From Rhodococcus pseudokoreensis (GTDB lineage Bacteria; Actinomycetota; Actinomycetes; Mycobacteriales; Mycobacteriaceae): a DNA stretch of 64,000 bases. The stretch is taken from assembly GCF_017068395.1 (NCBI RefSeq), contig NZ_CP070619.1:5456001-5520000 (forward strand), in the 5' to 3' direction. Below are positions 1 to 64,000 of the stretch, in pieces. Below the pieces are notes generated by a model. That model searched no databases. It had not been told where the DNA came from and saw only the letters and a program-made list of their open reading frames with translations. The position numbers and the translations under genes were made by a program. The first letter of the stretch is position 1. Every line of letters starts with the position of its first letter.

Positions 1-315
1 GACGGCGCCAAGCCGTTCGCGATGTTCCGCGAACTGACGCTCCCGCACCTGCGCCGGTTCATCGAACTCGGTGCGGTGCTCGGCGCCATCTACCTGATCA
101 ACACGTTCGACGCCATCTACATGATGACGCAGGGCGGGCCGGGCACTGCCAGCGCCAACCTTCCCTTCTACATCTACCAGCGCGCATTCCTCGGTTTCGA
201 CATCGGGCAGGCCGCGGCGATGGGCGTCATCGTCGTGATCGCGACGATTGTCGTCGCGACCCTGGCGTTGCGCCTGATCTTCAAGAGCTTTTCCGGTAAC
301 GAGGAGGCAGCGTGA
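1..315 (+). CDS. ABC sugar/polyol importer permease, C-terminal fragment
   Basis: This is the C-terminal part of a MalF-type inner-membrane permease; the gene begins before the window. The reading frame is open from base 1 and starts inside the EAA loop (DGAKPFAMFRELTLPHL), the cytoplasmic motif that docks on the ABC ATPase. Two hydrophobic segments follow, around residues 20-35 and 65-88 of the visible part, with the TQGGPG motif common in carbohydrate permeases between them. Its stop overlaps the start of the next permease, so the two are translationally coupled. The three-gene order permease-permease-ATPase is typical of CUT1 importers; the binding protein should lie upstream, outside the window. 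Substrate is not determinable from this fragment. Confidence 0.9.
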   Translation, partial: DGAKPFAMFRELTLPHLRRFIELGAVLGAIYLINTFDAIYMMTQGGPGTASANLPFYIYQRAFLGFDIGQAAAMGVIVVIATIVVATLALRLIFKSFSGNEEAA

Positions 316-1193
316 TGAGTACCGAAACTGCGGCGGCGCCGGTGGAGTCCGCTCCCGCCGCTCCGGAGACGAAGCGGGCGCGCAAGCATCGCAAGTTCAG
401 CCCGTGGAGTGTGGTCGCGTGGATCGTGGCCCTCGGGTTCTTCTTCCCGGTGGCGTGGATGGTCCTCACCGCGTTCAAGCAGGAGGGCGACGCCTACACG
501 ACTCCGCCGAAGCTGTTCTTCACACCCACGCTGGACCAGTTCAAGGCGGTCCTCGACAGCGGAATCGGCACGGCACTGCTGAATTCGGCGTTCGCGACCG
601 CCATGTCGACGATCGTCGTGCTGGTGCTCGGTGTCCCGGCGGCGTTCGCGCTGTCACTGCGGCCGGTCCGCAAGACGAAGGACGCCCTGTTCTTCTTCAT
701 CAGCACGAAGATGCTCCCGATCGTTGCCGCGATCATCCCGCTGTACGTGATCGTCAACGACATCGGCCTGCTCGACAACATCTGGGCGCTGATCATCCTG
801 TACACGGCGATGAACCTTCCCATCGCGGTGTGGATGATGCGCTCGTTCTTCCTCGAGGTCCCGGGCGAACTCCTGGAGGCCGCGAGCATGGACGGGGCGA
901 GCCTGTGGACGTCGGTGCGCGAGGTGATCCTTCCGCTGGTGTCACCCGGCATCGCGGCCACCGCGCTGATCTGCGTGATCTTCTCGTGGAACGAATTCTT
1001 CTTCGCCGTCAACCTCACCGCCGTCCAGGCGCAGACCATTCCGGTGTTCCTCGTCGGATTCATCACCGGTGAGGGCCTGTACTGGGCCCGGCTGTCGGCG
1101 GCGGCGACGCTGGCGGCGCTCCCGGTCATCCTGGCCGGCTGGGTCGCGCAGAACAAACTGGTCCGCGGCCTGTCCTTCGGCGCCATCAAATGA
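315..1193 (+). CDS. ABC sugar/polyol importer permease (MalG type)
   Basis: This is the second membrane subunit of a CUT1-type importer, about 292 residues. It has a charged N-terminus, six predicted membrane segments starting near residue 32, and the EAA loop EAASMDGASLW around residues 190-200. The C-terminus QNKLVRGLSFGAIK resembles mannitol/sorbitol (SmoG/MtlG-like) permeases, so a polyol substrate is plausible but inferred. The ATG at 315 is preferred over the GTG at 312 because GAGGAGG at 301-307 lies 7 bases before it, and the ATGA overlaps the stop of the preceding permease. The ATPase gene follows after about 50 bases. Confidence 0.9.
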   Translation: MSTETAAAPVESAPAAPETKRARKHRKFSPWSVVAWIVALGFFFPVAWMVLTAFKQEGDAYTTPPKLFFTPTLDQFKAVLDSGIGTALLNSAFATAMSTIVVLVLGVPAAFALSLRPVRKTKDALFFFISTKMLPIVAAIIPLYVIVNDIGLLDNIWALIILYTAMNLPIAVWMMRSFFLEVPGELLEAASMDGASLWTSVREVILPLVSPGIAATALICVIFSWNEFFFAVNLTAVQAQTIPVFLVGFITGEGLYWARLSAAATLAALPVILAGWVAQNKLVRGLSFGAIK

Positions 1194-1244
1194 TCACCCC
1201 CGCAACCACTTCCCCCGACTTCGGTACCCACCAGAGGAGCAATC

Positions 1245-2330
<1,086 letters not shown>

Positions 2331-2352
2331 AGTCCGGGGATCCGCCCGCGGG

Positions 2353-3105
2353 TCAGTGGGGGCCGGTCAGGGTCCGGCTGATTCCCGCGGCGGCGGTGCG
2401 CATCGCCGCCAACTGGGACTGGGGGCTCTCGTCACGGCTGCGGTACACGATGCTGAGGGACGCGACGACCTCGTGCTTTCGGCCGAAGACGGGGACGGCA
2501 ACTCCCGTCCACCCCGGTCTGCCGTAACCGTCCGCGTAGACGAAGTGTCGTTGCCGGATGTCGGCGAGGAGTCGGCGAAGCTGGTCCGGGTTGGTCACGG
2601 TGTTGTCGGTGAGCCGCTCGAGGGGCCGGGACAACACTTCGTTCTGGAACTCCTGAGAGGCGAAGGCGAGGAGGACCAGCCCGGACGATGATGCGTGCAG
2701 AAGGTGGCGTTCAGCGATGCGTCCGGCCTCCAGGGTCGTCTGGGCCGGTGCGAGTCGCTCGAGGAAGAGCGCTGTTTCGCCGTCCAGCACGGCGAGGGTG
2801 ACGACCTCGTGGACTGCGCTTTGCAGATCGACCATGAAGGGCAGGGCGGCGTCGCGGAGTCCGACCCCCCGATTGCCGTGGGAGGCGAGTTCCCACAGAT
2901 GCAACCCGATCTTGATGTCCTTGTCGGGTGCACGGTCGAGGAGGCCGTACTTCACCATTTCCGTGACGAGCCGGTACGTGGTGGGAATGGGCAGTCCGGC
3001 GCGGTGAGCGAGGGTACTGAGCGGCATCGACTCGTTGTCCCGGTCGAATGCTTCCAGCACCCTCGTCACGCGGCTGATCAGGGATTCACCCTCGGTACTT
3101 GACAC
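2353..3105 (-). CDS. IclR-family transcriptional regulator (set A)
   Basis: This is a cytoplasmic one-component regulator of about 250 residues. The N-terminal winged helix-turn-helix covers about residues 10-70 (LSTLAHRAGLPIPTTYRLV) and the C-terminal part is the IclR effector-binding domain. The GTG at 3105 is chosen as start because GAGGTGG lies 6 bases upstream; an in-frame ATG 16 codons earlier has no ribosome site. It is closely related along its whole length to the IclR protein at 36645-37424, with shared blocks such as LAVLD, LFLERLA and SGLVLLAF/TGLVLLAF. It sits with an MHS transporter on the same strand. By analogy with the set B IclR, it may respond to a pathway intermediate; that role is inferred. 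Confidence 0.88.
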   Translation of the reverse strand: MSSTEGESLISRVTRVLEAFDRDNESMPLSTLAHRAGLPIPTTYRLVTEMVKYGLLDRAPDKDIKIGLHLWELASHGNRGVGLRDAALPFMVDLQSAVHEVVTLAVLDGETALFLERLAPAQTTLEAGRIAERHLLHASSSGLVLLAFASQEFQNEVLSRPLERLTDNTVTNPDQLRRLLADIRQRHFVYADGYGRPGWTGVAVPVFGRKHEVVASLSIVYRSRDESPQSQLAAMRTAAAGISRTLTGPH

Positions 3106-3182
3106 AGCGATCCACCTCGGGCGCTCGCAGCCCGCTTTGTGAACGATTGCCACTGCGTAGGGCTGATCCGATCATTCTTCGT

Positions 3183-4556
3183 TCATCGAGTCGGCTCCGC
3201 CTCCGCTACCTCTCGCTCCGTCATATCGAGTTCGATGCCGTCGTCTTCGGACAATACTGCCATCTCGCTGGCATTCGGAAGGCCGAGCCAGCCGACGAAG
3301 AATCCACCGATCGCGCAGATCATCACGTAGAAGGCCGGTGCGGTGGGGGAGAACTCGGAGGCCAGCCACGTGGCGACCAGCGGGGCTGTGCCGCCGAAGA
3401 TCGTGAAGGCGAGAGCATAGGGGAGAGCACTCGCGCTGGCTCGGATGTCGACGGGAAAGAGTTCGACGACGGCGAGGCCTCCGGTAATCATGGTCGAGAA
3501 CTGCAGTGTGGCAAAGATCGTGAGCCCGATGGTCGCGACGACGAACCCATGGCCCGCCATGACGAAGGTGGGGTAACTCCAGACCAATATCCCGGCAGCG
3601 AGGATCATCGCGAAGTGTTTTCTGCTGATCCGATCGGCGAGGCGACCGATCGGAAACATCGCTGCACACGCAATGCCGAGTGCGATGACGATGATGGCGA
3701 ACGCGCTGGTCTTGCTGTGGCCCTCGAAGTGCATCAAGTTGGTTGCCATGTATGCGACGGTGATGTAGCCGATGGTGGCCTTGAAGGCTACCCAGAGGAA
3801 GAGGACCAACATCTTGACCTTGGCCACGCGGAACGCCTGGACGAGCGGGGAGCGGTGGTTCTTCTCATCGCTCCTGATCACCGAGGATACCTCGGCAGCC
3901 GCCTTGTAGACGTCGGCGTCGTCTACCTTCATCCGCAGGATGAGTCCCACGATGCCGAGCGGGATCGCGAGGATGAACGGCACGCGCCACATCCATGCGT
4001 TGAGTACTTCGGTGGACACCAGAGAGCTGATGATCATTGCGATGAGCGATGCGGCAGCACTGGCACCGATAGTGGACGAGACGAGAGGCGCGGTGTTGCG
4101 GGCGCGGCTCGCCACGGGAGAATGCTCCACGACGAGAACGAAGGCCGTGGTCGACTCACCTCCGGTCGAGAAGCCTTGCAGTAGCCGGCAGAGCAGGAGC
4201 AGTACCGGTGCAAGAATTCCTACCGTCGAGTAGGTCGGCAGCATGCCGATGACCGCAGTCGCGAGACTCATCATGAGAATCGAGCTGATGAGGACGGTCT
4301 TGCGTCCCCACCGGTCTCCGATGTGCCCGAAGACGATCGCACCGAGAGGCCGGACGACGAACGACACCCCGAAGAGCGCGAAGGTCGACAGCAGACCGAC
4401 CACGGGGTCCACTTCGGGGAAGAACAGCTGGGCGATGGTGACGGCGAAGAAGCCGTAGAGCGCGTTGTCGAAGTACTCGATGAAGTTGCCGATCGCTCCG
4501 GCTCGACGCACGGTGCGGATATCGGTGGGCGGTCGGTGGTCGATGGGGGATGCCAT
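3183..4556 (-). CDS. MFS transporter, metabolite:H+ symporter (MHS) family
   Basis: This is a 12-segment membrane transporter of 457 residues of the MHS (ShiA/ProP/KgtP-like) type, probably proton-coupled import of an organic acid. The N-terminal signature AGAIGNFIEYFDNALYGF and the loop 2-3 motif GHIGDRWGRK are present. The ATG at 4556 is supported by GAGGTG 7 bases upstream; an earlier in-frame ATG would add 27 residues of atypical, cysteine-rich sequence. Paralogues of the same family lie at 21414-22784 and 41383-42741, so the region carries three MHS porters. This one is the most divergent: it has YFDNALYG where the others read FYDFTLYG. It is 77 bases downstream of, and co-oriented with, the IclR gene. 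Confidence 0.88.
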   Translation of the reverse strand: MASPIDHRPPTDIRTVRRAGAIGNFIEYFDNALYGFFAVTIAQLFFPEVDPVVGLLSTFALFGVSFVVRPLGAIVFGHIGDRWGRKTVLISSILMMSLATAVIGMLPTYSTVGILAPVLLLLCRLLQGFSTGGESTTAFVLVVEHSPVASRARNTAPLVSSTIGASAAASLIAMIISSLVSTEVLNAWMWRVPFILAIPLGIVGLILRMKVDDADVYKAAAEVSSVIRSDEKNHRSPLVQAFRVAKVKMLVLFLWVAFKATIGYITVAYMATNLMHFEGHSKTSAFAIIVIALGIACAAMFPIGRLADRISRKHFAMILAAGILVWSYPTFVMAGHGFVVATIGLTIFATLQFSTMITGGLAVVELFPVDIRASASALPYALAFTIFGGTAPLVATWLASEFSPTAPAFYVMICAIGGFFVGWLGLPNASEMAVLSEDDGIELDMTEREVAEAEPTR

Positions 4557-4928
4557 GTGCCAACACCTCGTTCGGGGACAGGTGGGTGGGAGAAAGCCTG
4601 CGGTCATGATCGGAAGGGCGCGCCAATACTCGATCACGAGCGGTTGGGCGTGCGTGAACGCGAGTTCTGCGGGCGTCGGCCTGCGGTATGACCGCTGTCA
4701 CATCTAAGCCGCGTCTTCTCGCGAAAGTCAAGAGCTGTGAATCACCGCGTCTGTGCGAGATGGGTCGGAGACCGAAATGTGCGTTCGCTCTATTTGCCTG
4801 CGCAGGTGCGAATTTCCCAAGTGTGTACACAGTGTCGGCGACTCCCGGGGTTGACCGAACCGATGACCAGATCTACCTTAAGGTAGAACCATTTATCACG
4901 AGCTGGGAATCGAGAGAGGCCGACTGTC
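4557..4928. other. Divergent intergenic region (372 bp)
   Basis: This spacer separates the minus-strand MHS transporter from the plus-strand acyl-CoA dehydrogenase. No convincing coding sequence is visible. Its right end holds a 16-bp perfect palindrome overlapping a near-match to the regional operator (listed separately). The composition is less GC-rich than the flanking genes, as expected for a double promoter. Confidence 0.7.
4872..4891. promoter_or_regulatory. Overlapping palindrome and GntR-type operator
   Basis: TCTACCTTAAGGTAGA (4872-4887) is a perfect 16-bp inverted repeat. Its right half overlaps AGGTAGAACCA (4881-4891), which differs by one base from the TGGTAGAACCA operator found four more times in set A. 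The site ends 37 bases before the acyl-CoA dehydrogenase start, a place where a bound repressor could block transcription. Assignment to the GntR-FCD protein at 12634-13410 is inferred from motif type and proximity. Confidence 0.7.
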
Positions 4929-6044
4929 GTGGCATCCGTATTTGGCGAGGAACAGAACGAACTCCGGCGGGTAGTCCGGCGGTTCTTCGAAGAGAAGTCC
5001 AGCGAGGACGAGGTCCGGCGTCTCATGGAGACCGACGACGGTTACGACCGCCGGGTGTGGGCGCAGATGGCCGGGCAACTCGGTCTGCAAGGCCTCGCCA
5101 TACCCGAGCAGTACGGCGGGTCGGGCTTCACGCAGCTCGAAATGTCGATCGTGCTCGAGGAAATGGGACGCGCTCTGGTGTGTGCCCCTGTTCTGTCGTC
5201 GGCCGTGCTCGCAGCGAACCTACTGCTCGAATCCGGTGACGAGGAGGCCAAGACCCGCCTGCTCCCCGTGATTGCCGACGGTTCGGTGATCGCGACGGTC
5301 GCGTTGGCGGAGAGCTCCGGGCGGTGGGACGGCGATGGTATCGCGATCACAGCCGAGCGGGACGCAACCGGGTGGGCAGTGACCGGTGAGAAGCTTTTCG
5401 TTCTCGACGGCGGAACCGCCGACGTCGTACTGGTCGTGGCCCGAACAGACCTGGGACTGTCGTTGTTCGAGGTGAGTGCCGGTTCGGCGGGGCTCACGGT
5501 GCGGCCGATGGACACCATGGACCGCACGCGTAAGCAATCGACGATGGTGTTCTCCCGGACGCCGGCCCGGCTGATCGGCGCCGAGGGCGGAGCGGCAATC
5601 GGCGTCGAACGCATGCTCGACCTCGCAGCGGTCGCGGTCGCCGCCGAGGACGTCGGAGGCGCCTTGCGGCAGGTCGAACTGGCCGCCGAGTATGCGCGCA
5701 CGCGTTCCCAATTCGGCAAGGTCATCGGCAGTTATCAGGCGATCAAGCAGAAACTTGCCGACATGCTGCTCTCGGTGGAGCTGTCGAAGGCGGCCGCCTA
5801 CCGGGTCGCGCAGGTCGCCGTCGACGATCCCGCCACCCTTGCGGTCGAGGCGGGCATGGCGAAGGCGCTGTGCGCCGAGACGTATGTACAGGTTGCCTAC
5901 GACACCATTCAGATCCACGGGGGCATCGGCTTCACCTGGGAGCACCCCGCGCACCTGTATTTCCGGCGCGCGAAGAGTAATGCGTCGCTGTTCGGCACGC
6001 CCGCGCACCATCGCGAGCTGGTCGCACAGCGGATGGGTCTGTGA
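4929..6044 (+). CDS. Acyl-CoA dehydrogenase, beta-type FadE subunit (set A)
   Basis: This flavoprotein of the acyl-CoA dehydrogenase fold has 371 residues: N-terminal helical domain, central beta domain (about 120-220) and C-terminal helical domain with RSQFGKVIGSYQAIK and the FAD-contact block QIHGGIGFTWEHP. The usual IYEGT segment carrying the MCAD catalytic glutamate is replaced by SLFGTP, as in partner subunits of actinobacterial heterotetrameric FadE enzymes. The gene at 50310-51497 is its paralogue and is coupled to an alpha-type subunit. The equivalent alpha-type gene for this copy is probably 27779-29023, some 22 kb away. The start is GTG, with GAGAGG about 10 bases upstream. Substrate is unknown; partnership is inferred. 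Confidence 0.88.
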   Translation: MASVFGEEQNELRRVVRRFFEEKSSEDEVRRLMETDDGYDRRVWAQMAGQLGLQGLAIPEQYGGSGFTQLEMSIVLEEMGRALVCAPVLSSAVLAANLLLESGDEEAKTRLLPVIADGSVIATVALAESSGRWDGDGIAITAERDATGWAVTGEKLFVLDGGTADVVLVVARTDLGLSLFEVSAGSAGLTVRPMDTMDRTRKQSTMVFSRTPARLIGAEGGAAIGVERMLDLAAVAVAAEDVGGALRQVELAAEYARTRSQFGKVIGSYQAIKQKLADMLLSVELSKAAAYRVAQVAVDDPATLAVEAGMAKALCAETYVQVAYDTIQIHGGIGFTWEHPAHLYFRRAKSNASLFGTPAHHRELVAQRMGL

Positions 6045-6098
6045 GCTGCGACGAGAGACGTCGCGCCCTGATTTCGACGACACGAAGGAATTCGACAA

Positions 6099-6983
6099 AT
6101 GGCTGAAACGACAACACAGCTCCTGCGGCGGCGGATCACGACGGGCCCGCTTCTCGTGGTTCCCGGCGCCGCGAACGCCCTGACCGCGCGACTCGTCGAG
6201 GAGGTCGGGTTCGAAGCGGTGTACGTGACGGGCGCGGGAATTGCGAATACCTTTCTGGGTCTTCCCGACATCGGGTTGGTGACATTGACCGAGCTGACCG
6301 CGCACGTTGCCGCGATCCGCGACGCGACCGACCTGCCGCTGATCGTCGACGCGGACACCGGGTTCGGGAACGCTGTCAGCGTGCGGCGGACCGTTCGTGA
6401 CCTCGAGCGGGCAGGGGCGGACGGAATCCAGCTCGAAGACCAGCTGTTTCCGAAGCGCTGCGGTCATTTCGGCGGAAAGCAGCTGGTCGGCACCGAGGAA
6501 ATGGTGCAGAAGATACACGCGGCCGTCGACGCGCGGCGCGACGACGACCTCGTGATCGTGGCACGAACCGATGCTCGCGCGACCGAGGGTTTCGACGCCG
6601 CGATCGACCGTGCCGCCGCGTATCGGGAGGCAGGCGCTGACGTCACGTTCGTCGAGGCGCCGCAGACGGTCGAGGAAGTGCACGCCGTGCCGGAGCGTCT
6701 GGCGTGCCCACAGCTGGTGAACTTCGTGGAAGGCGGGAAGACGCCCTTCGTGCCACTCGACGACCTGACGGGGTATTCCATCGCGCTGTTCGCGAACGCT
6801 GCGTTACAAGGAGCGATCAAGGGCACCCTGCAGGTGCTCGACGGACTGCGGGCGACTGGATCATTGGACGCCGTCGCCCACCAGCTCACGGGCTGGCAGG
6901 AGCGCCAGCGGCTCGTCGCGAAACCCTTCTACGACGCGTTGGAGGAGCGTTACGCGACGAGGTCTGCCGCCGTCTCGAGCTGA
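6099..6983 (+). CDS. Isocitrate lyase/PEP mutase superfamily lyase (PrpB-like)
   Basis: This is a TIM-barrel enzyme of 294 residues that should cleave a C-C bond in a 2-hydroxy-dicarboxylate to give pyruvate or glyoxylate, or act on oxaloacetate-like substrates. The Mg-binding segment VDADTGFGN (83-91) and the catalytic loop KRCGH (119-123, Cys121) mark the lyase branch: methylisocitrate lyase, dimethylmalate lyase and relatives. PEP mutases have different loops. It follows the acyl-CoA dehydrogenase by about 55 bases and is probably co-transcribed. A role in handling a C3 or methyl-branched fragment released by the pathway is inferred. Which 2-hydroxy-acid it cleaves cannot be told from sequence. 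Confidence 0.85.
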   Translation: MAETTTQLLRRRITTGPLLVVPGAANALTARLVEEVGFEAVYVTGAGIANTFLGLPDIGLVTLTELTAHVAAIRDATDLPLIVDADTGFGNAVSVRRTVRDLERAGADGIQLEDQLFPKRCGHFGGKQLVGTEEMVQKIHAAVDARRDDDLVIVARTDARATEGFDAAIDRAAAYREAGADVTFVEAPQTVEEVHAVPERLACPQLVNFVEGGKTPFVPLDDLTGYSIALFANAALQGAIKGTLQVLDGLRATGSLDAVAHQLTGWQERQRLVAKPFYDALEERYATRSAAVSS

Positions 6984-7097
6984 CCGGAACGGTAGCCCTG
7001 CACATCGAATAGTTCGCACTACACCGGACCGCCGGGGCACTGCCTCGGCGGGATTCGGCGTGCCAAAATAGACCGCTGACCAGCACTTTTGCGGATA

Positions 7098-7114
7098 TTT
7101 TCACTGAGTGAAAA
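7098..7114. promoter_or_regulatory. 17-bp perfect palindrome upstream of set A P450
   Basis: TTTTCACT-G-AGTGAAAA is a perfect inverted repeat with 8-base arms and one central base, about 135 bases before the P450 start in an AT-richer stretch. The symmetry and position suggest a regulator operator. It is unlike the TGGTAGAACCA sites, so a second regulator (for example the IclR protein at 2353-3105) is possible. A 10-base block GCTATTTGTG (7116-7125) follows directly and recurs before the set B P450. Confidence 0.6.
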
Positions 7115-7249
7115 CGCTATTTGTGTCGCCGGTCACGCTTGCCAGTATTGAGACACGACTTTTGACGACCACCCGCCGCAGCGGCGCACAAGCGAAAGAC
7201 GCTGCAATGACGGGCTATTCATTCTGCCTACCCCGAGGGAAGGACCACG

Positions 7250-8494
7250 ATGCCGACAGGCTTGGAGAACCCCACACTTCCGCGGTACTCGCACGAACTC
7301 GACTGGCCGGACGGACTCGCGCCGTATCGGATCATCGACGAGGAGGGAACCCAGGGCGAGCCCTACGCGCACTACGCGTGGATGAGGAAGAACGCTCCCG
7401 TGCTGCGCGTCCGGCACGACGGGGGCGACGTCTGGATGGTGGCGCGGCACGAGGACGTGCGCCGGGCGATGCGGAAGCCGAAAGTCTTCCGCTCCCAGGT
7501 CAACGACGAGCAGCCGCTCGCGTTCCTGACCTTGATCGATGCCCCCGACCACACTCGTCTCCGCAAGGTCGTGGCCGCCGCCTTCACCCCGAAGGCGATT
7601 GCAGCCGTGGAGGACCGAGTCCGGGAGGTTGCAGCCGACAAGCTGGACGAGTTGATCGCGTCCGGCGGTGGCGAGGTGGTCGAGAACTATGCGCGACCGT
7701 TGACCATGGCGACGATCAGCGGGATCCTCGATGTGCCCATCGACGACCTCGCGAAGGTCGAACTGTGGTCGGACAAGATGTTCGTGTATTTCGCTCGGCT
7801 GTCCCGCAGCGCCCCGGGCGATGACGACGACGAGGCCTACACGCTGCAGTTCTTCGACTACCTCCGCGACAATTTGCTGCGTCTCTACGATATCCGCAGC
7901 GAATCGGTGGGTGGGCACATCGCCCGGATGTGGAAGGACGACGGACTGCTGTCGGAGAAGGAGGCCACCGAGCTGTGCGGGTTCATCTTCGTCTCCGGTT
8001 TCGAAACGACCATGCGGTTGATCGGCGGAGGATTCCGAGAGCTGAGCTACAACCCCGACCTCCTCGGTCGCCTACGCGAGAACCCCGGAGATGCCGAGCG
8101 TTTCGTCGAGGAGCTCGTGCGGATGCGCGGACCGGTTCACCGTGCGGTCAGGCGAACGACGGAGGTCACCGAGATCGCAGGCGTCACCATTCCCGCCGAC
8201 TCGATCGTCAGACTGCTCATCGCCTCGGCCAACCGCGACGACACCGTGTGGTCGCATGCGGACATCTTCGACATCGATCGTGATACCGAGGGCCACTTCG
8301 GGTTCGGCTACGGCGTGCACAGCTGCCTCGGTGCGCCCCTTGCACGGTTGGAAACGCGAGTGACGGCGGAGCTGCTCGGGCAGAAGGTTCGGTCCGTGTC
8401 GTTCGACGAGCCCAACGATCTCGTGTTCTTGAAGGGCAACAGCATGACGACCGGTCCGGAGACGCTGCGCGTGGACCTGATCGCCCAGTCGTAG
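7250..8494 (+). CDS. Cytochrome P450 (set A)
   Basis: This is a soluble bacterial P450 of 414 residues. The heme-binding loop FGFGYGVHSCLG puts the thiolate ligand at Cys359; the ExxR pair is Glu288/Arg291. The I-helix oxygen-activation motif is SGFETT (249-254), where the set B paralogue has the standard AGHDTT. The ribosome site GAGGGAAGGA precedes the ATG. It heads an operon with its own ferredoxin reductase, [2Fe-2S] ferredoxin, SDR and aldehyde dehydrogenase, a class I system like those that oxidise a methyl or methylene group to an acid. The protein is collinear with the P450 at 37645-38892 over nearly its whole length. Substrate unknown. Confidence 0.95.
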   Translation: MPTGLENPTLPRYSHELDWPDGLAPYRIIDEEGTQGEPYAHYAWMRKNAPVLRVRHDGGDVWMVARHEDVRRAMRKPKVFRSQVNDEQPLAFLTLIDAPDHTRLRKVVAAAFTPKAIAAVEDRVREVAADKLDELIASGGGEVVENYARPLTMATISGILDVPIDDLAKVELWSDKMFVYFARLSRSAPGDDDDEAYTLQFFDYLRDNLLRLYDIRSESVGGHIARMWKDDGLLSEKEATELCGFIFVSGFETTMRLIGGGFRELSYNPDLLGRLRENPGDAERFVEELVRMRGPVHRAVRRTTEVTEIAGVTIPADSIVRLLIASANRDDTVWSHADIFDIDRDTEGHFGFGYGVHSCLGAPLARLETRVTAELLGQKVRSVSFDEPNDLVFLKGNSMTTGPETLRVDLIAQS

Positions 8495-8538
8495 TGGCGG
8501 TGCGTCCGTTCGGACCACCGAGTAGAGAGGAGTGCGCG

Positions 8539-9774
8539 GTGTCGGATAAACCGGTCATCATCATCGGTTCGGGGCATGCCGGGGTCCAGGCGGCCGCCCG
8601 CTTGGCCGAACTACGCTGGGACGGGGGAATCGTCCTCGTCGACCAGGAGGAGACCGCGCCGTACGAGCGGCCCCCGTTGTCGAAGGAGATGCTGAAGTCG
8701 GCGGATCCGACCGCCCTGAGCCTGCTGCGCAAGGACACGTTCTACAGGGACAACAACATCGAACGGATCAGCGGCCGCCCGGTGCGGACAATCGACCGGG
8801 CCGCCCGGCAGATCGAACTCGCCGGCGGGGTGCGGCATTCCTACCACCGGCTCATCATCGCCACCGGCTCGACTCCGCGCCGGCTCGATGTGCCCGGAGC
8901 CGACCTGCCGGGCGTTCACACCCTCAGCTCACACGCGGACGCTCTCGCCCTGCAGAAGGCGCTGACCGCTGGAAGCCGAGTGACGATCGTCGGGGCCGGC
9001 TACATCGGCCTCGAGGTGGCGGCAGCCGCCGCCGCGCGTGGATGCGACGTGACGATCGTCGAATTCCGGGACCGGGTCCTCAGCCGCGTGACGTCCGAGA
9101 TCGTGTCCCGCCACTTCGAGTCGTTGCACAGGAGCAACGGAGCGCGTTTCGTCTTCGGTGCCGGCGTTCGGGCGTTCGAGGGCGACGGCCGGGTGCAGCG
9201 CGTAGTCACCTCCGACGGAACGTCATTGGACACGGACATCGTCGTCGTCGGCGTCGGCGTGGTTCCGAACCAGCAGCTGGCGGCAGATGCGGGTATCGCT
9301 TGCGACGATGGGATTCTGGTGAACCCCCACTGCCAGACCTCGGACCCCGAGGTGTACGCCATCGGGGATGTCGCGCGTTGTCTGCGCGACGGCGAGCCCC
9401 GGGGGCAGCGGCTCGAAAGCGTACAGAATGCCGTCGCCCAGGCGATCACCGCGACGAACCACGTCGTCTCGCAGTCATGTGAGGTCAAGACGGAAGTTCC
9501 CTGGTTCTGGACGGTCCAGCACGGTACCCGCCTGCAAACGGCGGGCCTGCGACATGAGAGCGACGACATCGTGGTGCGGGGCAGCGCATTGGCAGGCAAG
9601 TTCTCCGTGCTGTACCTGCGAGAGGGGAGACTCGCCGCCATCGACACGGTCGATGCGCTCAAGGACTTCGTTCCGGCGAAGAAGCTGATCGCGGCGGGCG
9701 CAGCACTCGACCCGGCCCGCGCCGCCGACCCTTCGATCAAATTAGCCCAATCACAGACCGATATTGCTCAGTGA
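8539..9774 (+). CDS. NAD(P)H:ferredoxin reductase of P450 system (set A)
   Basis: This is an FAD-dependent reductase of 411 residues of the putidaredoxin-reductase/rubredoxin-reductase group, which passes electrons from NAD(P)H to the ferredoxin encoded next. The FAD motif GSGHAG lies near residues 10-15, the NAD(P) motif GAGYIG near 153-158, and the C-terminal FAD block is VYAIGDVA. A GTG start at 8539 is favoured by AGAGAGGAG about 6 bases upstream; an earlier in-frame start would add 15 residues. The FAD-contact motif YERPPLSKE is intact. The paralogue is at 38917-40155. Confidence 0.93.
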   Translation: MSDKPVIIIGSGHAGVQAAARLAELRWDGGIVLVDQEETAPYERPPLSKEMLKSADPTALSLLRKDTFYRDNNIERISGRPVRTIDRAARQIELAGGVRHSYHRLIIATGSTPRRLDVPGADLPGVHTLSSHADALALQKALTAGSRVTIVGAGYIGLEVAAAAAARGCDVTIVEFRDRVLSRVTSEIVSRHFESLHRSNGARFVFGAGVRAFEGDGRVQRVVTSDGTSLDTDIVVVGVGVVPNQQLAADAGIACDDGILVNPHCQTSDPEVYAIGDVARCLRDGEPRGQRLESVQNAVAQAITATNHVVSQSCEVKTEVPWFWTVQHGTRLQTAGLRHESDDIVVRGSALAGKFSVLYLREGRLAAIDTVDALKDFVPAKKLIAAGAALDPARAADPSIKLAQSQTDIAQ

Positions 9775-9788
9775 GCGAGGTAACCGAA

Positions 9789-10160
9789 ATGACCGACATC
9801 CGCCGTGCCGACGTCCTCGATCCCGAGGCGCCCGATACTGCCGACCCGCGCATCGTGGTCATCGATCGCGACGGCGAACATCACCGACTCGACTGGGAGC
9901 CGGACCAGTCGCTGATGGAGGTGCTGAGAGACAACGGTCTCCCGATCCTCGCGTCGTGCGGCGGAACGGCGTCGTGCGCCACCTGCCACGTGTTCCTGGA
10001 CCCGCGAGTCACGGCGGAACTCGGGGAACGCTGCGAAGACGAGCAGGAACTGCTGGAAGAGACCGAGAGTTTCGACACCGCGAGATCGCGGTTGTCGTGT
10101 CAGGTCGAACGGTCGACGGCGCTGGACGGAATCACCGTTACCCTCGCTCCCGAAGAGTGA
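9789..10160 (+). CDS. [2Fe-2S] ferredoxin, adrenodoxin/putidaredoxin type (set A)
   Basis: This small electron carrier has 123 residues and donates electrons to the P450. Cluster ligands are Cys57, Cys63, Cys66 and Cys104 (CGGTASCATC plus a distal LSCQ), the vertebrate-type spacing. It has about 17 more N-terminal residues than the set B ferredoxin and an extra cysteine at 82. The ATG at 9789 is chosen over the GTG at 9771 because GCGAGG lies 8 bases upstream, while the GTG lacks a ribosome site and would overlap the reductase stop. It is the third gene of the P450 operon. Confidence 0.93.
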   Translation: MTDIRRADVLDPEAPDTADPRIVVIDRDGEHHRLDWEPDQSLMEVLRDNGLPILASCGGTASCATCHVFLDPRVTAELGERCEDEQELLEETESFDTARSRLSCQVERSTALDGITVTLAPEE

Positions 10161-10231
10161 CCGGTCCAGGACCCAATCACCCGCCGTGCAATCAAATCAC
10201 CAACGTACAGAGAAGAACTGAGGTTTCGAGA

Positions 10232-11002
10232 ATGCGACTACCGAACAAGCGCACGATCATCACTGCCGCTGCATCCGGCATGGGCAAGGCCGGCGTCGAA
10301 CTGTTCGCCCGTGAGGGCGCGGCCGTCGCCGCGATCGACCGCGACGAGAAGGCGCTCAAAGAGGTCGTGGAAGCAGTCAATGCCAGCGGTGGGAAGGCGG
10401 CCGGCTTCGTCGCCGACCTGTCCGACAACAACGCCGTGCGCGAGTCGTTCGCGGAAGCGACGCGCTGGCTCGGGGGTCTCGATGTGCTGTGGAGCCACGC
10501 GGGAATCCCCGCTCCCTCGGAAGTCGAGAACCTCGACCTCGACGCGTACCAGCGCGCAGCGCAGCTGAACGTCACCCAGTCGACACTGCTCGCCAGCGAG
10601 GCCGTCACGGTGATGCGCGCGCAGCAGGGTGGATCCATCGTCTTCACCGCGTCGTCGTCCGGACTCGTCGGCTCCGCGCAGAGCCCGCTGTACTCCCTCT
10701 TCAAGGCCGGAATCGTGGGGCTGACACGGGGTCTGGCCGTCAGGTACGCCACGGACGGTATCCGGGTGAACGCCGTGTGTCCGGGCATGGTGGCAACACC
10801 CATGCTCTACAACGACTTCATGACCTCCGACCCCCGGTTCACGGTCGAGGAGACCGAGCAGAGGTTCGTTTCCGCGATTCCGATGGGCCGCCCGGGTCAA
10901 CCGCACGAGATCGCCCATGCGGCCTTGTGGTTGGCGTCCGACGACTCCTCGTTCGTCACCGGTGTGCCCCTGCCGGTGGACGGTGGCCTGGTGGCCCGCT
11001 GA
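10232..11002 (+). CDS. Short-chain dehydrogenase/reductase (set A, P450-linked)
   Basis: This NAD(P)-dependent oxidoreductase of 256 residues presumably oxidises the alcohol made by the P450. It is a classical-length SDR with Tyr154 and Lys158 (YSLFK), a serine-rich strand at 141-143 and the C-terminal PVDGG block. The nucleotide loop reads TAAASGMG, with alanine where TGxxxGxG has its first glycine, and the NNAG motif is WSHAG. The set B SDR (40565-41335) has the same two changes and the same length. The ATG at 10232 starts right after the ferredoxin. Which oxidation state it works on is inferred from gene order. Confidence 0.88.
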   Translation: MRLPNKRTIITAAASGMGKAGVELFAREGAAVAAIDRDEKALKEVVEAVNASGGKAAGFVADLSDNNAVRESFAEATRWLGGLDVLWSHAGIPAPSEVENLDLDAYQRAAQLNVTQSTLLASEAVTVMRAQQGGSIVFTASSSGLVGSAQSPLYSLFKAGIVGLTRGLAVRYATDGIRVNAVCPGMVATPMLYNDFMTSDPRFTVEETEQRFVSAIPMGRPGQPHEIAHAALWLASDDSSFVTGVPLPVDGGLVAR

Positions 11003-11096
11003 CCCGAGCGCACTCTGCCCCCATGCTGCCAGGGCGTGGGGCTGTCGATCCGTAGACCGCATCGCTCTCGATGCGACATGAAGGAGAAGTCATTCG

Positions 11097-12566
11097 ATGA
11101 CGATCACAGTGGAACAGGAACAAGCCGGTATCGCCGCGGTGCCGAAAGAGTTGTTCATCGGTGGGCAGTGGGTCCCGGCGACGGGCGGCGCCACCCTGGA
11201 CGTATTCGACCCGTCGACCGGGCAGGTACTCTGCCAGGTCGCCGACGCCTCGGCCGAAGACGCGATGCGCGCACTCGACGTCGCCGTCGCGACGCAGCCG
11301 TCGTTCGCGGCCACCACGGCGCGGCACCGCTCGGACATCCTCCGGAAGACCTATGAGTTGATGCTCGAACGCGCCGACGAACTGGCCCTCATCATGACCC
11401 TCGAAGCGGGGAAGCCGATCGACGAGGCCAAGGCCGAGATTACCCTGGCCGCAGACTTCGTCCGCCACTTCTCCGAAGAAGCCGTACGGGTGACGGGGAA
11501 CTACCAGGTCAACCCGGCCGGGGGTGGGCGGATGATCGTCACGCGCCAGCCCATCGGTCCGGCGATCCTGGTCGCACCGTGGAACTTCCCGATGTCCATG
11601 GGCGCGAGGAAGATCGCGCCGGCCATCGCCGCCGGATGCACCTGTGTCGTCAAGCCGGCCAGTGAAACCCCGCTGACGATGTTCGCGCTCGCCCAGTTGT
11701 TCCACGAGGCCGGCGTGCCCGACGGTGCGGTCAACGTCGTCACGACGAAGTCGCCGCGCGAGGTCATCGAGCCGCTGATCCGATCGGGCAAGGCGCGGAA
11801 GTTGTCCTTCACCGGATCGACGAGCGTCGGCGTCCACCTGCTCGAACAGGCCGCGCAAAAGGTCCTGAAGACGTCGATGGAACTCGGCGGCAACGCGCCG
11901 TTCATCGTCTTCGACGACGCCGACATCGAGAATGCTCTCGACAGTCTCATGCTGACGAAGATGCGCAACGCCGGCGAAACCTGCACGGCCGCAAACAGAA
12001 TCTACGTGCACCGTTCGGTGATGGACACCTTCGCCGTCAAACTCGCCGATCGGATGTCGGGATTCTTCCTGGGTCGGGGCGTCGAGGAAGGTGTCACCTT
12101 GGGTCCTCTCATCAACGAGAAGCAGCAGACACTTGTCGACGACCTCGTCCGGGATGCCGTCCAAGCCGGTGCCGAACTGGTCCTCGGTGGCAAGCGCCCG
12201 GATCGCCCCGGCTACTTCTTCGAACCCACCGTGTTGCGGGATGTCCCCGCAACGGCCAGGGTCACGCGGGAGGAGATCTTCGGCCCCGTGGCGCCGCTGA
12301 TTCCCTTCGACACAGAGGAAGAGGTGATCGCATACGCCAACGACACCGACTACGGCCTCGTGTCCTACATCTTCACCGAGGACCTGCGACGCGCGATCCG
12401 GGTGGCGGAAGCAATGGAGTCGGGAATGGTGGGTCTGAACCAGGGCTCGGTGTCGAACTCGGCCGCGCCGTTCGGTGGGGCGAAGATGTCGGGACTGGGT
12501 CGTGAGGGAGGCAGCGAAGGCCTCGACGAGTTCCTGGAGACGAAGTTCATCGCCATGCAATTGTGA
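11097..12566 (+). CDS. Aldehyde dehydrogenase, GabD-like (set A)
   Basis: This NAD(P)+-dependent aldehyde dehydrogenase of 489 residues presumably turns the aldehyde made by P450 and SDR into an acid. The catalytic Cys296 lies in NAGETCTAAN and the general base Glu262 in MELGGN; the coenzyme-site motif PWNFP is at 161-165. The segment EAGKPIDEAKAE is typical of the succinate-semialdehyde dehydrogenase branch, but such enzymes accept many aldehydes. A ribosome site GAAGGAGAAG precedes the ATG. It is the last gene of the P450 operon and is followed by a strong hairpin shared with the converging GntR gene. Confidence 0.92.
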   Translation: MTITVEQEQAGIAAVPKELFIGGQWVPATGGATLDVFDPSTGQVLCQVADASAEDAMRALDVAVATQPSFAATTARHRSDILRKTYELMLERADELALIMTLEAGKPIDEAKAEITLAADFVRHFSEEAVRVTGNYQVNPAGGGRMIVTRQPIGPAILVAPWNFPMSMGARKIAPAIAAGCTCVVKPASETPLTMFALAQLFHEAGVPDGAVNVVTTKSPREVIEPLIRSGKARKLSFTGSTSVGVHLLEQAAQKVLKTSMELGGNAPFIVFDDADIENALDSLMLTKMRNAGETCTAANRIYVHRSVMDTFAVKLADRMSGFFLGRGVEEGVTLGPLINEKQQTLVDDLVRDAVQAGAELVLGGKRPDRPGYFFEPTVLRDVPATARVTREEIFGPVAPLIPFDTEEEVIAYANDTDYGLVSYIFTEDLRRAIRVAEAMESGMVGLNQGSVSNSAAPFGGAKMSGLGREGGSEGLDEFLETKFIAMQL

Positions 12567-12581
12567 GTCGGCCGCTCCACG

Positions 12582-12630
12582 CACAACTCGAGACCCACCC
12601 GCGACCGAGCGGGGTGGGTCTCGAGTTGTG
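12582..12630. terminator. Bidirectional terminator hairpin
   Basis: A 19-bp perfect stem (12582-12600 pairing with 12612-12630, arms beginning CACAACTCGAGACC) with an 11-base loop lies between the stop of the aldehyde dehydrogenase and the stop of the convergent GntR gene. It lacks a long T run, as is common in high-GC actinobacteria. Confidence 0.85.
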
Positions 12631-12633
12631 TTG

Positions 12634-13410
12634 TCAGCTCGACGCGTCGAGTTCGAGTTCTTTCGCCTTCTCGGCCTCGACCAGGACTTTCTCGAGCCGT
12701 TTCAGGTGTCGGGAAATTTCCGCGATCGCCTTGTCGGCGTCCCGAGCGCGCAGATGGTTGAGGATGCGCCGGCGGACTTTTCCGATGTCCTTGCTGGGCT
12801 TGGGGCCGGCTCGATTGAGCCGCAGGTACACAATCTGGGACAGCGAATCGGTCAGCATGACCAGCACCTCGTTGTGCGTGGCACTGGCGAGGATGTGGTA
12901 GAACTCCATGATCTGTGCGGTTCGCTCGAGACCGGCCTCGGTCTTGGACTGCTGCTCGGTGAACGTGATGTCCTCATCGAGCTTCTGGAAGTCCTCTTCG
13001 GTGGCGCGCTCGCAGGCCATCCGGATGATGTCGGACGTGAGGATGATTCGCGCCTCGAGAACACTCGCGTGGGACAGGCCTCCGAGCGAGGCCAGATTGG
13101 TCATCGCCCGGGACACGACGGTGGGGTCGCCGGTGCGGATGAACACGCCGCCGGTCACCCCGAGTCGCGACTCGACCAGTCCCGATGCTTCGAGAGCACG
13201 CAGCGCCTCGCGCACACTCTGCCGGGCGATCCCGAAGATCTGAGCCATCTCGCGCTCGGCGGGAAGTCGGTCGCCCGGCTTGAGCTGCCCTTCGGCGACC
13301 GCGCCGCTGATCTGCTCGTAGATGTACTCGAACCCCCGGCGTGTCTGGACCTTGGTGAAGATCGGCGAGCCTTCGGCTTGGCGTTGGAACAGGGCAGCGG
13401 ACTCAGTCAT
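12634..13410 (-). CDS. GntR-family regulator, FadR subfamily with FCD domain (set A)
   Basis: This is a DNA-binding repressor-type protein of 258 residues. The N-terminal winged helix-turn-helix spans about 15-85 (LPAEREMAQIFGIARQSVREAL) and is followed by an all-helical FCD ligand-binding domain. FadR-subfamily proteins bind short palindromes of the TGGTNNNACCA kind. That is the form of the operator found before the gentisate genes, the CoA-transferase and the ligase in this half of the window, so this is the best candidate for that regulon's regulator. A degenerate copy of the operator lies in its own promoter region. A paralogue is at 48065-48859. Ligand unknown; an acyl-CoA or aromatic acid is likely. 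Confidence 0.9.
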   Translation of the reverse strand: MTESAALFQRQAEGSPIFTKVQTRRGFEYIYEQISGAVAEGQLKPGDRLPAEREMAQIFGIARQSVREALRALEASGLVESRLGVTGGVFIRTGDPTVVSRAMTNLASLGGLSHASVLEARIILTSDIIRMACERATEEDFQKLDEDITFTEQQSKTEAGLERTAQIMEFYHILASATHNEVLVMLTDSLSQIVYLRLNRAGPKPSKDIGKVRRRILNHLRARDADKAIAEISRHLKRLEKVLVEAEKAKELELDASS

Positions 13411-13455
13411 GTTCCCATCCTCGATTAAGTGGACCGAATGTTTTGACCATTGATC

Positions 13456-13466
13456 TGATTCTACCG
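13456..13466. promoter_or_regulatory. Degenerate GntR-type operator upstream of the GntR gene
   Basis: TGATTCTACCG differs at two positions from TGGTTCTACCA, the complement of the regional operator, and keeps the asymmetric core TTCTACC. It lies about 46 bases before the GntR start on the minus strand, a position suited to autoregulation. As a two-mismatch site, its significance is uncertain. Confidence 0.4.
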
Positions 13467-13485
13467 ACCCGTATGGTCGCGCGGA

Positions 13486-13540
13486 CCGAGCCCCGGCCCG
13501 GCACCGTGCAGTTTCCTGACGGTGCGGAACCGGGGCTCGG
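13486..13540. terminator. Terminator hairpin after the thioesterase gene
   Basis: CCGAGCCCCGG (13486-13496) pairs with CCGGGGCTCGG (13530-13540), and an inner pair GCACCGT/ACGGTGC (13501-13507 with 13519-13525) extends the structure. It follows the stop of the minus-strand thioesterase gene and separates it from the GntR promoter. Confidence 0.75.
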
Positions 13541-13557
13541 CAGTGAGGTCGACGCTG

Positions 13558-14172
13558 TCATGTCCGAGGGCGGGGAGACACCCACAGACCCTCGCCGCGG
13601 ACACAGACGACGTCCCCGGCCTTGATCTCGCCCGCTGCAAACGTCTTGCGGCCGTCGATCTCGGTGACCCGCCCCGTCATCGTCAGCTCCGTCCCGATGG
13701 GGAGAGCCTGCTCGTAGGTGATCGTGAGACTGCGCGTGAAGCTGACCGAGTCGAGACGGCTGCGGACGGCGTGCCACAGCACATGATCGAGCAGGACGGC
13801 CGCGTAGCCGCCGTGCACGCGTCCCCGCGGACCCTGGTATGGGAGCGACAGGGTGGTGGTCATCTCGACGACATCACCGTCGTGCTCGATGGTGACCAGG
13901 GGCGCGAGCGGATTGCGCCGGCTAGTGACCGGGTTCGTGTTGATCGTCGTATACCCCTTGGGGCTGACGAAGGGAGGGTCGGAGGGTGCGTCGGCCGTGT
14001 CGAGGAACGACGGATCCGACAATGCGGCCCGCAGACCGTCCACCTCCTGCGCGACGAGGTCGCGCAGGTCGTCGCCGGTGCGGTCGAGAAGGCCGGACGC
14101 CAGCCGGCGGCAGACGTCGGCGGTGAACTCGGCCAGCGTGCTGTCCGCTCGAGATTCGACGAGGTCGCTCAT
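13558..14172 (-). CDS. Hotdog-fold acyl-CoA thioesterase (PaaI-like)
   Basis: This single-domain thioesterase has 204 residues: an N-terminal helical extension (1-75) and a hotdog domain of the PaaI/YbgC kind, with GRVHGGYAAVLLDHVLW around residues 120-136, where the HGG motif and following aspartate form the active site. It would hydrolyse an aryl- or acyl-CoA to the free acid. The ATG at 14172 has GAGGAG 7 bases upstream; an ATG at 14187 overlapping the hydroxylase stop lacks one. It follows the flavin hydroxylase by 11 bases in a two-gene operon that diverges from gentisate dioxygenase. It may release the acid (gentisate or its precursor) from a CoA thioester; that step is inferred. Confidence 0.82.
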   Translation of the reverse strand: MSDLVESRADSTLAEFTADVCRRLASGLLDRTGDDLRDLVAQEVDGLRAALSDPSFLDTADAPSDPPFVSPKGYTTINTNPVTSRRNPLAPLVTIEHDGDVVEMTTTLSLPYQGPRGRVHGGYAAVLLDHVLWHAVRSRLDSVSFTRSLTITYEQALPIGTELTMTGRVTEIDGRKTFAAGEIKAGDVVCVRGEGLWVSPRPRT

Positions 14173-14183
14173 CTGGTCGCTCC

Positions 14184-15827
14184 TCATTGCAGCACCAGCG
14201 CATGCTCGCGGCGTCCGGATACGCGGGTGAGGAGCGCTTCCGGGTCCTCGACGATGGTGTCGCCACGCCAGGAGACCTGACCGTCGGGGCGCACGAGTAC
14301 CAGCGCTCGCTCGTACAACTCCGATGCCACGGGGTCGTCGATGTCGACGACCCGCAGTGGGACACCGGCCCGATCGGCGGCGGCCTGCAACGGTGCCGAG
14401 TCCGCTGAGGGGTCGAAGCGGAGCAGAACGAATCCGGGGCCGAATTCGTCGAGGATCGATCGTGACGCGTCCAACCAGACGTGTGGCGCCCGGGATCCCG
14501 GGCGGGCGGAGGGCGCATAGCTGGACACCTGCATCGCCGGGAGCGGTGTTCCGTCCGGGACGATCACCGGGGACCCGTCGTACACGTAGCCGAGATGGAT
14601 GCCGATGCTGTGCCACTCGCGCTTCATCATCTCGGTGTAGTGGTCGCCGAAGGCCTTTCGCGCCGCCCGGGTCTCCGGGGTGTCGTCGGGCGCGAAGATC
14701 CTCTGGTCGGGTGTCGTCAGACGCGGTTCGAGCATCCTTCTCAGGTTGTCGCCGGCCTCCGTGATGTTGCGGACCGCGACCGGACGCTGTTCGAGTTCGT
14801 AACTGTCGAGCAACTCCTCGCCGCCCCAGCCCTGCAGTCGAGCGGCGAGTTTCCACGACAGATTGACGGCGTCGAGGATCCCGGTGTTCATGCCGAACCC
14901 CCCGGTCGGGGATGTGAGGTGGGCGGCGTCGCCGGCGATGAACACGCGTCCCTTGCGGTAGTTGTCCGCGACCAGTTGCCGCCGGACCCACGGAAGCATC
15001 GACAGGATCTCGAAGTCGAACTCGCGGCCGACGGCACGGACGATCGCTGCGCGCATCTCCTCTTCGCTGACCTCGCGCTGCGTGCCGTCACCGATCAGGG
15101 AGAAGCGCCACTGATCGCGCCCGTCGATCGCGACGAGGGTGGCCCACGTGCCCTCCGGTCCGATGAAAATGTAGCGGTATGCCGGCGCCGTCGTGTGCAG
15201 GCTCGGAAGACCGGTGCACCTGATGATCGCATTGGACGTGTACGTCAGCGCGCCGTCGCCGCTCATCGCGATGTCGAGCGCCGTGCGTACGGTGCTGTCG
15301 CCACCGTCGGTACCCACGAGGTAGTCGGCGTCGATGTCGTAGACCTCGCCGGTCTCGCGCGCTTCGACCGTTGCGGTGACGTGGTCACCGTGGTCGACGA
15401 ACGAGAGCAACCGGGTGCGGTACCGGATGTCCGCGTGCCCGGTGCTGTTCGCGAAGCGGGTGAGGACCGGATCGAAGAAGTTCTGTGGACAGCGCTCCCG
15501 GTGCTGGGGGCTCTGAGCAGGGGACCGTTCGTCCTGTGGCGCGGCAAACGCCTCGCGGCCGAACTCGAACCCGTTGAGGTTCGTCACCCACGCGCAGTCC
15601 TGCACCTGGGCGCGGTTGTACCCGGCGGACTCCACATCGTCCACGATGCCCCAGCGTCGGCAGAACTCCATGGTGCGAATACCGACCATGTCCATCTTGG
15701 GCTGGAAAACGGAACCGTCGCGGGCCTCGACCAGGACGGTGTCGATACCCCGCCAGCCGAGATCGCCTGCGAGGGACAACCCCACGGGGCCGCCTCCGAC
15801 AATCAACACGGGAACTCGTTTCGCCAT
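14184..15827 (-). CDS. FAD-dependent aromatic hydroxylase (PheA/TfdB/MhpA group)
   Basis: This is a class A flavin monooxygenase of 547 residues. The dinucleotide loop GGGPVG is near residues 11-16, the DG motif is GTDGGDST, and the second FAD motif is GRVFIAGDAAHLTSPTGGFG. The C-terminal part (about 400-547) is a thioredoxin-like domain like that of phenol hydroxylase-type enzymes, making it longer than typical 3-hydroxybenzoate 6-hydroxylases (about 400 residues). It probably inserts a hydroxyl into an aromatic acid or its CoA ester to give the gentisate skeleton, since the divergent operon starts with gentisate dioxygenase. The ribosome site AAAGGG lies 8 bases before the ATG. An operator sits about 75 bases upstream. 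Confidence 0.87.
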   Translation of the reverse strand: MAKRVPVLIVGGGPVGLSLAGDLGWRGIDTVLVEARDGSVFQPKMDMVGIRTMEFCRRWGIVDDVESAGYNRAQVQDCAWVTNLNGFEFGREAFAAPQDERSPAQSPQHRERCPQNFFDPVLTRFANSTGHADIRYRTRLLSFVDHGDHVTATVEARETGEVYDIDADYLVGTDGGDSTVRTALDIAMSGDGALTYTSNAIIRCTGLPSLHTTAPAYRYIFIGPEGTWATLVAIDGRDQWRFSLIGDGTQREVSEEEMRAAIVRAVGREFDFEILSMLPWVRRQLVADNYRKGRVFIAGDAAHLTSPTGGFGMNTGILDAVNLSWKLAARLQGWGGEELLDSYELEQRPVAVRNITEAGDNLRRMLEPRLTTPDQRIFAPDDTPETRAARKAFGDHYTEMMKREWHSIGIHLGYVYDGSPVIVPDGTPLPAMQVSSYAPSARPGSRAPHVWLDASRSILDEFGPGFVLLRFDPSADSAPLQAAADRAGVPLRVVDIDDPVASELYERALVLVRPDGQVSWRGDTIVEDPEALLTRVSGRREHALVLQ

Positions 15828-15901
15828 GTGTCAACCCTTTCTTGTTAAGTGCGCGTCGTGAATTCGCTTGCGTAGCGAAAGATCGGCGACTGAGTCCGAG
15901 T

Positions 15902-15914
15902 ATGGTAGAACCAT
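15902..15914. promoter_or_regulatory. GntR-type operator, minus-strand (hydroxylase) side
   Basis: ATGGTAGAACCAT has 5-base perfect arms around AGA. The core TGGTAGAACCA (15903-15913) recurs exactly at 15971, 20056 and 24848 (two of these inverted). It lies about 75 bases before the flavin hydroxylase start. The shape TGGT-N3-ACCA matches binding sites known for FadR-subfamily GntR proteins. Confidence 0.82.
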
Positions 15915-15970
15915 TTGGTCACGTCAAGAGAGCTGTTGTGAAACGACGTCGACCGCATTACCATCCAAAA

Positions 15971-15981
15971 TGGTTCTACCA
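15971..15981. promoter_or_regulatory. GntR-type operator, plus-strand (gentisate dioxygenase) side
   Basis: TGGTTCTACCA is the inverse complement of the site 57 bases to its left, so the divergent promoter carries two operators in opposite orientation. It ends 29 bases before the dioxygenase ATG. Two sites in one 183-bp spacer suggest joint control of hydroxylase/thioesterase and ring-cleavage operons. Confidence 0.82.
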
Positions 15982-16010
15982 ATACGTGCCGATGTCGCGA
16001 GGAGAACACC

Positions 16011-17084
16011 ATGACGCACTCTCACACTGCCGTCGCCGGCGACGCCGACGAACGTCGTCGCCTGCGCGCAACCCTGGCGGAAGCCGGACTCCGGATCCAG
16101 CAGCCCGACGACCCGCCGCTCTTCACCCCGGCGCCCCAGTCGTCGATGCAGCCGATGCACTGGCGGTGGGCGGATCTGCTCGGCTATCTCGAGGAACTCG
16201 GCCGCGTGCTCGACCTGCGACCGGGAGGTGACCGCCGGACTCTTCGGCTGGCCAATCCCGGCCTCGAATACGGAACGACACCCACCTTCTGGGCGTCGAT
16301 CCAGTACATCCGCCCCGGTGAGGTCGCCACCGCGCACCGTCACACACCGGACGCGTTCCGCTTCGTCATGCACGGGAGTGGGTGCAGCACCACCGTCGAC
16401 GGTGAGAACTACGAGATGAACGCCGGAGACCTGGTGTTGACGCCCGGGTGGGCCTGGCACGACCACGTGCACGCCGGTGACGAACCGATGATCTGGCTCG
16501 ACGTCCTCGATGTGTCCCTCATGCGGAACCTGCACAACATCTTCTTCCAGCCCTACCCGGAAGAGACGCAGCCCGTCAGCCGTCAGCCGCAGAAGTCGTG
16601 GCAGGAGTACGGCTCCGGCATTCTCCGACCGGTCGGACCGGCACCGAGACCGGCCGTCAACCCTCTGCTCGTCTACCCGAAAGACCAAACCGATATCGCG
16701 CTCGGCCGCGCACGGGGCCTCGACCCCGATCCTGCCGACGACGTCATCCTCGAATACCAGAATCCCACCGACGGCGGAGCGGCGTTGCCGTCGATGTCGA
16801 TGAAAATTCAGATATTGCGCCCGGGCTTCTCCGGTGTGACCCACCGGCACAGCGGAAGCAAGGTCTACTGGGTGGTGGAGGGCGCCGGGACGACCGTCGT
16901 CAACGGCAGGCAGTTCGACTGGAACGCAGGCGACTTCCTGGCGATCCCGCCGTGGGCGGCGGTCCGGCACCTGAACGCACACTCCACCGAGGCGCGACTC
17001 TTCCGCGTCGACGACAGCCCGGTTCTCCGATATCTCAATGCGTACCACGAAGAGACGGTGCCGGAAACACAGGAGACACGATGA
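16011..17084 (+). CDS. Gentisate 1,2-dioxygenase (bicupin)
   Basis: This non-heme Fe(II) ring-cleaving dioxygenase has 357 residues and is a double cupin. The N-terminal cupin has metal ligands His109, His111 and a later histidine in HDHVH (150-154), in the context AHRHTPDAFRFVMHG that is characteristic of gentisate/1-hydroxy-2-naphthoate dioxygenases. The C-terminal cupin (about 265-345, THRHSGSKVYWVVEG) completes the fold. It opens gentisate between C1 and C2 to maleylpyruvate. GAGGAG precedes the ATG. Its stop overlaps the next start (ATGA), so it is coupled to the FAH hydrolase. The sequence does not exclude a substituted gentisate as substrate. Confidence 0.9.
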   Translation: MTHSHTAVAGDADERRRLRATLAEAGLRIQQPDDPPLFTPAPQSSMQPMHWRWADLLGYLEELGRVLDLRPGGDRRTLRLANPGLEYGTTPTFWASIQYIRPGEVATAHRHTPDAFRFVMHGSGCSTTVDGENYEMNAGDLVLTPGWAWHDHVHAGDEPMIWLDVLDVSLMRNLHNIFFQPYPEETQPVSRQPQKSWQEYGSGILRPVGPAPRPAVNPLLVYPKDQTDIALGRARGLDPDPADDVILEYQNPTDGGAALPSMSMKIQILRPGFSGVTHRHSGSKVYWVVEGAGTTVVNGRQFDWNAGDFLAIPPWAAVRHLNAHSTEARLFRVDDSPVLRYLNAYHEETVPETQETR

Positions 17085-17962
17085 AACTGGCGAGCTTCGA
17101 CGACTACCGCATCGGAATCGTCGCGGGGGACGACCTCCGCGACATCACCTCTCTGATCCCCGCGGAGTTCGACACCTGGCCGGAGCAGCGGATGAACTGG
17201 GTGATCCGGAACTGGCCCACGATCGCCGACAGACTGACGGACGTAGATGCGCTACCGACCGTGTCGATCGCGACCGTCACACTGCGGGGGGCCAACCCCG
17301 CTCCGTCACAGGTGTTCGCGATCCCGGCCAACTATCACGCGCACATCGGAGAGATCGGGGAACGTGCGATCACCAAGGGCGGACGCACGGCCCGCGAGAC
17401 CGGATTCTTTCTCAAGGCCGCCGGCTCGGTGAGCGGCGCCGGCGAGCCGATCGCATTGCCGCCCGGCTCCACCAGGCGCTTCGACCACGAATGCGAACTG
17501 GGCGTCATCATCGGCAGGCACGGACGCAACGTGCCACGGGAGGAGGCCATGAAGTACGTCTTCGGGTATGCGTGTCTGATCGACCTGACGATGCGAATCG
17601 AACCGGGCCAGTTCGAGGAGGACCGGTCGCTGCGGAAGTCGTTCCGCAGCTTCACCCCGCTCGGTCCGTATCTGGTCACCGCGGACGAAGTGCCACCCCT
17701 CGACACACTGGGTTCCCGGCTGTCCGTCAACGGGGAACTGCGGCAGCAGGCAAGGCTGAAAGACATGATCATGCCGATCGCCGAATCGATCGAATTCATC
17801 TCGTCCGTCGTCGACCTGCAGCCCGGCGACGTCATCGCGAGCGGCACCCCCAAGGGCGTCGGCCCGGTCGCCGCCGGGGACGTCGTCACGATCGCGATCG
17901 ATTCCGTCGGTGAAATGTCGATCGCCGTGGGGGAGTCCGAGCTCGCCCCCCGGCCGTTCTGA
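17081..17962 (+). CDS. Fumarylacetoacetate hydrolase family protein (fumaryl-/maleylpyruvate hydrolase)
   Basis: This 293-residue FAH-fold hydrolase should split the acylpyruvate produced downstream of gentisate cleavage into pyruvate and a C4 diacid. The metal-binding segment HECELGVIIG (acidic pair) lies near residues 138-147, followed by FGYACLIDLTMR, and the C-terminal SGTPKGVGP motif is intact. Its start overlaps the gentisate dioxygenase stop. No maleylpyruvate isomerase (DinB- or GST-type) is visible. The enzyme may therefore hydrolyse maleylpyruvate directly, or depend on the PrpF-like gene that follows. Confidence 0.86.
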   Translation: MKLASFDDYRIGIVAGDDLRDITSLIPAEFDTWPEQRMNWVIRNWPTIADRLTDVDALPTVSIATVTLRGANPAPSQVFAIPANYHAHIGEIGERAITKGGRTARETGFFLKAAGSVSGAGEPIALPPGSTRRFDHECELGVIIGRHGRNVPREEAMKYVFGYACLIDLTMRIEPGQFEEDRSLRKSFRSFTPLGPYLVTADEVPPLDTLGSRLSVNGELRQQARLKDMIMPIAESIEFISSVVDLQPGDVIASGTPKGVGPVAAGDVVTIAIDSVGEMSIAVGESELAPRPF

Positions 17963-17978
17963 GTGAGGGGCCACCTGG

Positions 17979-19118
17979 ATGTACACCGATTACCGCGCCG
18001 CCTTCATACGCGGCGGCACCAGCAAGGCACTGGTCTTCCACGAGCGCGACCTACCGGCGGATCGGGCACAGCGTGATGCCATCTTCCTTCGCGCGATGGG
18101 AAGCCCCGACCCCCACGGACGCCAACTCGACGGAATGGGCGGCGGATTGTCGTCGCTGTCGAAGGTATGCATCGTCGGGCCGCCGTCGATCGAGGGGGCG
18201 GACGTCGACTACACGTTCGCGCAAATCCAGATCGACCGGCGGGCGGTCGACTACGTCGGCAACTGCGGCAACATGGCATCGGCGATCGGCCCGTTCGCCG
18301 TGGACGAGGGCCTCGTGGCCGCCGAGGACGGCAACACCACCGTTCGGATACACAACGTCAACACCCGCAAGGTCATTGCATCGTCGTTCGATGTCGAGGC
18401 GGGCCGGGCGATCGAGCAGGGCGACTACACGATCCACGGTGTGGCGGGGGCCGGGGCGCCCATCCGATTGGACTTCCTCGACCCCGGCGGCGCGGGTACC
18501 GGTTCGCTCCTCCCCACCGGGCACACGACCGACGCCCTGGTCGTGGACGGCGCGCCGGCACTGTCGGCGAGTCTGGTCGACGCGGGCAACCCGGTGGTGT
18601 TCGTCGACGCGGCCGCGGTGGGACTGGACGGCACGGAACTGCCCGAGACGATCGACGCCGATGATCGGCTGATGACCCGGTTGGAGGCGATCCGCCGCGC
18701 CGGATCGGTGCGCATGGGCCTCGCGGCCGACGAGCAGTCGGCCGCGCAGAACCGGATGACCCCGTTCATCGCCCTGGTCGCCGCGCCCCAGTCGTACACG
18801 ACGCTCGCCGGCGACCGAGTCGACGAGAGCGTCGTCGATCTGACCGTGCGCTTCCTGTCCAACGGGAAGGCTCATCGGGCGCTACCGCTGACAGGGGCGC
18901 TGTGCGCGGCGGTTGCGGCGCGACTGCCCGATTCGGCGGTTCACCGCCACGCGCGGACACCGCGGGACGGAGCGCCGATCCGGCTGGGCTCGCCTTCCGG
19001 AATCCTCGAGGTGAATGCCTCGGTTGCCGACAAGGGCCCGAACGCCCCGGTGTGGTGTGAGTTCGCAACGATCTACCGGACAACTAGGCGACTGTTCACG
19101 GGATGGGTGCGAGCCTAG
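17979..19118 (+). CDS. PrpF-family isomerase (DUF453; aconitate/oxalomesaconate-type)
   Basis: This protein of 379 residues has the diaminopimelate-epimerase-like double fold of PrpF. The family motif RGGTSKA is at 11-17, GLSSLSK at 56-62 (lysine implicated in PrpF catalysis) and VGNCGNM at 93-99. Characterised members shift double bonds or isomerise unsaturated di- and tricarboxylates: 2-methylaconitate, methylitaconate, 4-oxalomesaconate, aconitate. It is the third gene of the gentisate operon, 16 bases after the FAH gene, and is followed by a bidirectional terminator. Its position suggests action on maleylpyruvate or on a methyl-substituted C4 diacid product. This is not a standard gentisate-pathway gene, so the role is open. 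Confidence 0.85.
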   Translation: MYTDYRAAFIRGGTSKALVFHERDLPADRAQRDAIFLRAMGSPDPHGRQLDGMGGGLSSLSKVCIVGPPSIEGADVDYTFAQIQIDRRAVDYVGNCGNMASAIGPFAVDEGLVAAEDGNTTVRIHNVNTRKVIASSFDVEAGRAIEQGDYTIHGVAGAGAPIRLDFLDPGGAGTGSLLPTGHTTDALVVDGAPALSASLVDAGNPVVFVDAAAVGLDGTELPETIDADDRLMTRLEAIRRAGSVRMGLAADEQSAAQNRMTPFIALVAAPQSYTTLAGDRVDESVVDLTVRFLSNGKAHRALPLTGALCAAVAARLPDSAVHRHARTPRDGAPIRLGSPSGILEVNASVADKGPNAPVWCEFATIYRTTRRLFTGWVRA

Positions 19119-19151
19119 CGGGCGCTCCGATCGCACCCGCGACCGATACGG

Positions 19152-19195
19152 AAAGGCCGCGGTGTCAGCGACTGTCACTGCACACCGCGGCCTTT
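19152..19195. terminator. Bidirectional terminator hairpin
   Basis: AAAGGCCGCGGTGT (19152-19165) pairs perfectly with ACACCGCGGCCTTT (19182-19195), a 14-bp stem with a 16-base loop, ending in T on one side and A on the other. It stands between the convergent PrpF-like and dienelactone-hydrolase-like genes. Confidence 0.88.
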
Positions 19196-19200
19196 GGGGG

Positions 19201-19947
19201 CTACACCGCCGGTTCGCGCAGACGGGCGGAAACGCGGAGGAAATCGAGCGTCTGCGGCCACGACATCGCCCACGCATCGGCGTTGACCTGCTCGTTGTGC
19301 CGTCGGGAATCACTGAACCCGTGCTTGGCTCGCGGATACAGATGGACGATCGTCGGTGCGTCGGTGTCCCTGCCCTGCAACGCCGCCTGCAGGCTCAGGA
19401 AGTTCTCGCGGGGGACCAGCGAATCCTTGCCCGGGTAGTGCACCATCACCGGGGCCGGGATGTCCGCTGCCGCCGCGACGGCGTCGATGCTGTGATGAGG
19501 CTGAATCTCGCCCGGCAGGGTGGGATGGTAGGCGACCACACTCTCGATTCGCGGATCGCGGGCGCCGAGAATCAGCGCGAATCGACCACCGAGGCACCAC
19601 CCGATCACGCCCACGGACGAGACGCCGTGTTCGGTCGTCAGGTAGTCGACGAGCCGCTGCTGTTCGTCGAGCACCGTCGCATCGTCGAGCTGTGCGTGCA
19701 GCTCGTGCAGTTCCTCGAAGGGGGTGTCGTCGGAACTCTTCCCGTGCCACGGATCCCACGTGAGAGCGATCGCCCCTGTCTCGCCGGCGATCAGTTCCGC
19801 GAATTCCCGGACCTGTTCTCCGATCCCGGTAATCATCGGCAGCAGGAGCACAGCCGGGGCATTTCCGGAGGTTGCGTCTGCCGGTGTCACGAGATGTGCC
19901 CGAAGTCCGTCGACGGTGACGAATCGACTGTCGAAGTTGTGTGCCAC
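19201..19947 (-). CDS. Dienelactone hydrolase family protein
   Basis: This is an alpha/beta hydrolase of 248 residues with the DLH-type cysteine nucleophile (GWCLGG, Cys118) and a late histidine in KHGFSD. Family members hydrolyse dienelactones or carboxylic esters; the role here is unclear since no chlorocatechol or catechol ortho genes are nearby. The GTG at 19947 is the likely start because GAGAGGAGA lies about 6 bases upstream; an open frame continues a further 58 codons but would run across the operator region. It diverges from the CoA-transferase at 20140 and shares its operator, which lies about 108 bases from its own start. Confidence 0.83.
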   Translation of the reverse strand: MAHNFDSRFVTVDGLRAHLVTPADATSGNAPAVLLLPMITGIGEQVREFAELIAGETGAIALTWDPWHGKSSDDTPFEELHELHAQLDDATVLDEQQRLVDYLTTEHGVSSVGVIGWCLGGRFALILGARDPRIESVVAYHPTLPGEIQPHHSIDAVAAAADIPAPVMVHYPGKDSLVPRENFLSLQAALQGRDTDAPTIVHLYPRAKHGFSDSRRHNEQVNADAWAMSWPQTLDFLRVSARLREPAV

Positions 19948-20054
19948 GTATGTCTCCTCTCGCCCGCTGGTTGGCGCAGGCTGCGTGCGGTGTGGGTCGT
20001 GCGGTGAGGCCGCCCGGAAACTGCTGGTTGACAGACCTCGCGGAGTCGCCTCTA

Positions 20055-20067
20055 ATGGTTCTACCAT
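20055..20067. promoter_or_regulatory. GntR-type operator between DLH-like and CoA-transferase genes
   Basis: ATGGTTCTACCAT carries the exact core TGGTTCTACCA (20056-20066). It lies 73 bases before the CoA-transferase ATG and 108 bases from the divergent DLH-like start. This spacing supports the start codons chosen for both genes, as longer open frames would cover or abut the operator. Confidence 0.82.
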
Positions 20068-20139
20068 ATGTCGCGCCTCGTTGTTGCGCATTCTCACCCG
20101 CGACCGGCGGCGCTTCCTCAACGATCTGTAGGGGTATCG

Positions 20140-21393
20140 ATGACCATTTCGTCAGACCGCGACCACAACCCGCTCGGCGGACGAACCGAACGATCAGAAG
20201 GCCGACTTCCACTGTCCGGAGTGCGAATTGTCGATCTGTCACAAATCGGAGCCGGACCGTACGGCACATCGCTTCTCGGTGATCTCGGCGCCGACGTCGT
20301 GAAGGTCGAGCCGCTCCAGGGAGACAGCTTCCGGTACGTCGACAGCGCCTTCGATCACGGCGAGAGCGCGTACTTCTTCGGCGTCAACCGCAGCAAGCGA
20401 TCCATCGCCCTCGACCTGAAGAGCCGCGAGGGGCTCGAAGTACTCGAGCGGTTGGTCCGCGACGCCGACGTGTTCGTCGTGGCATTTCGCCCGGACGCGG
20501 TGAAGCGGATGGGAATCGACTACGACACGCTACGGAAGATCAACGACCGCCTGATCTACTGTTCCATCACCGCATTCGGTGAAAGCGGCCCGCGCGCGGA
20601 TCAGCCGGGCATGGACATTCTCGCCCAGGCGCTGAGCGGCATGATGGGTGTGACCGGTGAGGTGGGCGGCGGTCCGGTGAAGGTGGGCGTCCCCATCGCC
20701 GACTTCGTCGGATCGTTCTTCGTCGGATTCGGCGTGTGCGCGGCGTTGCGGCTGCGCGATCAGACCGGCGTGGGCGACAAGATCAGCATCAATCTCCTCG
20801 ATGGCCAGGTGGCGGCGTTCGCGAACTACATCACCGCCTACGACAAGACGCGCGTGCCGTTCAGGCCGCAGGGTGGCGGGCACCCCCAGTTGGTGCCCTA
20901 CCAGCCCTTCCTCGGTTCGGACGACAAGCACTTCATCCTGGCGGTGCTCAACGACAAGTTCTGGAACAAGCTGGTCCCGATGCTCGACGAGTACGACGAC
21001 TTCCGAGACCCCGCCTACACCACCAACACCCAGCGGATCGAGAACAGGGACGAGCTGTGCGGGCGGCTCCAGACCATCTTCAGCAAGCATCCGGCCGAGT
21101 ACTGGCTGCGAAAGCTCGAGGAGGCGGGGGTGCCCTGCGGTCCGATCCACCGGCTCGAGGACGCTCTCGAAGACCCGCAGGTGCTTGCGAATCAGGCGGT
21201 CACCGAGCTGACCCACCCCGAGTACGGCACCTACAAGGTGCCGAACAATCCCATCCGGTTCGAGAATGCCGCCACCGGTCCGTGGGGATACGCACCGCGG
21301 CTCGGCGAGCACACCGACGAGATCCTCGGAGAAGTGGGCTACCACGAGAACGAGATTCAGGCTCTGCGTGACAACGGAATTCTGGCATCGTAG
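20140..21393 (+). CDS. CaiB/BaiF family CoA-transferase (set A)
   Basis: This family III CoA-transferase has 417 residues and moves CoA between an acyl-CoA and a free acid without ATP. The N-terminal Rossmann part includes LPLSGVRIVDLSQ and GADVVKVEP. The expected catalytic aspartate is Asp188 in GVPIADFVG, and the FRPDAV motif is at 116-121. The ATG at 20140 is preferred to an upstream ATG at 20068 because the latter would lie directly against the operator. It is the clear counterpart of 49051-50298 (shared YFGVNRSKRS/YYGVNRSKRS-like and RPQGGGHPQ blocks). It heads an operon with an MHS porter, an aldehyde dehydrogenase and a SnoaL-like gene. Confidence 0.9.
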   Translation: MTISSDRDHNPLGGRTERSEGRLPLSGVRIVDLSQIGAGPYGTSLLGDLGADVVKVEPLQGDSFRYVDSAFDHGESAYFFGVNRSKRSIALDLKSREGLEVLERLVRDADVFVVAFRPDAVKRMGIDYDTLRKINDRLIYCSITAFGESGPRADQPGMDILAQALSGMMGVTGEVGGGPVKVGVPIADFVGSFFVGFGVCAALRLRDQTGVGDKISINLLDGQVAAFANYITAYDKTRVPFRPQGGGHPQLVPYQPFLGSDDKHFILAVLNDKFWNKLVPMLDEYDDFRDPAYTTNTQRIENRDELCGRLQTIFSKHPAEYWLRKLEEAGVPCGPIHRLEDALEDPQVLANQAVTELTHPEYGTYKVPNNPIRFENAATGPWGYAPRLGEHTDEILGEVGYHENEIQALRDNGILAS

Positions 21394-21413
21394 ACCGAGA
21401 AACGGAGAAGCAC

Positions 21414-22784
21414 GTGAGCGTTGAGACGACACCGGCAACGACAGATGCCAAACGAATCCGAGCGCGGGCGACGCGAGCGGGAGCGGTCGGCAATTTCATC
21501 GAGTTCTACGACTTCACCCTCTACGGGTTCTTTGCGATCATCATCTCGCAGCAGTTCTTTCCCGACTACAGCAGCCAGGCGGCACTTCTCGCGACATTCG
21601 GTGTATACGGTGGTGCCTTCGTCATGCGGCCGGTCGGCGCCATCGTCTTCGGCCATGTCGGGGATCGGTGGGGTCGTAAGCGGGCGCTGCTGATCGCCGT
21701 CGTGCTGATGAGTGCGTCGACCGCCATGATCGGTCTCCTCCCGTCGTACGCACTGATCGGCGTCGCCGCACCGGCCCTGCTGCTCGCCTGCCGACTGATG
21801 CAGGCCTTCTCGGCCGGCGGCGAGCAGAGCGGAGCGTACGTCCTCGTCATCGAGCACTCACCCGTCGCCGAACGCGGCCGGAACGGGTCGTGGCTGGTCG
21901 TTTCGGTCATGGCCGGCGTCGCGAGCGGCGCGATCGTCGCCCTCGTCATGAACTTCGTGACGACGGCCGATCAAATGCAGTCGTGGGGGTGGCGGATCCC
22001 GTTCCTGATCGGCGCGCCACTCGGCGTCCTCGGCCTGGTCCTTCGGCTGAAGCTGCAGGAATCGGAGGCCTTCACCGCGGCGTCCGCGGAGGTCGCCAAG
22101 CAGGTCGGCCGACACGTTCCCCTCGTCCAGGCCTTTCGTACGGTCAAGAAGGAGATGCTGACGCTGTTCGCGTGGGTGGGACTGGTCTCGCTCGCCGGCT
22201 ACATGCTGATCGGCTTCATGACCACCCTCATGGTCAAATTCGAGGGGTACTCGATGACCACCGCTTTGCTCGTCATGGTGCTCGGGTTCCTGATCGCCGC
22301 GCCCTTCGTGATGGTCCTGTGCCGGTGGTCGGACACCGTGACACGGAAGCGGTTCGCGATCACCCTCGCCGCCGGACTCGCCGTCTGGACCGTTCCCGCC
22401 TTCGCCCTGATCGGCCACGGACCGGTATTCGCCACCATCGCAATAGCCGGGTACACGACGCTCCTGTACCCGATGAACCTCGCCGCGGGCTTCGCGGTCG
22501 TCGAACTGTTCCCCGTCGACGTCCGCGCGTCGGCCAGCGCCCTGCCCTACCAACTCGGTTTTGCCCTGTTCGGCGGTACCGCGTCCCTCATCGCCACCTG
22601 GCTGGTCACGAACTTCTCGGCCCTCGCACCCGCCTACTACGTGACGGCGGTCGCGGTCATCGAAATATTTGTGGCGTGGTTCTGGCTTCCCAACGCGCGG
22701 GAGATGACGGTGGTCACCGAGTCCGATGCCGGAGTGCGGTCACTGCCCACGACCTCCCCCGATCTCAGGAGTGACAATGCGTAG
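21414..22784 (+). CDS. MFS transporter, MHS family (set A)
   Basis: This 12-segment proton symporter of the MHS family has 456 residues, with signature AGAVGNFIEFYDFTLYGF and the loop motif GHVGDRWGRKRAL. It is much closer to the porter at 41383-42741 than to that at 3183-4556 (shared FSAGGEQSGA and VELFPVDVRASASALP-like blocks). It is probably the substrate or intermediate importer for this operon, taking up an organic acid. The start is GTG with GGAGAAG upstream. Its last bases overlap the aldehyde dehydrogenase start by 8 bases. Confidence 0.9.
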   Translation: MSVETTPATTDAKRIRARATRAGAVGNFIEFYDFTLYGFFAIIISQQFFPDYSSQAALLATFGVYGGAFVMRPVGAIVFGHVGDRWGRKRALLIAVVLMSASTAMIGLLPSYALIGVAAPALLLACRLMQAFSAGGEQSGAYVLVIEHSPVAERGRNGSWLVVSVMAGVASGAIVALVMNFVTTADQMQSWGWRIPFLIGAPLGVLGLVLRLKLQESEAFTAASAEVAKQVGRHVPLVQAFRTVKKEMLTLFAWVGLVSLAGYMLIGFMTTLMVKFEGYSMTTALLVMVLGFLIAAPFVMVLCRWSDTVTRKRFAITLAAGLAVWTVPAFALIGHGPVFATIAIAGYTTLLYPMNLAAGFAVVELFPVDVRASASALPYQLGFALFGGTASLIATWLVTNFSALAPAYYVTAVAVIEIFVAWFWLPNAREMTVVTESDAGVRSLPTTSPDLRSDNA

Positions 22785-24291
22785 TACATCAGTGCCGATC
22801 GCACATCCCGACAGCTTGTTCGTCAACGGGAAATGGGTCCGCCCCGAAAGCGGCGGAGGCATCGACGTCATCGATCCGTCGACGGAGAAGGTCTACGTGC
22901 GCGTGGCGGATGCGACCGAGGCCGACATCGACCGTGCGGTCGCCGCGGCGCGGGCCGCCTTCGACGACGGTCCGTGGCCACGACTGACCCACGACGAGCG
23001 GGCGGGATACCTGCGAGCGATGGGCGCTGCGCTACGCGCTCGGGTCGACGACATCGCGCAGATCTGGCCGAGCGAAATGGGCAGCACTCATGCGGTCGCC
23101 CATGCGTTCGCCGGCACCATCGGCGATGTCTACGACTACTACGCCGACCTCGCCGGCACGTTCTCTTTCGAGGAGCGGTTCGACGATCCGCCGGGAGGTG
23201 GTCGTCTCGCGCTGCTGGTCCGGGAGCCGGTGGGTGTCGTGGGTGCGATCGTCCCGTGGAACGCGGCGATCAACATCATGGCGTACAAGATCGCACCCGC
23301 CCTGCTGGCCGGCTGCACGGTGGTCCTGAAGTCGTCGCCGGAGGCACCCGGCGCGGGGTACGTCATGGCGGAGATCGCCGAACAGATCGGATTGCCACCG
23401 GGCGTTCTCAACGTCGTGACCGCCGACCGCGGTCCCTCGGAGCGGCTGGTGCGTCACCCGGGCGTCGACAAGATCACGTTCACGGGTTCGCTGGCGGCCG
23501 GACGGCGAATCGCCGGGATCGCCGCCGACCGGATCGCGCGAATCACCCTGGAACTCGGCGGGAAGTCGGCCGCTGTCGTGCTCGACGACTACGACGTCGC
23601 GACCGCAGCCGCCGATATCGCCGCATACGCCTGCTTCCTGACCGGTCAGGTGTGCTCCGCGTTGTCGAGGGTCATCGTGACCCGTGGCCGACACGACGAA
23701 CTCGTCGACGCACTGGCCGCGGAGTTCGCGGGTGTGACCGTCGGTGACCCGTTCGATGCGGCCACCGGCATGGGGCCGATCGCCACTCGGCGCCAGCTCG
23801 AGAAGGTGGAACGGTACGTCCACACCGGCGTCGCAGAAGGAGCGCGACTGGCGTTCGGCGGCGGCCGGCCCGCCGGTCTCACGCGGGGCTGGTTCTTCGA
23901 ACCCACGGTCCTCGCGGAGGTGGACAACGCCGCGACGGTCGCCCGCGAGGAAATCTTCGGGCCCGTTCTCAGCGTCATCGCGGCCGACAACGAGGAGCAC
24001 GCGCTCGAGCTTGCCAACGACACGGATTTCGGCCTCAACAACTCGGTTTTCACGCACGACCCGGATCGGGCCTACGCCGTTGCGCGACGTCTTCGATCGG
24101 GCACTGTCGGGCACAACGTGTTTCGCAGCGACATGCGGATCGGCTTCGGCGGTTTCAAGCAGTCGGGAATCGGCCGCGAAGGCGGCGTCGACGGGCTGCG
24201 GCCCTTCCTGGAGAACAAGACCGTCATCCTCGACGCGGTTCCGGCACACATTCCGACACTCGACCCAGCCGACGACGGGAGCACCAGATGA
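22777..24291 (+). CDS. Aldehyde dehydrogenase (set A, CoA-transferase operon)
   Basis: This NAD(P)+-dependent aldehyde dehydrogenase has 504 residues. The catalytic cysteine is in TGQVCSALSR and the glutamate in LELGGKSAAVV; the PWNAA motif replaces the usual PWNFP in the coenzyme site. The C-terminal FGGFKQSGIGREGG block is standard. The ATG at 22777 has AGGAG about 6 bases upstream and overlaps the transporter stop. Its stop overlaps the next gene by 4 bases (ATGA). It is a different subgroup from the P450-linked ALDH at 11097, so the pathway probably makes two aldehydes. One could come from C-C cleavage by the crotonase-fold enzyme (inferred). Confidence 0.9.
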   Translation: MRSTSVPIAHPDSLFVNGKWVRPESGGGIDVIDPSTEKVYVRVADATEADIDRAVAAARAAFDDGPWPRLTHDERAGYLRAMGAALRARVDDIAQIWPSEMGSTHAVAHAFAGTIGDVYDYYADLAGTFSFEERFDDPPGGGRLALLVREPVGVVGAIVPWNAAINIMAYKIAPALLAGCTVVLKSSPEAPGAGYVMAEIAEQIGLPPGVLNVVTADRGPSERLVRHPGVDKITFTGSLAAGRRIAGIAADRIARITLELGGKSAAVVLDDYDVATAAADIAAYACFLTGQVCSALSRVIVTRGRHDELVDALAAEFAGVTVGDPFDAATGMGPIATRRQLEKVERYVHTGVAEGARLAFGGGRPAGLTRGWFFEPTVLAEVDNAATVAREEIFGPVLSVIAADNEEHALELANDTDFGLNNSVFTHDPDRAYAVARRLRSGTVGHNVFRSDMRIGFGGFKQSGIGREGGVDGLRPFLENKTVILDAVPAHIPTLDPADDGSTR

Positions 24292-24779
24292 CCACGGTAG
24301 TGAACGGTGTGACGCTCACATCGGAGCCCCTCGCGCGAAACGATCGCGCGCGCAGCAATATCGACGTCGTCATCGAGTTCTTCTCGCTCTATCTCAGGGA
24401 CAAGGAACGGTTCTACGCGCTGTGGGTCGAGGACGAGCCCGAGGTTCTGACGCCGTATGTGGCGAACGATGTGGCGACATGCCAGATCGGGTCGCACCGT
24501 GGATGGACGGCGGTCAGGGCGTTCTGGGATCCGATTCACGACGACATGCAGGGACGCTTCGATTGGTACATCGACGGCATCATCCCGGGTGAGGATCCGG
24601 ACGTCGTCGTGGTGCGCTCGCACAGCGACGTCGATGTGCGGACTCGCGGAGTCTGGGGCGACAAGCACCTCAGCTACCAGGGGAGATATGTCCAGATCTT
24701 TCGCTTCGAGGACGGCAGGGTGAAGTCGTTCGAGGAGTACTACGACACCGCGCAACTGAACGCTGTCTACGGGGCGTAG
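24288..24779 (+). CDS. SnoaL-like / NTF2-fold protein
   Basis: This small protein of 163 residues has an NTF2-like cone fold signature: an N-terminal helix (VIEFFSLYLRDKERFYALW), a central HRGWTAVRAFWDPI segment and strands ending YVQIFRFEDGRVKSFEEYYD. Proteins of this fold include isomerases, dehydratases and polyketide cyclases, and many have no known reaction; PhzA/B-like sequences look similar. It overlaps the aldehyde dehydrogenase stop by 4 bases and closes that operon. Set B has no counterpart, so it may be a step special to set A. Function cannot be assigned. Confidence 0.7.
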   Translation: MTTVVNGVTLTSEPLARNDRARSNIDVVIEFFSLYLRDKERFYALWVEDEPEVLTPYVANDVATCQIGSHRGWTAVRAFWDPIHDDMQGRFDWYIDGIIPGEDPDVVVVRSHSDVDVRTRGVWGDKHLSYQGRYVQIFRFEDGRVKSFEEYYDTAQLNAVYGA

Positions 24780-24847
24780 GCGCCAGGAGCGCCTCGTCCG
24801 AAATGCCCGGCCGTGCATTGACAAGGAATGCCCGCCGCGGTAACAAT

Positions 24848-24858
24848 TGGTAGAACCA
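24848..24858. promoter_or_regulatory. GntR-type operator upstream of acyl-CoA ligase
   Basis: TGGTAGAACCA within AATTGGTAGAACCATTG, 113 bases before the ligase ATG. It is an exact match to the regional operator. It implies a promoter here even though the preceding SnoaL-like gene reads in the same direction. Confidence 0.8.
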
Positions 24859-24971
24859 TTGTGGAGCCCGCGCTCGGGTCACTGGACGTGACGCACTCGC
24901 ATCGATGTGCGGCTCGCGCCGAATCCCCAAATCGGGCTTGTCAGGGCCCGGACCTTCGGAAGGAATCATCA

Positions 24972-26585
24972 ATGAGTCTGGATACGGATCAGGCGACCAA
25001 CGTCACGTGGAGCCGCGAGGTGGTCCGGGGCACAGTGCACGGCAGGCCGTCCCTGATGTACAAGGACCGGCCGCGTCGCGTCCGCGACCTCCTCATCGAA
25101 GCGCGCCGGTGGGGTGACCGGGAACTGCTCGTCCAAGGTGCGCGGCGGCTGACCTTCCGCGACCACGAGCGGGCCGTCGCGGCAGTGGCGAATCGCCTGT
25201 CCGCATACGGATTCGGCAAGGGCGATCGCGTGTTGCTGCTGGGCTTCAACAGCATCGAGTGGGTCGTGACGTTCTGGGCGATCCAGTCACTCGGAGCGGT
25301 TGCTGCCCTTGGTAATTCGTGGTGGAGCGACAACGAAGTGGATGCGCTCGTTCGGAAGAGCGAATCGAAGCTGGTCATTTCCGAACGCGAAATCCACTCC
25401 GCGCCGCGCATCTCCTTCACCGAGCTTCGCGCCATCGTCGATGCCGGGGACCCGGCGGTACTCCCCGAGGTGCACGTCAGCGAGGAGGACCCGGCCGTCA
25501 TCATGTTCAGCTCGGGAACCACCGGTGCGCCCAAGGGCATCCTCAAGTCCCAGCGCTCGATCATCGGAAACCTGCACAACCTGCTGGCCATGACACGGCG
25601 ACTCCCCAGCGAACTCACCGACGACCATCCCGGGACGACCAGTCTGCAGACGGTTCCCCTCTTCCATCTCGCGGGTGTCCAGGTGAGCTGCGGAACCCTT
25701 CTCCAGGGCGGAAAACTCGTCCTGCTCGACGGCAAGTTCGACCCCGCCGATGTACTGCGCCTGATCGAGACCGAAAAGGTGAAGTCCTGGGGCAGCATCC
25801 CGACGATGGTGTCGCGGGTTCTCGACCATCCCGCGCTCGGCGACCACGACACCTCGACCCTCAGCTCGATCCCGCTGGGAGGCTCACCAGTCCCGGCCAC
25901 GATGCGGTCGCGGATCGAAGAGGCGTTCCCCAACGTCAAGAAGCGGGTGGGAAGTCTCTACGGACTCACCGAGACGGGTGGGTTGCTCGCCGCGGGCGCC
26001 GGCGCGGAGATCGGCAGTCACGCCGGCCGGGTCGGAAAGGCCCTCCCGGTTGTCGAACTGCGGATCGCCGATCCCGACGAGAACGGCGTCGGCGAGATCC
26101 TCGGGCGCACACCCAACGTGCCGGAGGGATATCTCGGGGAGGGGCCGATCGAGGACGCCGACGGGTGGATCCGCACGGGTGACCTGGGGCGGATCGATGA
26201 CGAGGGCTACCTCTACGTCACCGGACGCGTAAAAGAAGTGATCATCCGAGGCGGCGAGAACATCGCGTCCGCCAACATCGAGAACACCCTGCTGAAGCAT
26301 CCGGCCGTTGCAGAGGCAGGCGTGCTCGGCCTACCGGACGACGACCTCGGCGAAATTGTCGGCGCGGTGGTCGTACCGCACGCAGACGCGGACCTGCCCA
26401 CGATCGCGGCACTCACGGACCACTGCAAGCAACTGCTCGCGCGTTACGAAATCCCGGAGCGGTGGTGGATCCGGCGAGAGCAGCTTCCGATGAGCGGAAT
26501 CGGGAAGATGGCGAAGCGCGATCTGGGACAGCAGTGGATCGATCTCGGCGCCGCCGACCTCGTCGACGAGCTCAGCGCAACCTGA
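24972..26585 (+). CDS. AMP-forming acyl-CoA ligase (set A)
   Basis: This ANL-superfamily ligase of 537 residues activates a carboxylic acid with ATP and CoA. The P-loop-like motif MFSSGTTGAPKG is near residues 178-189, the YGLTE motif follows, then TGDLGRIDDEGYLYVTGR with the adenylate-binding aspartate, and the C-terminal lysine motif GIGKMAKRDL. The ATG at 24972 has GGAAGGA upstream; an upstream ATG would place the operator inside the gene. The ligase at 45379-47040 is its paralogue; both begin with a WSRE...HGRP motif. The acid is unknown. In context it would be the oxidised product of the P450/SDR/ALDH steps. Confidence 0.92.
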   Translation: MSLDTDQATNVTWSREVVRGTVHGRPSLMYKDRPRRVRDLLIEARRWGDRELLVQGARRLTFRDHERAVAAVANRLSAYGFGKGDRVLLLGFNSIEWVVTFWAIQSLGAVAALGNSWWSDNEVDALVRKSESKLVISEREIHSAPRISFTELRAIVDAGDPAVLPEVHVSEEDPAVIMFSSGTTGAPKGILKSQRSIIGNLHNLLAMTRRLPSELTDDHPGTTSLQTVPLFHLAGVQVSCGTLLQGGKLVLLDGKFDPADVLRLIETEKVKSWGSIPTMVSRVLDHPALGDHDTSTLSSIPLGGSPVPATMRSRIEEAFPNVKKRVGSLYGLTETGGLLAAGAGAEIGSHAGRVGKALPVVELRIADPDENGVGEILGRTPNVPEGYLGEGPIEDADGWIRTGDLGRIDDEGYLYVTGRVKEVIIRGGENIASANIENTLLKHPAVAEAGVLGLPDDDLGEIVGAVVVPHADADLPTIAALTDHCKQLLARYEIPERWWIRREQLPMSGIGKMAKRDLGQQWIDLGAADLVDELSAT

Positions 26586-26648
26586 CGTCGGGTAACCCCC
26601 AATCAGACCATGGCACCGCACACCGGTGACGGAGGAAGAGAGGTCGAA

Positions 26649-27782
26649 GTGACCGGAACGCTGACGGGAGTGCGGGTCGTCGAAATGGGCGGCCAGGGCC
26701 CGGCACCGTTTTGCGCGATGCTGCTGGCGGACATGGGAGCGGACGTGATTCGCGTGGAACGCCCGACCTCCGATCCCGAGAAGACGCGGAAGCTGGACAG
26801 CTTCGGCCGCGGCAGGCGGTCGATCGTCGTGGATGTGAAAGAAGCCGCCGGTCGAGACCTCGTCCGGGAGCTCATCGCCACCGCCGACGTGCTCATCGAG
26901 GGGAATCGCCCGGGGGTCATGGAACGACTCGGCCTCGGCCCCGACGACTGCCTGTCCACGAATCCCGGTCTCGTCTACGGCCGGATGACCGGGTGGGGGC
27001 AGAACGGTCCGCTGGCACAGGTGGCCGGGCACGACATCAACTACATCGCGGTCGCCGGCGCACTGGAGCCGATCGGGCGGTCCGGCGACGCGCCGGTCCC
27101 ACCCCTGGCCCTCGTCGGAGATTTCGGTGGTGGCGGGATGCTGCTCGCAGTGGGTATCTGTGGCGCACTCGTCGAGCGCTCGGCGTCCGGCCGCGGGCAG
27201 GTCGTGGACGCCGCCTGCGTCGACGGCGCTTCGCTGCTGATGACCGTCGTACACCACCTTCGGTCGGTGGGGCGGTGGGCGGATGACCGGGGCACGAACC
27301 TCTTCGACAGCGGCGCACCGTTCTACGAGGTCTACGAAACCCGCGACGGCGGATACGTCTCCGTCGGCGCGGTGGAACCGAAGTTCTACGAGCAGTTGGT
27401 CGACGTTCTGCGGCTCGACCGGGACCAGATGTTCCCGCAATTCGATCGCAGCCAGTGGCAGAGCCGCAAGAAGCTGCTGGCGGCGGCGTTCGCCGAACGA
27501 ACACGGGACGACTGGTGTGCGGTGATGGCCGAGGCGGAAGCATGCTTCGCGCCGGTGCTGTCGCCGGGCGAGGCCGAGACGCACCCCCATCACCGGGAAC
27601 GCGATGCATTCGTCGACGTCGACGGATTCCTCGAACCCGCACCGGCACCGCGCTTCGGCCGGACGCCGTCACACGCTCATCCGCGCCCGAAACCCGGGCA
27701 GGACACCGACAGCATCTTGTCCGAGCTCGGCTGGGCCAAGGACAGAATTTCAACACTTCGAACAGCAGGGGTGATCGGATGA
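26649..27782 (+). CDS. Alpha-methylacyl-CoA racemase-like CaiB family protein (set A)
   Basis: This family III enzyme of 377 residues carries the racemase residues rather than the transferase aspartate pattern: His128 (AGHD), Asp158 (VGDFGG) and Glu243 (VEPKFY), matching the His/Asp/Glu set of Mycobacterium Mcr and mammalian AMACR in order and spacing. These enzymes invert the 2-methyl centre of branched acyl-CoAs. The finding therefore suggests an alpha-methyl-branched CoA intermediate. The start is GTG with GGAGGAAGAGAGG upstream. Its stop overlaps the acyl-CoA dehydrogenase ATG. The paralogue is 44229-45350. Confidence 0.88.
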   Translation: MTGTLTGVRVVEMGGQGPAPFCAMLLADMGADVIRVERPTSDPEKTRKLDSFGRGRRSIVVDVKEAAGRDLVRELIATADVLIEGNRPGVMERLGLGPDDCLSTNPGLVYGRMTGWGQNGPLAQVAGHDINYIAVAGALEPIGRSGDAPVPPLALVGDFGGGGMLLAVGICGALVERSASGRGQVVDAACVDGASLLMTVVHHLRSVGRWADDRGTNLFDSGAPFYEVYETRDGGYVSVGAVEPKFYEQLVDVLRLDRDQMFPQFDRSQWQSRKKLLAAAFAERTRDDWCAVMAEAEACFAPVLSPGEAETHPHHRERDAFVDVDGFLEPAPAPRFGRTPSHAHPRPKPGQDTDSILSELGWAKDRISTLRTAGVIG

Positions 27783-29023
27783 CCATCGAAGCAGACGCAC
27801 AGAGCACAACGGCCACTCTCTCGCCGGCGGAGTTCGAACGCGAGGTTCTCGCGTTCCTGGAACGCAACGCACCGAGACGCGGTGGTGCGCGCGAGAAACT
27901 GACATGGGGCGTGGGCGAAGACACGGGTGTGGACCTGTGGGAAGAGCCGGATTCGGAGGAGGAGCGGGCTCGACTCGCCGAGGCCCGGGACTGGCGCCGC
28001 ACGCGGTTCGATGCGGGGTTCGGTTGGCTGGACGGGCCGGCGGAGTTCGGGGGCCGTGGTCTCCCGTCGAAGTATTCACGGCTGTACCGCCGACTCGAAC
28101 GCCAATTCGATGTACCCGCCGACAACTACTTCAAGCTCGACCACGTCGTCGGCCCCGTCATCTTGAAGTACGCGAACGACGACACCAAGCGGGAGGTGCC
28201 CCGCGCTCTGCACCGCGGAGACCTGATGGCGTGCGAACTCTTCAGTGAACCCGAGGCCGGATCAGATCTGTTCTCCGCGCGCACCAAGGCGACCCGAGAC
28301 GACACCGGCTGGCGGATCAACGGGCAGAAGGTGTGGACCTCGGATGCACACCTCGCCGATGTCGGAGTGGTGTTCTGCCGTACCGGAACCGAGGCCGGAA
28401 AGTCCGGGTTCTCCGCTTTTCTCATCGATATGCACCAACCCGGGGTCAAGGTACTTCCCCTGAAGCAGATGACGGGCGGAGCTGCCTTCAACGAGGTCTA
28501 TTTCGACGACGCTCATGTTCCGGCCTCCGGTTTGCTCGGCGAGATCGGCCAGGGATGGGACATCGTCCGCGAGATCCTCGCGCGCGAGCGCGCCGGAATC
28601 GGCGGCGGAATGGGGAAATCGGGCTCCGGCATCGCAAACGGCGAGCGGCTGGTCGAAATGGTCCGCGGTGTGGGCGTTTCGGACGACCCCCTCGTCCGAC
28701 AGGACCTCATCAAAGCCATGACCGGCTTCTGGGCGGCCCGGCAACTCGGCGCCCAGGGGACGGACATGGTCGCCGCCCCGTTCCTGCGCAGCGATCCCGC
28801 CCCATTGGTGAGCAAGCTCGCGCTCAGCATCAATCTCCGCAAAGTCGCGGATTTCGTGAGCAACGTACTCGGTCCCAAGCTCGCCGCCGATACCGGCGAA
28901 TGGGGCACCTTCTCGTGGAACTCCTTCGTCCTGGGAGAGCCCGGTGTGCACATCTTCGCCGGCACCGATGAGATCGTCCGGAATTCGATCGCGGAGAAGT
29001 CCCTGGGGATGCCCCGTGACTGA
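27779..29023 (+). CDS. Acyl-CoA dehydrogenase, alpha-type FadE subunit (set A)
   Basis: This acyl-CoA dehydrogenase of 414 residues has the flavin-contact segment ACELFSEPEAGSD, WRINGQKVWTSDAH, and a C-terminal FAGTDEIVRNSIAEKSLG. It has no glutamate at the MCAD catalytic position (FAGT for YEGT), but a glutamate in LARERAGIG falls in the region used as base by isovaleryl-CoA dehydrogenase and several FadE proteins. This assignment needs a structure alignment. It overlaps the racemase stop by 4 bases. The counterpart is 51494-52735, which is coupled to a beta-type subunit; here the beta-type gene is probably 4929-6044. Confidence 0.88.
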   Translation: MTIEADAQSTTATLSPAEFEREVLAFLERNAPRRGGAREKLTWGVGEDTGVDLWEEPDSEEERARLAEARDWRRTRFDAGFGWLDGPAEFGGRGLPSKYSRLYRRLERQFDVPADNYFKLDHVVGPVILKYANDDTKREVPRALHRGDLMACELFSEPEAGSDLFSARTKATRDDTGWRINGQKVWTSDAHLADVGVVFCRTGTEAGKSGFSAFLIDMHQPGVKVLPLKQMTGGAAFNEVYFDDAHVPASGLLGEIGQGWDIVREILARERAGIGGGMGKSGSGIANGERLVEMVRGVGVSDDPLVRQDLIKAMTGFWAARQLGAQGTDMVAAPFLRSDPAPLVSKLALSINLRKVADFVSNVLGPKLAADTGEWGTFSWNSFVLGEPGVHIFAGTDEIVRNSIAEKSLGMPRD

Positions 29024-29807
29024 TATCGCGCGGTGCCGGCCACCCCTGTACAACGCGACGCGGCCGAACGCCCACAGGGTTCCCACATCGGCTCGCGTCG
29101 TCATCGTGCACGGATCGATGGACTCGTCGGCGAGCTTCGCGCGCGTCGAGGATCGGCTGCCGGACCTGAATGTCACGCGATACGACCGGCGCGGATATGG
29201 ACGGTCGAGGCACCCGGGCGACGACGCCCTCGATGTCGCCGGGCATGTCGAGGATCTTGTCTCCGTGCTGGGCGACGACCCCGCGGTCGTGCTGGGGCAC
29301 AGCTTCGGTGGCGTCATCGCGCTCGCTGCGGCCGCGACGGCACCGGATCTGGTGCGCGGTGTCGTGGCCTACGAAGCACCCATGCCGTGGGCGCCGTGGT
29401 GGCCGGAAGTCCCGCTGCCGGAGAGTCTCGATTGCGATCGTGGGGAACTCGACCGGGCTGCAGAGACATTCATGCGCAGGGCTATGGGCACGGAGCGATG
29501 GGACGAACTCCCGTCGGACAAGAAGGGGTCGTTTCTCGCCAGCGCACCGGCCTGGGCAACCGAACTGTGGTCAGCCGTTCACGGCATCCCCGCGCCGTAC
29601 CACCCAGCGCGGATACGTGTTCCGGTCGTGTCGGCCTACGGCACGGCGACAGACCCACGGCACACGCGTGCCGCCCGCGTCCTGGCCGCGGAAGTCCGGG
29701 GCGCGAAACTCGTGCAGATCGACGGCGCCGACCACGTGGTGCATCGACGCCGACCCGACCCACTGGCGGATCTCATCCGGCAGCTCGATGCCGAATGCGC
29801 AGCCTGA
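29016..29807 (+). CDS. Alpha/beta hydrolase
   Basis: This alpha/beta-hydrolase fold protein of 263 residues has nucleophile Ser96 in GHSFGG, oxyanion-hole motif HGSMDSS near 33-39, a late acid-histidine pair ending in GADHVVHRR, and no signal peptide. It could hydrolyse an ester, lactone or C-C bond (MhpC-like), or a CoA thioester. The GTG start at 29016 overlaps the acyl-CoA dehydrogenase stop by 8 bases, so it belongs to the ligase-racemase-dehydrogenase operon. Set B lacks an equivalent. The specific reaction cannot be inferred. Confidence 0.82.
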   Translation: MTDIARCRPPLYNATRPNAHRVPTSARVVIVHGSMDSSASFARVEDRLPDLNVTRYDRRGYGRSRHPGDDALDVAGHVEDLVSVLGDDPAVVLGHSFGGVIALAAAATAPDLVRGVVAYEAPMPWAPWWPEVPLPESLDCDRGELDRAAETFMRRAMGTERWDELPSDKKGSFLASAPAWATELWSAVHGIPAPYHPARIRVPVVSAYGTATDPRHTRAARVLAAEVRGAKLVQIDGADHVVHRRRPDPLADLIRQLDAECAA

Positions 29808-29858
29808 AACACATCCGAACCCGCGCGACAAGCTACAGCTGAGGAAAGAAGAAACGCG

Positions 29859-30611
29859 ATGCAATTGCGAAACAAGCGCATCATCGTCACCGGAGCCGCA
29901 CAGGGCGTCGGTGAGTCCACGGCGCGCGCCCTGGCGCGCGAAGGAGCCAGCGTCGTGGCGATGGACGTAGACGAGGATCGCGTCCGCGCGACGGCACACT
30001 CGATTGCCGCAGAAACCGGTGGAGACACGACTTTTCAGGTTGTGGACGTCTCCGATCGCGGCCAGGTCTTCGACGCCGTCGCCGCGGCGGCGGATCGACT
30101 CGGTGGATTGGACGTGCTGGTCAACGTTGCCGGTGTGCAACGAGCCAAGCCTGCGGAAGAACTCGCGCCGGAAGACTTCGACTTTCTCCTGAACGTCAAT
30201 GTGCGCGGCACCTTCTACACCAACCAGGCCGCTTTCACGGCAATGAAGGCCTCCGGTGGGGGACACATCATCAATTTCGGTTCCGATGCCGGTATGACTG
30301 CGATCCGCCAACTCGGCGGGTACGCGGCGACCAAGGGTGCGGTACATGCGTGGACCCGCACCATCGCCCTGGAGTTCGCCCAGCACGGGGTCCGCGCGAA
30401 CATCGTCGTTCCGGCGATGAAGACCGCCATGACTCGCGCCGGAGCGAAGGAGGGACGTGCGGGCGTCTACGCCAAGGTTCCGCTGGGCGGCGATCTCGGA
30501 GATCCCGATCGCGACCTGGCCCCCGTCATGGTGTTCCTCGCCGGCGACGGATCCCGCTTCATGACCGGCCAGACGATCTGTGTGAACGGAGGAATCGGCA
30601 TGGCGAGATAG
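29859..30611 (+). CDS. Short-chain dehydrogenase/reductase
   Basis: This is a classical SDR of 250 residues: nucleotide loop TGAAQGVG near 12-19, NVAG motif, catalytic YAATK (tyrosine and lysine) and a C-terminal CVNGG block. In this operon it is a candidate 3-hydroxyacyl-CoA dehydrogenase, acting after the hydratase, though SDRs of this type act on many alcohols. GAGGAAAGAAG precedes the ATG. A second SDR follows after about 60 bases. Confidence 0.85.
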   Translation: MQLRNKRIIVTGAAQGVGESTARALAREGASVVAMDVDEDRVRATAHSIAAETGGDTTFQVVDVSDRGQVFDAVAAAADRLGGLDVLVNVAGVQRAKPAEELAPEDFDFLLNVNVRGTFYTNQAAFTAMKASGGGHIINFGSDAGMTAIRQLGGYAATKGAVHAWTRTIALEFAQHGVRANIVVPAMKTAMTRAGAKEGRAGVYAKVPLGGDLGDPDRDLAPVMVFLAGDGSRFMTGQTICVNGGIGMAR

Positions 30612-30669
30612 CGCTTCCCACAAGGACACACCATTGCTGATTTCGCACGACAAACAGGAGAAGAAGAAA

Positions 30670-31467
30670 ATGGGCATTCTCGACGGGAAGGTAGCCCTGG
30701 TAACGGGCGCCAGCCGAGGTATCGGAGCCGCCATCGCCGAGGAATTCGCGCGGGAAGGCGCCTCGGTGATCGTGACCGCGCGTTCGAGTTCCGAGCAACC
30801 GGGCAAGCTCCCCGGAACACTGGAGGAGACCGCCGAAGCCATCCACGCGGCGGGGGGTGACTCGTTGTCGATCGTCGCAGACTTGACGAATCCGGAAGAC
30901 CGGGAGCGCATCATGCGCGACAGCGTGCGCCGTTTCGGCAAGGTGGACATCCTGGTCAACAACGCCGCCGTCACGTTCTTCCAGCCCGGCGCCGACCTCG
31001 CGCTGCGCCGACTCCAGTTGATGTTCGACATCCAGGTTCAGGCCCCCATGCACCTGAGCCAACTCGCACTCCCCGGGATGCGCGAGAGAGGTGAGGGCTG
31101 GATGCTCAACATCACCTCGAGCGAATCACGCCATCCCGAGGTTCCCCCGTCGCGATTCAACGCCAAGGGAACAACTACCGGCTACGGGATGGTCAAGGCC
31201 GCCCTCGAGAGGATGACGACGGGCTTCGCCGCCGAGAATCTCCAGCACGGCATCACCGTCAACGCCCTGCGGCCGTCCAGGTTGGTGGCGACGCCCGGAC
31301 CGGTGTTCCACGGCGTCCTCCAGGCGGACGACCCCGAAGCCGAGAGCCCCGATGTGATGGCGCGGGCCGCCGTCATCCTCTGTTCGGCGAGCCCGCACCG
31401 CATCACGGGCGAGATCGTCGAATCCGAGCACGTCCTGGAGCAGTGGCAGCCCGAACCTCTCGACTAG
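30670..31467 (+). CDS. Short-chain dehydrogenase/reductase
   Basis: This SDR of 265 residues has loop TGASRGIG, NNAA in place of NNAG, and catalytic YGMVK. An insertion before the active site (HPEVPPSRFNAKG) and the C-terminal ESEHVLEQW in place of the usual VDGG block mark it as a different subgroup from the neighbours at 29859 and 10232. It may act on a bulkier or CoA-linked substrate. The ATG at 30670 has AGGAG 9 bases upstream; an ATG 12 codons earlier is less likely. It is in line with the enoyl-CoA hydratase gene that follows. Confidence 0.83.
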   Translation: MGILDGKVALVTGASRGIGAAIAEEFAREGASVIVTARSSSEQPGKLPGTLEETAEAIHAAGGDSLSIVADLTNPEDRERIMRDSVRRFGKVDILVNNAAVTFFQPGADLALRRLQLMFDIQVQAPMHLSQLALPGMRERGEGWMLNITSSESRHPEVPPSRFNAKGTTTGYGMVKAALERMTTGFAAENLQHGITVNALRPSRLVATPGPVFHGVLQADDPEAESPDVMARAAVILCSASPHRITGEIVESEHVLEQWQPEPLD

Positions 31468-31519
31468 TCGAGGCCCGGCTCCTCGAACAACCTCCCGCAC
31501 AAGGCAAGAGAAGGCAACG

Positions 31520-32371
31520 ATGGAACTCAAAGTCACGAAATACGAGATCGACGACCACGGGATCGCAACAGTGTGGTTCCACCGTCCCGGGCGCGGCAAC
31601 TCGTGGACGAACCTCATGAATACCGAGTACCGCTGGATCATGGACACTCTCGACAACGACCCCACGGTGCGAGTCGTCGTGCTGACCGGCAGCGGCAACC
31701 AGTTCTGCGTCGGAGCGGACACCAAGGCCCTCAATTTCTACACCACGAGCACGGACGACTACGCGGATACCGTCGACGCGAGCGCGGCCGCGCAACCGGG
31801 GACGGGTGTGAACCCGGAGTTCGAGACCGACGTCATCTGGCAGTGGGGTCTGCGCGTACCGGTGATTGCCGCCATCAACGGTGCATGTGCGGGCATCGCA
31901 GCAGCCATCGCCAGCTTCTGCGACTTCCGGTTCGCCGCCGAGGGAATCAAATTTACGACGTCGACACCTCGTCTCGGTCTTCCCGCGGAGTACGGACTGT
32001 CGTGGATCCTCCCGCGCATCGTCGGCCTCACACACGCCGCTGACATTCTGTACACCGGACGAATCGTCTACTCGGAGGAACTCGACAAGATGGGCTTCCT
32101 CAACGGGTTGTTCCCGCGCGAAAACTTCATGGACGAGGTCTACAAGGTGGCCCGGATGGTTGCGACCCAGGTTTCTCCCGCCTCGGTCACCTCCGCGAAG
32201 CGGCAGATGTACGCGGACCTTCTGCACCTCGCACCCCGACAGTCGATCGACGGCTCGAAGGATCTCATCGGTCACTTCATGCGTCAGGGCGATTTCAAAG
32301 AAGGCATCGCCGCCTACAACGAGGGGCGACCGCCGCGGTTCGGCGACCCTGCGATCGGCGAAAAGGTCTAG
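31520..32371 (+). CDS. Enoyl-CoA hydratase/isomerase family protein (set A)
   Basis: This crotonase-fold protein has 283 residues. The oxyanion-hole segments are FCVGADTKA and INGACAGIAAA, and a conserved glutamate in GLPAEYG lies where crotonases carry a catalytic acid. It would hydrate an alpha,beta-unsaturated acyl-CoA, or hydrate and then cleave it to an aldehyde and a short acyl-CoA as feruloyl-CoA hydratase-lyase does. The second option fits the lack of a thiolase in the window. It is very close to 47084-47950 (shared LKVT-YEI start, PGRGNSWT and TPRLGLPAEYGL blocks). GAGAAGG precedes the ATG. A long hairpin follows the stop. Confidence 0.9.
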   Translation: MELKVTKYEIDDHGIATVWFHRPGRGNSWTNLMNTEYRWIMDTLDNDPTVRVVVLTGSGNQFCVGADTKALNFYTTSTDDYADTVDASAAAQPGTGVNPEFETDVIWQWGLRVPVIAAINGACAGIAAAIASFCDFRFAAEGIKFTTSTPRLGLPAEYGLSWILPRIVGLTHAADILYTGRIVYSEELDKMGFLNGLFPRENFMDEVYKVARMVATQVSPASVTSAKRQMYADLLHLAPRQSIDGSKDLIGHFMRQGDFKEGIAAYNEGRPPRFGDPAIGEKV

Positions 32372-32384
32372 GCCCTCCGGGCCC

Positions 32385-32424
32385 GTGCGCCTTTCTGGTT
32401 GTTCCCGCGACCAGAAAGGCGCAC
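32385..32424. terminator. Terminator hairpin after enoyl-CoA hydratase
   Basis: A 15-bp perfect stem (GTGCGCCTTTCTGGT at 32385-32399 with its complement at 32410-32424) and a 10-base loop lie 14 bases after the hydratase stop. It ends the long operon and separates it from the MFS gene that follows. Confidence 0.85.
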
Positions 32425-32564
32425 GAGTGGCGGAGCCGTCCCCACGACATGCTACGAATCATTTGCGCATCGCAACCGCGTTGTTGACCATTTCACTTCC
32501 CGGGCCTACTGTGACTCACGCAACCAGCGGAGTCCGGTTCGACAGTCCCGAAAGGATCAGCGCC

Positions 32565-33836
32565 GTGAAAAGTGATACCTCCCTAGGCACGACTGAACGA
32601 TTGGCCGTAGCTTCACCAGCGATCTCGCGGTATCGGTGGGTCGTCCTCGGTCTGTGCTGGCTGGCCCTGGTCCTGACGTCCGTCGATCGTTCGACGTGGG
32701 GGCCCGCCTCGGTGTTCGTCGGCGAGGACCTCGGAGTGCCGTTGGCCAGCCTCGGATCCTTCGCAACGGCGTACTACATCGGGTACGTCCTTTCGAATGC
32801 CGGCAACGGCTTCCTGAGTGACCGCCTGGGTGGGCGCACGATCGTCACTACGTCCCTGGTCGGCGCCGGAATCTTCATGATGATCTTCGGGTCGACCACC
32901 TCGGCGACCGTCGGCATCGCGGTTCAGGCGGTTGTCGGACTGTTCGCCGGCGCCGACTACGCGGCGGGCGTCAAACTCATCACCAGCTGGTTCCGTCCCG
33001 ACGAGCTCGGGAAGGCGATGGGTATCTTCCTGTCGGCGACGTCGATCGGCGTCGTGGTAGCGAATTCCACCGTTCCCATGCTGATCGAACACTTCGCCTG
33101 GACAACGTCCTACCACCTCTTCGGCGCCCTGTCCGTCGTTGCCGGTGCGGTGTGCTGGTTCCTGCTCCGATCCGGCCCCGTGGACGTACGTGCCGCCGCA
33201 ACCGATTCCGGGTCCACCCGCGCGGTGATCATGACGATCCTGCGCAACCGTAATCTCATGCTCGTCGCAGTCGCCGGCTTCGGCGGATGCTGGGGAACCT
33301 ACGGATTCATCACCTGGTCGAACACCCTGATGATCAAGGGCCACTCGGTGACTCCCTCGACCGCGGGTTTCATTGTGGCACTCTTCGCCGCGCTCGGTGT
33401 CTTCGGCAAACCCCTCATCGGCATCGTCTCCGACCGTTTCAACGGTGCCCGGCGGGTTCCCGCCATGATCGTCCTCGGATGCTTCGCCATCACACTGCTC
33501 GTCTTCGGAATGCTCAGTACACCAATCGGATTCCTGCTCGCCGCACCCTTCCTCGGGCTGTCCGCGTACTGCTACCTGCCCCTGCTCGTGGCACTGATCC
33601 CGCGACTCGTCTCCAGCCACGTCGTCGGCTCGTCAGCGGGTGTCACCAACGCATTCTGGAACATAGGCAGCGTGCTCGTCCCCATCACGGTGGGCGCCGT
33701 GTTCGCAGCATCGGGCAAGTCGTTTCTGGCAGCGTTCGCGACACTCGCGGCCGGGCCTGTCGTGGCAATGGTCGCGTTGTACTTCGTCGACGAACGACCG
33801 AGTTCGGTGTCCGTCGTCGTCGACGCCAAGAGCTGA
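32565..33836 (+). CDS. MFS transporter (not MHS type)
   Basis: This 12-segment major facilitator has 423 residues and resembles the anion:cation symporter/ACS-like group rather than the MHS porters nearby. The N-terminus YRWVVLGLCWLALVLTSVDR and the loop motif GFLSDRLGGR are visible. Substrate could be an aromatic or aliphatic carboxylate. The GTG at 32565 is chosen because AAAGGAT lies 7 bases upstream; the open frame extends much farther but runs through the hydratase gene. It is followed by the small ABM protein and the PaaX-like gene in the same direction. Confidence 0.87.
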   Translation: MKSDTSLGTTERLAVASPAISRYRWVVLGLCWLALVLTSVDRSTWGPASVFVGEDLGVPLASLGSFATAYYIGYVLSNAGNGFLSDRLGGRTIVTTSLVGAGIFMMIFGSTTSATVGIAVQAVVGLFAGADYAAGVKLITSWFRPDELGKAMGIFLSATSIGVVVANSTVPMLIEHFAWTTSYHLFGALSVVAGAVCWFLLRSGPVDVRAAATDSGSTRAVIMTILRNRNLMLVAVAGFGGCWGTYGFITWSNTLMIKGHSVTPSTAGFIVALFAALGVFGKPLIGIVSDRFNGARRVPAMIVLGCFAITLLVFGMLSTPIGFLLAAPFLGLSAYCYLPLLVALIPRLVSSHVVGSSAGVTNAFWNIGSVLVPITVGAVFAASGKSFLAAFATLAAGPVVAMVALYFVDERPSSVSVVVDAKS

Positions 33837-33871
33837 CCGAGCACCCGTGTAGCGAGAAGGGAATCGACCAC

Positions 33872-34168
33872 ATGCCCTACGTCGTCACCGTGAAATGGAC
33901 TGCCAAGCCTGGTGAGGCCTCCGCTGTCGCCGCTGCGATCGACAAACTGATTCCGCCGACTCGCGCCGAGGAGGGGGTCATCCTGTATCAAGCGCACCGC
34001 GACCCTCACGACGACCACTCGTTCTTCTTCTACGAGCAGTACGTCGACGAGGACGCGTTCCGCCGCCATGTCGAGTCCGAGCATGCGAAGACTTTCGGCG
34101 TGAACGACGCCCTTCCGCGCTTGGCGGAACGTGAGTTCACGACCTATCGAACCTGGGAGGACGGGTAG
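33872..34168 (+). CDS. Antibiotic biosynthesis monooxygenase (ABM) domain protein
   Basis: This 98-residue protein is a single ferredoxin-like ABM domain: the VVTVKWTAKPGEASAV strand and helix, then EEGVILYQAHRD, and FYEQYVDEDAFRRHVESEHAK. Such small dimers include quinol monooxygenases (YgiN), heme-degrading enzymes and proteins of unknown role in aromatic catabolic clusters. GAGAAGGGAA precedes the ATG. It lies between a transporter and a PaaX-like regulator, so a role in removing a quinol-type by-product is possible but unsupported. Confidence 0.8.
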   Translation: MPYVVTVKWTAKPGEASAVAAAIDKLIPPTRAEEGVILYQAHRDPHDDHSFFFYEQYVDEDAFRRHVESEHAKTFGVNDALPRLAEREFTTYRTWEDG

Positions 34169-34198
34169 GTCGAGGGCTTCACGTGAGAAGGTGAGAGT

Positions 34199-35086
34199 AT
34201 GACCGAAGCCGACGTCCAGTATCCGGAATCGAATGCGGCAGGCCTCGAGGTCGACGCGGGGGTTCGCGCGTTCGGCATCGGATCGGCCAGTGCGAGGTCC
34301 GCTCTCCTCACCATTCTCGGTGAGTTCGTCCGTCCCCGTGGGCAAGCGGTCTGGACGTCGGCGTTACTGCGGGCGCTCGCGGAAATCGGCGTGGAGCAGA
34401 AGGCGGCGCGTCAGGCGATCTCCCGGATGGCGCAGGAGGGTCTGCTCGTGTCCGAGCGCTCGGGCCGGCGGGTGCGGTGGTCGCTGACCGAGGAGGGCGC
34501 CACCTTGCTTCGCGACGGCGCCGACAGAATCTACGGGTTTCTCCGTGCACACCGGGAATGGGACGAGCGCTGGCTGGTCGTCACGGTCGCCGTTCCGGAG
34601 GCTCAGCGCAGTTTGCGGCATCGACTGCGGACGCAGCTCACGTGGCTCGGTATGGGATCGCCGTCGCCGGGTCTCTGGGTAATCCCCGACGCGGGCAAGG
34701 AAGACGCCGTCCTGGCTGTCCTCGACGAACTGGGATTGCGGGCCAAGGCGTTTGCCTGGGTCGGCACGTGGGTTCCGGTCGATGATGTCCGGACCCTCAT
34801 CTCTGCGGCGTGGGATCTCGACGAGCTGGCGGAGAAGTACCGTCACTTCACCGATTGGACCACGGGGATGGCACCGCTGACGTCGGCCGAGACCTTCGTC
34901 GCGCAGGTGGAGCTCGTGCACGAGTGGCGTCGCTTCCCGTTTCTGGACCCGGACCTGCCTGCGTCGCTCCTGCCCTCCGATTGGCCTGCGGTGCGCGCGG
35001 TGGACGCGTTCGACGCGAGCCATCAGCGCTGGCACGACACCGCGCAGGCCCAGTGGGACGTGTGGGCCGAGCAGGAGGGCGGCTGA
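34199..35086 (+). CDS. PaaX-like transcriptional regulator
   Basis: This 295-residue regulator has an N-terminal winged-helix domain (SALLTILGEFVRPRGQAVWTSALL and RQAISRMAQEGLL) and the PaaX central and C-terminal domains (VPEAQRSLRHRLRTQLTWLGMG, then WDLDELAEKYRHF). PaaX represses phenylacetate genes and is released by phenylacetyl-CoA. No paa genes are present here, so this protein probably senses another aryl-CoA. Its natural targets could be the thioesterase genes downstream or the MFS gene upstream. The ATG follows GAAGGTGAG. Confidence 0.87.
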   Translation: MTEADVQYPESNAAGLEVDAGVRAFGIGSASARSALLTILGEFVRPRGQAVWTSALLRALAEIGVEQKAARQAISRMAQEGLLVSERSGRRVRWSLTEEGATLLRDGADRIYGFLRAHREWDERWLVVTVAVPEAQRSLRHRLRTQLTWLGMGSPSPGLWVIPDAGKEDAVLAVLDELGLRAKAFAWVGTWVPVDDVRTLISAAWDLDELAEKYRHFTDWTTGMAPLTSAETFVAQVELVHEWRRFPFLDPDLPASLLPSDWPAVRAVDAFDASHQRWHDTAQAQWDVWAEQEGG

Positions 35087-35243
35087 TTCGCGCGCTCCCC
35101 GAGAGTCACGCTCGGTAGTCAGGAAAAGTCTACAGAAGATTTGACTATCGCTAGAAATGTGTTGACTATTGAGGGGTGCTCTGGAGAGCGCGTCGTGTGG
35201 CGGGTCGAAGCTGTCGAGTCTCAGTGTCTGAAAGGAGCCGGAA

Positions 35244-36125
35244 GTGGCACCGTTGTCCGTGAGTGCGCCTGGTTTCGAGATCGGGCGGCACCGTGCTCGC
35301 CACCCGGCCGAGATGCTCACCGGTTGCCGTGTGACGGCCCGCGGCGACGACTGGGCCACGGCCGCGATGATCCTTCCCCGTTTCGCTACGGGACCGGACG
35401 TTCCGCTCGGCTGGTTGGGTGTGGCGGCCGACTCCGCGGCGGCCCAATCGCTCGGCGGCCTGTTCGCGCAGGGGCTCGACGTGCGCACGGTCGACCTGCG
35501 CCTCGACGCCGTCGGTCCGGTGCCCTCGCCCGGAACCGTGGTGACCGCGCGGGGCGATCTGATCTCGTCGAATCACCGAACCGGGTTGAGCCGTATCCGG
35601 ATTCATGGGCCCGACGACGCCGGCATCGCCGTGGGAACCGCACGCTTCCTCGTCGTCCCCGGATCGCCACCCTCGCCGCCCTCGGCCCCGACGTCGACGG
35701 TCTCGAAATCCGCTACGGGTGGTGTCCCGCTGCTACCGTCCCTCGACGAGATCTTCGGCATCACGGACACCGCCCGGAACGGAAATTCCTCGGTGCTGAC
35801 CGCCGAACTCGACCCGGCGCTGTGCAACAGGCACGGGGTCGTGCACGGCGGACTGCACGTCAGCCTGATCGACCACGCGATGCGCGCGCTGGTCGGTCAT
35901 TCCGGAACCCACGAAGACCCGGGGGCTCCGGAGCTACTCGACCTCACGCTGGCATACCAGCGTCCCCTTGCGCCGGAAGTCGACGGCACGGTGCTGCTGT
36001 GTGCCACGGTCGAACGCCGGGGCCGGCGGATCACCACGGTGAACGCCACCCTGCAGACCTCGACGGGCCGCGTCCTGACCTCGGCGCAAGGCACCTTCCT
36101 GTCCACTACGGAGGATCGCCCATGA
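35244..36125 (+). CDS. Double-hotdog acyl-CoA thioesterase-like protein
   Basis: This 293-residue protein has two hotdog-like halves. The C-terminal half (about 165-293) shows the PaaI motif NRHGVVHGGLHVSLIDHAM; the N-terminal half is more degenerate, as in other double-hotdog thioesterases. It would hydrolyse an acyl- or aryl-CoA. The GTG at 35244 has AAAGGAG 6 bases upstream. It overlaps the next thioesterase by 4 bases (ATGA). The AT-rich spacer before it (35087-35243) contains two TTGACTAT repeats and probably the promoter. Confidence 0.82.
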   Translation: MAPLSVSAPGFEIGRHRARHPAEMLTGCRVTARGDDWATAAMILPRFATGPDVPLGWLGVAADSAAAQSLGGLFAQGLDVRTVDLRLDAVGPVPSPGTVVTARGDLISSNHRTGLSRIRIHGPDDAGIAVGTARFLVVPGSPPSPPSAPTSTVSKSATGGVPLLPSLDEIFGITDTARNGNSSVLTAELDPALCNRHGVVHGGLHVSLIDHAMRALVGHSGTHEDPGAPELLDLTLAYQRPLAPEVDGTVLLCATVERRGRRITTVNATLQTSTGRVLTSAQGTFLSTTEDRP

Positions 36126-36574
36126 CCCACGACACCGATACGCAGTTCCCGCCACGATCGGCGACGATGTCCGCTCTGGTGGAATGGTCCGACACCGATG
36201 CGGCGGGGCATCATCACAATTCATCGATCCTGCGGTGGGTGGAAGCATGCGAGGTGCGGTTGTACCGACAGTTGGGTCTGCTGGAGCATTTTCCGAGCAT
36301 GCCCAGAGTCCAGCAAGTGGTGAACTACACGTCGAAGCTCTGGTTCGGCCAGGAGGTCACCACCACCGTCCGCATTCAGGCGGTGGGGCGAACCTCGATC
36401 ACCTTCGAATTCGACGTCTACGGAGAAGAATTCGACGGCGCGGCCCGAGTCCGGGCCGCGCACGGGACGTTCACCTCCGTGCACGTTCTCCCCGCCGACA
36501 CCCGTGCGACGCCCTGGCCGGACGACATTCTGAAGCTGGTGGACCCACATCGGGTGGCGCCGGTCGCCGTCTGA
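36122..36574 (+). CDS. 4-hydroxybenzoyl-CoA thioesterase-family protein
   Basis: This single hotdog thioesterase of 150 residues belongs to the 4HBT/YbgC group: VEWSDTDAAGHHHNSSILRWVE carries the conserved aspartate and the helix start, then VNYTSKLWFGQEV. It probably releases a free aromatic or branched acid from CoA. It is translationally coupled to the double-hotdog gene, so two different thioesterases are made together. Set B has none, which suggests both pathway copies share this exit. Confidence 0.85.
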   Translation: MTHDTDTQFPPRSATMSALVEWSDTDAAGHHHNSSILRWVEACEVRLYRQLGLLEHFPSMPRVQQVVNYTSKLWFGQEVTTTVRIQAVGRTSITFEFDVYGEEFDGAARVRAAHGTFTSVHVLPADTRATPWPDDILKLVDPHRVAPVAV

Positions 36575-36644
36575 CCAACACCGGTCGAAGCCGAGGGGAC
36601 ACGCACTAGACTGCACGTGTATCGGTCGGAGAGGTGTTGCGATC

Positions 36645-37424
36645 ATGCCGGACAGCGGTGGAGACTCGGTGATCGGACGTGTGGTGCGTTTGCTCAGTGC
36701 CTTCGACCGCAATTCGCGCTCACTACCGCTCACAACGCTCGCGAATCGTGCCGACCTTCCCCTCACGACAACGCACCGGTTGGTGAACGAGCTGGTCAAA
36801 CACGGTCTACTCGAACGCGCTCCCAACAAGGAGATCAGCATCGGGTTGCGGCTGTGGGAAATTTCCGCGCGCGGCTCGCACACGATGACGTTGCGTGAGG
36901 CGGCGCTGCCGTTCATGGAGGACCTCCAGACGATCCTGCGTCAGCACGTCAGTCTGGCGGTCCTGGACGCCGGATCGGTGTTGTTTCTCGAACGCCTGGC
37001 GAGTCCGGACTCGACGCTCGATGCCGGCCGGATGGCCGAACGGTATCCCCTGCACGGATGTTCGACCGGTCTTGTGCTGCTGGCATTTTCGTCACCGGAG
37101 TACCAGGCCAAGGTTCTGTCCGGGCCGTTGGACAAGCTCACCGACCGCACCGTCACCGACCCGGTCCTGCTCCGCCGGATCCTGGCCGAGGTGCGCCAGC
37201 AACGCTTCTTCTACGCGGCAGGTTTCGGAATCGAGCGGTGGTCCGGAATTGCCGTGCCCATCATGGGCGAACACGGCGCGGTGATCGCGGCGCTGACCGT
37301 GGTCTACGCACGGGGTGAGGAGAACGTGTTGACGGCAGTCCCCGCCATGCAGACCGTCGCCACCAGTATCGCGCGCGCCATTGCAGCCACCCCGGTTGCG
37401 CGCGACGGTAACCGCAGCTCATAA
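36645..37424 (+). CDS. IclR-family transcriptional regulator (set B)
   Basis: This 259-residue regulator has an N-terminal winged helix (LTTLANRADLPLTTTHRLVNEL) and a C-terminal effector domain with LFLERLASPDSTLDAGRMAERYPLH-type contacts. It is the full-length paralogue of 2353-3105. It is transcribed toward the set B P450 operon with a 220-base spacer, so it is the most obvious regulator of that operon; IclR proteins of catabolic clusters often act as activators. The ATG at 36645 gives a normal family length. Confidence 0.9.
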   Translation: MPDSGGDSVIGRVVRLLSAFDRNSRSLPLTTLANRADLPLTTTHRLVNELVKHGLLERAPNKEISIGLRLWEISARGSHTMTLREAALPFMEDLQTILRQHVSLAVLDAGSVLFLERLASPDSTLDAGRMAERYPLHGCSTGLVLLAFSSPEYQAKVLSGPLDKLTDRTVTDPVLLRRILAEVRQQRFFYAAGFGIERWSGIAVPIMGEHGAVIAALTVVYARGEENVLTAVPAMQTVATSIARAIAATPVARDGNRSS

Positions 37425-37460
37425 CACATTTTTATACAAATTATTCCGCCTACCGGAAGT

Positions 37461-37470
37461 GCTATTTGTG
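37461..37470 (+). promoter_or_regulatory. 10-base block shared by both P450 promoters
   Basis: GCTATTTGTG lies 174 bases before the set B P450 start; the same 10 bases occur at 7116-7125, 124 bases before the set A P450. The surrounding spacer is AT-rich, with TTTTTATACAAATTATT just upstream. It could be part of a core promoter or an activator site. With only two occurrences the case is weak. Confidence 0.4.
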
Positions 37471-37644
37471 GCGTGCTTCACTCCTGGGAGTCTTGATAGA
37501 GCAGAGCACAGGAGTCGGGAGCGAAAACAGGATCCGCTCCGTCCCTACGGCCATTTCGGTCGAATGCTCACACCCAGACCGGACGACGGGCGCTTATCGA
37601 TCGGTGCCCCCGCGTCCAACACCAGCTTCCACGAAAGGACGCCG

Positions 37645-38892
37645 ATGTCTACCGTCACCGAGTCCACCGCGATCTCGCACCCCTACTCTCACGAGTTGGA
37701 GTGGCCGACAGACCTTCCCGCGTTCAAGGTGATCGACGAGGACGGCAGTCAAGGTGTGCCGTATGCGCACTACGCGTGGATGCGTGAGCATGCCCCGGTG
37801 CTCCGCGCGCAGACACCCGGCGAGGACGTCTGGTTCGTCAGCCGATACCAGGACGTGCGCAAAGCTCTGCGCGCACCCAAGGTCTTCTCCTCCCAGGTGA
37901 CCGAACCGGTGCCGCTGACGTTCCTGACCCTGTTCGATGCGCCCAACCACACCCGCCTCCGGCAGGTGGTCGCACGCGCCTTCACCCCCAAATCGGTGGC
38001 GATGGTCGAAGACCGCGTCCGCGAGAATGCCGCCCGGTATCTCGACGAGATGATCGCGGCCGGCGGCGGCGAGGTGGCGACGTCCTACTCGATGCCGCTG
38101 AGCATGTCGACCATCAGTGCCATCCTCGACGTTCCGGCTGCGGACATCGACAAAATGAAGTTCTGGTCGGACGAGATGTTCACGTACTTCGCGCGCGTCG
38201 CGCGGAATGCGCCGGGATCGGGCGAGGACGAGAAGAACACCATGGAGTTCTTCGACTACCTCCAGGAGAACCTCGAGCGTCTCTACCGCGAGAACAGCGA
38301 GGCTGTCGGCGGTCACATCGCGCGGATGTGGAAGGAAGGCCTGCTCTCCGACAAGGAGGCCCGCGAACTGTGCGGGTTCATGTTCGTCGCAGGCCACGAC
38401 ACAACCACGCTGTTGATGACGATGGCGTTCCAGGAATTCGCACACCATCCGGATCTCCTGGGGCGGATCCGCACCAACCCGGACGAGGCGGAGAAATTCG
38501 TCGAGGAACTTGCCCGTTTCCGCGGTTCGGTTCACCGCACCGTGCGACGCACCAAGGACGACGTCGAGATCGCCGGAACCGTCATTCCGAAGGGTGCGGT
38601 CGTTCGGCTGCTCATCGCATCGGCCAACCGTGACGAGACGAAGTTCCCCGGCGCGCACGAGTTCGACATGGACCGGGACACCGAAGGGCACTTCGGGTTC
38701 GGATACGGCATCCACAGCTGCATCGGTTCGCCCCTCGCCCGCCTCGAGCTGCGGGTGACGACCAAACTACTGGCGGCTCGGCTCGAGTCGATCGCGATCG
38801 ATCCCGACCACGCGATCGAGTACATGCACGGCAACAATCTCACCGTCGGACCCGAGCGCATGCACGTCCTGCTGCATGCCGTGGGTGCCTGA
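37645..38892 (+). CDS. Cytochrome P450 (set B)
   Basis: This is a soluble class I P450 of 415 residues, with heme ligand Cys359 in GYGIHSCIG, ExxR pair Glu288/Arg291 and I-helix motif AGHDTT (249-254). It is nearly collinear with the P450 at 7250-8494, including long shared blocks (GGHIARMWK, RLLIASANRDE/D). The ATG at 37645 has AAAGGAC just upstream and gives a length equal to its paralogue; an open frame reaching into the spacer is not used. Reductase, ferredoxin and SDR genes follow in the same order as in set A. Differences lie in substrate-facing segments, so substrate range may differ. Confidence 0.95.
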   Translation: MSTVTESTAISHPYSHELEWPTDLPAFKVIDEDGSQGVPYAHYAWMREHAPVLRAQTPGEDVWFVSRYQDVRKALRAPKVFSSQVTEPVPLTFLTLFDAPNHTRLRQVVARAFTPKSVAMVEDRVRENAARYLDEMIAAGGGEVATSYSMPLSMSTISAILDVPAADIDKMKFWSDEMFTYFARVARNAPGSGEDEKNTMEFFDYLQENLERLYRENSEAVGGHIARMWKEGLLSDKEARELCGFMFVAGHDTTTLLMTMAFQEFAHHPDLLGRIRTNPDEAEKFVEELARFRGSVHRTVRRTKDDVEIAGTVIPKGAVVRLLIASANRDETKFPGAHEFDMDRDTEGHFGFGYGIHSCIGSPLARLELRVTTKLLAARLESIAIDPDHAIEYMHGNNLTVGPERMHVLLHAVGA

Positions 38893-38916
38893 CCGGACCG
38901 CGCGGAAGGCAGGACA

Positions 38917-40155
38917 ATGTCCACACCCATCGTTGTCGTCGGCGCCGGGCACGCCGGTGTCCACACCGCGTCGCGTCTCGTCGAACTCGGATACCGAGGT
39001 GAGTTGATCCTGATCGACGAGGAAGACGGGCTCCCCTACGAGCGGCCGCCCCTCTCGAAGGACGTGCTCGCCGGCGCGGAATCGCATGAGCCCCCCGCGC
39101 TTCGGAAACAGGACTATTACGAGGACAAGGGAATCCGGCGAATCGCCGGGTCCGCGGTGACCGCTGTCGACCGATCCGCGCGGGAGATCTGCCTGGCCGA
39201 TGGCTCCACGATTCCCTATCACCGACTCATCCTCGCCACGGGGTCGCGGGCACGGACACTCGACGTTCCCGGCGCAGCGCTGCCCGGCGTGCAGGTCTTG
39301 AAGACCCGCGCAGACGGCCGCAATTTGAAGGCGATGCTGCGCCCCGGCGTGCGGTTCGTGATCGTCGGTGCCGGGTACATCGGGATGGAGGTCGCAGCGG
39401 CGGCGGTGAAATCCGGTTGCAGCGCAACCGTACTCGAGTATCAGGATCGATCGATGAGCCGTGTCACGTCGGAAGATGTGAGTCGCTACTTCGAGGACCT
39501 CCATGTTGCGGAGGGAGTGCAGTTCGCCTTCGGTAGCTCCCTTGAAAGGATCGAGGGGTCGGACCGGGTCGAAGGCGTCGTCACCAGCGACGGAGAGACG
39601 ATCCCCGCAGACGTCGTCGTGGTGGGTATCGGTGTGCTACCCAACCAGGAACTCGCCGAGGCGGCCGGACTCGACTGTTCCGACGGAATCGTCGTCGACG
39701 AGCACGCCCGCACCTCCGATCCCGAGATCTATGCCGTCGGCGACGTCACCCGTTTCACCTGTCCCCGGGAAGGTGTCAGTATGCGCCTCGAATGCGTGCA
39801 GAATGCAATGGCGCAGGCAGACAGCGCGGCTCGCCACATACTGGGTCTCGACGCCGCGGTCGCGGAGGTGCCGTGGTTCTGGACCGTCCAGCACGGTGTC
39901 CGACTGCAGACCGCCGGGGTGCGCTCGTCGGAAGACCACGTAGTTCGGCGCGGCGATCCTGCCGACGGCAAGTTCGCGGTTCTCTACCTGCGCGACGGTC
40001 GCCTGGCCGCACTGGACACGATCAATGCGCTCGGCGACTTCGCCGCGGGAAAGAAGCTCATCGCCGCCGGTGCCCGGCTCGATCCCGTACTCGCGGCAGA
40101 CCGAGCGGTGAAGCTGGCGACCACCCGAACCGACGATCTCGCTATATCACGTTAG
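38917..40155 (+). CDS. NAD(P)H:ferredoxin reductase of P450 system (set B)
   Basis: This FAD-dependent reductase of 412 residues has GAGHAG near 9-14 for FAD, GAGYIG near 151-156 for NAD(P)H, YERPPLSKD and the C-terminal YAVGDV block. It feeds the adjacent [2Fe-2S] ferredoxin. It is the paralogue of 8539-9774. The start is an ATG 24 bases after the P450 stop with GGAAGGCAGG before it, so the genes are one operon. Confidence 0.93.
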   Translation: MSTPIVVVGAGHAGVHTASRLVELGYRGELILIDEEDGLPYERPPLSKDVLAGAESHEPPALRKQDYYEDKGIRRIAGSAVTAVDRSAREICLADGSTIPYHRLILATGSRARTLDVPGAALPGVQVLKTRADGRNLKAMLRPGVRFVIVGAGYIGMEVAAAAVKSGCSATVLEYQDRSMSRVTSEDVSRYFEDLHVAEGVQFAFGSSLERIEGSDRVEGVVTSDGETIPADVVVVGIGVLPNQELAEAAGLDCSDGIVVDEHARTSDPEIYAVGDVTRFTCPREGVSMRLECVQNAMAQADSAARHILGLDAAVAEVPWFWTVQHGVRLQTAGVRSSEDHVVRRGDPADGKFAVLYLRDGRLAALDTINALGDFAAGKKLIAAGARLDPVLAADRAVKLATTRTDDLAISR

Positions 40156-40166
40156 GAATTCACGAC

Positions 40167-40487
40167 ATGTCCAACAACATCACCGTCATCGACCGCGCGG
40201 GATCGCCCAGCCAGGTCGAGTGGGAACCCGAACAGACCCTCATGGAAGCTCTGCGGGACAATGATTTTCCACTCCTGGCGTCGTGCGGCGGAACCGCGTC
40301 CTGCGCCACCTGCCATGTGTACCTGGAACCGCAGGTCGTCTCGGGACTCGGCGAGCGCTCCGAAGACGAGATCGAACTCCTCGAGGAAGCCGAAGGGTTC
40401 GACGCGGAGACGTCACGACTGTCCTGCCAGGTCGCGCACGCTCAGTCGCTCGACGGAATCACCGTCACGCTGGCGCCGGAGGAATGA
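40167..40487 (+). CDS. [2Fe-2S] ferredoxin, adrenodoxin/putidaredoxin type (set B)
   Basis: This is a 106-residue electron carrier with cluster ligands Cys40, Cys46, Cys49 and Cys87. It matches the set A ferredoxin from the WEPEQ/WEPDQ motif to the common C-terminus ITVTLAPEE, but lacks the N-terminal extension and the extra cysteine. TAGGAATT precedes the ATG. It is the third gene of the set B P450 operon. Confidence 0.93.
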   Translation: MSNNITVIDRAGSPSQVEWEPEQTLMEALRDNDFPLLASCGGTASCATCHVYLEPQVVSGLGERSEDEIELLEEAEGFDAETSRLSCQVAHAQSLDGITVTLAPEE

Positions 40488-40564
40488 CCGGATCGGGAAA
40501 GGCCGACCGGCCCTTCGTGCGAAACGAACAACCGTGCCACACGAACAACTTTGAGGAGATGGCG

Positions 40565-41335
40565 ATGAGACTGCAAGGCAAGCGCGTGGTCGTGACCGCG
40601 GCCGCGTCGGGAATGGGCCAGGCCGGGTGCGAACGGTTCGCGCAGGAAGGCGCCCGGATCGCGGCAGTCGACCGGGACGAAGCCCGGTTGAAGGAAGTGG
40701 TCGACGGAATCAACACGGCTGGCGGCAACGCACAGGGGTTCGTCGCCGATCTGTCCGACGCCGACATCGCCGGGACCGTCGCCGACGACGCGATCGCATG
40801 GCTCGGCGGAATCGACGTCCTGTGGAGCCACGCGGGAATGCCCGCCCCCGGCGACGTCGAGACCCTCGACCTCGACGAATTCCGAACCGCCACCGACGTG
40901 AACCTCACACAGTCGACGGTGATCGCGGCACGCGCGATCACGCACATGCGACAGCAGGGGAGCGGCTCGATCATCTTCACCGCATCGACCTCCGGACTCG
41001 TCGGGTCTGCGCTCAGCCCGGTCTACTCCGCACTGAAGGCGAGCGTCATTGGTCTGGCCAAGGGGTTGGCCGTGCGCTACGCGACCGATGGTGTCCGCGT
41101 GAACGCACTGTGCCCGGGACCGGTGGCGACCCCGATGTTGTACAACGACTTCATGAAGGTCGATGCACGGTTCTCCCAGGAAGAGAACGAGAAGCGTGTC
41201 GTCGCCGGTGTCCCACTCGGCCGCGCCGGTCAGCCCCGTGAGATTGCGGACGCCGCGTTGTGGCTGGCCTCGGACGAGTCGTCCTTCGTCACGGGGATCG
41301 CGTTGCCCGTCGACGGCGGCCTGACCGCACGATAG
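40565..41335 (+). CDS. Short-chain dehydrogenase/reductase (set B, P450-linked)
   Basis: This SDR of 256 residues aligns without gaps to the set A enzyme at 10232-11002 through the active site: loop TAAASGMG, WSHAG, catalytic Tyr154/Lys158 (YSALK), and PVDGG near the end. The probable role is alcohol oxidation after the P450. The ATG at 40565 is preferred to one at 40559 because TGAGGAG ends 7 bases before it. The MHS transporter follows after about 50 bases. Confidence 0.88.
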   Translation: MRLQGKRVVVTAAASGMGQAGCERFAQEGARIAAVDRDEARLKEVVDGINTAGGNAQGFVADLSDADIAGTVADDAIAWLGGIDVLWSHAGMPAPGDVETLDLDEFRTATDVNLTQSTVIAARAITHMRQQGSGSIIFTASTSGLVGSALSPVYSALKASVIGLAKGLAVRYATDGVRVNALCPGPVATPMLYNDFMKVDARFSQEENEKRVVAGVPLGRAGQPREIADAALWLASDESSFVTGIALPVDGGLTAR

Positions 41336-41382
41336 TCCTGCGCCGTTCACTCTTTTCATTTCCCACTTCGATCGGACGATGT

Positions 41383-42741
41383 ATGAGCACAGTCGACGTT
41401 TCCGCGCACACGAGCGCTCCGGACAAGATCACCAAGGTCACCCGGGCCGGCGCGATCGGCAACTTCATCGAGTTCTACGATTTCACCCTGTACGGGTTCT
41501 TCGCAGTCACCATCGCCACACTGTTCTTCCCGCAGTTCGACAGCGTGGCGGCTCTGCTCTCGACGTTTGCCTTGTTCGGCGTCGCGTTCGTGATTCGTCC
41601 GATCGGAGCGGTCGTCTTCGGACACGTCGGCGACCGCTGGGGACGCAAGCGCGCGTTGATGATCGCGGTTCTTCTGATGAGCGCCGCCACCGCGGCCATC
41701 GGTGTGCTGCCGACCTATGCGGCGGTCGGCGTGGCGGCACCGACACTCTTGCTCGTGTGCCGACTGCTGCAGGGCTTCTCGGCGGGCGGGGAGCAGAGCG
41801 GAGCGTTCGTTCTCGTGGTCGAGCAGTCCGCGATCGGCGAACGCGGCAGGAACGCCTCCAAACTCGTCGTGTCGATCGTTGCGGGGGTGTGCTGCGCCGC
41901 CCTGGTCGTCCTGGTCGTCTCGGCCCTGACGACCGACCAGCAGATGGCCCAGTGGGGCTGGCGTCTGCCGTTCCTCCTGTCGGCACCGCTCGGCGTCCTC
42001 GGCTTCTACCTCCGCATGAGCATCGAGGATTCGCACGACTTCACCGCCGCCCGAGCGAATTCCGAGCCGGGAACGCCCGCGCCTCTCGCGCAGGCCTTCC
42101 GCACGGTTCGCCGCCAGATGTGCACCCTCCTCGGATGGGTCGCCATGCAATCCGTCGCCGGCTACATCCTGGTCGGATTCATGATGTCCTACCTCGTGAA
42201 GTTTCAGAACTACCCGATGTCGACGGCCCTGACGATCGTGGTCGTCGGTCACCTCGTGGGGATCGGGCTGATCGTCGGCATCGGCCGGTGGGCAGACCGC
42301 ATCCAACGCAAGACGCTGGCCGTGTCACTCGCCGCGGCCCTGGCGATCGCGGTGGTGCCGGCCTTCATTCTCCTGCGGCACGGCGTCGTCGCCGCGACGA
42401 TCGGAATCTCCCTGTACGCCACCACCGCGTACTCGCTGCTGATCGTGTCGGCACTGGCAGTCGTCGAACTCTTTCCCGTCGAGGTGCGGTACTCGGCCAG
42501 CGCACTCCCGTTCCAGATCAGCTACGCGGTGTTCGGCGGTGCAGCACCCTTCGTCTCCACCTGGCTGGTCGCGGAGGTCTCCACCATCGCACCCGCATAC
42601 GCACTCGTGCTCTTCGGAATTCTCGGAATCGTCGTTGCAGCGATCGCGATTCCGAACCTGCCGACCCGGCCGGACGACGGCGCCGACGGAACTGCGGCCG
42701 ACTGCGAACCCGGCGCGGGCACAACCATTCACGCCAATTAG
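41383..42741 (+). CDS. MFS transporter, MHS family (set B)
   Basis: This is a 12-segment MHS-family symporter of 452 residues, with signature AGAIGNFIEFYDFTLYGF, loop GHVGDRWGRKRAL, and FSAGGEQSGAF. It is the closest relative of the set A porter at 21414-22784. Here it is embedded between the SDR and ALDH genes of the P450 operon, which strengthens the view that these porters import the pathway substrate or an acidic intermediate. Confidence 0.9.
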   Translation: MSTVDVSAHTSAPDKITKVTRAGAIGNFIEFYDFTLYGFFAVTIATLFFPQFDSVAALLSTFALFGVAFVIRPIGAVVFGHVGDRWGRKRALMIAVLLMSAATAAIGVLPTYAAVGVAAPTLLLVCRLLQGFSAGGEQSGAFVLVVEQSAIGERGRNASKLVVSIVAGVCCAALVVLVVSALTTDQQMAQWGWRLPFLLSAPLGVLGFYLRMSIEDSHDFTAARANSEPGTPAPLAQAFRTVRRQMCTLLGWVAMQSVAGYILVGFMMSYLVKFQNYPMSTALTIVVVGHLVGIGLIVGIGRWADRIQRKTLAVSLAAALAIAVVPAFILLRHGVVAATIGISLYATTAYSLLIVSALAVVELFPVEVRYSASALPFQISYAVFGGAAPFVSTWLVAEVSTIAPAYALVLFGILGIVVAAIAIPNLPTRPDDGADGTAADCEPGAGTTIHAN

Positions 42742-42752
42742 AGGAACCATTG

Positions 42753-44159
42753 ATGAACGACTTTGCACTGCTGATCGACGGCGCACTCGTGCCGGGCTCC
42801 ACGGAGCTTCCGGTCATCGACCCCGCCACCGAGCAGACCTTCAGCGCGGTCCCTGCCGCCTCGCCCGAGCAGCTGGACCGGGCCGTGGCCGCGGCCGGAG
42901 CCGCACACCCGAGCTGGGCAGCTACCCCGGTCGACGAGCGGCGGCGGATCGTGTCGCAGATCGCCGACACCATCGCGCAGCACCGTCAGGAACTCGCCGG
43001 CATCCTCGTCCGCGAACAGGGAAAACCGCTTGCCGCCGCGTTCGGGGAGGTCGACACAGCGGTCGAGTACATCCGCTACTTCGCCGGCCTGACCCTCGAA
43101 CCGGAAGTGATCGACGACAGCGAGCTGCGCCGGGTCGAGATCCACCGCGTTCCGGTCGGCGTGATCGGCATCATCGTGCCGTGGAATTTCCCCCTGCTCC
43201 TCCTGGCGTTCAAACTCCCCGCCGCGCTGCTGGCCGGCAACACGATGGTCGTGAAACCCGCCCCGACGACCCCCGCGGCTACCCTCCACCTCGGTCGGCT
43301 GATCGCAGACATCGTCCCCGCCGGTGTGGTGAACATCGTCTCCGGTGGCCCCGAGCTCGGCCCGCACCTCTCGGCGCATCCGGGACTGCAGAAGGTCAGC
43401 CTGACCGGTTCGACGGAAACGGGCAAAAAGGTGATGGCTGCGGCGGCGGAACGCCTGACCCGGGTGACCCTCGAGCTCGGCGGCAACGACCCGGCGATCG
43501 TCCTGCCCGATGTCGATGTCGACGAGGTCGCCGAGAAGGTCTTCAACGCCGCCTTCGGCAACAGTGGGCAGATCTGTCGCGCGATCAAGCGGATCTACGT
43601 GCACGCGGATCTCTACGACCGATTCTGCGACGCACTTGCTGCCCGTGCGGCGAACGCGATCGTCGGCAACGGCATGGAACCGGGAACACAGTTCGGGCCG
43701 GTCCAGAACCAGGCACAGTTCGACCGCATCAAGGAAATCCTCGCGGACGCGGAGACCGCCGGAAAGGTCATGCCCGGCGGAGGAGTCGTCGACGGTCCCG
43801 GCTATTTCGTGCGACCGACGATCGTCCGGGATATCGACGAGTCGTCACGCCTGGTCGTCGAGGAACAATTCGGCCCCGTGGTCCCGGTGATGCCCTACAC
43901 CGACATCGACGACGTCGTGGCCCGCGCCAACGACAGCGAGTTCGGCTTGGCCGCGTCGGTCTGGTCAACGGACATCGACGCCGCCACCGCGATCGCTCAC
44001 CGAATCTCGGCGGGAACCGTGTGGGTGAACAAGCACAGCGATCGGACGCCGGACGTACCCATCGCCGGCGCCAAGCAGTCCGGCATCGGTACCGAACTCG
44101 GTGTCCTCGGGTTGCTCGAGTACACCCAGATCAAGGTGATCAACGTAGCGCGCCAGTAA
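42753..44159 (+). CDS. Aldehyde dehydrogenase (set B)
   Basis: This NAD(P)+-dependent aldehyde dehydrogenase has 468 residues, with catalytic cysteine in NSGQICRAIKR, glutamate in LELGGNDPAIV, PWNFP coenzyme motif, and the C-terminal block IAGAKQSGIGTELG. It is shorter than the GabD-like enzyme at 11097 and belongs to a different subgroup. It probably oxidises the aldehyde formed in the set B operon. GAGGAACC precedes the ATG. A strong hairpin separates it from the convergent racemase gene. Confidence 0.91.
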   Translation: MNDFALLIDGALVPGSTELPVIDPATEQTFSAVPAASPEQLDRAVAAAGAAHPSWAATPVDERRRIVSQIADTIAQHRQELAGILVREQGKPLAAAFGEVDTAVEYIRYFAGLTLEPEVIDDSELRRVEIHRVPVGVIGIIVPWNFPLLLLAFKLPAALLAGNTMVVKPAPTTPAATLHLGRLIADIVPAGVVNIVSGGPELGPHLSAHPGLQKVSLTGSTETGKKVMAAAAERLTRVTLELGGNDPAIVLPDVDVDEVAEKVFNAAFGNSGQICRAIKRIYVHADLYDRFCDALAARAANAIVGNGMEPGTQFGPVQNQAQFDRIKEILADAETAGKVMPGGGVVDGPGYFVRPTIVRDIDESSRLVVEEQFGPVVPVMPYTDIDDVVARANDSEFGLAASVWSTDIDAATAIAHRISAGTVWVNKHSDRTPDVPIAGAKQSGIGTELGVLGLLEYTQIKVINVARQ

Positions 44160-44173
44160 CGTTCCGGCACTGA

Positions 44174-44216
44174 GAGCTCGTCCGGTCAGGGACTGACTTC
44201 CTGGCCGGACGAGCTC
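44174..44216. terminator. Bidirectional terminator hairpin
   Basis: GAGCTCGTCCGG (44174-44185) pairs with CCGGACGAGCTC (44205-44216); the inner bases extend the stem imperfectly. It ends in GTTT on the plus strand and lies between the convergent aldehyde dehydrogenase and racemase genes. Confidence 0.82.
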
Positions 44217-44228
44217 GTTTCGGCGTGG

Positions 44229-45350
44229 CTACCGCACGTCCCACGACGCGAGCACCCTGCGGGAATCGTGGTCGCCGGGAGTGCACGGTGGTGTGACGGC
44301 GGCCGCGGGCGTTCGCGAAAACCGCGGCGCGGGAGCGGGCTGGCGGATCCCGCCGACGTCGATATAGGTTCCGCGCTCGCGTAGGTGATCGTCGTCGAGG
44401 GATTCGGTGAGAGACAGAACGGGCTCGACGCAGGCGTCGGTGCCCCGGAACAGGGTTGTCCATTCGTCCCGGGTACGAGTCCGGAACCGTGCCGCGATGC
44501 GGTCGCGGAGTTCGGGCCACGCCGACCTGTCCCGCCGAGAAGGCAGTTCCTCATCCGGCGCGAGAATCTCGACGAAGGCGTCGTAGAACTTCGGTTCGAT
44601 CGCACCGACAGTCATGTGCTTGCCGTCGGCGGTCTCGTAGACCGAATAGAACGGGGTACCGCCGTCCATCAGGTTGGACTGCCGCCGGTCCGTCCACCGG
44701 CCGGCGTCGAGCATCCCGTACAGCAGTGTGCCCATATGCGCGGCGCCGTCGACGATCGCGCCGTCGACGACCTGTCCCCGGCCGCTGAGCCTGGCCTCGT
44801 GCACGGCCGCGAGAATGCCGATCACGAGATACAGTGCACCACCACCGAAGTCGCCGACGAGAGCGAGCGGGATCTGAGGGCGTTCCTCACCGCCGATGGC
44901 GTGGAGGAGCCCGGTCCCCGCGAGGTATCCGACATCGTGGCCGGCGGTCGCTGCCTTCGGGCCCTCCTGGCCCCAGCCGGTCATCCGGGCATAGACGAGC
45001 CGCGGATTGACGGCGTGCAGATCGTCGGGGCCGATGCCGAGCCGCTCGGCAACACCGGGACGCGAGGATTCGATCACCACATCGACACGGCCCGCGAGTT
45101 CCTTCACGGTCGCACGATCGGCGTCGTCCTTCACATCCAGGCAGATAGACCGTTTCCCGCGGTGGAGGATCTGCGACCCGTCCCGCGGCGGGCGATCGCG
45201 CGCTGCCGGTCGCTCGATGCGTACGACATCGGCGCCGAGATCGGCGAGAGTCATTGCCGCGAACGGCGCCGGTCCCATACCTCCGAGCTCGAGGACTCGG
45301 AGGCCGGCGAGGGGACCGGTCGACCCGGTCTCTGGGGGAGGGGTCGTCAT
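44229..45350 (-). CDS. Alpha-methylacyl-CoA racemase-like CaiB family protein (set B)
   Basis: This 373-residue paralogue of 26649-27782 has the racemase residues His138 (AGHD), Asp167 (VGDFGG) and Glu252 (IEPKFY), and the AMACR-type block GTPFYSVYETADGK. It is predicted to epimerise a 2-methyl-acyl-CoA. It lies 28 bases after the ligase gene on the minus strand, in the order GntR, hydratase, ligase, racemase. Transport across the membrane or secretion signals are absent, so it is cytoplasmic. Confidence 0.88.
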   Translation of the reverse strand: MTTPPPETGSTGPLAGLRVLELGGMGPAPFAAMTLADLGADVVRIERPAARDRPPRDGSQILHRGKRSICLDVKDDADRATVKELAGRVDVVIESSRPGVAERLGIGPDDLHAVNPRLVYARMTGWGQEGPKAATAGHDVGYLAGTGLLHAIGGEERPQIPLALVGDFGGGALYLVIGILAAVHEARLSGRGQVVDGAIVDGAAHMGTLLYGMLDAGRWTDRRQSNLMDGGTPFYSVYETADGKHMTVGAIEPKFYDAFVEILAPDEELPSRRDRSAWPELRDRIAARFRTRTRDEWTTLFRGTDACVEPVLSLTESLDDDHLRERGTYIDVGGIRQPAPAPRFSRTPAAAVTPPCTPGDHDSRRVLASWDVR

Positions 45351-45378
45351 GGGGAGCGCCGATCTGTCGGGTGGGTTG

Positions 45379-47040
45379 TCAGTTGTCGATCTCGATGAGG
45401 TCGGTGGCGCCGCGTTCGAGCCACATCGCTTCGACGTTGCGGCGGATCACCTTCCCGGACGCGCTGGTGGGGAGCATGTCGTTGCGCAGCCACCAGCGGG
45501 TGGGAATTTGGAAGCGGCCGAGCGTTTGTGCTGCGTGGGCGCGGAGGTCGTCGGTGCTGACCGGGATGCCGCGGCGGATGGTCACGGCGGCGGCGACCTG
45601 TTCGCCGAGTTCGGCGTGCGGCAGCGCCACCACGATCGCCTCGGCGACCGCGGGGTGGGTGGTCAGGGCCGCGGCCACGTGGGCGCAGGAGATGTTTTCC
45701 CCGCCCCGGATGATGATGTCCTTCGAGCGGCCGCTCAGGTAGAGGTAGTTGTCGTCGTCGAGGCGGCCGAGGTCGCCGGTGTGCAGCCACCCGTCGGCGT
45801 CGACGAGGGAGTCCAGGTCGGGGTCGACGTACCCGCTCATCAGGCCGGGGCAGTTAACCAGGATTTCGCCGTTGCCGTCGGCGTCCGGGTTCGCGATGGT
45901 CACCTCGATCGGTGGGAGCAGCTTCCCGACGCAGCCCGGGCGTTCGGTGATCTCGCGGGAGGTGCCCATCGCGAGGAGGCCACCGGCCTCGGTCAGCCCG
46001 TACATCGACCCGGCCCCGCCACCCTTGAGGTTCGGGAACCGTTCCTGAACGGTGCGCCGGAAGGCGGGGGTGGACGCGGACCCGCCGAGGGGGATCGACC
46101 GGACACTGGAGGTGTTAGCGGCGGCGAAGGTGTCGTGTTCCATGACGCGGGTGACCATGGCGGGCACGGCACCCCAGGTCGTGACCTGCTCGCGTTCGAT
46201 GAGGCGCAGGACCTCCGCGGGATCGAACCGGCCGTCCTGGTACACCATCCGGGCCCCGGTGACCAGCGCCGCGGTCATTACTTGCACGCCGGCGAGGTGG
46301 AACAGCGGCACGGTGACCAGGTTGACGCTGCCGGAGCCGTGGCGGTCGAGTTCGCCGGGCAGGCGGTGGGTGGCCAGCAGCAGGTTGTGGATGTTGCCGA
46401 CGACCGAGCGCTGGGACAGCAGCACACCCTTGGCCGCCCCGGTGCTGCCGGAGGTGAACAGCACCAGGGCGGGGTCGTCCTCGGCGACGTCGGGCAGCGG
46501 CAGGTCGGGTGCGGTGTCGCCGCGGAGCAACTCACCGAGGTCGGCGACGCCGACTCCGGTGATGCCGGTGGGAACACGGTCTGCGGTGTCCTCGTCGTGG
46601 ACGATCACCACCGGGCGGACGGTGTCGAGGGCCCCTTCCAGTTCCGCGGCGCTCCACCAGGCGTTGCACAGGTCCACCACGGCGCCGAGGCAGTGCGCGG
46701 CCCAGAACGCCATCGTGCATTCGGCGTGGTTGCGGGCGAACAGGGCGACGTGATCACCCTTGCCGACGCCGAGGGTCCGGAAGTGTTCGGCGATCCGGGC
46801 CACCGCGTGTTCGTGTTCGGTGAAGCTCAGCCGGCGCTCACCCTGCACGACGTGGGTCCGGTTGCCCCAGTGGCGGGCGTCGAGCAACAGTTGCGCGACG
46901 GCGGTGCGCCGGTGGCGGTAGACCCGGCACGGGCGGCCGTGCACGAGGTCGTCGGTGGTCTCCCGGCTCCACCGGAAACCGTCGGCGGCGGGGTCGGCGG
47001 GGTCGGTGTGGGCGTCCACTGTGGTCGAGGGTGTGGTCAT
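45379..47040 (-). CDS. AMP-forming acyl-CoA ligase (set B)
   Basis: This 553-residue ANL-superfamily ligase has LFTSGSTGAAKGVLLS as the phosphate-binding motif, YGLTEAGG, HTGDLGRLDDDNYLYLSGR with the ribose-binding aspartate, and SASGKVIRRN with the catalytic lysine. It is the paralogue of 24972-26585, with the same N-terminal WSRE...HGRP motif. The ATG at 47040 is chosen since the longer frame upstream overlaps the hydratase gene and has unlike composition. It probably charges the acid product of the set B oxidations. Confidence 0.9.
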   Translation of the reverse strand: MTTPSTTVDAHTDPADPAADGFRWSRETTDDLVHGRPCRVYRHRRTAVAQLLLDARHWGNRTHVVQGERRLSFTEHEHAVARIAEHFRTLGVGKGDHVALFARNHAECTMAFWAAHCLGAVVDLCNAWWSAAELEGALDTVRPVVIVHDEDTADRVPTGITGVGVADLGELLRGDTAPDLPLPDVAEDDPALVLFTSGSTGAAKGVLLSQRSVVGNIHNLLLATHRLPGELDRHGSGSVNLVTVPLFHLAGVQVMTAALVTGARMVYQDGRFDPAEVLRLIEREQVTTWGAVPAMVTRVMEHDTFAAANTSSVRSIPLGGSASTPAFRRTVQERFPNLKGGGAGSMYGLTEAGGLLAMGTSREITERPGCVGKLLPPIEVTIANPDADGNGEILVNCPGLMSGYVDPDLDSLVDADGWLHTGDLGRLDDDNYLYLSGRSKDIIIRGGENISCAHVAAALTTHPAVAEAIVVALPHAELGEQVAAAVTIRRGIPVSTDDLRAHAAQTLGRFQIPTRWWLRNDMLPTSASGKVIRRNVEAMWLERGATDLIEIDN

Positions 47041-47083
47041 CAGGTGTGGTCCGTTTCGTGCGGTCGCGCAGGGGGCGGGAGGC

Positions 47084-47950
47084 TCATGCGGGAGGTGCGG
47101 GCAGGGTGTCGGGGGCGGGCGCCGCGAACTGCGGGGCGCGGCGTTCGGCCATGGCGGCGACGCCTTCCTTGAAATCGGGCTGCTGCATGAACTGCTCGAT
47201 GAGAGCTTTCGAATCCTCCACGGCGGTGCCGACATTCGCGTGCAGGAGCTCGGCGTAGATCTGACGTTTGGCGCCGGTCGCGGAGGCGGGGGACACCTGG
47301 GTGGCGATATAGTCGGCCACCTCGTAGACCGTGCCCAGGAAGTGCTCGTCCCGGGGATGCACGCCGTTCAGGTAGCCCATCTGATGTAGTTCTTCGGAGC
47401 GCAGGATGCGTCCGGTGATGAGGATGTCGGCGGCATTCGCCAATCCGACGATGCGGGGCAGCAGCCAGGCCAGGCCGTACTCGGCGGGCAGTCCCAGGCG
47501 TGGGGTCGCGGTGGTGAATTTGGCGCCCTGAACCGCATAGCGGAGGTCGCAGTAGCCGGCCAGGGCGACCGCGATACCGGCGCACGGTCCGTTGATGGCG
47601 GCGATCAGCGGGACGCGCAGGCCCCACATCCACACCAGGTCGTGGTCGAACTCGGGATTGACCCCGTGGCCGGGGCGGGCGAAGTCGGGCTTGTTGACGG
47701 TGTCGGAATACTTTTCGTCGGTCTCGGTGTAGAAGTCGAGTGCCTTGGTGTCGGCGCCGACGCAGAACTGGTCGCCGCCGCCGGTGAGGACCACGACCCG
47801 AACGGTGGGATCGGCGTCGAGGGTGGCCATCGTCCAGCGCAGTTCCGCGTTCATGCGGGAGGTCCAGGAGTTGCCGCGGCCGGGGCGGTCGAGCCACACC
47901 GTGGCGACGCCGTTGTCGCGGATTTCGTAGCGGGTGACCTTCAGATCCAT
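47084..47950 (-). CDS. Enoyl-CoA hydratase/isomerase family protein (set B)
   Basis: This crotonase-fold protein of 288 residues is strikingly similar to 31520-32371 from LKVTRYEI through TPRLGLPAEYGL to the C-terminal DFKEG block. The oxyanion-hole segments FCVGADTKA and INGPCAGIAVA and the GLPAEYG glutamate are all kept. Only the extreme C-terminus differs (alanine/proline-rich here). AGAGGGAA precedes the ATG at 47950. It would hydrate, or hydrate and cleave, an unsaturated acyl-CoA. Confidence 0.9.
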   Translation of the reverse strand: MDLKVTRYEIRDNGVATVWLDRPGRGNSWTSRMNAELRWTMATLDADPTVRVVVLTGGGDQFCVGADTKALDFYTETDEKYSDTVNKPDFARPGHGVNPEFDHDLVWMWGLRVPLIAAINGPCAGIAVALAGYCDLRYAVQGAKFTTATPRLGLPAEYGLAWLLPRIVGLANAADILITGRILRSEELHQMGYLNGVHPRDEHFLGTVYEVADYIATQVSPASATGAKRQIYAELLHANVGTAVEDSKALIEQFMQQPDFKEGVAAMAERRAPQFAAPAPDTLPAPPA

Positions 47951-48064
47951 GATGATTCCCTCTCGTGGTGCGCATGATCGACCCACCGCCCGGCGTGGTG
48001 AAGGCGTGCCGGGTCCACCCACGTCCCGAGGACGCCGGCCAGGTCGGAAGCGATCAGACGTGTC

Positions 48065-48859
48065 TTATTCTTCGGCGTCGGCGAGCCACATGTGGTGGAC
48101 CCGACGGGTGTTGTGAACGAGCTCGGCCACGGCCGCGTCGGCGTCGCGACGTCGAATGTGCTCGAGCAGAGCGCGCGGGCTGTGCAGGGCATCACCGGTC
48201 GGTACCTCGGCACCGAAGCGCAGGGTGAACTCGGTGAGCAGATCCATCAGCGACCGCATCATCGTCGCGATGATCGGGTTCTGAGTGGCTTCGCCGATTA
48301 GGCAATGAAATTCGATGATCGCCTCGGTCTTGCCGTTCCAGTCTTCCCGGGCGGCGAGGTCGTCGGCCTTGTGGAGCAGATCCTCCATTCGCGCGAGATC
48401 GTCGTCGGTGCGTCGGGCGCAGGCCGTCGTGACCGCGACGGTCTCGATTTCCTCACGGGCCTCGGTCAGATCCGACAGCGAGTATCGCGTCAGGAGGAGA
48501 TTGTCGGACAATGCCTTCGAGATGCTGACGGGATCGGTGGGGGCGATGAACGCTCCGCCGGTGGCTCCCTTCTTGATGGTCACGACGCCCGTGACTTCGA
48601 GCATCCGAATGGCTTCACGCACGGTGTTGCGGCTGACCTCGAATTGGGCGGCGAGTGTGCGCTCCGAGGGCAGACGGCTTCCCGGTGGCAGCTTGCCCTG
48701 CCGAACCTGGGCCCGCACCTGGTCGATGATCTCGTCGAAGGCGCGGCGGGGCCGGGCCGGGCGGAACTGGATGTCGGCGGGTTCGGTCATGGTGCCAATC
48801 ATTCCCGGTTTCGACGCGTCCGCTCCGCTCCGGTGCCGTTTCGCTACCAGTGCGGTCAT
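48065..48859 (-). CDS. GntR-family regulator, FadR subfamily with FCD domain (set B)
   Basis: This 264-residue regulator has the winged helix at about 35-105 (LPSERTLAAQFEVSRNTVREAI) and an FCD effector domain after it. The ATG at 48859 is supported by GGAGG 9 bases upstream; an internal ATG at 48790 lacks a ribosome site. A variant operator (TGGTAGTGCCA) lies 22 bases upstream of the start, and a second one precedes the divergent CoA-transferase, so it likely represses both itself and that operon. It is the paralogue of 12634-13410 and reads into the hydratase, ligase and racemase genes. Confidence 0.9.
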   Translation of the reverse strand: MTALVAKRHRSGADASKPGMIGTMTEPADIQFRPARPRRAFDEIIDQVRAQVRQGKLPPGSRLPSERTLAAQFEVSRNTVREAIRMLEVTGVVTIKKGATGGAFIAPTDPVSISKALSDNLLLTRYSLSDLTEAREEIETVAVTTACARRTDDDLARMEDLLHKADDLAAREDWNGKTEAIIEFHCLIGEATQNPIIATMMRSLMDLLTEFTLRFGAEVPTGDALHSPRALLEHIRRRDADAAVAELVHNTRRVHHMWLADAEE

Positions 48860-48881
48860 GCGCTCGTACCTCCGATTTCAT

Positions 48882-48892
48882 TGGTAGTGCCA
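48882..48892. promoter_or_regulatory. Variant GntR operator before set B GntR gene
   Basis: TGGTAGTGCCA, within ATTGGTAGTGCCATTG, shares the left half TGGTAG with the set A operator but has GCCA in place of ACCA. It sits 22 bases before the GntR start, where binding would block its own transcription or translation initiation. Confidence 0.65.
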
Positions 48893-48972
48893 TTGAAACC
48901 CCATCGCTGCCGTGAAGTCAAGGCCTGGTCAGGCCTTGACTTTCTGCTTCGGGTGTACCTGAATTGAGTCAA

Positions 48973-48983
48973 TGGCCCTACCA
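48973..48983. promoter_or_regulatory. Variant GntR operator before set B CoA-transferase
   Basis: TGGCCCTACCA reads TGGTAGGGCCA on the other strand, again with GCCA in one half and flanked by AATGG...CCATTGA. It lies 67 bases before the CoA-transferase ATG. With the site at 48882 it forms an inverted pair in the 191-base divergent promoter, mirroring the paired sites at 15903 and 15971. Confidence 0.65.
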
Positions 48984-49050
48984 TTGAGGGATCGGAAGTG
49001 CCCGCGATGCTCCGCAGCGCACCCGCTCCCCACGGATCGAAGGACTTCAC

Positions 49051-50298
49051 ATGCCGCACGATGACAACCTCCAGATGCCCGGTGATCGCCTTCCCCTGTC
49101 GGGCGTTCGTGTCGTCGACCTCTCGCAGGTCGGCGCAGGCCCGTATGCAGCGTCTCTGCTCGGTGACCTGGGCGCCGATGTGATCAAGATCGAGCCCCCG
49201 ACGGGGGAGAGCTTCCGATACATCGACAATCTGTTCGGGGTCGGCGACAGCGCCTACTTCTACGGAGTCAACCGCAGCAAACGGTCACTGACACTCGACC
49301 TGCACGAGTCCGAGGGGATGGACGTGCTGCGGCGTCTGGTCGCCGACGCAGACGTCATGATCGTCGGATTCCGGCCGGACGCCGTCACCCGCCTCGGGAT
49401 CGACTACGAGTCGATGGGCAAGCTCAACGACCAGCTGGTGTATTGCCAGCTGACCGCGTTCGGCGAAGACGGGCCTCGTGCCCACCAACCCGGCATGGAC
49501 CTGCTGGGACAGGCCATCGGCGGGATCATGGGCCTGACCGGTGAGACCGACGGCCCACCGATCAAGGCCGGTGTCCCGATGGCCGACTTCGTCGGCTCCT
49601 TCCTGCTCGGATTCTCGATCGTCTCCGCGCTGCGTGCCCGCGATCTCAACGGTCACGGCCAGAAGGTCAGCGTGAATCTGCTGGACGGCCAGATCGCGAT
49701 GCTCGCCAACATCCTGACGCACTACGACCGCACGAAGGTTCCCGTACGACCGCAGGGCGGAGGACATCCGCAAATCGCTCCGTACCAGCCCTACCAGGGC
49801 GGCGACGGCAAGGACTTCATCGTCGCGTGCCTCAACGACCGGTTCTGGCTGCGCTTGACCAAGGTCATCGACCGCCCCGAACTGGCCGACGACCCGCGCT
49901 TCGTCACCAACGCAGACCGCGTCGCGAACCGTGGAGCGCTCAACGACATTCTCATCCCGATCTTCGCGGGGCACACCACCGCGAGCTGGCTCGAACGCCT
50001 CGACCAGGTCGCGGTGCCGTGCGGACCCGTTCACCGGCTCGAGGACGTCTTCACCGAACCGCAGGTGGTGCACAACCATTCCATCACCGAACTCGAGCAC
50101 CCCATCCACGGTCGCTACCCGGTCCCCAACACGCCGTTCCGGCTCCACGGAACGCCCGCCCAGCCCCGGGGCTACGCACCGCTTCTCGGTGAGCACTCGG
50201 TCGAGATCCTGGGGGAAGCCGGCTTCACCCACGACGAAATCCGCGCACTGCTCGACAAGAGTGTGGTCACGACATCCACCGTCACCGAGCCGGCATAG
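49051..50298 (+). CDS. CaiB/BaiF family CoA-transferase (set B)
   Basis: This family III CoA-transferase of 415 residues has the expected catalytic aspartate Asp179 in GVPMADFVG, the FRPDAV motif and the RPQGGGHPQ block, collinear with 20140-21393. It would transfer CoA between pathway acids. GAAGGA precedes the ATG. Two acyl-CoA dehydrogenase genes follow with 11-base and overlapping junctions, making one operon divergent from the GntR gene. Confidence 0.9.
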   Translation: MPHDDNLQMPGDRLPLSGVRVVDLSQVGAGPYAASLLGDLGADVIKIEPPTGESFRYIDNLFGVGDSAYFYGVNRSKRSLTLDLHESEGMDVLRRLVADADVMIVGFRPDAVTRLGIDYESMGKLNDQLVYCQLTAFGEDGPRAHQPGMDLLGQAIGGIMGLTGETDGPPIKAGVPMADFVGSFLLGFSIVSALRARDLNGHGQKVSVNLLDGQIAMLANILTHYDRTKVPVRPQGGGHPQIAPYQPYQGGDGKDFIVACLNDRFWLRLTKVIDRPELADDPRFVTNADRVANRGALNDILIPIFAGHTTASWLERLDQVAVPCGPVHRLEDVFTEPQVVHNHSITELEHPIHGRYPVPNTPFRLHGTPAQPRGYAPLLGEHSVEILGEAGFTHDEIRALLDKSVVTTSTVTEPA

Positions 50299-50309
50299 AC
50301 GGTGCTCCG

Positions 50310-51497
50310 ATGACCACCACGACTGCGGACTACACCTGGCCCAGCGAACTCGCCGAACTGCGCGACGTCGTCGCGGCATTCCGTGAGCGCCACGCCGGCG
50401 AGGCGGCGGTGCGCACGCTCGCCGAGACGACTACACCACTCGATTCGCGAACCTGGCAGATCATGGCCGAACAACTCGGATTGGCCGGACTGACCGTCCC
50501 CGAGGAACTGGGCGGTGCCGGGGCGGGCTACGAATTCCTCGCGGTCGCGATGGAGGAACTCGGCAAGTCGCTCCTGCCGTCACCGCTCCTGGCCACGACG
50601 GCACTCGCGATCGGCACGCTGATGCGGGCCGGCGACGCGTCAGCGCGCGAGCGCCTGGTTCCGGCCCTCGCGGCGGGGCAGATCACCGGCACGCTCGGTT
50701 ACACCGGCGCCGACGGTCATTGGGACCCGGCGCGGAAACCACAGGTGCGGGCGACACGGAACGGGGACGGTTGGCGGCTGGACGGCACCGTTCACCACGT
50801 CCTCGACGGTGCCTCGGCCGATCTCGTTCTCGTGGTCGCCGACACCGACGAGGGTTCGTCGGTGTTCGCTGCCGAAGGTCCGCTACCCGGCCTCGTCCGC
50901 TCGCCGATGGCGACTCTCGACGGCACCCGGAGCCAGGCCCGGCTCGACTTCCACGACGTTCCGGCGACCGCGGTCGGAGTGCTCGGTGCCGCGGCGCCCA
51001 CGGTCGAGGCCGTCCTCACCCGTGCGGCCGTGCTGCTGGCGGCCGAACAGGTCGGGGGAGCGCAGTACTGCCTCGACACCGCGGTGACATACGCCGGGAC
51101 CCGCACGCAGTTCGGGCGGGCAATCGGTTCGTATCAGGCGATCAAGCACAAGTGTGTCGATATGTATCTCGAGATCGAATCAGCGCGTGCGGCAGTGTAT
51201 TACGCTGCGTCCTGTCTGACGGTGAACTCGGCCGACGCCGAGCCGGCCGCGTCCATTGCCAAGACGCTCGCGTCGGCGGCGTTCGACCGCGCCTCTGCCG
51301 ACAGCATCCAGATCCACGGCGGAATCGGATTCACGTGGGAACACCCGGCGCACTTGTACTTCCGGCGGGCGATCTCCACCCGCGCGCTCTTCGGAGACCC
51401 GCGCAGGCACCACGAAGTCGTGGCCGCCTCTCTACTGGACCGAACTACACGCAGCGACGCCTCGACGTCGCCTCCCGAATCCCGGAGGGTGCAATGA
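50310..51497 (+). CDS. Acyl-CoA dehydrogenase, beta-type FadE subunit (set B)
   Basis: This acyl-CoA dehydrogenase-fold protein has 395 residues: RTQFGRAIGSYQAIK in the C-terminal domain and QIHGGIGFTWEHP for flavin contact, but no IYEGT glutamate (ALFGDP instead). It is the paralogue of 4929-6044. Its last bases overlap the ATG of the next dehydrogenase (ATGA), the arrangement seen for two-subunit FadE enzymes of actinobacterial sterol degradation, where active sites form only in the mixed complex. A heterotetramer with the next gene product is inferred. Confidence 0.88.
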   Translation: MTTTTADYTWPSELAELRDVVAAFRERHAGEAAVRTLAETTTPLDSRTWQIMAEQLGLAGLTVPEELGGAGAGYEFLAVAMEELGKSLLPSPLLATTALAIGTLMRAGDASARERLVPALAAGQITGTLGYTGADGHWDPARKPQVRATRNGDGWRLDGTVHHVLDGASADLVLVVADTDEGSSVFAAEGPLPGLVRSPMATLDGTRSQARLDFHDVPATAVGVLGAAAPTVEAVLTRAAVLLAAEQVGGAQYCLDTAVTYAGTRTQFGRAIGSYQAIKHKCVDMYLEIESARAAVYYAASCLTVNSADAEPAASIAKTLASAAFDRASADSIQIHGGIGFTWEHPAHLYFRRAISTRALFGDPRRHHEVVAASLLDRTTRSDASTSPPESRRVQ

Positions 51498-52735
51498 AGG
51501 TCGACGATGAACGTGTCCTGTCGGACGACGGACTCGAGAACAGAGCCTTGTCGTTTCTGGCCGATCGCCGCCGACGCAGTCGCACGCAGGGTGCACTCGT
51601 GTGGGGCGAGGGGGATGACGGTGCGGTAGCGATCTGGGACGACCCCGATCCCGACGTCGAGCGTGCCGAACTCGACGTCGCGCGCACCTACCGCCGCGCG
51701 CGCTTCGATGCCGGTTTGGGCTGGCTCGACGGGCCCGTCGAGCACGGGGGCGCGGGGCTGAGCGCCGCATCCCAGCGCCGTTTCGCGGCGCTCGAGGCGC
51801 AGTTCGACACTCCCTCACAGGCATTCTTCAAGCTCGACCGGGTGCTGACGCCGATCTTGCTCCGCTACGCGGATCCGGAGATCGCCCGGCAACACGTCCG
51901 AGGCCTGTTTCGCGGCGATGTCATCGGATGCGAGTTGTTCAGCGAACCCGGAGCCGGCTCCGACCTCGCGAGTCTCACGACGAAGGCGGTACTGGACGGT
52001 GACACCTGGATCGTCGACGGCCAGAAGGTCTGGACGTCGGATGCCCACTACGCCGATATCGGGCTCGCGCTGTGCCGCACCGAATCCCAGGTGTCCGGGC
52101 GCAAAGGTCTGACTGCGTTCCTGGTGGACATGCGGCAACCCGGCGTCGAGGTGCGGCCGTTGCGGCAGATCACCGGGGGCTCCTCCTTCAACGAGGTGTT
52201 CCTCACCGGTGTCCGCGTCCCCGATTCCCACCGAATCGGGGCCCGCGGTCAGGGGTGGGAGGTGGCGCAGGAAACGTTGAAGATCGAACGCACCGCGATC
52301 GGTGTGGGGATGGGGCGGGGCGGTGCCGGTGTGGCCAACGGGGAGCGCCTGGTCGCGCTGGTCCGGTCCCTCGGCCTGGAGAACGACCCCATCGTCCGGC
52401 AGCGATTGGCCGAGGTAGTCATGGCGTTCCGGGCGGCGAAGCATCTCCAGCACGTCACCAGCGCACGGCGCCGGGCCGGGGACAACCCGACGGCGTCTCC
52501 ACTACTTGCGAAGCTGACACTGTCCAACAACCTGCGTTTGGCATCGCGCTTCGTCACCGATCTGCTCGGTCCGCGGCTCGCTGCCGACACCGGCGAATGG
52601 GGCACGTTCGCGTGGAATCAGTTCGTCCTCGGAGAGCCGGGCATGCACATCATGGCGGGCACCGACGAGGTAGTCCACAACATGATCGGCGAACAGGTCC
52701 TCGGGCTGCCACGAGAACCGCGACCGCAGTCGTGA
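51494..52735 (+). CDS. Acyl-CoA dehydrogenase, alpha-type FadE subunit (set B)
   Basis: This acyl-CoA dehydrogenase of 413 residues is the paralogue of 27779-29023: GCELFSEPGAGSD for substrate/flavin contact, WIVDGQKVWTSDAHYAD, and MAGTDEVVHNMIGEQVLG near the end. A glutamate in LKIERTAIG is the candidate catalytic base, in the isovaleryl-CoA dehydrogenase position. GGAGGGTG precedes the ATG, which overlaps the stop of the beta-type subunit. The ilvA start in turn overlaps its own stop. Confidence 0.88.
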   Translation: MKVDDERVLSDDGLENRALSFLADRRRRSRTQGALVWGEGDDGAVAIWDDPDPDVERAELDVARTYRRARFDAGLGWLDGPVEHGGAGLSAASQRRFAALEAQFDTPSQAFFKLDRVLTPILLRYADPEIARQHVRGLFRGDVIGCELFSEPGAGSDLASLTTKAVLDGDTWIVDGQKVWTSDAHYADIGLALCRTESQVSGRKGLTAFLVDMRQPGVEVRPLRQITGGSSFNEVFLTGVRVPDSHRIGARGQGWEVAQETLKIERTAIGVGMGRGGAGVANGERLVALVRSLGLENDPIVRQRLAEVVMAFRAAKHLQHVTSARRRAGDNPTASPLLAKLTLSNNLRLASRFVTDLLGPRLAADTGEWGTFAWNQFVLGEPGMHIMAGTDEVVHNMIGEQVLGLPREPRPQS

Positions 52736-54033
52736 GCGCCGAGACGGTGCCCTGCCACCACGCCCCGGCAATGGCTCCGGCGCATCTGCCCGCGCTCTGT
52801 GTGGCCGACGTCGACGCGGCGGCGGAGCGAATCTCGACGGTCGTGCCGCCGACGCCGCTCGAATATTGTGAGCGTCTGTCGGAACTCACCGGTGCCGAGG
52901 TCTACCTCAAACGTGAGGATCTCACCCGCGTCCGTTCGTACAAGTTGCGCGGTGCTTACAACGTCATGGCGCAGCTTTCTCCTCGCGAACGTGAGGCGGG
53001 CGTCGTCACGGCTAGTGCGGGCAACCATGCCCAGGGCGTGGCGTATGCGTGCCGGGCCATGGGGGTGGCGGGGCGGATCTACGTGCCCACCCGAACTCCG
53101 GAGCAGAAGCGGGATCGCATCCGTGCTCACGGCGGGGCGTTCGTCGAGCTCATTGCGGTCGGCGACACGTTCGACGCGGCGGCGGAGGCCGCGGCTGACG
53201 ACGTCGCGCGCACCGGGGCCACGATGGTTGCGCCGTTCGACGACGCCCGTACCGCGGCGGGGCAGGGCACCATCGCCCGCGAGCTACTCGCCCAGTTGCC
53301 CTCGGCACCGGACCTGGTTCTGGTTCCGGTGGGCGGTGGTGGCTGCCTTGCCGGAATCGGCGCCTACCTGCAGGCCACGTCGTCGTGCACGTCGATCGTC
53401 GGGGTGGAACCGTCCGGTGCGGCATCGATGGCCGCCGCGCTCGCCGCGGGCGGTCCGGTGACGCTGCCGGATGTGGATCCGTTCGTCGACGGGACGGCCG
53501 TCAAGCGCGTCGGTGACATCCCGTACGCGGTGGTATCCCGTCTCGACCGGATCACGATGACTCGGGTCGACGAGGGTGCGGTGTGCACGGCGATGCTCGA
53601 CCTGTATCAGAACGAGGGCATCATCGCCGAGCCGGCCGCCGCGCTGTCCGTCGCCGCACTCGCGGGACTGCCGATCGCACCGGGGACGACTGTCGTGTGC
53701 GTCATTTCGGGTGGCAACAACGATGTTTCGCGCTACAACGAGGTCATCGAGCGATCCCTCGTGCACCGAGGTCTCAAGCACTACTTCCTGGTGGACTTCC
53801 CGCAACAGCCCGGCGCGCTGCGCCGGTTCCTCGATCAGGTGCTCGGTCCCGACGACGACATCACCATGTTCGAGTACATCAAGCGCAACAACCGCGAGTT
53901 CGGTGCCGCACTCGTGGGCATCGAACTGCAGGAGGCCGACACTCTGCCGTTGATCCTCGCGCGGCTGGACGCCTCACCACTGGAGGTGCAGCGCATTGCG
54001 CCGGGCACACAGGAGTTTCGGTACCTCATCTGA
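52732..54033 (+). CDS. ilvA: Threonine ammonia-lyase (biosynthetic type) with regulatory domain
   Basis: This PLP enzyme of 433 residues converts threonine to 2-oxobutanoate, the first step of isoleucine synthesis. Lys71 in RSYKLRGAYN binds PLP; SAGNHAQGVAYA and the glycine loop VGGGGCLAG are intact. A single C-terminal ACT-like regulatory domain (about 345-433, HYFLVDFPQQPGALRRFLDQVLG) matches the shorter actinobacterial IlvA. The GTG at 52732 overlaps the acyl-CoA dehydrogenase stop (GTGA), so it is probably co-expressed with the set B operon. An internal ATG at 52771 is possible; neither has a strong ribosome site. Its place at the end of a catabolic operon is unusual. Confidence 0.88.
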   Translation: MSAETVPCHHAPAMAPAHLPALCVADVDAAAERISTVVPPTPLEYCERLSELTGAEVYLKREDLTRVRSYKLRGAYNVMAQLSPREREAGVVTASAGNHAQGVAYACRAMGVAGRIYVPTRTPEQKRDRIRAHGGAFVELIAVGDTFDAAAEAAADDVARTGATMVAPFDDARTAAGQGTIARELLAQLPSAPDLVLVPVGGGGCLAGIGAYLQATSSCTSIVGVEPSGAASMAAALAAGGPVTLPDVDPFVDGTAVKRVGDIPYAVVSRLDRITMTRVDEGAVCTAMLDLYQNEGIIAEPAAALSVAALAGLPIAPGTTVVCVISGGNNDVSRYNEVIERSLVHRGLKHYFLVDFPQQPGALRRFLDQVLGPDDDITMFEYIKRNNREFGAALVGIELQEADTLPLILARLDASPLEVQRIAPGTQEFRYLI

Positions 54034-54455
54034 CTGACGCAGGTTCTTCCACCGAACCGCCAGGCCCGGGGGTGTTCACAAATTGCGAGCAAGGATGCGG
54101 GCATTGGTAGTTCAGTGACCTGACTGGCCGGTAAACACGCGTAACAGGGACCCATGATTACACCTGATTCCGCGTGCAGCGGGCGCCGTCGCGCAATACG
54201 GGCGAAGGAAGAGAGGACTGGCTCACCGCAAATGTTCACCCCGTATCTCCGGCCGACGGAGCCTGTGGGCCTGCCGGTTCGCGGTGTTGGTGCTGAAAAA
54301 CATTTCCGCAGCATCCCGTGGAAATCCCGTGTCAGCGCACTTTTGCTCTGCAGGGGGCAAATTGGGGAGGATGACTGCCCCGAAACCATCTGGGGTGGCA
54401 ATCCGCAGGGTCCGCAACAGTTGCCCGCTGCCAGGCCGGGCTGATTCCTGGGTGT
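54034..54455. other. Intergenic region with decayed sequence (422 bp)
   Basis: This spacer lies between the convergent ilvA and N-demethylase genes. No intact gene is seen. Its right part (about 54230-54440) carries a remnant of a LysR-type gene, described separately; the left part shows nothing recognisable and no clear terminator hairpin. Confidence 0.65.
54230..54440 (-). pseudogene. LysR-type regulator remnant
   Basis: On the minus strand the stretch 54365-54440 reads LLRTLRIATPDGFGAVIL, matching LSGTVRVATPDGFGAFIL in the intact LysR protein at 57885-58781, and the DNA is alike over about 70 bases. Beyond that the frame drifts; in another frame GRRYGVNICGEPVLSSFARI faintly resembles the following part of the effector domain. 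The helix-turn-helix part is absent, apparently cut by the N-demethylase gene. It looks like the decayed stump of a related LysR gene. Confidence 0.6.
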
Positions 54456-55457
54456 CTATGTGGACACCGGTTCGGATACGTGGGCGCGTAGCCAGCGGGC
54501 TGCCTCGTGGCGGTAGCTGTCGATGCCCTTGTAGGCGGCGATGTCGGCCGGTAGTTCGGAGATGATGGTGGCGAGTTGTTCGCTCCACTCGGGAATGGTG
54601 ACGATGTCTGACAGCGGTGTCAGGTAGGTATGAATATTGAATACCAGCGCTCCGGTCAAGGGAAGACGAATGAGATGTTCGAGTTCGATCCGTAGTTGCA
54701 CGCGGCCGTAGTCCCCGGCGGTGGTGAGTGCCGGGAAGTCGTGCTCCCACTCGGGTCGAGTTTCGAGGCTGGTGTCGCGCTGGGGGGATCCGACGGCGGC
54801 AAAGGTCCAGTTGACGCGTCGATAGATGCGATCGGTTGTGAGTCGCCGCATGAACTGTTGGGCTCGTCCGGTAATTCCGCCATTCGTCAACCCGGGAACT
54901 GGGCGGTGAATCTCGTTGAAGTTCATGCCCACATCGAATTTGACCGACCAGTCGGCGGCGAAGGTCACGAAGGCAGCGTCGAACCAGAGTTGGTCGTGGC
55001 GTTCGGTGAGCAGGAGTATGTCGTCGGGAACTTGGCAGCCGATGAAGGTGAGCGGGTCCTCCGGAAGCGTGGACAGCTCACCCATCTCGAAGTGCTGATC
55101 GATGTCGAGCAGGGTGTTGCGCCAGTGATAGCGGTTGGTGTCTCGGGTCAGTTGCATGGTGTCCGGGTAGGAGTCGGCCATCTGTCGCATCAGAAAGAGC
55201 ATGACGTCCCAGCATGCTGGCATCATGTGCGGCAGAATCTGTACGCGACCTGGGTCTTTCGCGAGGATCTCCCGTTTGAGCTGCATCATTGATGCGTATT
55301 CGAGTCCGAGATCCACGACGTGCCGCCCCCAGCCGCCGGCCGGGGTCGGTGTGTAGCGGGGCGCGGGCTCGACGTTGACCGCGTACCGGAAGGTGTCCTC
55401 GCCGGCGGGGAATGGCCAGGGCAAGCAGTTCAGGTCACTCTCGAGTAGTTCGATCAC
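54456..55457 (-). CDS. Heme-dependent oxidative N-demethylase alpha-type subunit (DUF3445)
   Basis: This 333-residue protein of the HODM alpha-subunit family (formerly DUF3445) is a heme enzyme that removes a methyl group oxidatively from a secondary or tertiary amine. Recognisable parts are the start WPFPAGEDTFRYAVNVEP, the PGRVQILPHM segment, LTFIGCQVPDDILLL, and NGGITGRAQQFMRRL with VNWTFAAVGSPQRDTSLETRPEW, all typical of the family. The GTG start at 55457 has GGAG about 10 bases upstream. It is the last gene of a four-gene operon with a small zinc-ribbon subunit and a flavin/[2Fe-2S] reductase, as in dimethylamine monooxygenase (Dmm). The actual amine is unknown. Confidence 0.85.
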   Translation of the reverse strand: MIELLESDLNCLPWPFPAGEDTFRYAVNVEPAPRYTPTPAGGWGRHVVDLGLEYASMMQLKREILAKDPGRVQILPHMMPACWDVMLFLMRQMADSYPDTMQLTRDTNRYHWRNTLLDIDQHFEMGELSTLPEDPLTFIGCQVPDDILLLTERHDQLWFDAAFVTFAADWSVKFDVGMNFNEIHRPVPGLTNGGITGRAQQFMRRLTTDRIYRRVNWTFAAVGSPQRDTSLETRPEWEHDFPALTTAGDYGRVQLRIELEHLIRLPLTGALVFNIHTYLTPLSDIVTIPEWSEQLATIISELPADIAAYKGIDSYRHEAARWLRAHVSEPVST

Positions 55458-55510
55458 GGTGCTTCGCTCCAGACAAGGTGGGTGGATTCGGGGAATGGTT
55501 TGGCGGCAGC

Positions 55511-56011
55511 TCAGGCCACTGATGCCAGGTACATCGCGCGATGCGACGACGTGTGTGGTCGCACGAGAAGATCGCGACGACAGCCCGAGCACTCCGCGGT
55601 CGTATTCGGTTGGGCAATAGTCCGGGTGGCGGTGTCGCAGTGCGGGCAGTACACGTGGATCGCGTCCACGTGAGTGATGTGGACGAACATCTCGCACGGT
55701 AGTACCCCGTGGGACCGTGCCGCCGCCACGGCCTGCATCACCTCGAACTCGGGTCCGCAGATCATGATGCGGATCCCGACTGTGCTCGACGCGATGAGGT
55801 CGCCCACGGTGGCGGCGCTGGAAGCGGTGTGTTCCGAGATTGACCGCTGTGCGTCGTGAAGTGCACGAGCCCATTGTTTTGCTTTGGCGGCGGCGCTGGG
55901 CGCCTCCCCGAGGATGACCAGAAGGTAGTGGCGTCCGGTCAGATCCATGCTGGCGGCGGTGATTCCGACTGCGCTGGTGGCCGTTCCGGCGTCATGGTCG
56001 ATGCTCGTCAT
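55511..56011 (-). CDS. DmmA-like small subunit with C-terminal zinc ribbon
   Basis: This 166-residue protein has an N-terminal domain with an alpha/beta look (MDLTGRHYLLVILGEAP, then GIRIMICGPEFEVMQAV) and a C-terminal zinc ribbon with Cys122, Cys125, Cys141 and Cys144. That layout matches the DmmA subunit of dimethylamine monooxygenase, whose exact job is not settled. AAGGAA lies 8 bases before the ATG at 56011. It sits between the reductase and the heme subunit gene, which supports a three-component enzyme. Confidence 0.78.
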   Translation of the reverse strand: MTSIDHDAGTATSAVGITAASMDLTGRHYLLVILGEAPSAAAKAKQWARALHDAQRSISEHTASSAATVGDLIASSTVGIRIMICGPEFEVMQAVAAARSHGVLPCEMFVHITHVDAIHVYCPHCDTATRTIAQPNTTAECSGCRRDLLVRPHTSSHRAMYLASVA

Positions 56012-56097
56012 GGCTGGTGTTCCTTGCGTTCGCGGATTTGATGTGGGCTGGGGAGTGCGCGGGGTTCGGGGTGTGACGCCGCCGGGCGGTGCCGTGG

Positions 56098-57075
56098 TCA
56101 CAGGTCCAGCTCCAGTGCACCGGCCGCGCGGGATACGCAGGGCATGAGCGCGTCACCGCGGTCCTTTTCGTCGTCGGTGAGGAACAGGTCGCGGTGTTCG
56201 ATCCGGCCGCTGCGCACAGGGAGTTTGCACTCCCCGCAGACACCCTGTCGGCACAGATTCGGCACGTTGACCCCTTTGTCGAGAAGGGCCTCGAGCAGGC
56301 TGGTGTCGGGACCGACCGGCACCGTGGTTCCTGTGCGGGCGAGGGTGGCGGTGAAGGGTTCACCTGCAGCGGAGATCGCGGACGAGAACGGTTCCGAGTG
56401 GACACGCTGAACCGGCCAGCCCCGCGCGAGCGCTGCTTCGGCCACGGCACCGATCATCGGGGCGGGACCGCAGGTGTACAGATGGGTGCCGATCGGTTGG
56501 CGGGACAACGCGGGCGTCATGTTGTCCCAGAACTGTTCCGGCGTATGCACAGTCGTGAGACGGCCGTCGCACAGCGACGCCAACTCGGGGAGATGAGCAC
56601 CGAATCCGGGGCGAAAGGAATAGATCACCTCGAACGAACGGCCCCACTGCACCGCCGCCCGTACGTGCGAGAGGATGGGGGTGACCCCGATGCCGCCGGC
56701 GACGAGGACATGGTGGCGAGCAGACGCGACGGGGGCAAATGCGCTGCGTGGGCCGGAGATCGTGATCGGATCGCCGACGGCCAGATTGTGCACCCATCGG
56801 GAACCACCGGCACCGGCGGGATCCAGTCGAACCGAGATCGAGTAGTGGTTCGGTTCGATGGCGGGGCCGGTCAACGAGTAGGAATTGCGCGACCCCGGTT
56901 TCCAGGTGACCGCGATGTGGCTACCCGGTGTGAAGGAGGGCAGCGTTCCGCCGCCGACGGGTGCGAGCACGACCTCGCGGATGTCCTCGCACAGCATGGT
57001 GGTGCCGGTGACGACGACGGACAGTTCGGATGCCACTGCCGTGGATGTGGTGGTCACCTCGATAACCTCAGTCAA
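56098..57075 (-). CDS. Ferredoxin reductase with C-terminal [2Fe-2S] domain
   Basis: This 325-residue reductase of the phthalate dioxygenase reductase/VanB class has RNSYSL (63-68) for flavin, GGIGVTPILS (127-136) for NAD(P)H, and a plant-type [2Fe-2S] domain with Cys275, Cys280, Cys283 and Cys313. It should pass electrons from NAD(P)H to the heme N-demethylase. The start is a TTG at 57075, supported by GGAGG 7 bases upstream; no ATG or GTG fits. It follows the cupin gene and precedes the DmmA-like gene on the minus strand. Confidence 0.88.
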   Translation of the reverse strand: MTEVIEVTTTSTAVASELSVVVTGTTMLCEDIREVVLAPVGGGTLPSFTPGSHIAVTWKPGSRNSYSLTGPAIEPNHYSISVRLDPAGAGGSRWVHNLAVGDPITISGPRSAFAPVASARHHVLVAGGIGVTPILSHVRAAVQWGRSFEVIYSFRPGFGAHLPELASLCDGRLTTVHTPEQFWDNMTPALSRQPIGTHLYTCGPAPMIGAVAEAALARGWPVQRVHSEPFSSAISAAGEPFTATLARTGTTVPVGPDTSLLEALLDKGVNVPNLCRQGVCGECKLPVRSGRIEHRDLFLTDDEKDRGDALMPCVSRAAGALELDL

Positions 57076-57192
57076 GGCAGGTCCTCCAGATCTGCTCGAT
57101 TGCTAGAGACGGGGCAGGTACGGGCGGAACCGCCGGGGGAGGGCTACGCGCGCCTGCTCACGCCGGTGGTGGCCGTCCTCGGTGTCACGGTT

Positions 57193-57588
57193 CTACGGCG
57201 CGAACGAGCGGTGACCGACGTAGAACGCGAGCGCCCCGGCGGGTGTGGTGAATCGGATCCGCGAGCCTTTGGGGAAGAAGATCGCATCGTTGGGCTTGGC
57301 GACCTCCGTCTGGCCGGTGTCGAGGTTCTCGAGGAGGAACTCGCCATCGAGCACCACCTTCATCTCGTCGTATTCGTAGAGGTAATCGAGTGGGGCATCG
57401 GTGTGCCGCAGCCCGAAGTACCCGGCTGACATTTCCGAACCGTCCGGGTTGGCGTAGACGTCGTCGATGAACCCTTCCGTGCCGGGGTACTCTGAAGTCG
57501 GCATCTGCGGCAACGACTTCCAGAACTCCGTCGTGACGCGGAACGGGGAAACCGTCGTGGTGGACGCGGTGGGGTCAGGGGACATCAT
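57193..57588 (-). CDS. Cupin protein, EutQ-like
   Basis: This 131-residue single cupin barrel resembles the ethanolamine-utilisation EutQ group: DDVYANPDGSEMSAGYFGL, YLYEYDEMKVVLDGEFLLEN, then KPNDAIFFPKGSRIRF. Metal-binding histidines of typical cupins are largely missing (tyrosine and glutamate in their place), so it may be a binding or scaffolding protein rather than a dioxygenase. GAGGAG 6 bases before the ATG is a strong ribosome site. It is the first gene of the N-demethylase operon. Confidence 0.82.
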   Translation of the reverse strand: MMSPDPTASTTTVSPFRVTTEFWKSLPQMPTSEYPGTEGFIDDVYANPDGSEMSAGYFGLRHTDAPLDYLYEYDEMKVVLDGEFLLENLDTGQTEVAKPNDAIFFPKGSRIRFTTPAGALAFYVGHRSFAP

Positions 57589-57884
57589 CGACTACTCCTC
57601 GGATTCAGTGCTTGCGTGCCATATCGGCACTAGAAGGCAACGTGTGTGAAACCAAAGATAGTGTGAGGAAACCCTGAATCGGTTACGGAACTGTTAACGC
57701 TGGTGACGTTTCGGTACCGCAATGGAGAAAAATTTGAACAGAAACCATTGTGTTGCAACCGGCTACGTTCTTCTTGATGGGATTGCCAAGCCCGATGGCG
57801 GAAAATGGAGAATGCGACGAGGCGACCAGTTTGATAACTACTGGTGGTATCTGTTTCTCTAAGAGAGCTACCGGCTCGAACTGG
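57589..57884. other. Promoter region of the N-demethylase operon (296 bp)
   Basis: This AT-richer spacer lies between the stop of the LysR gene and the start of the cupin gene on the minus strand. It contains GGTTACGGAACTGTTAACG, an imperfect GTTA/TAAC repeat. No gene or strong hairpin is seen. The N-demethylase operon promoter should lie here; LysR control is likely but inferred. Confidence 0.5.
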
Positions 57885-58781
57885 TCATCCGACGCGGGTG
57901 ATCAAGCTGTCGTGGTTCGCGGCGATGGATCGCAGTGTCGCGATGGCGGTTCGGACCCGGGCGAGCCGTTGTAATTCTCGCGGCACGATCAGCCAGTACT
58001 TGCGCAGTACGGTGACCTCTTCGGGCAGTATCCGCACGAGCGTCGGGTCCGGGTCGCCGACGTAGAGCGGGAGGGCGGAGACGCCGAGGCCGGCGGCGGT
58101 GGCGGTCCACTGGCCGGTGATGTTGTTGGTTTGGATGCGCGTGCGGTGCCCGGGGAGGACTTCGTCGAGGATACGCAGCGCCGGCACGTCGAGCAGCGAG
58201 TCGACGTACCCGATCAGCGGATGATCGTGCAAGTCGAGGACGTGGGAGATCCGTGGATGCGATTCGAGGTATCCCGCGCTCGCGTACAGACCCAGGCGGT
58301 AATCGGCGAGTTCGCTGATGTCCACCGCCCGCGGCGACGGCCGTTCGAGGGTCACAGCGACGTCGAACTCTCGGGTTGCGAGAACGTCGTGCCTTGTGGC
58401 GGTCACGATTTCGATGTCGAGGTCGGGGTTCTGTGCGCACAACTCGTCGAGATGGGGGGCGAGGATGAACGCCCCGAACCCGTCCGGGGTGGCGACTCGC
58501 ACGGTTCCCGACAGTCGCCCGCCGCCCGAGGCGGCCCCTTCCATCGCCGCGAGCAACGCGGATTCGATCGACTCCGCCTGTACCACCAACTCGTGTCCGG
58601 CGTCGGTGAGCACCCACCCGGTCGGCACTCGGTCGAACAGCCGGTTCCCCAGTGCCCGCTCGAGGGCGGTGATCCGCCGGCCCACGGTCGAGTGGTTGAC
58701 ACCGAGTCCTTTGCCCGCCGCCACCAGGCGCCCGGTCCGAGCCACTTCGAGGAAATAACGCAGGTCGTCGGCATCGATCAC
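57885..58781 (-). CDS. LysR-family transcriptional regulator
   Basis: This 298-residue LysR protein has an N-terminal helix-turn-helix (YFLEVARTGRLVAAGKGLGV and NHSTVGRRITALERALG) and an effector domain from about 90 onward, starting VRVATPDGFGAFIL. It lies upstream of the N-demethylase operon on the same strand and divergent from the GABA-permease-like gene, so it could control either or both. A palindrome with LysR-type spacing is in the divergent spacer. A decayed copy of part of this gene lies at the far end of the operon (54365-54440). Confidence 0.88.
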   Translation of the reverse strand: MIDADDLRYFLEVARTGRLVAAGKGLGVNHSTVGRRITALERALGNRLFDRVPTGWVLTDAGHELVVQAESIESALLAAMEGAASGGGRLSGTVRVATPDGFGAFILAPHLDELCAQNPDLDIEIVTATRHDVLATREFDVAVTLERPSPRAVDISELADYRLGLYASAGYLESHPRISHVLDLHDHPLIGYVDSLLDVPALRILDEVLPGHRTRIQTNNITGQWTATAAGLGVSALPLYVGDPDPTLVRILPEEVTVLRKYWLIVPRELQRLARVRTAIATLRSIAANHDSLITRVG

Positions 58782-58802
58782 GCCTCACACTAACCGATCG
58801 GT

Positions 58803-58816
58803 GTGCAAATATGCAC
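58803..58816. promoter_or_regulatory. Palindrome in LysR/permease divergent promoter
   Basis: GTGCA-AATA-TGCAC is an inverted repeat containing a T-N(about 11)-A spacing like LysR boxes. It lies 22 bases before the LysR start and about 195 bases before the permease start, consistent with autoregulation and divergent activation. The match is to a loose consensus only. Confidence 0.5.
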
Positions 58817-59009
58817 AGGCGTGTGCCCAATTCGGTGTTGTGATCTGCACCGAACGCAGTGAGACTTGGTTCACACCCCGATGCGGCCGACGCGAAACAG
58901 ACCTTGTCAGGCCGCGCAGAGATCCTTCGACTCGAGTGGTGCCCAGCGGGAGCGAGCCGCCGCCGGGACTCGGGTTCCGCTCCGTATCGCCTGCAATGAG
59001 GAGAAACAC

Positions 59010-60449
59010 GTGCAAGACAACGACACCCACGGAGGGCTGCACACTCCGTTGAAGCAGAAACACCTGACGATGATCGCGTTGGGTGGAACGATGGGGGCGG
59101 GACTGTTCATCGGGTCGGGGGCGATCATCAGTGCGGTCGGACCGGCCGCCATCGTCACCTACGCCCTCACCGGGGTGCTGATCCTGCTGGTGATGCGGAT
59201 GCTCGGTGAGATGGCTGTCGCGAACCCGCGGACCGGTTCGTTCACCGACTACGCCCGTGACGCCATGGGGAACTGGGCAGGCTTCTCCACGGCCTGGCTG
59301 TACTGGTACTACCAGATGGTCGTCGTCGGATTCGAGGCCGTCGTCGGAGCGCAGCTGCTGCAACGGTGGATCCACGGTGTGCCAGCCTGGCTCCTGTCGG
59401 TCATGCTGCTGCTGGCACTGACCCTGGTGAATCTGGTGTCGGTCGGCAACTTCGGCAGATTCGAGTACTGGTTCGCCGGCATCAAGGTCGCCGCCGTCGT
59501 CGCGTTCGTTGCGGTCGGCGTGCTGTTCGTCCTCGGGTTGTGGCCGAACGCGACCATCGACTTCTCCAACCTCACGGCCCACGGTGGGCTCGCCCCCAAC
59601 GGGGTACTGCCGATGCTCTCCGGTGTCGTTGTCGTCATTTTCTCCATGGTCGGCGCCGAGGTGGTCACCGTGGCCGCCGCCGAGTCGAAGGAGCCGGGCC
59701 TGGCGATCAAGCGCGCCGTCAACGCCGTGATCTACCGCGTGCTGTTCTTCTTCGTCACGTCCTCGCTGATCATCGTCACCATCATTCCGTGGGATTCGAT
59801 CCCGACCGGCGACTCCCCGTTCCTGCACGTGCTGCAGGTGCTCAATATTCCCGGTGTCGCCGACATCCTCAACGTCGTCATCCTGATCGCGGTGCTCTCC
59901 TGCCTGAACATCGGCCTGTACTCGACCTCGCGGATGCTGTTCACCCTCGGCTCGAACGGTGAATGCCCCAAGTGGATGACCTCGGTGAACAAGCGCGGTG
60001 TTCCGGTCTGGGGTGTGCTCTCGTGCACCACGATCGGCTACGGGTGCATAGCTGTCGCCTATTTCTTCCCCGACAGTGTCTTCCTGTTCCTGATCAACGC
60101 CTCGGGAGCGATGATCCTGTTCGTCTACCTGATGATCTGCATCTCGCAGATCATCCTCCGCAAGAAGAACGAGCGAGAGCACGGCGGGAAGCTCGAGTTC
60201 AAGATGTGGCTCTTCCCATTCCTGTCGATCGCGGTGACCGCTGTCATCATCTTCATCCTTGCAACTATGCTGTGGGACAGCACCTCCCGAATCTCACTGC
60301 TGCAAGGTTTGGCAGTGTGGGCGGTCATCCTCATCGCCTTCGGTATCAAGACCGTCCGCGAGCGTTCACCGTCCGCTCTCACGCCCGGTGCGAGCACCGA
60401 CCCGAACGAATCCCCGCTCACCGAAACACGAAACCCCGAAAAGGTCTGA
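59010..60449 (+). CDS. Amino acid permease, GABA permease-like (APC superfamily)
   Basis: This 479-residue, 12-segment permease belongs to the AAT/GabP branch of the APC superfamily. The N-terminal motif LKQKHLTMIALGGTMGAGLFIGSG is diagnostic, followed by EMAVANPRTGSFTDYAR and GAEVVTVAAAESKEP. It would import an amino acid or GABA-like compound with protons. The GTG at 59010 has GAGGAG 6 bases upstream; a longer frame to 58866 is unlikely. It diverges from the LysR gene next to the N-demethylase operon, so an N-methylated amino acid could be the shared substrate (inference). A terminator hairpin follows. Confidence 0.88.
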   Translation: MQDNDTHGGLHTPLKQKHLTMIALGGTMGAGLFIGSGAIISAVGPAAIVTYALTGVLILLVMRMLGEMAVANPRTGSFTDYARDAMGNWAGFSTAWLYWYYQMVVVGFEAVVGAQLLQRWIHGVPAWLLSVMLLLALTLVNLVSVGNFGRFEYWFAGIKVAAVVAFVAVGVLFVLGLWPNATIDFSNLTAHGGLAPNGVLPMLSGVVVVIFSMVGAEVVTVAAAESKEPGLAIKRAVNAVIYRVLFFFVTSSLIIVTIIPWDSIPTGDSPFLHVLQVLNIPGVADILNVVILIAVLSCLNIGLYSTSRMLFTLGSNGECPKWMTSVNKRGVPVWGVLSCTTIGYGCIAVAYFFPDSVFLFLINASGAMILFVYLMICISQIILRKKNEREHGGKLEFKMWLFPFLSIAVTAVIIFILATMLWDSTSRISLLQGLAVWAVILIAFGIKTVRERSPSALTPGASTDPNESPLTETRNPEKV

Positions 60450-60453
60450 TCAC

Positions 60454-60509
60454 CTCGACGACTCCCGCCTGTACCCCGCGCACCTTGCCGGGGTACAGGT
60501 GTCGTCGAG
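60454..60509. terminator. Terminator hairpin after permease gene
   Basis: CCTGTACCCCG (60468-60478) pairs with CGGGGTACAGG (60489-60499), and the outer CTCGACGAC/GTCGTCGAG arms (60454-60462 with 60501-60509) extend the stem. It lies just after the permease stop and before the oxidoreductase gene. Confidence 0.83.
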
Positions 60510-60544
60510 GATCAACCCTCGACTGAAATACGAAAGGTTCCACC

Positions 60545-61510
60545 ATGCTTGCCGCCTACGCCAATGCCATCGATCCCGACGACCCTGTTTCCGGCCTCGT
60601 CGTCGGTGAGCGTCCCGACCCGCAACCTCGCGAGGGGTGGACGACGGTGACGGTGAAAGCGGCGGCACTGAACCACCACGACCTGTGGACCCTGCGCGGG
60701 GTGGGTATCCGGCCCGACCAGCTTCCGATGATCCTCGGCGGGGATGCCGCCGGGATCGACGAGGACGGCAACGAGGTCGTGGTGCACTCGGTGATCACCT
60801 CGCCCGGGTGGACCGGGGACGACACCCTCGACCCCAAGCGGTCACTGCTCTCGGAGGTCTACGACGGCACCCTGGCCGAGAAGGTGCTGGTCCCGCGCCG
60901 CAACCTGGTGGCCAAGCCGGCGTCGTTGACGTTCGAGCAGGCCGCGTGCCTGCCGACCGCGTGGCTGACTGCGTACCGGATGTTGTTCGTCAAGGCGAAC
61001 CTGGCGCCGGGATCGACCGTGCTGATCCAAGGAGCAGGCGGCGGCGTGTCGACGGCCGCGATCGCCCTGGGCAAGGCCGCGGGTCTGCGAGTGTGGGTCA
61101 CCGGGCGCACCGAAGCCAAGCGGGAGGCAGCGTTCACGCTGGGCGCCGATCAGGTCTTCGAGTCCGGGGCGCGGCTCCCCGAGCGGGTGGACGCGGTGAT
61201 CGACAACGTCGGCCAGGCCACCTGGGCGCACTCGCTGAAGTCGCTGAAGCCGGGTGGGGCAATCGTGACTTGCGGTGCCACCTCCGGCCCCAACCCGCCG
61301 TCGGACCTGAACCGAGTGTTCTTCCTCCAACTGCAGGTGCTCGGTTCGACGATGGGCACCCGTGAGGAACTGCAGCAACTCCTCGCCCTGCTCGACACCA
61401 CCGGTCTGCGCCCGCAGATCGACTCGGTCCTGCCGCTGTCCGACGCCGACACCGCACTCAAGAAGCTCGCTGCCGGCGACGTCCAGGGAAAGATCGTGTT
61501 GGTGCCCTGA
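60545..61510 (+). CDS. Zinc-type alcohol dehydrogenase-like / quinone oxidoreductase
   Basis: This 321-residue MDR-superfamily oxidoreductase has a GroES-like N-terminal domain (LNHHDLWTLRGVG) and a Rossmann domain with the motif QGAGGGVSTAAIALGKAAG around 160-178, followed by GADQVFES. It lacks a clear structural-zinc cysteine cluster, so it is nearer to quinone oxidoreductase-like enzymes than to zinc alcohol dehydrogenases. GAAAGG precedes the ATG. It is flanked by hairpins on both sides and is probably transcribed alone. Substrate unknown. Confidence 0.83.
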   Translation: MLAAYANAIDPDDPVSGLVVGERPDPQPREGWTTVTVKAAALNHHDLWTLRGVGIRPDQLPMILGGDAAGIDEDGNEVVVHSVITSPGWTGDDTLDPKRSLLSEVYDGTLAEKVLVPRRNLVAKPASLTFEQAACLPTAWLTAYRMLFVKANLAPGSTVLIQGAGGGVSTAAIALGKAAGLRVWVTGRTEAKREAAFTLGADQVFESGARLPERVDAVIDNVGQATWAHSLKSLKPGGAIVTCGATSGPNPPSDLNRVFFLQLQVLGSTMGTREELQQLLALLDTTGLRPQIDSVLPLSDADTALKKLAAGDVQGKIVLVP

Positions 61511-61522
61511 GAGAGGTAAATC

Positions 61523-61559
61523 GTTGGGCGGAGGCGGCTTCGGGCCGCCTCCGCCCAAC
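61523..61559. terminator. Terminator hairpin after oxidoreductase gene
   Basis: A 16-bp perfect stem (61523-61538 with 61544-61559, beginning GTTGGGCGGAGG) closed by a five-base TTCGG loop follows the stop by 12 bases. It is the strongest hairpin in the window. Confidence 0.88.
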
Positions 61560-61597
61560 CCGTCCGAGGTGGATGCGAAGTCCCAGAAGGGGGCAGT

Positions 61598-62203
61598 ATG
61601 TCGACGCTCAACCGGTTCGAACTATCCCGAGCGATCGGACGATTCCGGGCCATCAAACTGCCCCTCGACGGCCGCCGGGCCGCCGCGGTCTGTATCGCGG
61701 TCCTGACCACGGACGGTGAACCGGCGATCTGGCTGACCGAACGATCGTCGTCGTTGCGTGCACACCCCGGCCAGTTCGCCTTTCCCGGTGGGCGTATCGA
61801 CCCCAACGAGACCGCCGCCGAAGCAGCTTTGCGTGAGCTGGAGGAAGAACTCGGGGTCCACGCCCATCACGGCCAGATCATCGGCGAACTCGACGACTTC
61901 GCAACGGAATCCGGTTACGTCATCACCCCGTTCGTGGTGTGGATCGGCGACTTCACCGGCACCCTGCACCCGAACCCCGCCGAGGTCGCCCACGTGCACA
62001 CCGTCACCATGGACGAGGTGGACGCGGACCCCCGATTCGTCACCGACCCCCGAGTCGACGCGCCGATCCTGCAATGGCCCTTCCGCGACGTCGACGTCCA
62101 CGCCCCGACGGCGGCCATCCTCTACCAATTCCGCGAAGTGGTGCTGCGCCGGCGACCCACCCGCGTCGCCCATGTCGGTCAGCCGGTATTCGCCTGGCAG
62201 TGA
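61598..62203 (+). CDS. Nudix hydrolase, CoA pyrophosphatase-like
   Basis: This 201-residue Nudix enzyme has the full Nudix box GGRIDPNETAAEAALREL followed by EEELGV (about 64-86). Just before it, LTERSSSLRAHPGQFAFPGG matches the UPF0035 motif of CoA pyrophosphatases (NudL/PCD1), which split CoA and acyl-CoA into 4'-phosphopantetheine and 3',5'-ADP. It is cytoplasmic and probably a housekeeping or CoA-pool function. GGGGGC precedes the ATG. It converges on the TetR gene. Confidence 0.87.
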   Translation: MSTLNRFELSRAIGRFRAIKLPLDGRRAAAVCIAVLTTDGEPAIWLTERSSSLRAHPGQFAFPGGRIDPNETAAEAALRELEEELGVHAHHGQIIGELDDFATESGYVITPFVVWIGDFTGTLHPNPAEVAHVHTVTMDEVDADPRFVTDPRVDAPILQWPFRDVDVHAPTAAILYQFREVVLRRRPTRVAHVGQPVFAWQ

Positions 62204-62238
62204 TCAGCCGTCGCGGCCGGTCCCAGCCCTATGAAGCG

Positions 62239-62871
62239 TCACTTGTCGCCCTCGGCTTCGAACCTGGTTCCCAGCAGCAGCCCGGCGATGTGCCGGAGCA
62301 TCCGGGCGTTGCGCTCGGGGGTGTAGTCGGGAAGGGCGACAGCAACGGCGGTCATCAAACCGTCTATGGCACAGATGATCCCGTCCGCTACCTCGTCGGC
62401 GGACGCGGTCGGGTGGAAAACCGCATCATGTCGTCCGGCGTCGATCACCTCGACAAGCTTCGCGCGCCACGCCGCGTAGATCCGCGCCACGTCCGGAATG
62501 AACTGTTCGTTGCGGCTGGCCACCGACGTCGTCGCCAACCACACCGTGCACCGCTCGCGGTCGGTGATGGCGTGCTCGAGCAGTGAGACCATCTTCGTGG
62601 CGGGATCGTCGATGTCGTTGGCGAACGTGGCCCATTCCTCGACACGCCGCATGCTCGCCGCGCCGAGCATCGCCTCGATGACCTGGTCACGGTTGTCGAA
62701 GTAGTGCTGAATCTTCCCGATCGAGACTCCCGCCTCCTGCGCGATGTCGCGCAAACGCACCTTCTCGATACCGTGCACGCCGATCAGTCGCTCGGCGGCC
62801 CCGAGGATGCGCCGCCGGCTCGCGGTGACGAGCGGATCCTCGCCCAGCTGTGTTACGTCCGCCGCAGTCAT
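62239..62871 (-). CDS. TetR-family transcriptional regulator
   Basis: This 210-residue TetR repressor has its helix-turn-helix at about 18-65 (RILGAAERLIGVHG, then VRLRDIAQEAGVSIGKIQHYF) and a ligand-binding domain after it. It diverges from the NDP-forming acyl-CoA synthetase gene across a 213-base spacer and is the obvious candidate to control it. That spacer is AT-richer (ACAATAATTCCATATTATTTTGG, an imperfect repeat around 62980-63003), fitting a promoter. Confidence 0.87.
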   Translation of the reverse strand: MTAADVTQLGEDPLVTASRRRILGAAERLIGVHGIEKVRLRDIAQEAGVSIGKIQHYFDNRDQVIEAMLGAASMRRVEEWATFANDIDDPATKMVSLLEHAITDRERCTVWLATTSVASRNEQFIPDVARIYAAWRAKLVEVIDAGRHDAVFHPTASADEVADGIICAIDGLMTAVAVALPDYTPERNARMLRHIAGLLLGTRFEAEGDK

Positions 62872-63084
62872 CAGTTCACAACCCCTCTACCTGCATCTCT
62901 TCTGCATTCTTCGAATGCGCAGGTCGCCTCCCGATCGTAGCGTCCGGCACGTGGTCGGGAACCTTCCCTCTTGACCTCACAATAATTCCATATTATTTTG
63001 GGATCCACATCACATACTTCCGCAGCATTTCCACTCGTTCCGCTGCCACCACCCCCACCCGCTTCCGAAGACGGAGATCTCTCG

Positions 63085-64000
63085 ATGACCTCACTCGCCC
63101 TCGCGCCGCCTCTCACCCGGCGGGACCTGACCGCCCTGTTCGACCCGTCCTCCATCGCGATCGTCGGGGCCAGCAACGATCCGGCCAAGTACGGCAACTG
63201 GCTCGCGGTGCGCGCGTTGCGGGATCAGATCCGGCGACCGGCATACCTGATCAACAAGACTCGGCCGACGATCCTCGACCACCCCGCGGTGCCGAGCCTG
63301 ACCGCCCTGGATGCTCCCGTCGATCTCGCGGTCATCGCCGTACCGGCAGCCGGGTTCGACGAGGCGGTCGACGACGCCATCGCCGCCAATGTCAGGGCGA
63401 TCGTCGCGATCACCGCAGGACTGGGGGAGTCCGGCGCCGACGGCCTCGCCCGGCAGAACGCCCTCGTCGCACGTCTGCGGGACGCCGAAATCCCGATGCT
63501 CGGACCGAACTGCCTCGGCGTGCTCGACAACACCACCGGCCTCGACGCCACGGTCAACGAATTCCGGCCCGGGTCCGTCTCGATCATCTCCCAGAGCGGC
63601 AACGTCGCCATCGACCTGGCCGAGCACTTCACCGAGCAGGGCCTCGGCGTCGCCCGGTTCGCCAGCCTGGGCAACTGCGCCGACCTCGATGTCGCCGACC
63701 TGATCGACAGTTGCGTCGACCACGAGGGCACCGCGGCGATCGCGGTGTACTGCGAGGGCTTCAAGGACGGCCGCAAGTTCGCCCGCGCCGCCGCCCGCGC
63801 CGCCGATGCCGGCAAGCCCGTCGTGCTGCTGTCGGTGGGCCGCGGCGCCGCCTCCACCCGCGGCGCCGCCTCGCACACCGGTTCGCTGGTGACCTCCAGC
63901 GTCGTCCTCGAGGCCGTGTGTGAAGCGACCGGAACCGAACTGGTCTCGAGCCCGTTCGAGATGGCCAACCTGCTCCAAGCCCTCGTCCGCACCCGCCCGC
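63085..64000 (+). CDS. Acyl-CoA synthetase, NDP-forming type, N-terminal part
   Basis: This gene runs off the right edge; about 305 residues are visible. It begins with a CoA-binding Rossmann domain (LFDPSSIAIVGASNDPAKYG, GPNCLGVLDN) followed by a succinyl-CoA-ligase-like flavodoxin domain (SQSGNVAIDL, ASLGNCADLDVADLI, AASHTGSLVTS, with the histidine that would be phosphorylated). Enzymes of this class make acyl-CoA from acid, CoA and ATP, giving ADP; related proteins are protein acetyltransferases or feruloyl-CoA synthetases. Many carry a further ATP-grasp domain, which would lie beyond the window. The ATG at 63085 follows CGGAGATC. Confidence 0.87.
   Translation, partial: MTSLALAPPLTRRDLTALFDPSSIAIVGASNDPAKYGNWLAVRALRDQIRRPAYLINKTRPTILDHPAVPSLTALDAPVDLAVIAVPAAGFDEAVDDAIAANVRAIVAITAGLGESGADGLARQNALVARLRDAEIPMLGPNCLGVLDNTTGLDATVNEFRPGSVSIISQSGNVAIDLAEHFTEQGLGVARFASLGNCADLDVADLIDSCVDHEGTAAIAVYCEGFKDGRKFARAAARAADAGKPVVLLSVGRGAASTRGAASHTGSLVTSSVVLEAVCEATGTELVSSPFEMANLLQALVRTRP

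Follow-up and report, generated by a model that had tools for sequence, protein, structure and literature searches.

Gene content of the accessory segment

The window analysed here, a 64,000-nucleotide stretch of Rhodococcus pseudokoreensis DNA, contains two neighbouring sets of catabolic genes, set A (2353–32371) and set B (36645–52735) (Table 1). Both lie inside a segment of about 74 kb that is missing from the relative G006 at the same site: the match to G006 (94.7%) stops at window position 2328 and restarts at window coordinate 76693. The gene content attributed to both sets in a preliminary description was borne out by their Pfam make-up. Ring-cleavage genes were present in set A, whereas none was found among the Pfam hits of set B, so the two sets do not encode one pathway twice.

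Table 1. Features of the two gene sets and of the segment that carries them
Feature	Position	Strand	Evidence
Accessory segment, in-window part	2329..64000		about 74 kb in total, running on to about window coordinate 76692
A, IclR regulator	2353..3153	-	PF01614/PF09339; A-type clade 97/98
A, MHS/MFS porter 1 (A_MHS1)	3183..4637	-	PF07690, PF00083; 70% to Amycolatopsis
A, acyl-CoA dehydrogenase, alpha-like	4929..6044	+	PF00441/PF02771
A, PEP-mutase/PrpB-type lyase	6099..6983	+	PF13714; TIGR02317 290.7 bits, below cut-off 354.4
A, cytochrome P450	7250..8494	+	PF00067; in A-type clade
A, ferredoxin reductase	8494..9774	+	PF07992, PF14759
A, [2Fe-2S] ferredoxin	9771..10160	+	PF00111
A, SDR 1 (A_SDR1, 254 aa)	10238..11002	+	PF13561
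A, aldehyde dehydrogenase 1	11097..12566	+	PF00171; 72–76% in three A-type islands
A, GntR-FCD regulator	12634..13410	-	PF00392, PF07729
A, hot-dog thioesterase	13558..14172	-	PF03061; 54–58% in three A-type islands
A, FAD ring hydroxylase	14184..15827	-	PF01494/PF21274; NF004780 above cut-off
A, gentisate-like cupin dioxygenase	16011..17084	+	PF07883; TIGR02272 247.3/442.1 bits; 70–74% in three A-type islands
A, FAA-hydrolase (fumarylpyruvate-hydrolase type)	17081..17962	+	PF01557
A, PrpF-type isomerase	17979..19118	+	PF04303; PrpF 321.6 of 440.6 bits
A, dienelactone-hydrolase family	19201..20121	-	PF01738
A, CaiB-type CoA-transferase (CaiB1)	20068..21393	+	PF02515
A, MHS porter 2 (A_MHS2)	21414..22784	+	PF07690
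A, aldehyde dehydrogenase 2	22726..24291	+	PF00171; 81–82% in two A-type islands
A, SnoaL-like protein	24288..24779	+	PF12680
A, acyl-CoA ligase	24828..26585	+	PF00501
A, alpha-methylacyl-CoA racemase type (CaiB2)	26610..27782	+	PF02515
A, acyl-CoA dehydrogenase, beta-like	27779..29023	+	PF02770; best PDB sequence match Tcur3483
A, alpha/beta hydrolase	28944..29807	+	PF12697
A, SDR 2	29859..30611	+	PF13561
A, SDR 3	30634..31467	+	PF00106
A, crotonase-fold enzyme without the two hydratase glutamates	31520..32371	+	PF00378; residue check
B, IclR regulator	36645..37424	+	PF01614
B, cytochrome P450	37645..38892	+	PF00067; groups with Pseudarthrobacter and Corynebacterium P450s
B, ferredoxin reductase	38917..40155	+	PF07992
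B, ferredoxin	40167..40487	+	PF00111
B, SDR (ORF 283 aa)	40484..41335	+	PF13561; with Pseudarthrobacter 99/99
B, MHS porter	41383..42741	+	PF00083
B, aldehyde dehydrogenase	42753..44159	+	PF00171; with Pseudarthrobacter 100/100
B, alpha-methylacyl-CoA racemase (CaiB2)	44229..45350	-	PF02515; 395.7 bits to 2g04
B, acyl-CoA ligase	45379..47040	-	PF00501
B, crotonase-fold enzyme without the two hydratase glutamates	47084..47950	-	PF00378; residue check
B, GntR-FCD regulator	48065..48859	-	PF00392
B, CaiB-type CoA-transferase (CaiB1)	49051..50298	+	PF02515; succinate/formyl-CoA transferase hits
B, acyl-CoA dehydrogenase, alpha-like	50310..51497	+	PF00441; best PDB sequence match Tcur3481
B, acyl-CoA dehydrogenase, beta-like	51494..52735	+	PF02770

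Set A resembles the gentisate pathway in having a cupin dioxygenase, an FAA-hydrolase and a flavin ring hydroxylase, but differs from it in the additional PrpF- and PrpB-type genes, and its dioxygenase fell short of the gentisate 1,2-dioxygenase equivalog (Table 1). Set A had been described as spread out and mixed with a gentisate module; instead, this module recurs with set A in three other genomes. Counterparts with at least 50% identity were found for 26 of the 27 set A genes in Amycolatopsis acidicola, 20 in Nocardia miyunensis and 19 in G1029, a genome called Gordonia-like here from the resemblance of its crotonase to the Gordonia humi protein P0159. No P450 was found in the 38 kb examined of the Gordonia-like island. 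In three of the four genomes with an A-type set, other matches to the A dioxygenase reached only 35–37%. The locus resembling set B was a compact, mosaic cluster of Pseudarthrobacter, where 10 of the 14 B genes had counterparts at ≥50% in one locus. No racemase was found in the 54 kb examined there, which means that not all such sets share the alpha-methyl step. An alignment search with the CoA-transferase recovered, at class level, just the genome of the window out of 394 and, at family level, four of 401 (its own, G004, G009 and G1029); no further B-like set was among these matches.

Relationship between sets A and B

A clear paralogue in set A had been claimed for each B gene. This held for 12 of the 14 pairs (44–68% identity), but the aldehyde dehydrogenases (35%) and GntR regulators (33%) were poorly matched. 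The BLASTP identities were 54% for IclR, 60% for the P450, 56% for the reductase, 68% for the ferredoxin, 65% for the SDR, 59% for CaiB1, 51% for the racemase, 46% for the ligase, 66% for the crotonase, and 52% and 44% for the beta-like and alpha-like acyl-CoA dehydrogenases, respectively; the B porter shared 56% with A_MHS2 and 47% with A_MHS1. This likeness exceeds chance. The SDRs were said to be 256-residue proteins that align without gaps; a 254-column alignment indeed spans all 254 residues of the A enzyme, but the ORFs are of 254 and 283 aa. The order P450–reductase–ferredoxin–SDR is, as described, identical in both sets, which is weaker evidence than it appears because the SDR gene is opposite in strand to the P450 gene in Nocardia and Amycolatopsis.

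Trees were built for each family from small sets of 6 to 22 sequences. For the trees and AU tests, sequences below 42% identity were left out except for at most three outgroups, and up to eight chc-labelled sequences were retained (14 loci carried this label, of which L014 and L015 were checked against NCBIfam). A sister pair of A and B was rejected in 12 of the 14 families (p_AU 2.8e-46 to 0.005), among them all but two of the 12 clear pairs, and was rejected again for the P450 with a larger sequence set (p 1.2e-6); for the reductase and ferredoxin, p values of 0.076 and 0.084, respectively, did not permit rejection. The A members clustered with A-type sequences at high support in nine families (P450, IclR, MHS2, ligase, CaiB1, CaiB2, both acyl-CoA dehydrogenases and GntR); the grouping of A_SDR1 with A-type SDRs was not firm (34/33), and the A-type crotonase clade had 72/76. 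The B members joined Pseudarthrobacter firmly in three families, namely the SDR and aldehyde dehydrogenase (Table 1) and the alpha-like acyl-CoA dehydrogenase (96/97), and less firmly for the reductase (80/89), the P450 (74/88, or 90/68 in the larger set) and the crotonase (65/59). Pseudarthrobacter fell on the A side for the ligase (83/90), the beta-like acyl-CoA dehydrogenase (90/94), A_MHS1 (78/82) and CaiB1 (69/59). Its set is thus a mosaic, and a clean B subtype is not established.

The view of the preliminary description that the sets are two paralogous copies of one pathway therefore fails as a duplication, given the rejected sisterhood, the kin of A in other genera and the firm B groupings. 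Its judgement that the divergence lies well beyond a recent tandem duplication stands. The opposite case, independent assembly from unrelated clades, is also wrong, as A and B remain one family of sets. As a whole, we lean towards regarding A and B as two subtypes of one family of aerobic ring-carboxylate islands, which have separate lines of inheritance and are neighbours today on a single accessory segment. These related sets probably serve the breakdown of two different ring-shaped acids.

P450s and the CoA module

The chc cluster for cyclohexanecarboxylate aromatisation was reported from Sinomonas cyclohexanicum (Yamamoto et al. 2021, as cited in PMC9795900), and its route, as outlined in the text of PMC9795900, comprises P450 4-hydroxylation, a ketone and aromatisation. 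In both sets, reductase and ferredoxin genes adjoin that of a class I P450 belonging to the chc clade; further features in common with the chc cluster are an IclR gene and, often, a nearby SDR and MHS-type porter. Unlike the chc cluster, they contain a ligase, a racemase, paired acyl-CoA dehydrogenases and a crotonase-fold enzyme. The B P450 showed 59–69% identity to those encoded in 25 actinobacterial loci that also carry a reductase and a ferredoxin, and grouped with Corynebacterium P450s in the larger tree (96/82). In both checked P450 loci without the CoA set, chc genes exceeded the NCBIfam cut-offs (ChcC1 in Corynebacterium L014 and Arthrobacter L015, ChcC2 and ChcB1 in L014). The SDRs of A and B scored 180.5 and 171 bits against the 350-bit ChcB2 cut-off, and ChcB1 was absent from the best 25 profile matches listed for either. 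None of 26 genome-wide ChcC1 matches was over the cut-off, and neither desaturase was recognised among the scanned window proteins. In SRS1, 21 of 23 letters of the B P450 and 16 of 23 of the A P450 were common with L015; the I-helix core AGHDTTT is kept in B and reads SGFETTM in A; SRS5 of B is unlike the Arthrobacter chc sequences, but like L014. Chc-like letters at the substrate-recognition sites are retained in B and less so in A. The P450 model matched many bacterial P450s, including CYP109, CYP125 and CYP199A4, and indicated no substrate. The chcpca (bad/ali-type) cluster proposed for a ring acid in Rhodococcus aetherivorans BCP1 likewise has CoA ligase and acyl-CoA dehydrogenase genes, but carries a BadI-type hydrolase gene, and the main text of PMC5906575 does not contain the term P450.

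Paired acyl-CoA dehydrogenases and an alpha-methylacyl-CoA racemase act in actinobacterial steroid side-chain degradation. The sets resemble this system in that Tcur3483 and Tcur3481, the best solved relatives of the beta-like enzyme of A and the alpha-like enzyme of B, are two chains of PDB entry 6wy8, and in that the CaiB2 of B is of the MCR/FAR racemase kind. The two dehydrogenase genes of B adjoin, making their products candidate subunits of a heteromeric (alpha2beta2) enzyme. The sets differ from the steroid system in that CYP125MRCA shares 30% identity with the P450 model of B, that the Pfam hits include no thiolase or MaoC-type hydratase, and that no steroid-ring gene was recognised. 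Both CaiB2 proteins are predicted racemases, as judged by the catalytic His, Asp and Glu of MCR in the CaiB fold: the stretches AGHD, DFGGG and AIEP of B match 2g04, and A carries AGHD, DFGGG and AVEP.

The crotonase-fold enzymes had been called hydratases. Among 122 sequences (the two from this window plus the 120 best-ranked of 643 hits), none has Glu at the equivalents of Glu144 or Glu164, the two catalytic glutamates of rat enoyl-CoA hydratase, and all have Glu157; a paralogue in L107 with the usual motifs has both of the catalytic residues. Since both catalytic glutamates are missing, an isomerase or lyase function appears likelier than hydration. Feruloyl-CoA-type hydratase/lyases retain a glutamate, and this identity was dropped because that glutamate is missing. 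The crotonase model (pLDDT 59–71 in the blocks that contain residues 129, 149 and 157, and 40–56 for 61–100) matched crotonases generally, including PaaG.

Candidate route and alternative explanations

From these sequences we infer the following steps. The MHS porter would import a ring acid, and the class I P450, served by the reductase and ferredoxin of its set, would hydroxylate a position remote from the carboxylate. The SDR would oxidise this site further, as would the aldehyde dehydrogenase where the site is a methyl group. A CoA ester could be made by the ligase or CaiB1; CaiB2 would epimerise the alpha-methylacyl-CoA, the paired dehydrogenases would desaturate it, and the crotonase-fold enzyme might shift the double bond or cleave a C–C bond. 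In set A alone, ring hydroxylation and gentisate-like dioxygenase cleavage would be followed by FAA-hydrolase, PrpF-type and PrpB-type breakdown. Our guess at the substrate is a cyclohexane- or benzene-carboxylate bearing a para-alkyl group (e.g., isopropyl), for instance a p-menthane acid; the suggestion in the preliminary description that the two sets may serve related substrates stands.

The kinds of enzyme in both sets are known; no paper describing this gene set was recognised in the open-licence literature searched. Ibuprofen-type degradation was rejected, as among the ipf genes named in the text of PMC11347016 are ipfDE, a thiolase pair, and a ring dioxygenase, neither of which occurs in the sets. 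The 2-isopropylphenol ipp cluster of Rhodococcus D-6, with a two-component flavin monooxygenase and an extradiol dioxygenase in the account of PMC12442392, is unlike them, and for the skatole ska cluster the term CoA occurs nowhere in the main text of PMC13101512. A more speculative reading, which we think less likely than not, is a previously unreported aerobic pathway for ring acids that bear a branched side chain in the para position. The P450, anchored by the carboxylate, may open this side chain towards an alpha-methylacyl-CoA fragment, which a crotonase with a single conserved glutamate would isomerise or break at a C–C bond; in the A subtype, the divergent gentisate-like dioxygenase and PrpF/PrpB-type enzymes would remove the still-substituted ring, and such islands would tend to gather in variant pairs. 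Should the overall interpretation of A and B be correct, an unlabelled segment of about 74 kb would yield a pathway open to testing, with alicyclic or terpenoid acids (compounds like naphthenic acids) as its substrates; one P450 clade would have been recruited into both aromatisation (chc) and a CoA-dependent route, and the name hydratase would be questionable for a whole crotonase subfamily.

Set B could instead be an alternative upper pathway feeding the ring-hydroxylation and cleavage module of A in one catabolic line, a possibility that we regard as doubtful. In its favour, only A has ring-cleavage genes by Pfam and the sets adjoin on one accessory segment, but in Pseudarthrobacter the only match to the A dioxygenase is 38% identical and on another contig, which shows that a B-like set can do without the module of A.

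The sets are unlikely to be chance neighbourhoods of common catabolic families rather than one island family. The protein families are common, two pairs are poor, the Pseudarthrobacter set mixes A-like and B-like genes, and related crotonases also adjoin unrelated P450s (27–29%) on Cupriavidus and R. opacus plasmids. However, in a genome search (9.87 Mb) the A and B P450s share 62%, against 34% for the runner-up by score among 42 hits, and the SDR of A matches that of B alone at E ≤ 1e-40, scores having been computed for 150 of 241 candidates. The crotonases (E ≤ 1e-90; only 6 of 98 candidates scored) and CoA-transferases (E ≤ 1e-110; only 4 of 75) are also sole mutual matches, and the clustering of B counterparts in one Pseudarthrobacter locus further opposes chance. 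The A ligase has its best genome match in B (47%), but a third ligase reaches 42%.

The P450 CreJ of Corynebacterium glutamicum handles alkylphenols as phosphate esters. Such substrates are a still poorer prospect here: the C. glutamicum P450 P0042 falls in the same clade (57% to A, 66% to B) and set A encodes a ring-cleavage enzyme as well as a flavin-dependent ring hydroxylase, but by Pfam neither set contains a phosphatase or a phosphotransferase resembling PEP synthase, the PF13714 protein of A being of the lyase kind.

Duplication of one cluster in this Rhodococcus lineage, with later divergence and gain of the gentisate module by A, is very improbable: twelve clear homologous pairs stand adjacent with the same P450-to-SDR order and the reductase and ferredoxin trees are compatible with it, but the AU tests reject sisterhood in the other 12 families, and the nearest kin of A, gentisate module included, are found in Nocardia, Amycolatopsis and the Gordonia-like genome.

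Gene content and likeness of the two sets

Gene calling and Pfam searches of the window assigned 27 genes to set A and 14 to set B (see table), and the gene list of the preliminary description was correct at the family level for both; neither set gave a Pfam hit to a thiolase. Of the 14 A/B pairs proposed in that description, 12 held in BLASTP comparisons, at 44–68% identity. The other two were poor: the B ALDH is 35% identical to each of the two A ALDHs, and the GntR proteins share 33%. In the 9.87-Mb genome, the A and B P450s were 62% identical, the next best-scoring of 42 P450 matches reaching 34%, and the B SDR was the sole match of the A SDR at E≤1e-40. The crotonases matched solely each other at E≤1e-90 (6 of 98 first-look candidates scored), as did the CaiB-type CoA-transferases, CaiB1, at E≤1e-110 (4 of 75 scored). 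The ligase pair is less special than these four, as the A ligase matched that of B at 47% and further ones at 42% and 38%.

Features located in the window and at compared loci
Location	Coordinates	Strand	Content
Window, set A	2353–32371		P450 and CoA genes with the gentisate-like module
Window, between sets	32712–36609		MFS, ABM monooxygenase, PaaX-like regulator and thioesterase-like genes
Window, set B	36645–52735		P450 and CoA genes
Window, beyond set B	54456–57057	-	Haem-dependent oxidative N-demethylase and dimethylamine-monooxygenase-like genes, within the accessory segment
Paraburkholderia L086	13441–16230		P450 of the A/B clade, preceded in one fusion protein by a BenC-like reductase (Fer2, FAD, NAD domains), an FCD match lying between reductase and P450
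Nocardia miyunensis L100, beside A-type island	612–6961		Second IclR, P450 (55% to A), ligase (64%)
Amycolatopsis acidicola L106, beside A-type island	3471–6673		PaaX-like gene (49%), B-like ligase (57%)
Rhodococcus sp. ZPP plasmid pRZP2, L136	733–21401		P450, two PEP-utilising enzymes, histidine phosphatase, AMP-binding protein and acyl-CoA genes together

Relatives and ancestry of sets A and B

Set A is an island in its own right. At an identity of at least 50%, 26 of its 27 genes were found in Amycolatopsis acidicola, 20 in Nocardia miyunensis and 19 in the Gordonia-like genome G1029. All three of these A-type islands encode the flavin hydroxylase, the gentisate-like dioxygenase, the FAA-hydrolase, PrpF and the thioesterase, thereby indicating that the gentisate-like module is part of set A. 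The dioxygenase was 70–74% identical among A-type islands; other dioxygenase matches in the own genome, G1029 and Nocardia reached 35–37%, and the sole Pseudarthrobacter match 38%. The A genes missing from the Nocardia island include the reductase, one porter, the alpha-like acyl-CoA dehydrogenase (ACADa) and the PrpB-type lyase, and no P450, IclR or porter was detected within the 38 kb examined of G1029. The set A P450 was 98% identical to that of Rhodococcus sp. SC4, and an R. opacus P450 was 95% like that of set B. With the 50% threshold, Pseudarthrobacter sulfonivorans matched set B in 10 of 14 genes and set A in 11 of 27, the racemase and the gentisate module being absent from the 54 kb examined.

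The preliminary description had regarded A and B as paralogous copies of one pathway. IQ-TREE trees were built for 14 families (support given as paired values), and an AU test asked whether A and B form one pair, a grouping set beforehand by that description. The pairing was rejected in 12 of the 14 families (largest p among these, 0.005), namely 10 of the 12 clear pairs plus ALDH and GntR; it was not rejected for the reductase (p 0.076) and ferredoxin (p 0.084). Set A grouped with A-type rows for P450 (100/99), IclR (97/98), MHS2 (100/100), ligase (100/99), the racemase-type CaiB2 (96/98), ACADa (95/97), the beta-like dehydrogenase ACADb (100/99), GntR (100/99) and CaiB1 (100/99), the last clade taking in rows of Rhodococcus genomes G004 and G009. 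Set B grouped with Pseudarthrobacter for SDR (99/99), ALDH (100/100) and ACADa (96/97), less firmly for reductase (80/89) and P450 (74/88), and weakly for crotonase (65/59). Pseudarthrobacter fell on the A side for ligase (83/90), ACADb (90/94), A_MHS1 (78/82) and CaiB1 (69/59). A larger P450 tree again rejected the A/B pair (p 1.2e-6), placing B with Pseudarthrobacter and Corynebacterium P450s (96/82) and A with Nocardia, Amycolatopsis and rhizobial ones (96/98).

We lean towards A and B being two subtypes of one island family, inherited separately and now adjacent. This leaning is a slight one, and it was weakened somewhat by the Pseudarthrobacter set, which is a mosaic in these trees and speaks against a simple two-subtype picture. 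That A and B are chance neighbourhoods seems improbable.

Predicted functions of the P450s and the CoA module

The reaction steps and the substrate of both sets are those that we infer. In 25 of the 74 named loci, P450, reductase and ferredoxin occurred without ligase, racemase, transferase, acyl-CoA dehydrogenase or crotonase matches in the stretches examined. Two of these were checked against profile cut-offs for cyclohexanecarboxylate aromatisation (chc) genes: ChcB1, ChcC1 and ChcC2 were above cut-off in Corynebacterium lemuris (L014), and ChcC1 in Arthrobacter (L015), where the SDR was below. Similar chc-like genes of Paraburkholderia L086 were below cut-off. In the chc route, a P450 hydroxylates position 4 (PMC9795900). 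SRS1 shared 21 of 23 letters with L015 in B and 16 of 23 in A, the helix I core AGHDTTT was kept in B and SGFETTM was common to A-type P450s, and SRS5 of B resembled L014 and differed from Arthrobacter rows. These differences suggest that the A and B P450s act on different substrates; the segments are presumed to be SRS from general P450 anatomy. The FCD plus P450 combination of Paraburkholderia L086 (see table) also occurs in database proteins of Kluyvera and Pseudocitrobacter.

B CaiB2 aligned with mycobacterial alpha-methylacyl-CoA racemases and B CaiB1 with succinate/formyl-CoA transferases; the best matches of A ACADb and B ACADa were Tcur3483 and Tcur3481, respectively. The hydratase name of the crotonase pair comes from homology. 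The two catalytic Glu positions of hydratases held A/S/G/T/C/V and A/T/S in all 122 crotonase rows, which comprised the A and B proteins plus the 120 best of 643 matches; a different glutamate, Glu157, was invariant in these rows. Glu157 aligned with an Asp of 1,2-epoxyphenylacetyl-CoA isomerase (4fzw_C), which we take to be the position of PaaG D136. Considering this alignment and PDB entry 6sla, titled as the PaaG D136N mutant with oxepin-CoA, an isomerase-like role is plausible.

Accessory location, rarity and related loci

The match to the relative G006 (94.7%) broke at window position 2328 and restarted at window coordinate 76693. The intervening segment of about 74 kb, which contains both sets, is therefore accessory with respect to G006; in its place G006 has some 2.4 kb of different sequence, followed a short way on by another 3.9 kb. 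Matches to G005 and G009 likewise stopped at 2328–2330 and did not resume within the 16–17 kb examined. With the cut-offs applied, both sets proved rare, and each of the following counts includes the own genome. Among 28 genomes of the genus, 1 had the P450; among 397 of the order, 2 had the crotonase; CaiB1 was present in 1 of the 394 genomes compared from the class and in 4 of the 401 from the family.

In Nocardia and Amycolatopsis, pieces of a second variant accompany the A-type island (see table), and variant pairing of islands may recur in three genera. Distant homologues of the PaaX-like and thioesterase-like genes between the sets also lie near A-type islands. Rhodococcus G004 and G009 (L123, L128/L129) carry a CaiB1 77–79% identical to that of A, split in two pieces in G009, adjoining a racemase-like gene (53%); their genomes gave no P450 of the A/B clade at E≤1e-100. 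The pRZP2 genes are, in our view, reminiscent of a phosphorylation-first alkylphenol route. The Cupriavidus KK10 (L135) and R. opacus G13 (L137) plasmids encode crotonases of the same subfamily (57–59%) near P450s of other kinds (26–29%); in L135 they are accompanied by genes for a racemase-like protein (52% to A) and a ligase (49% to A).
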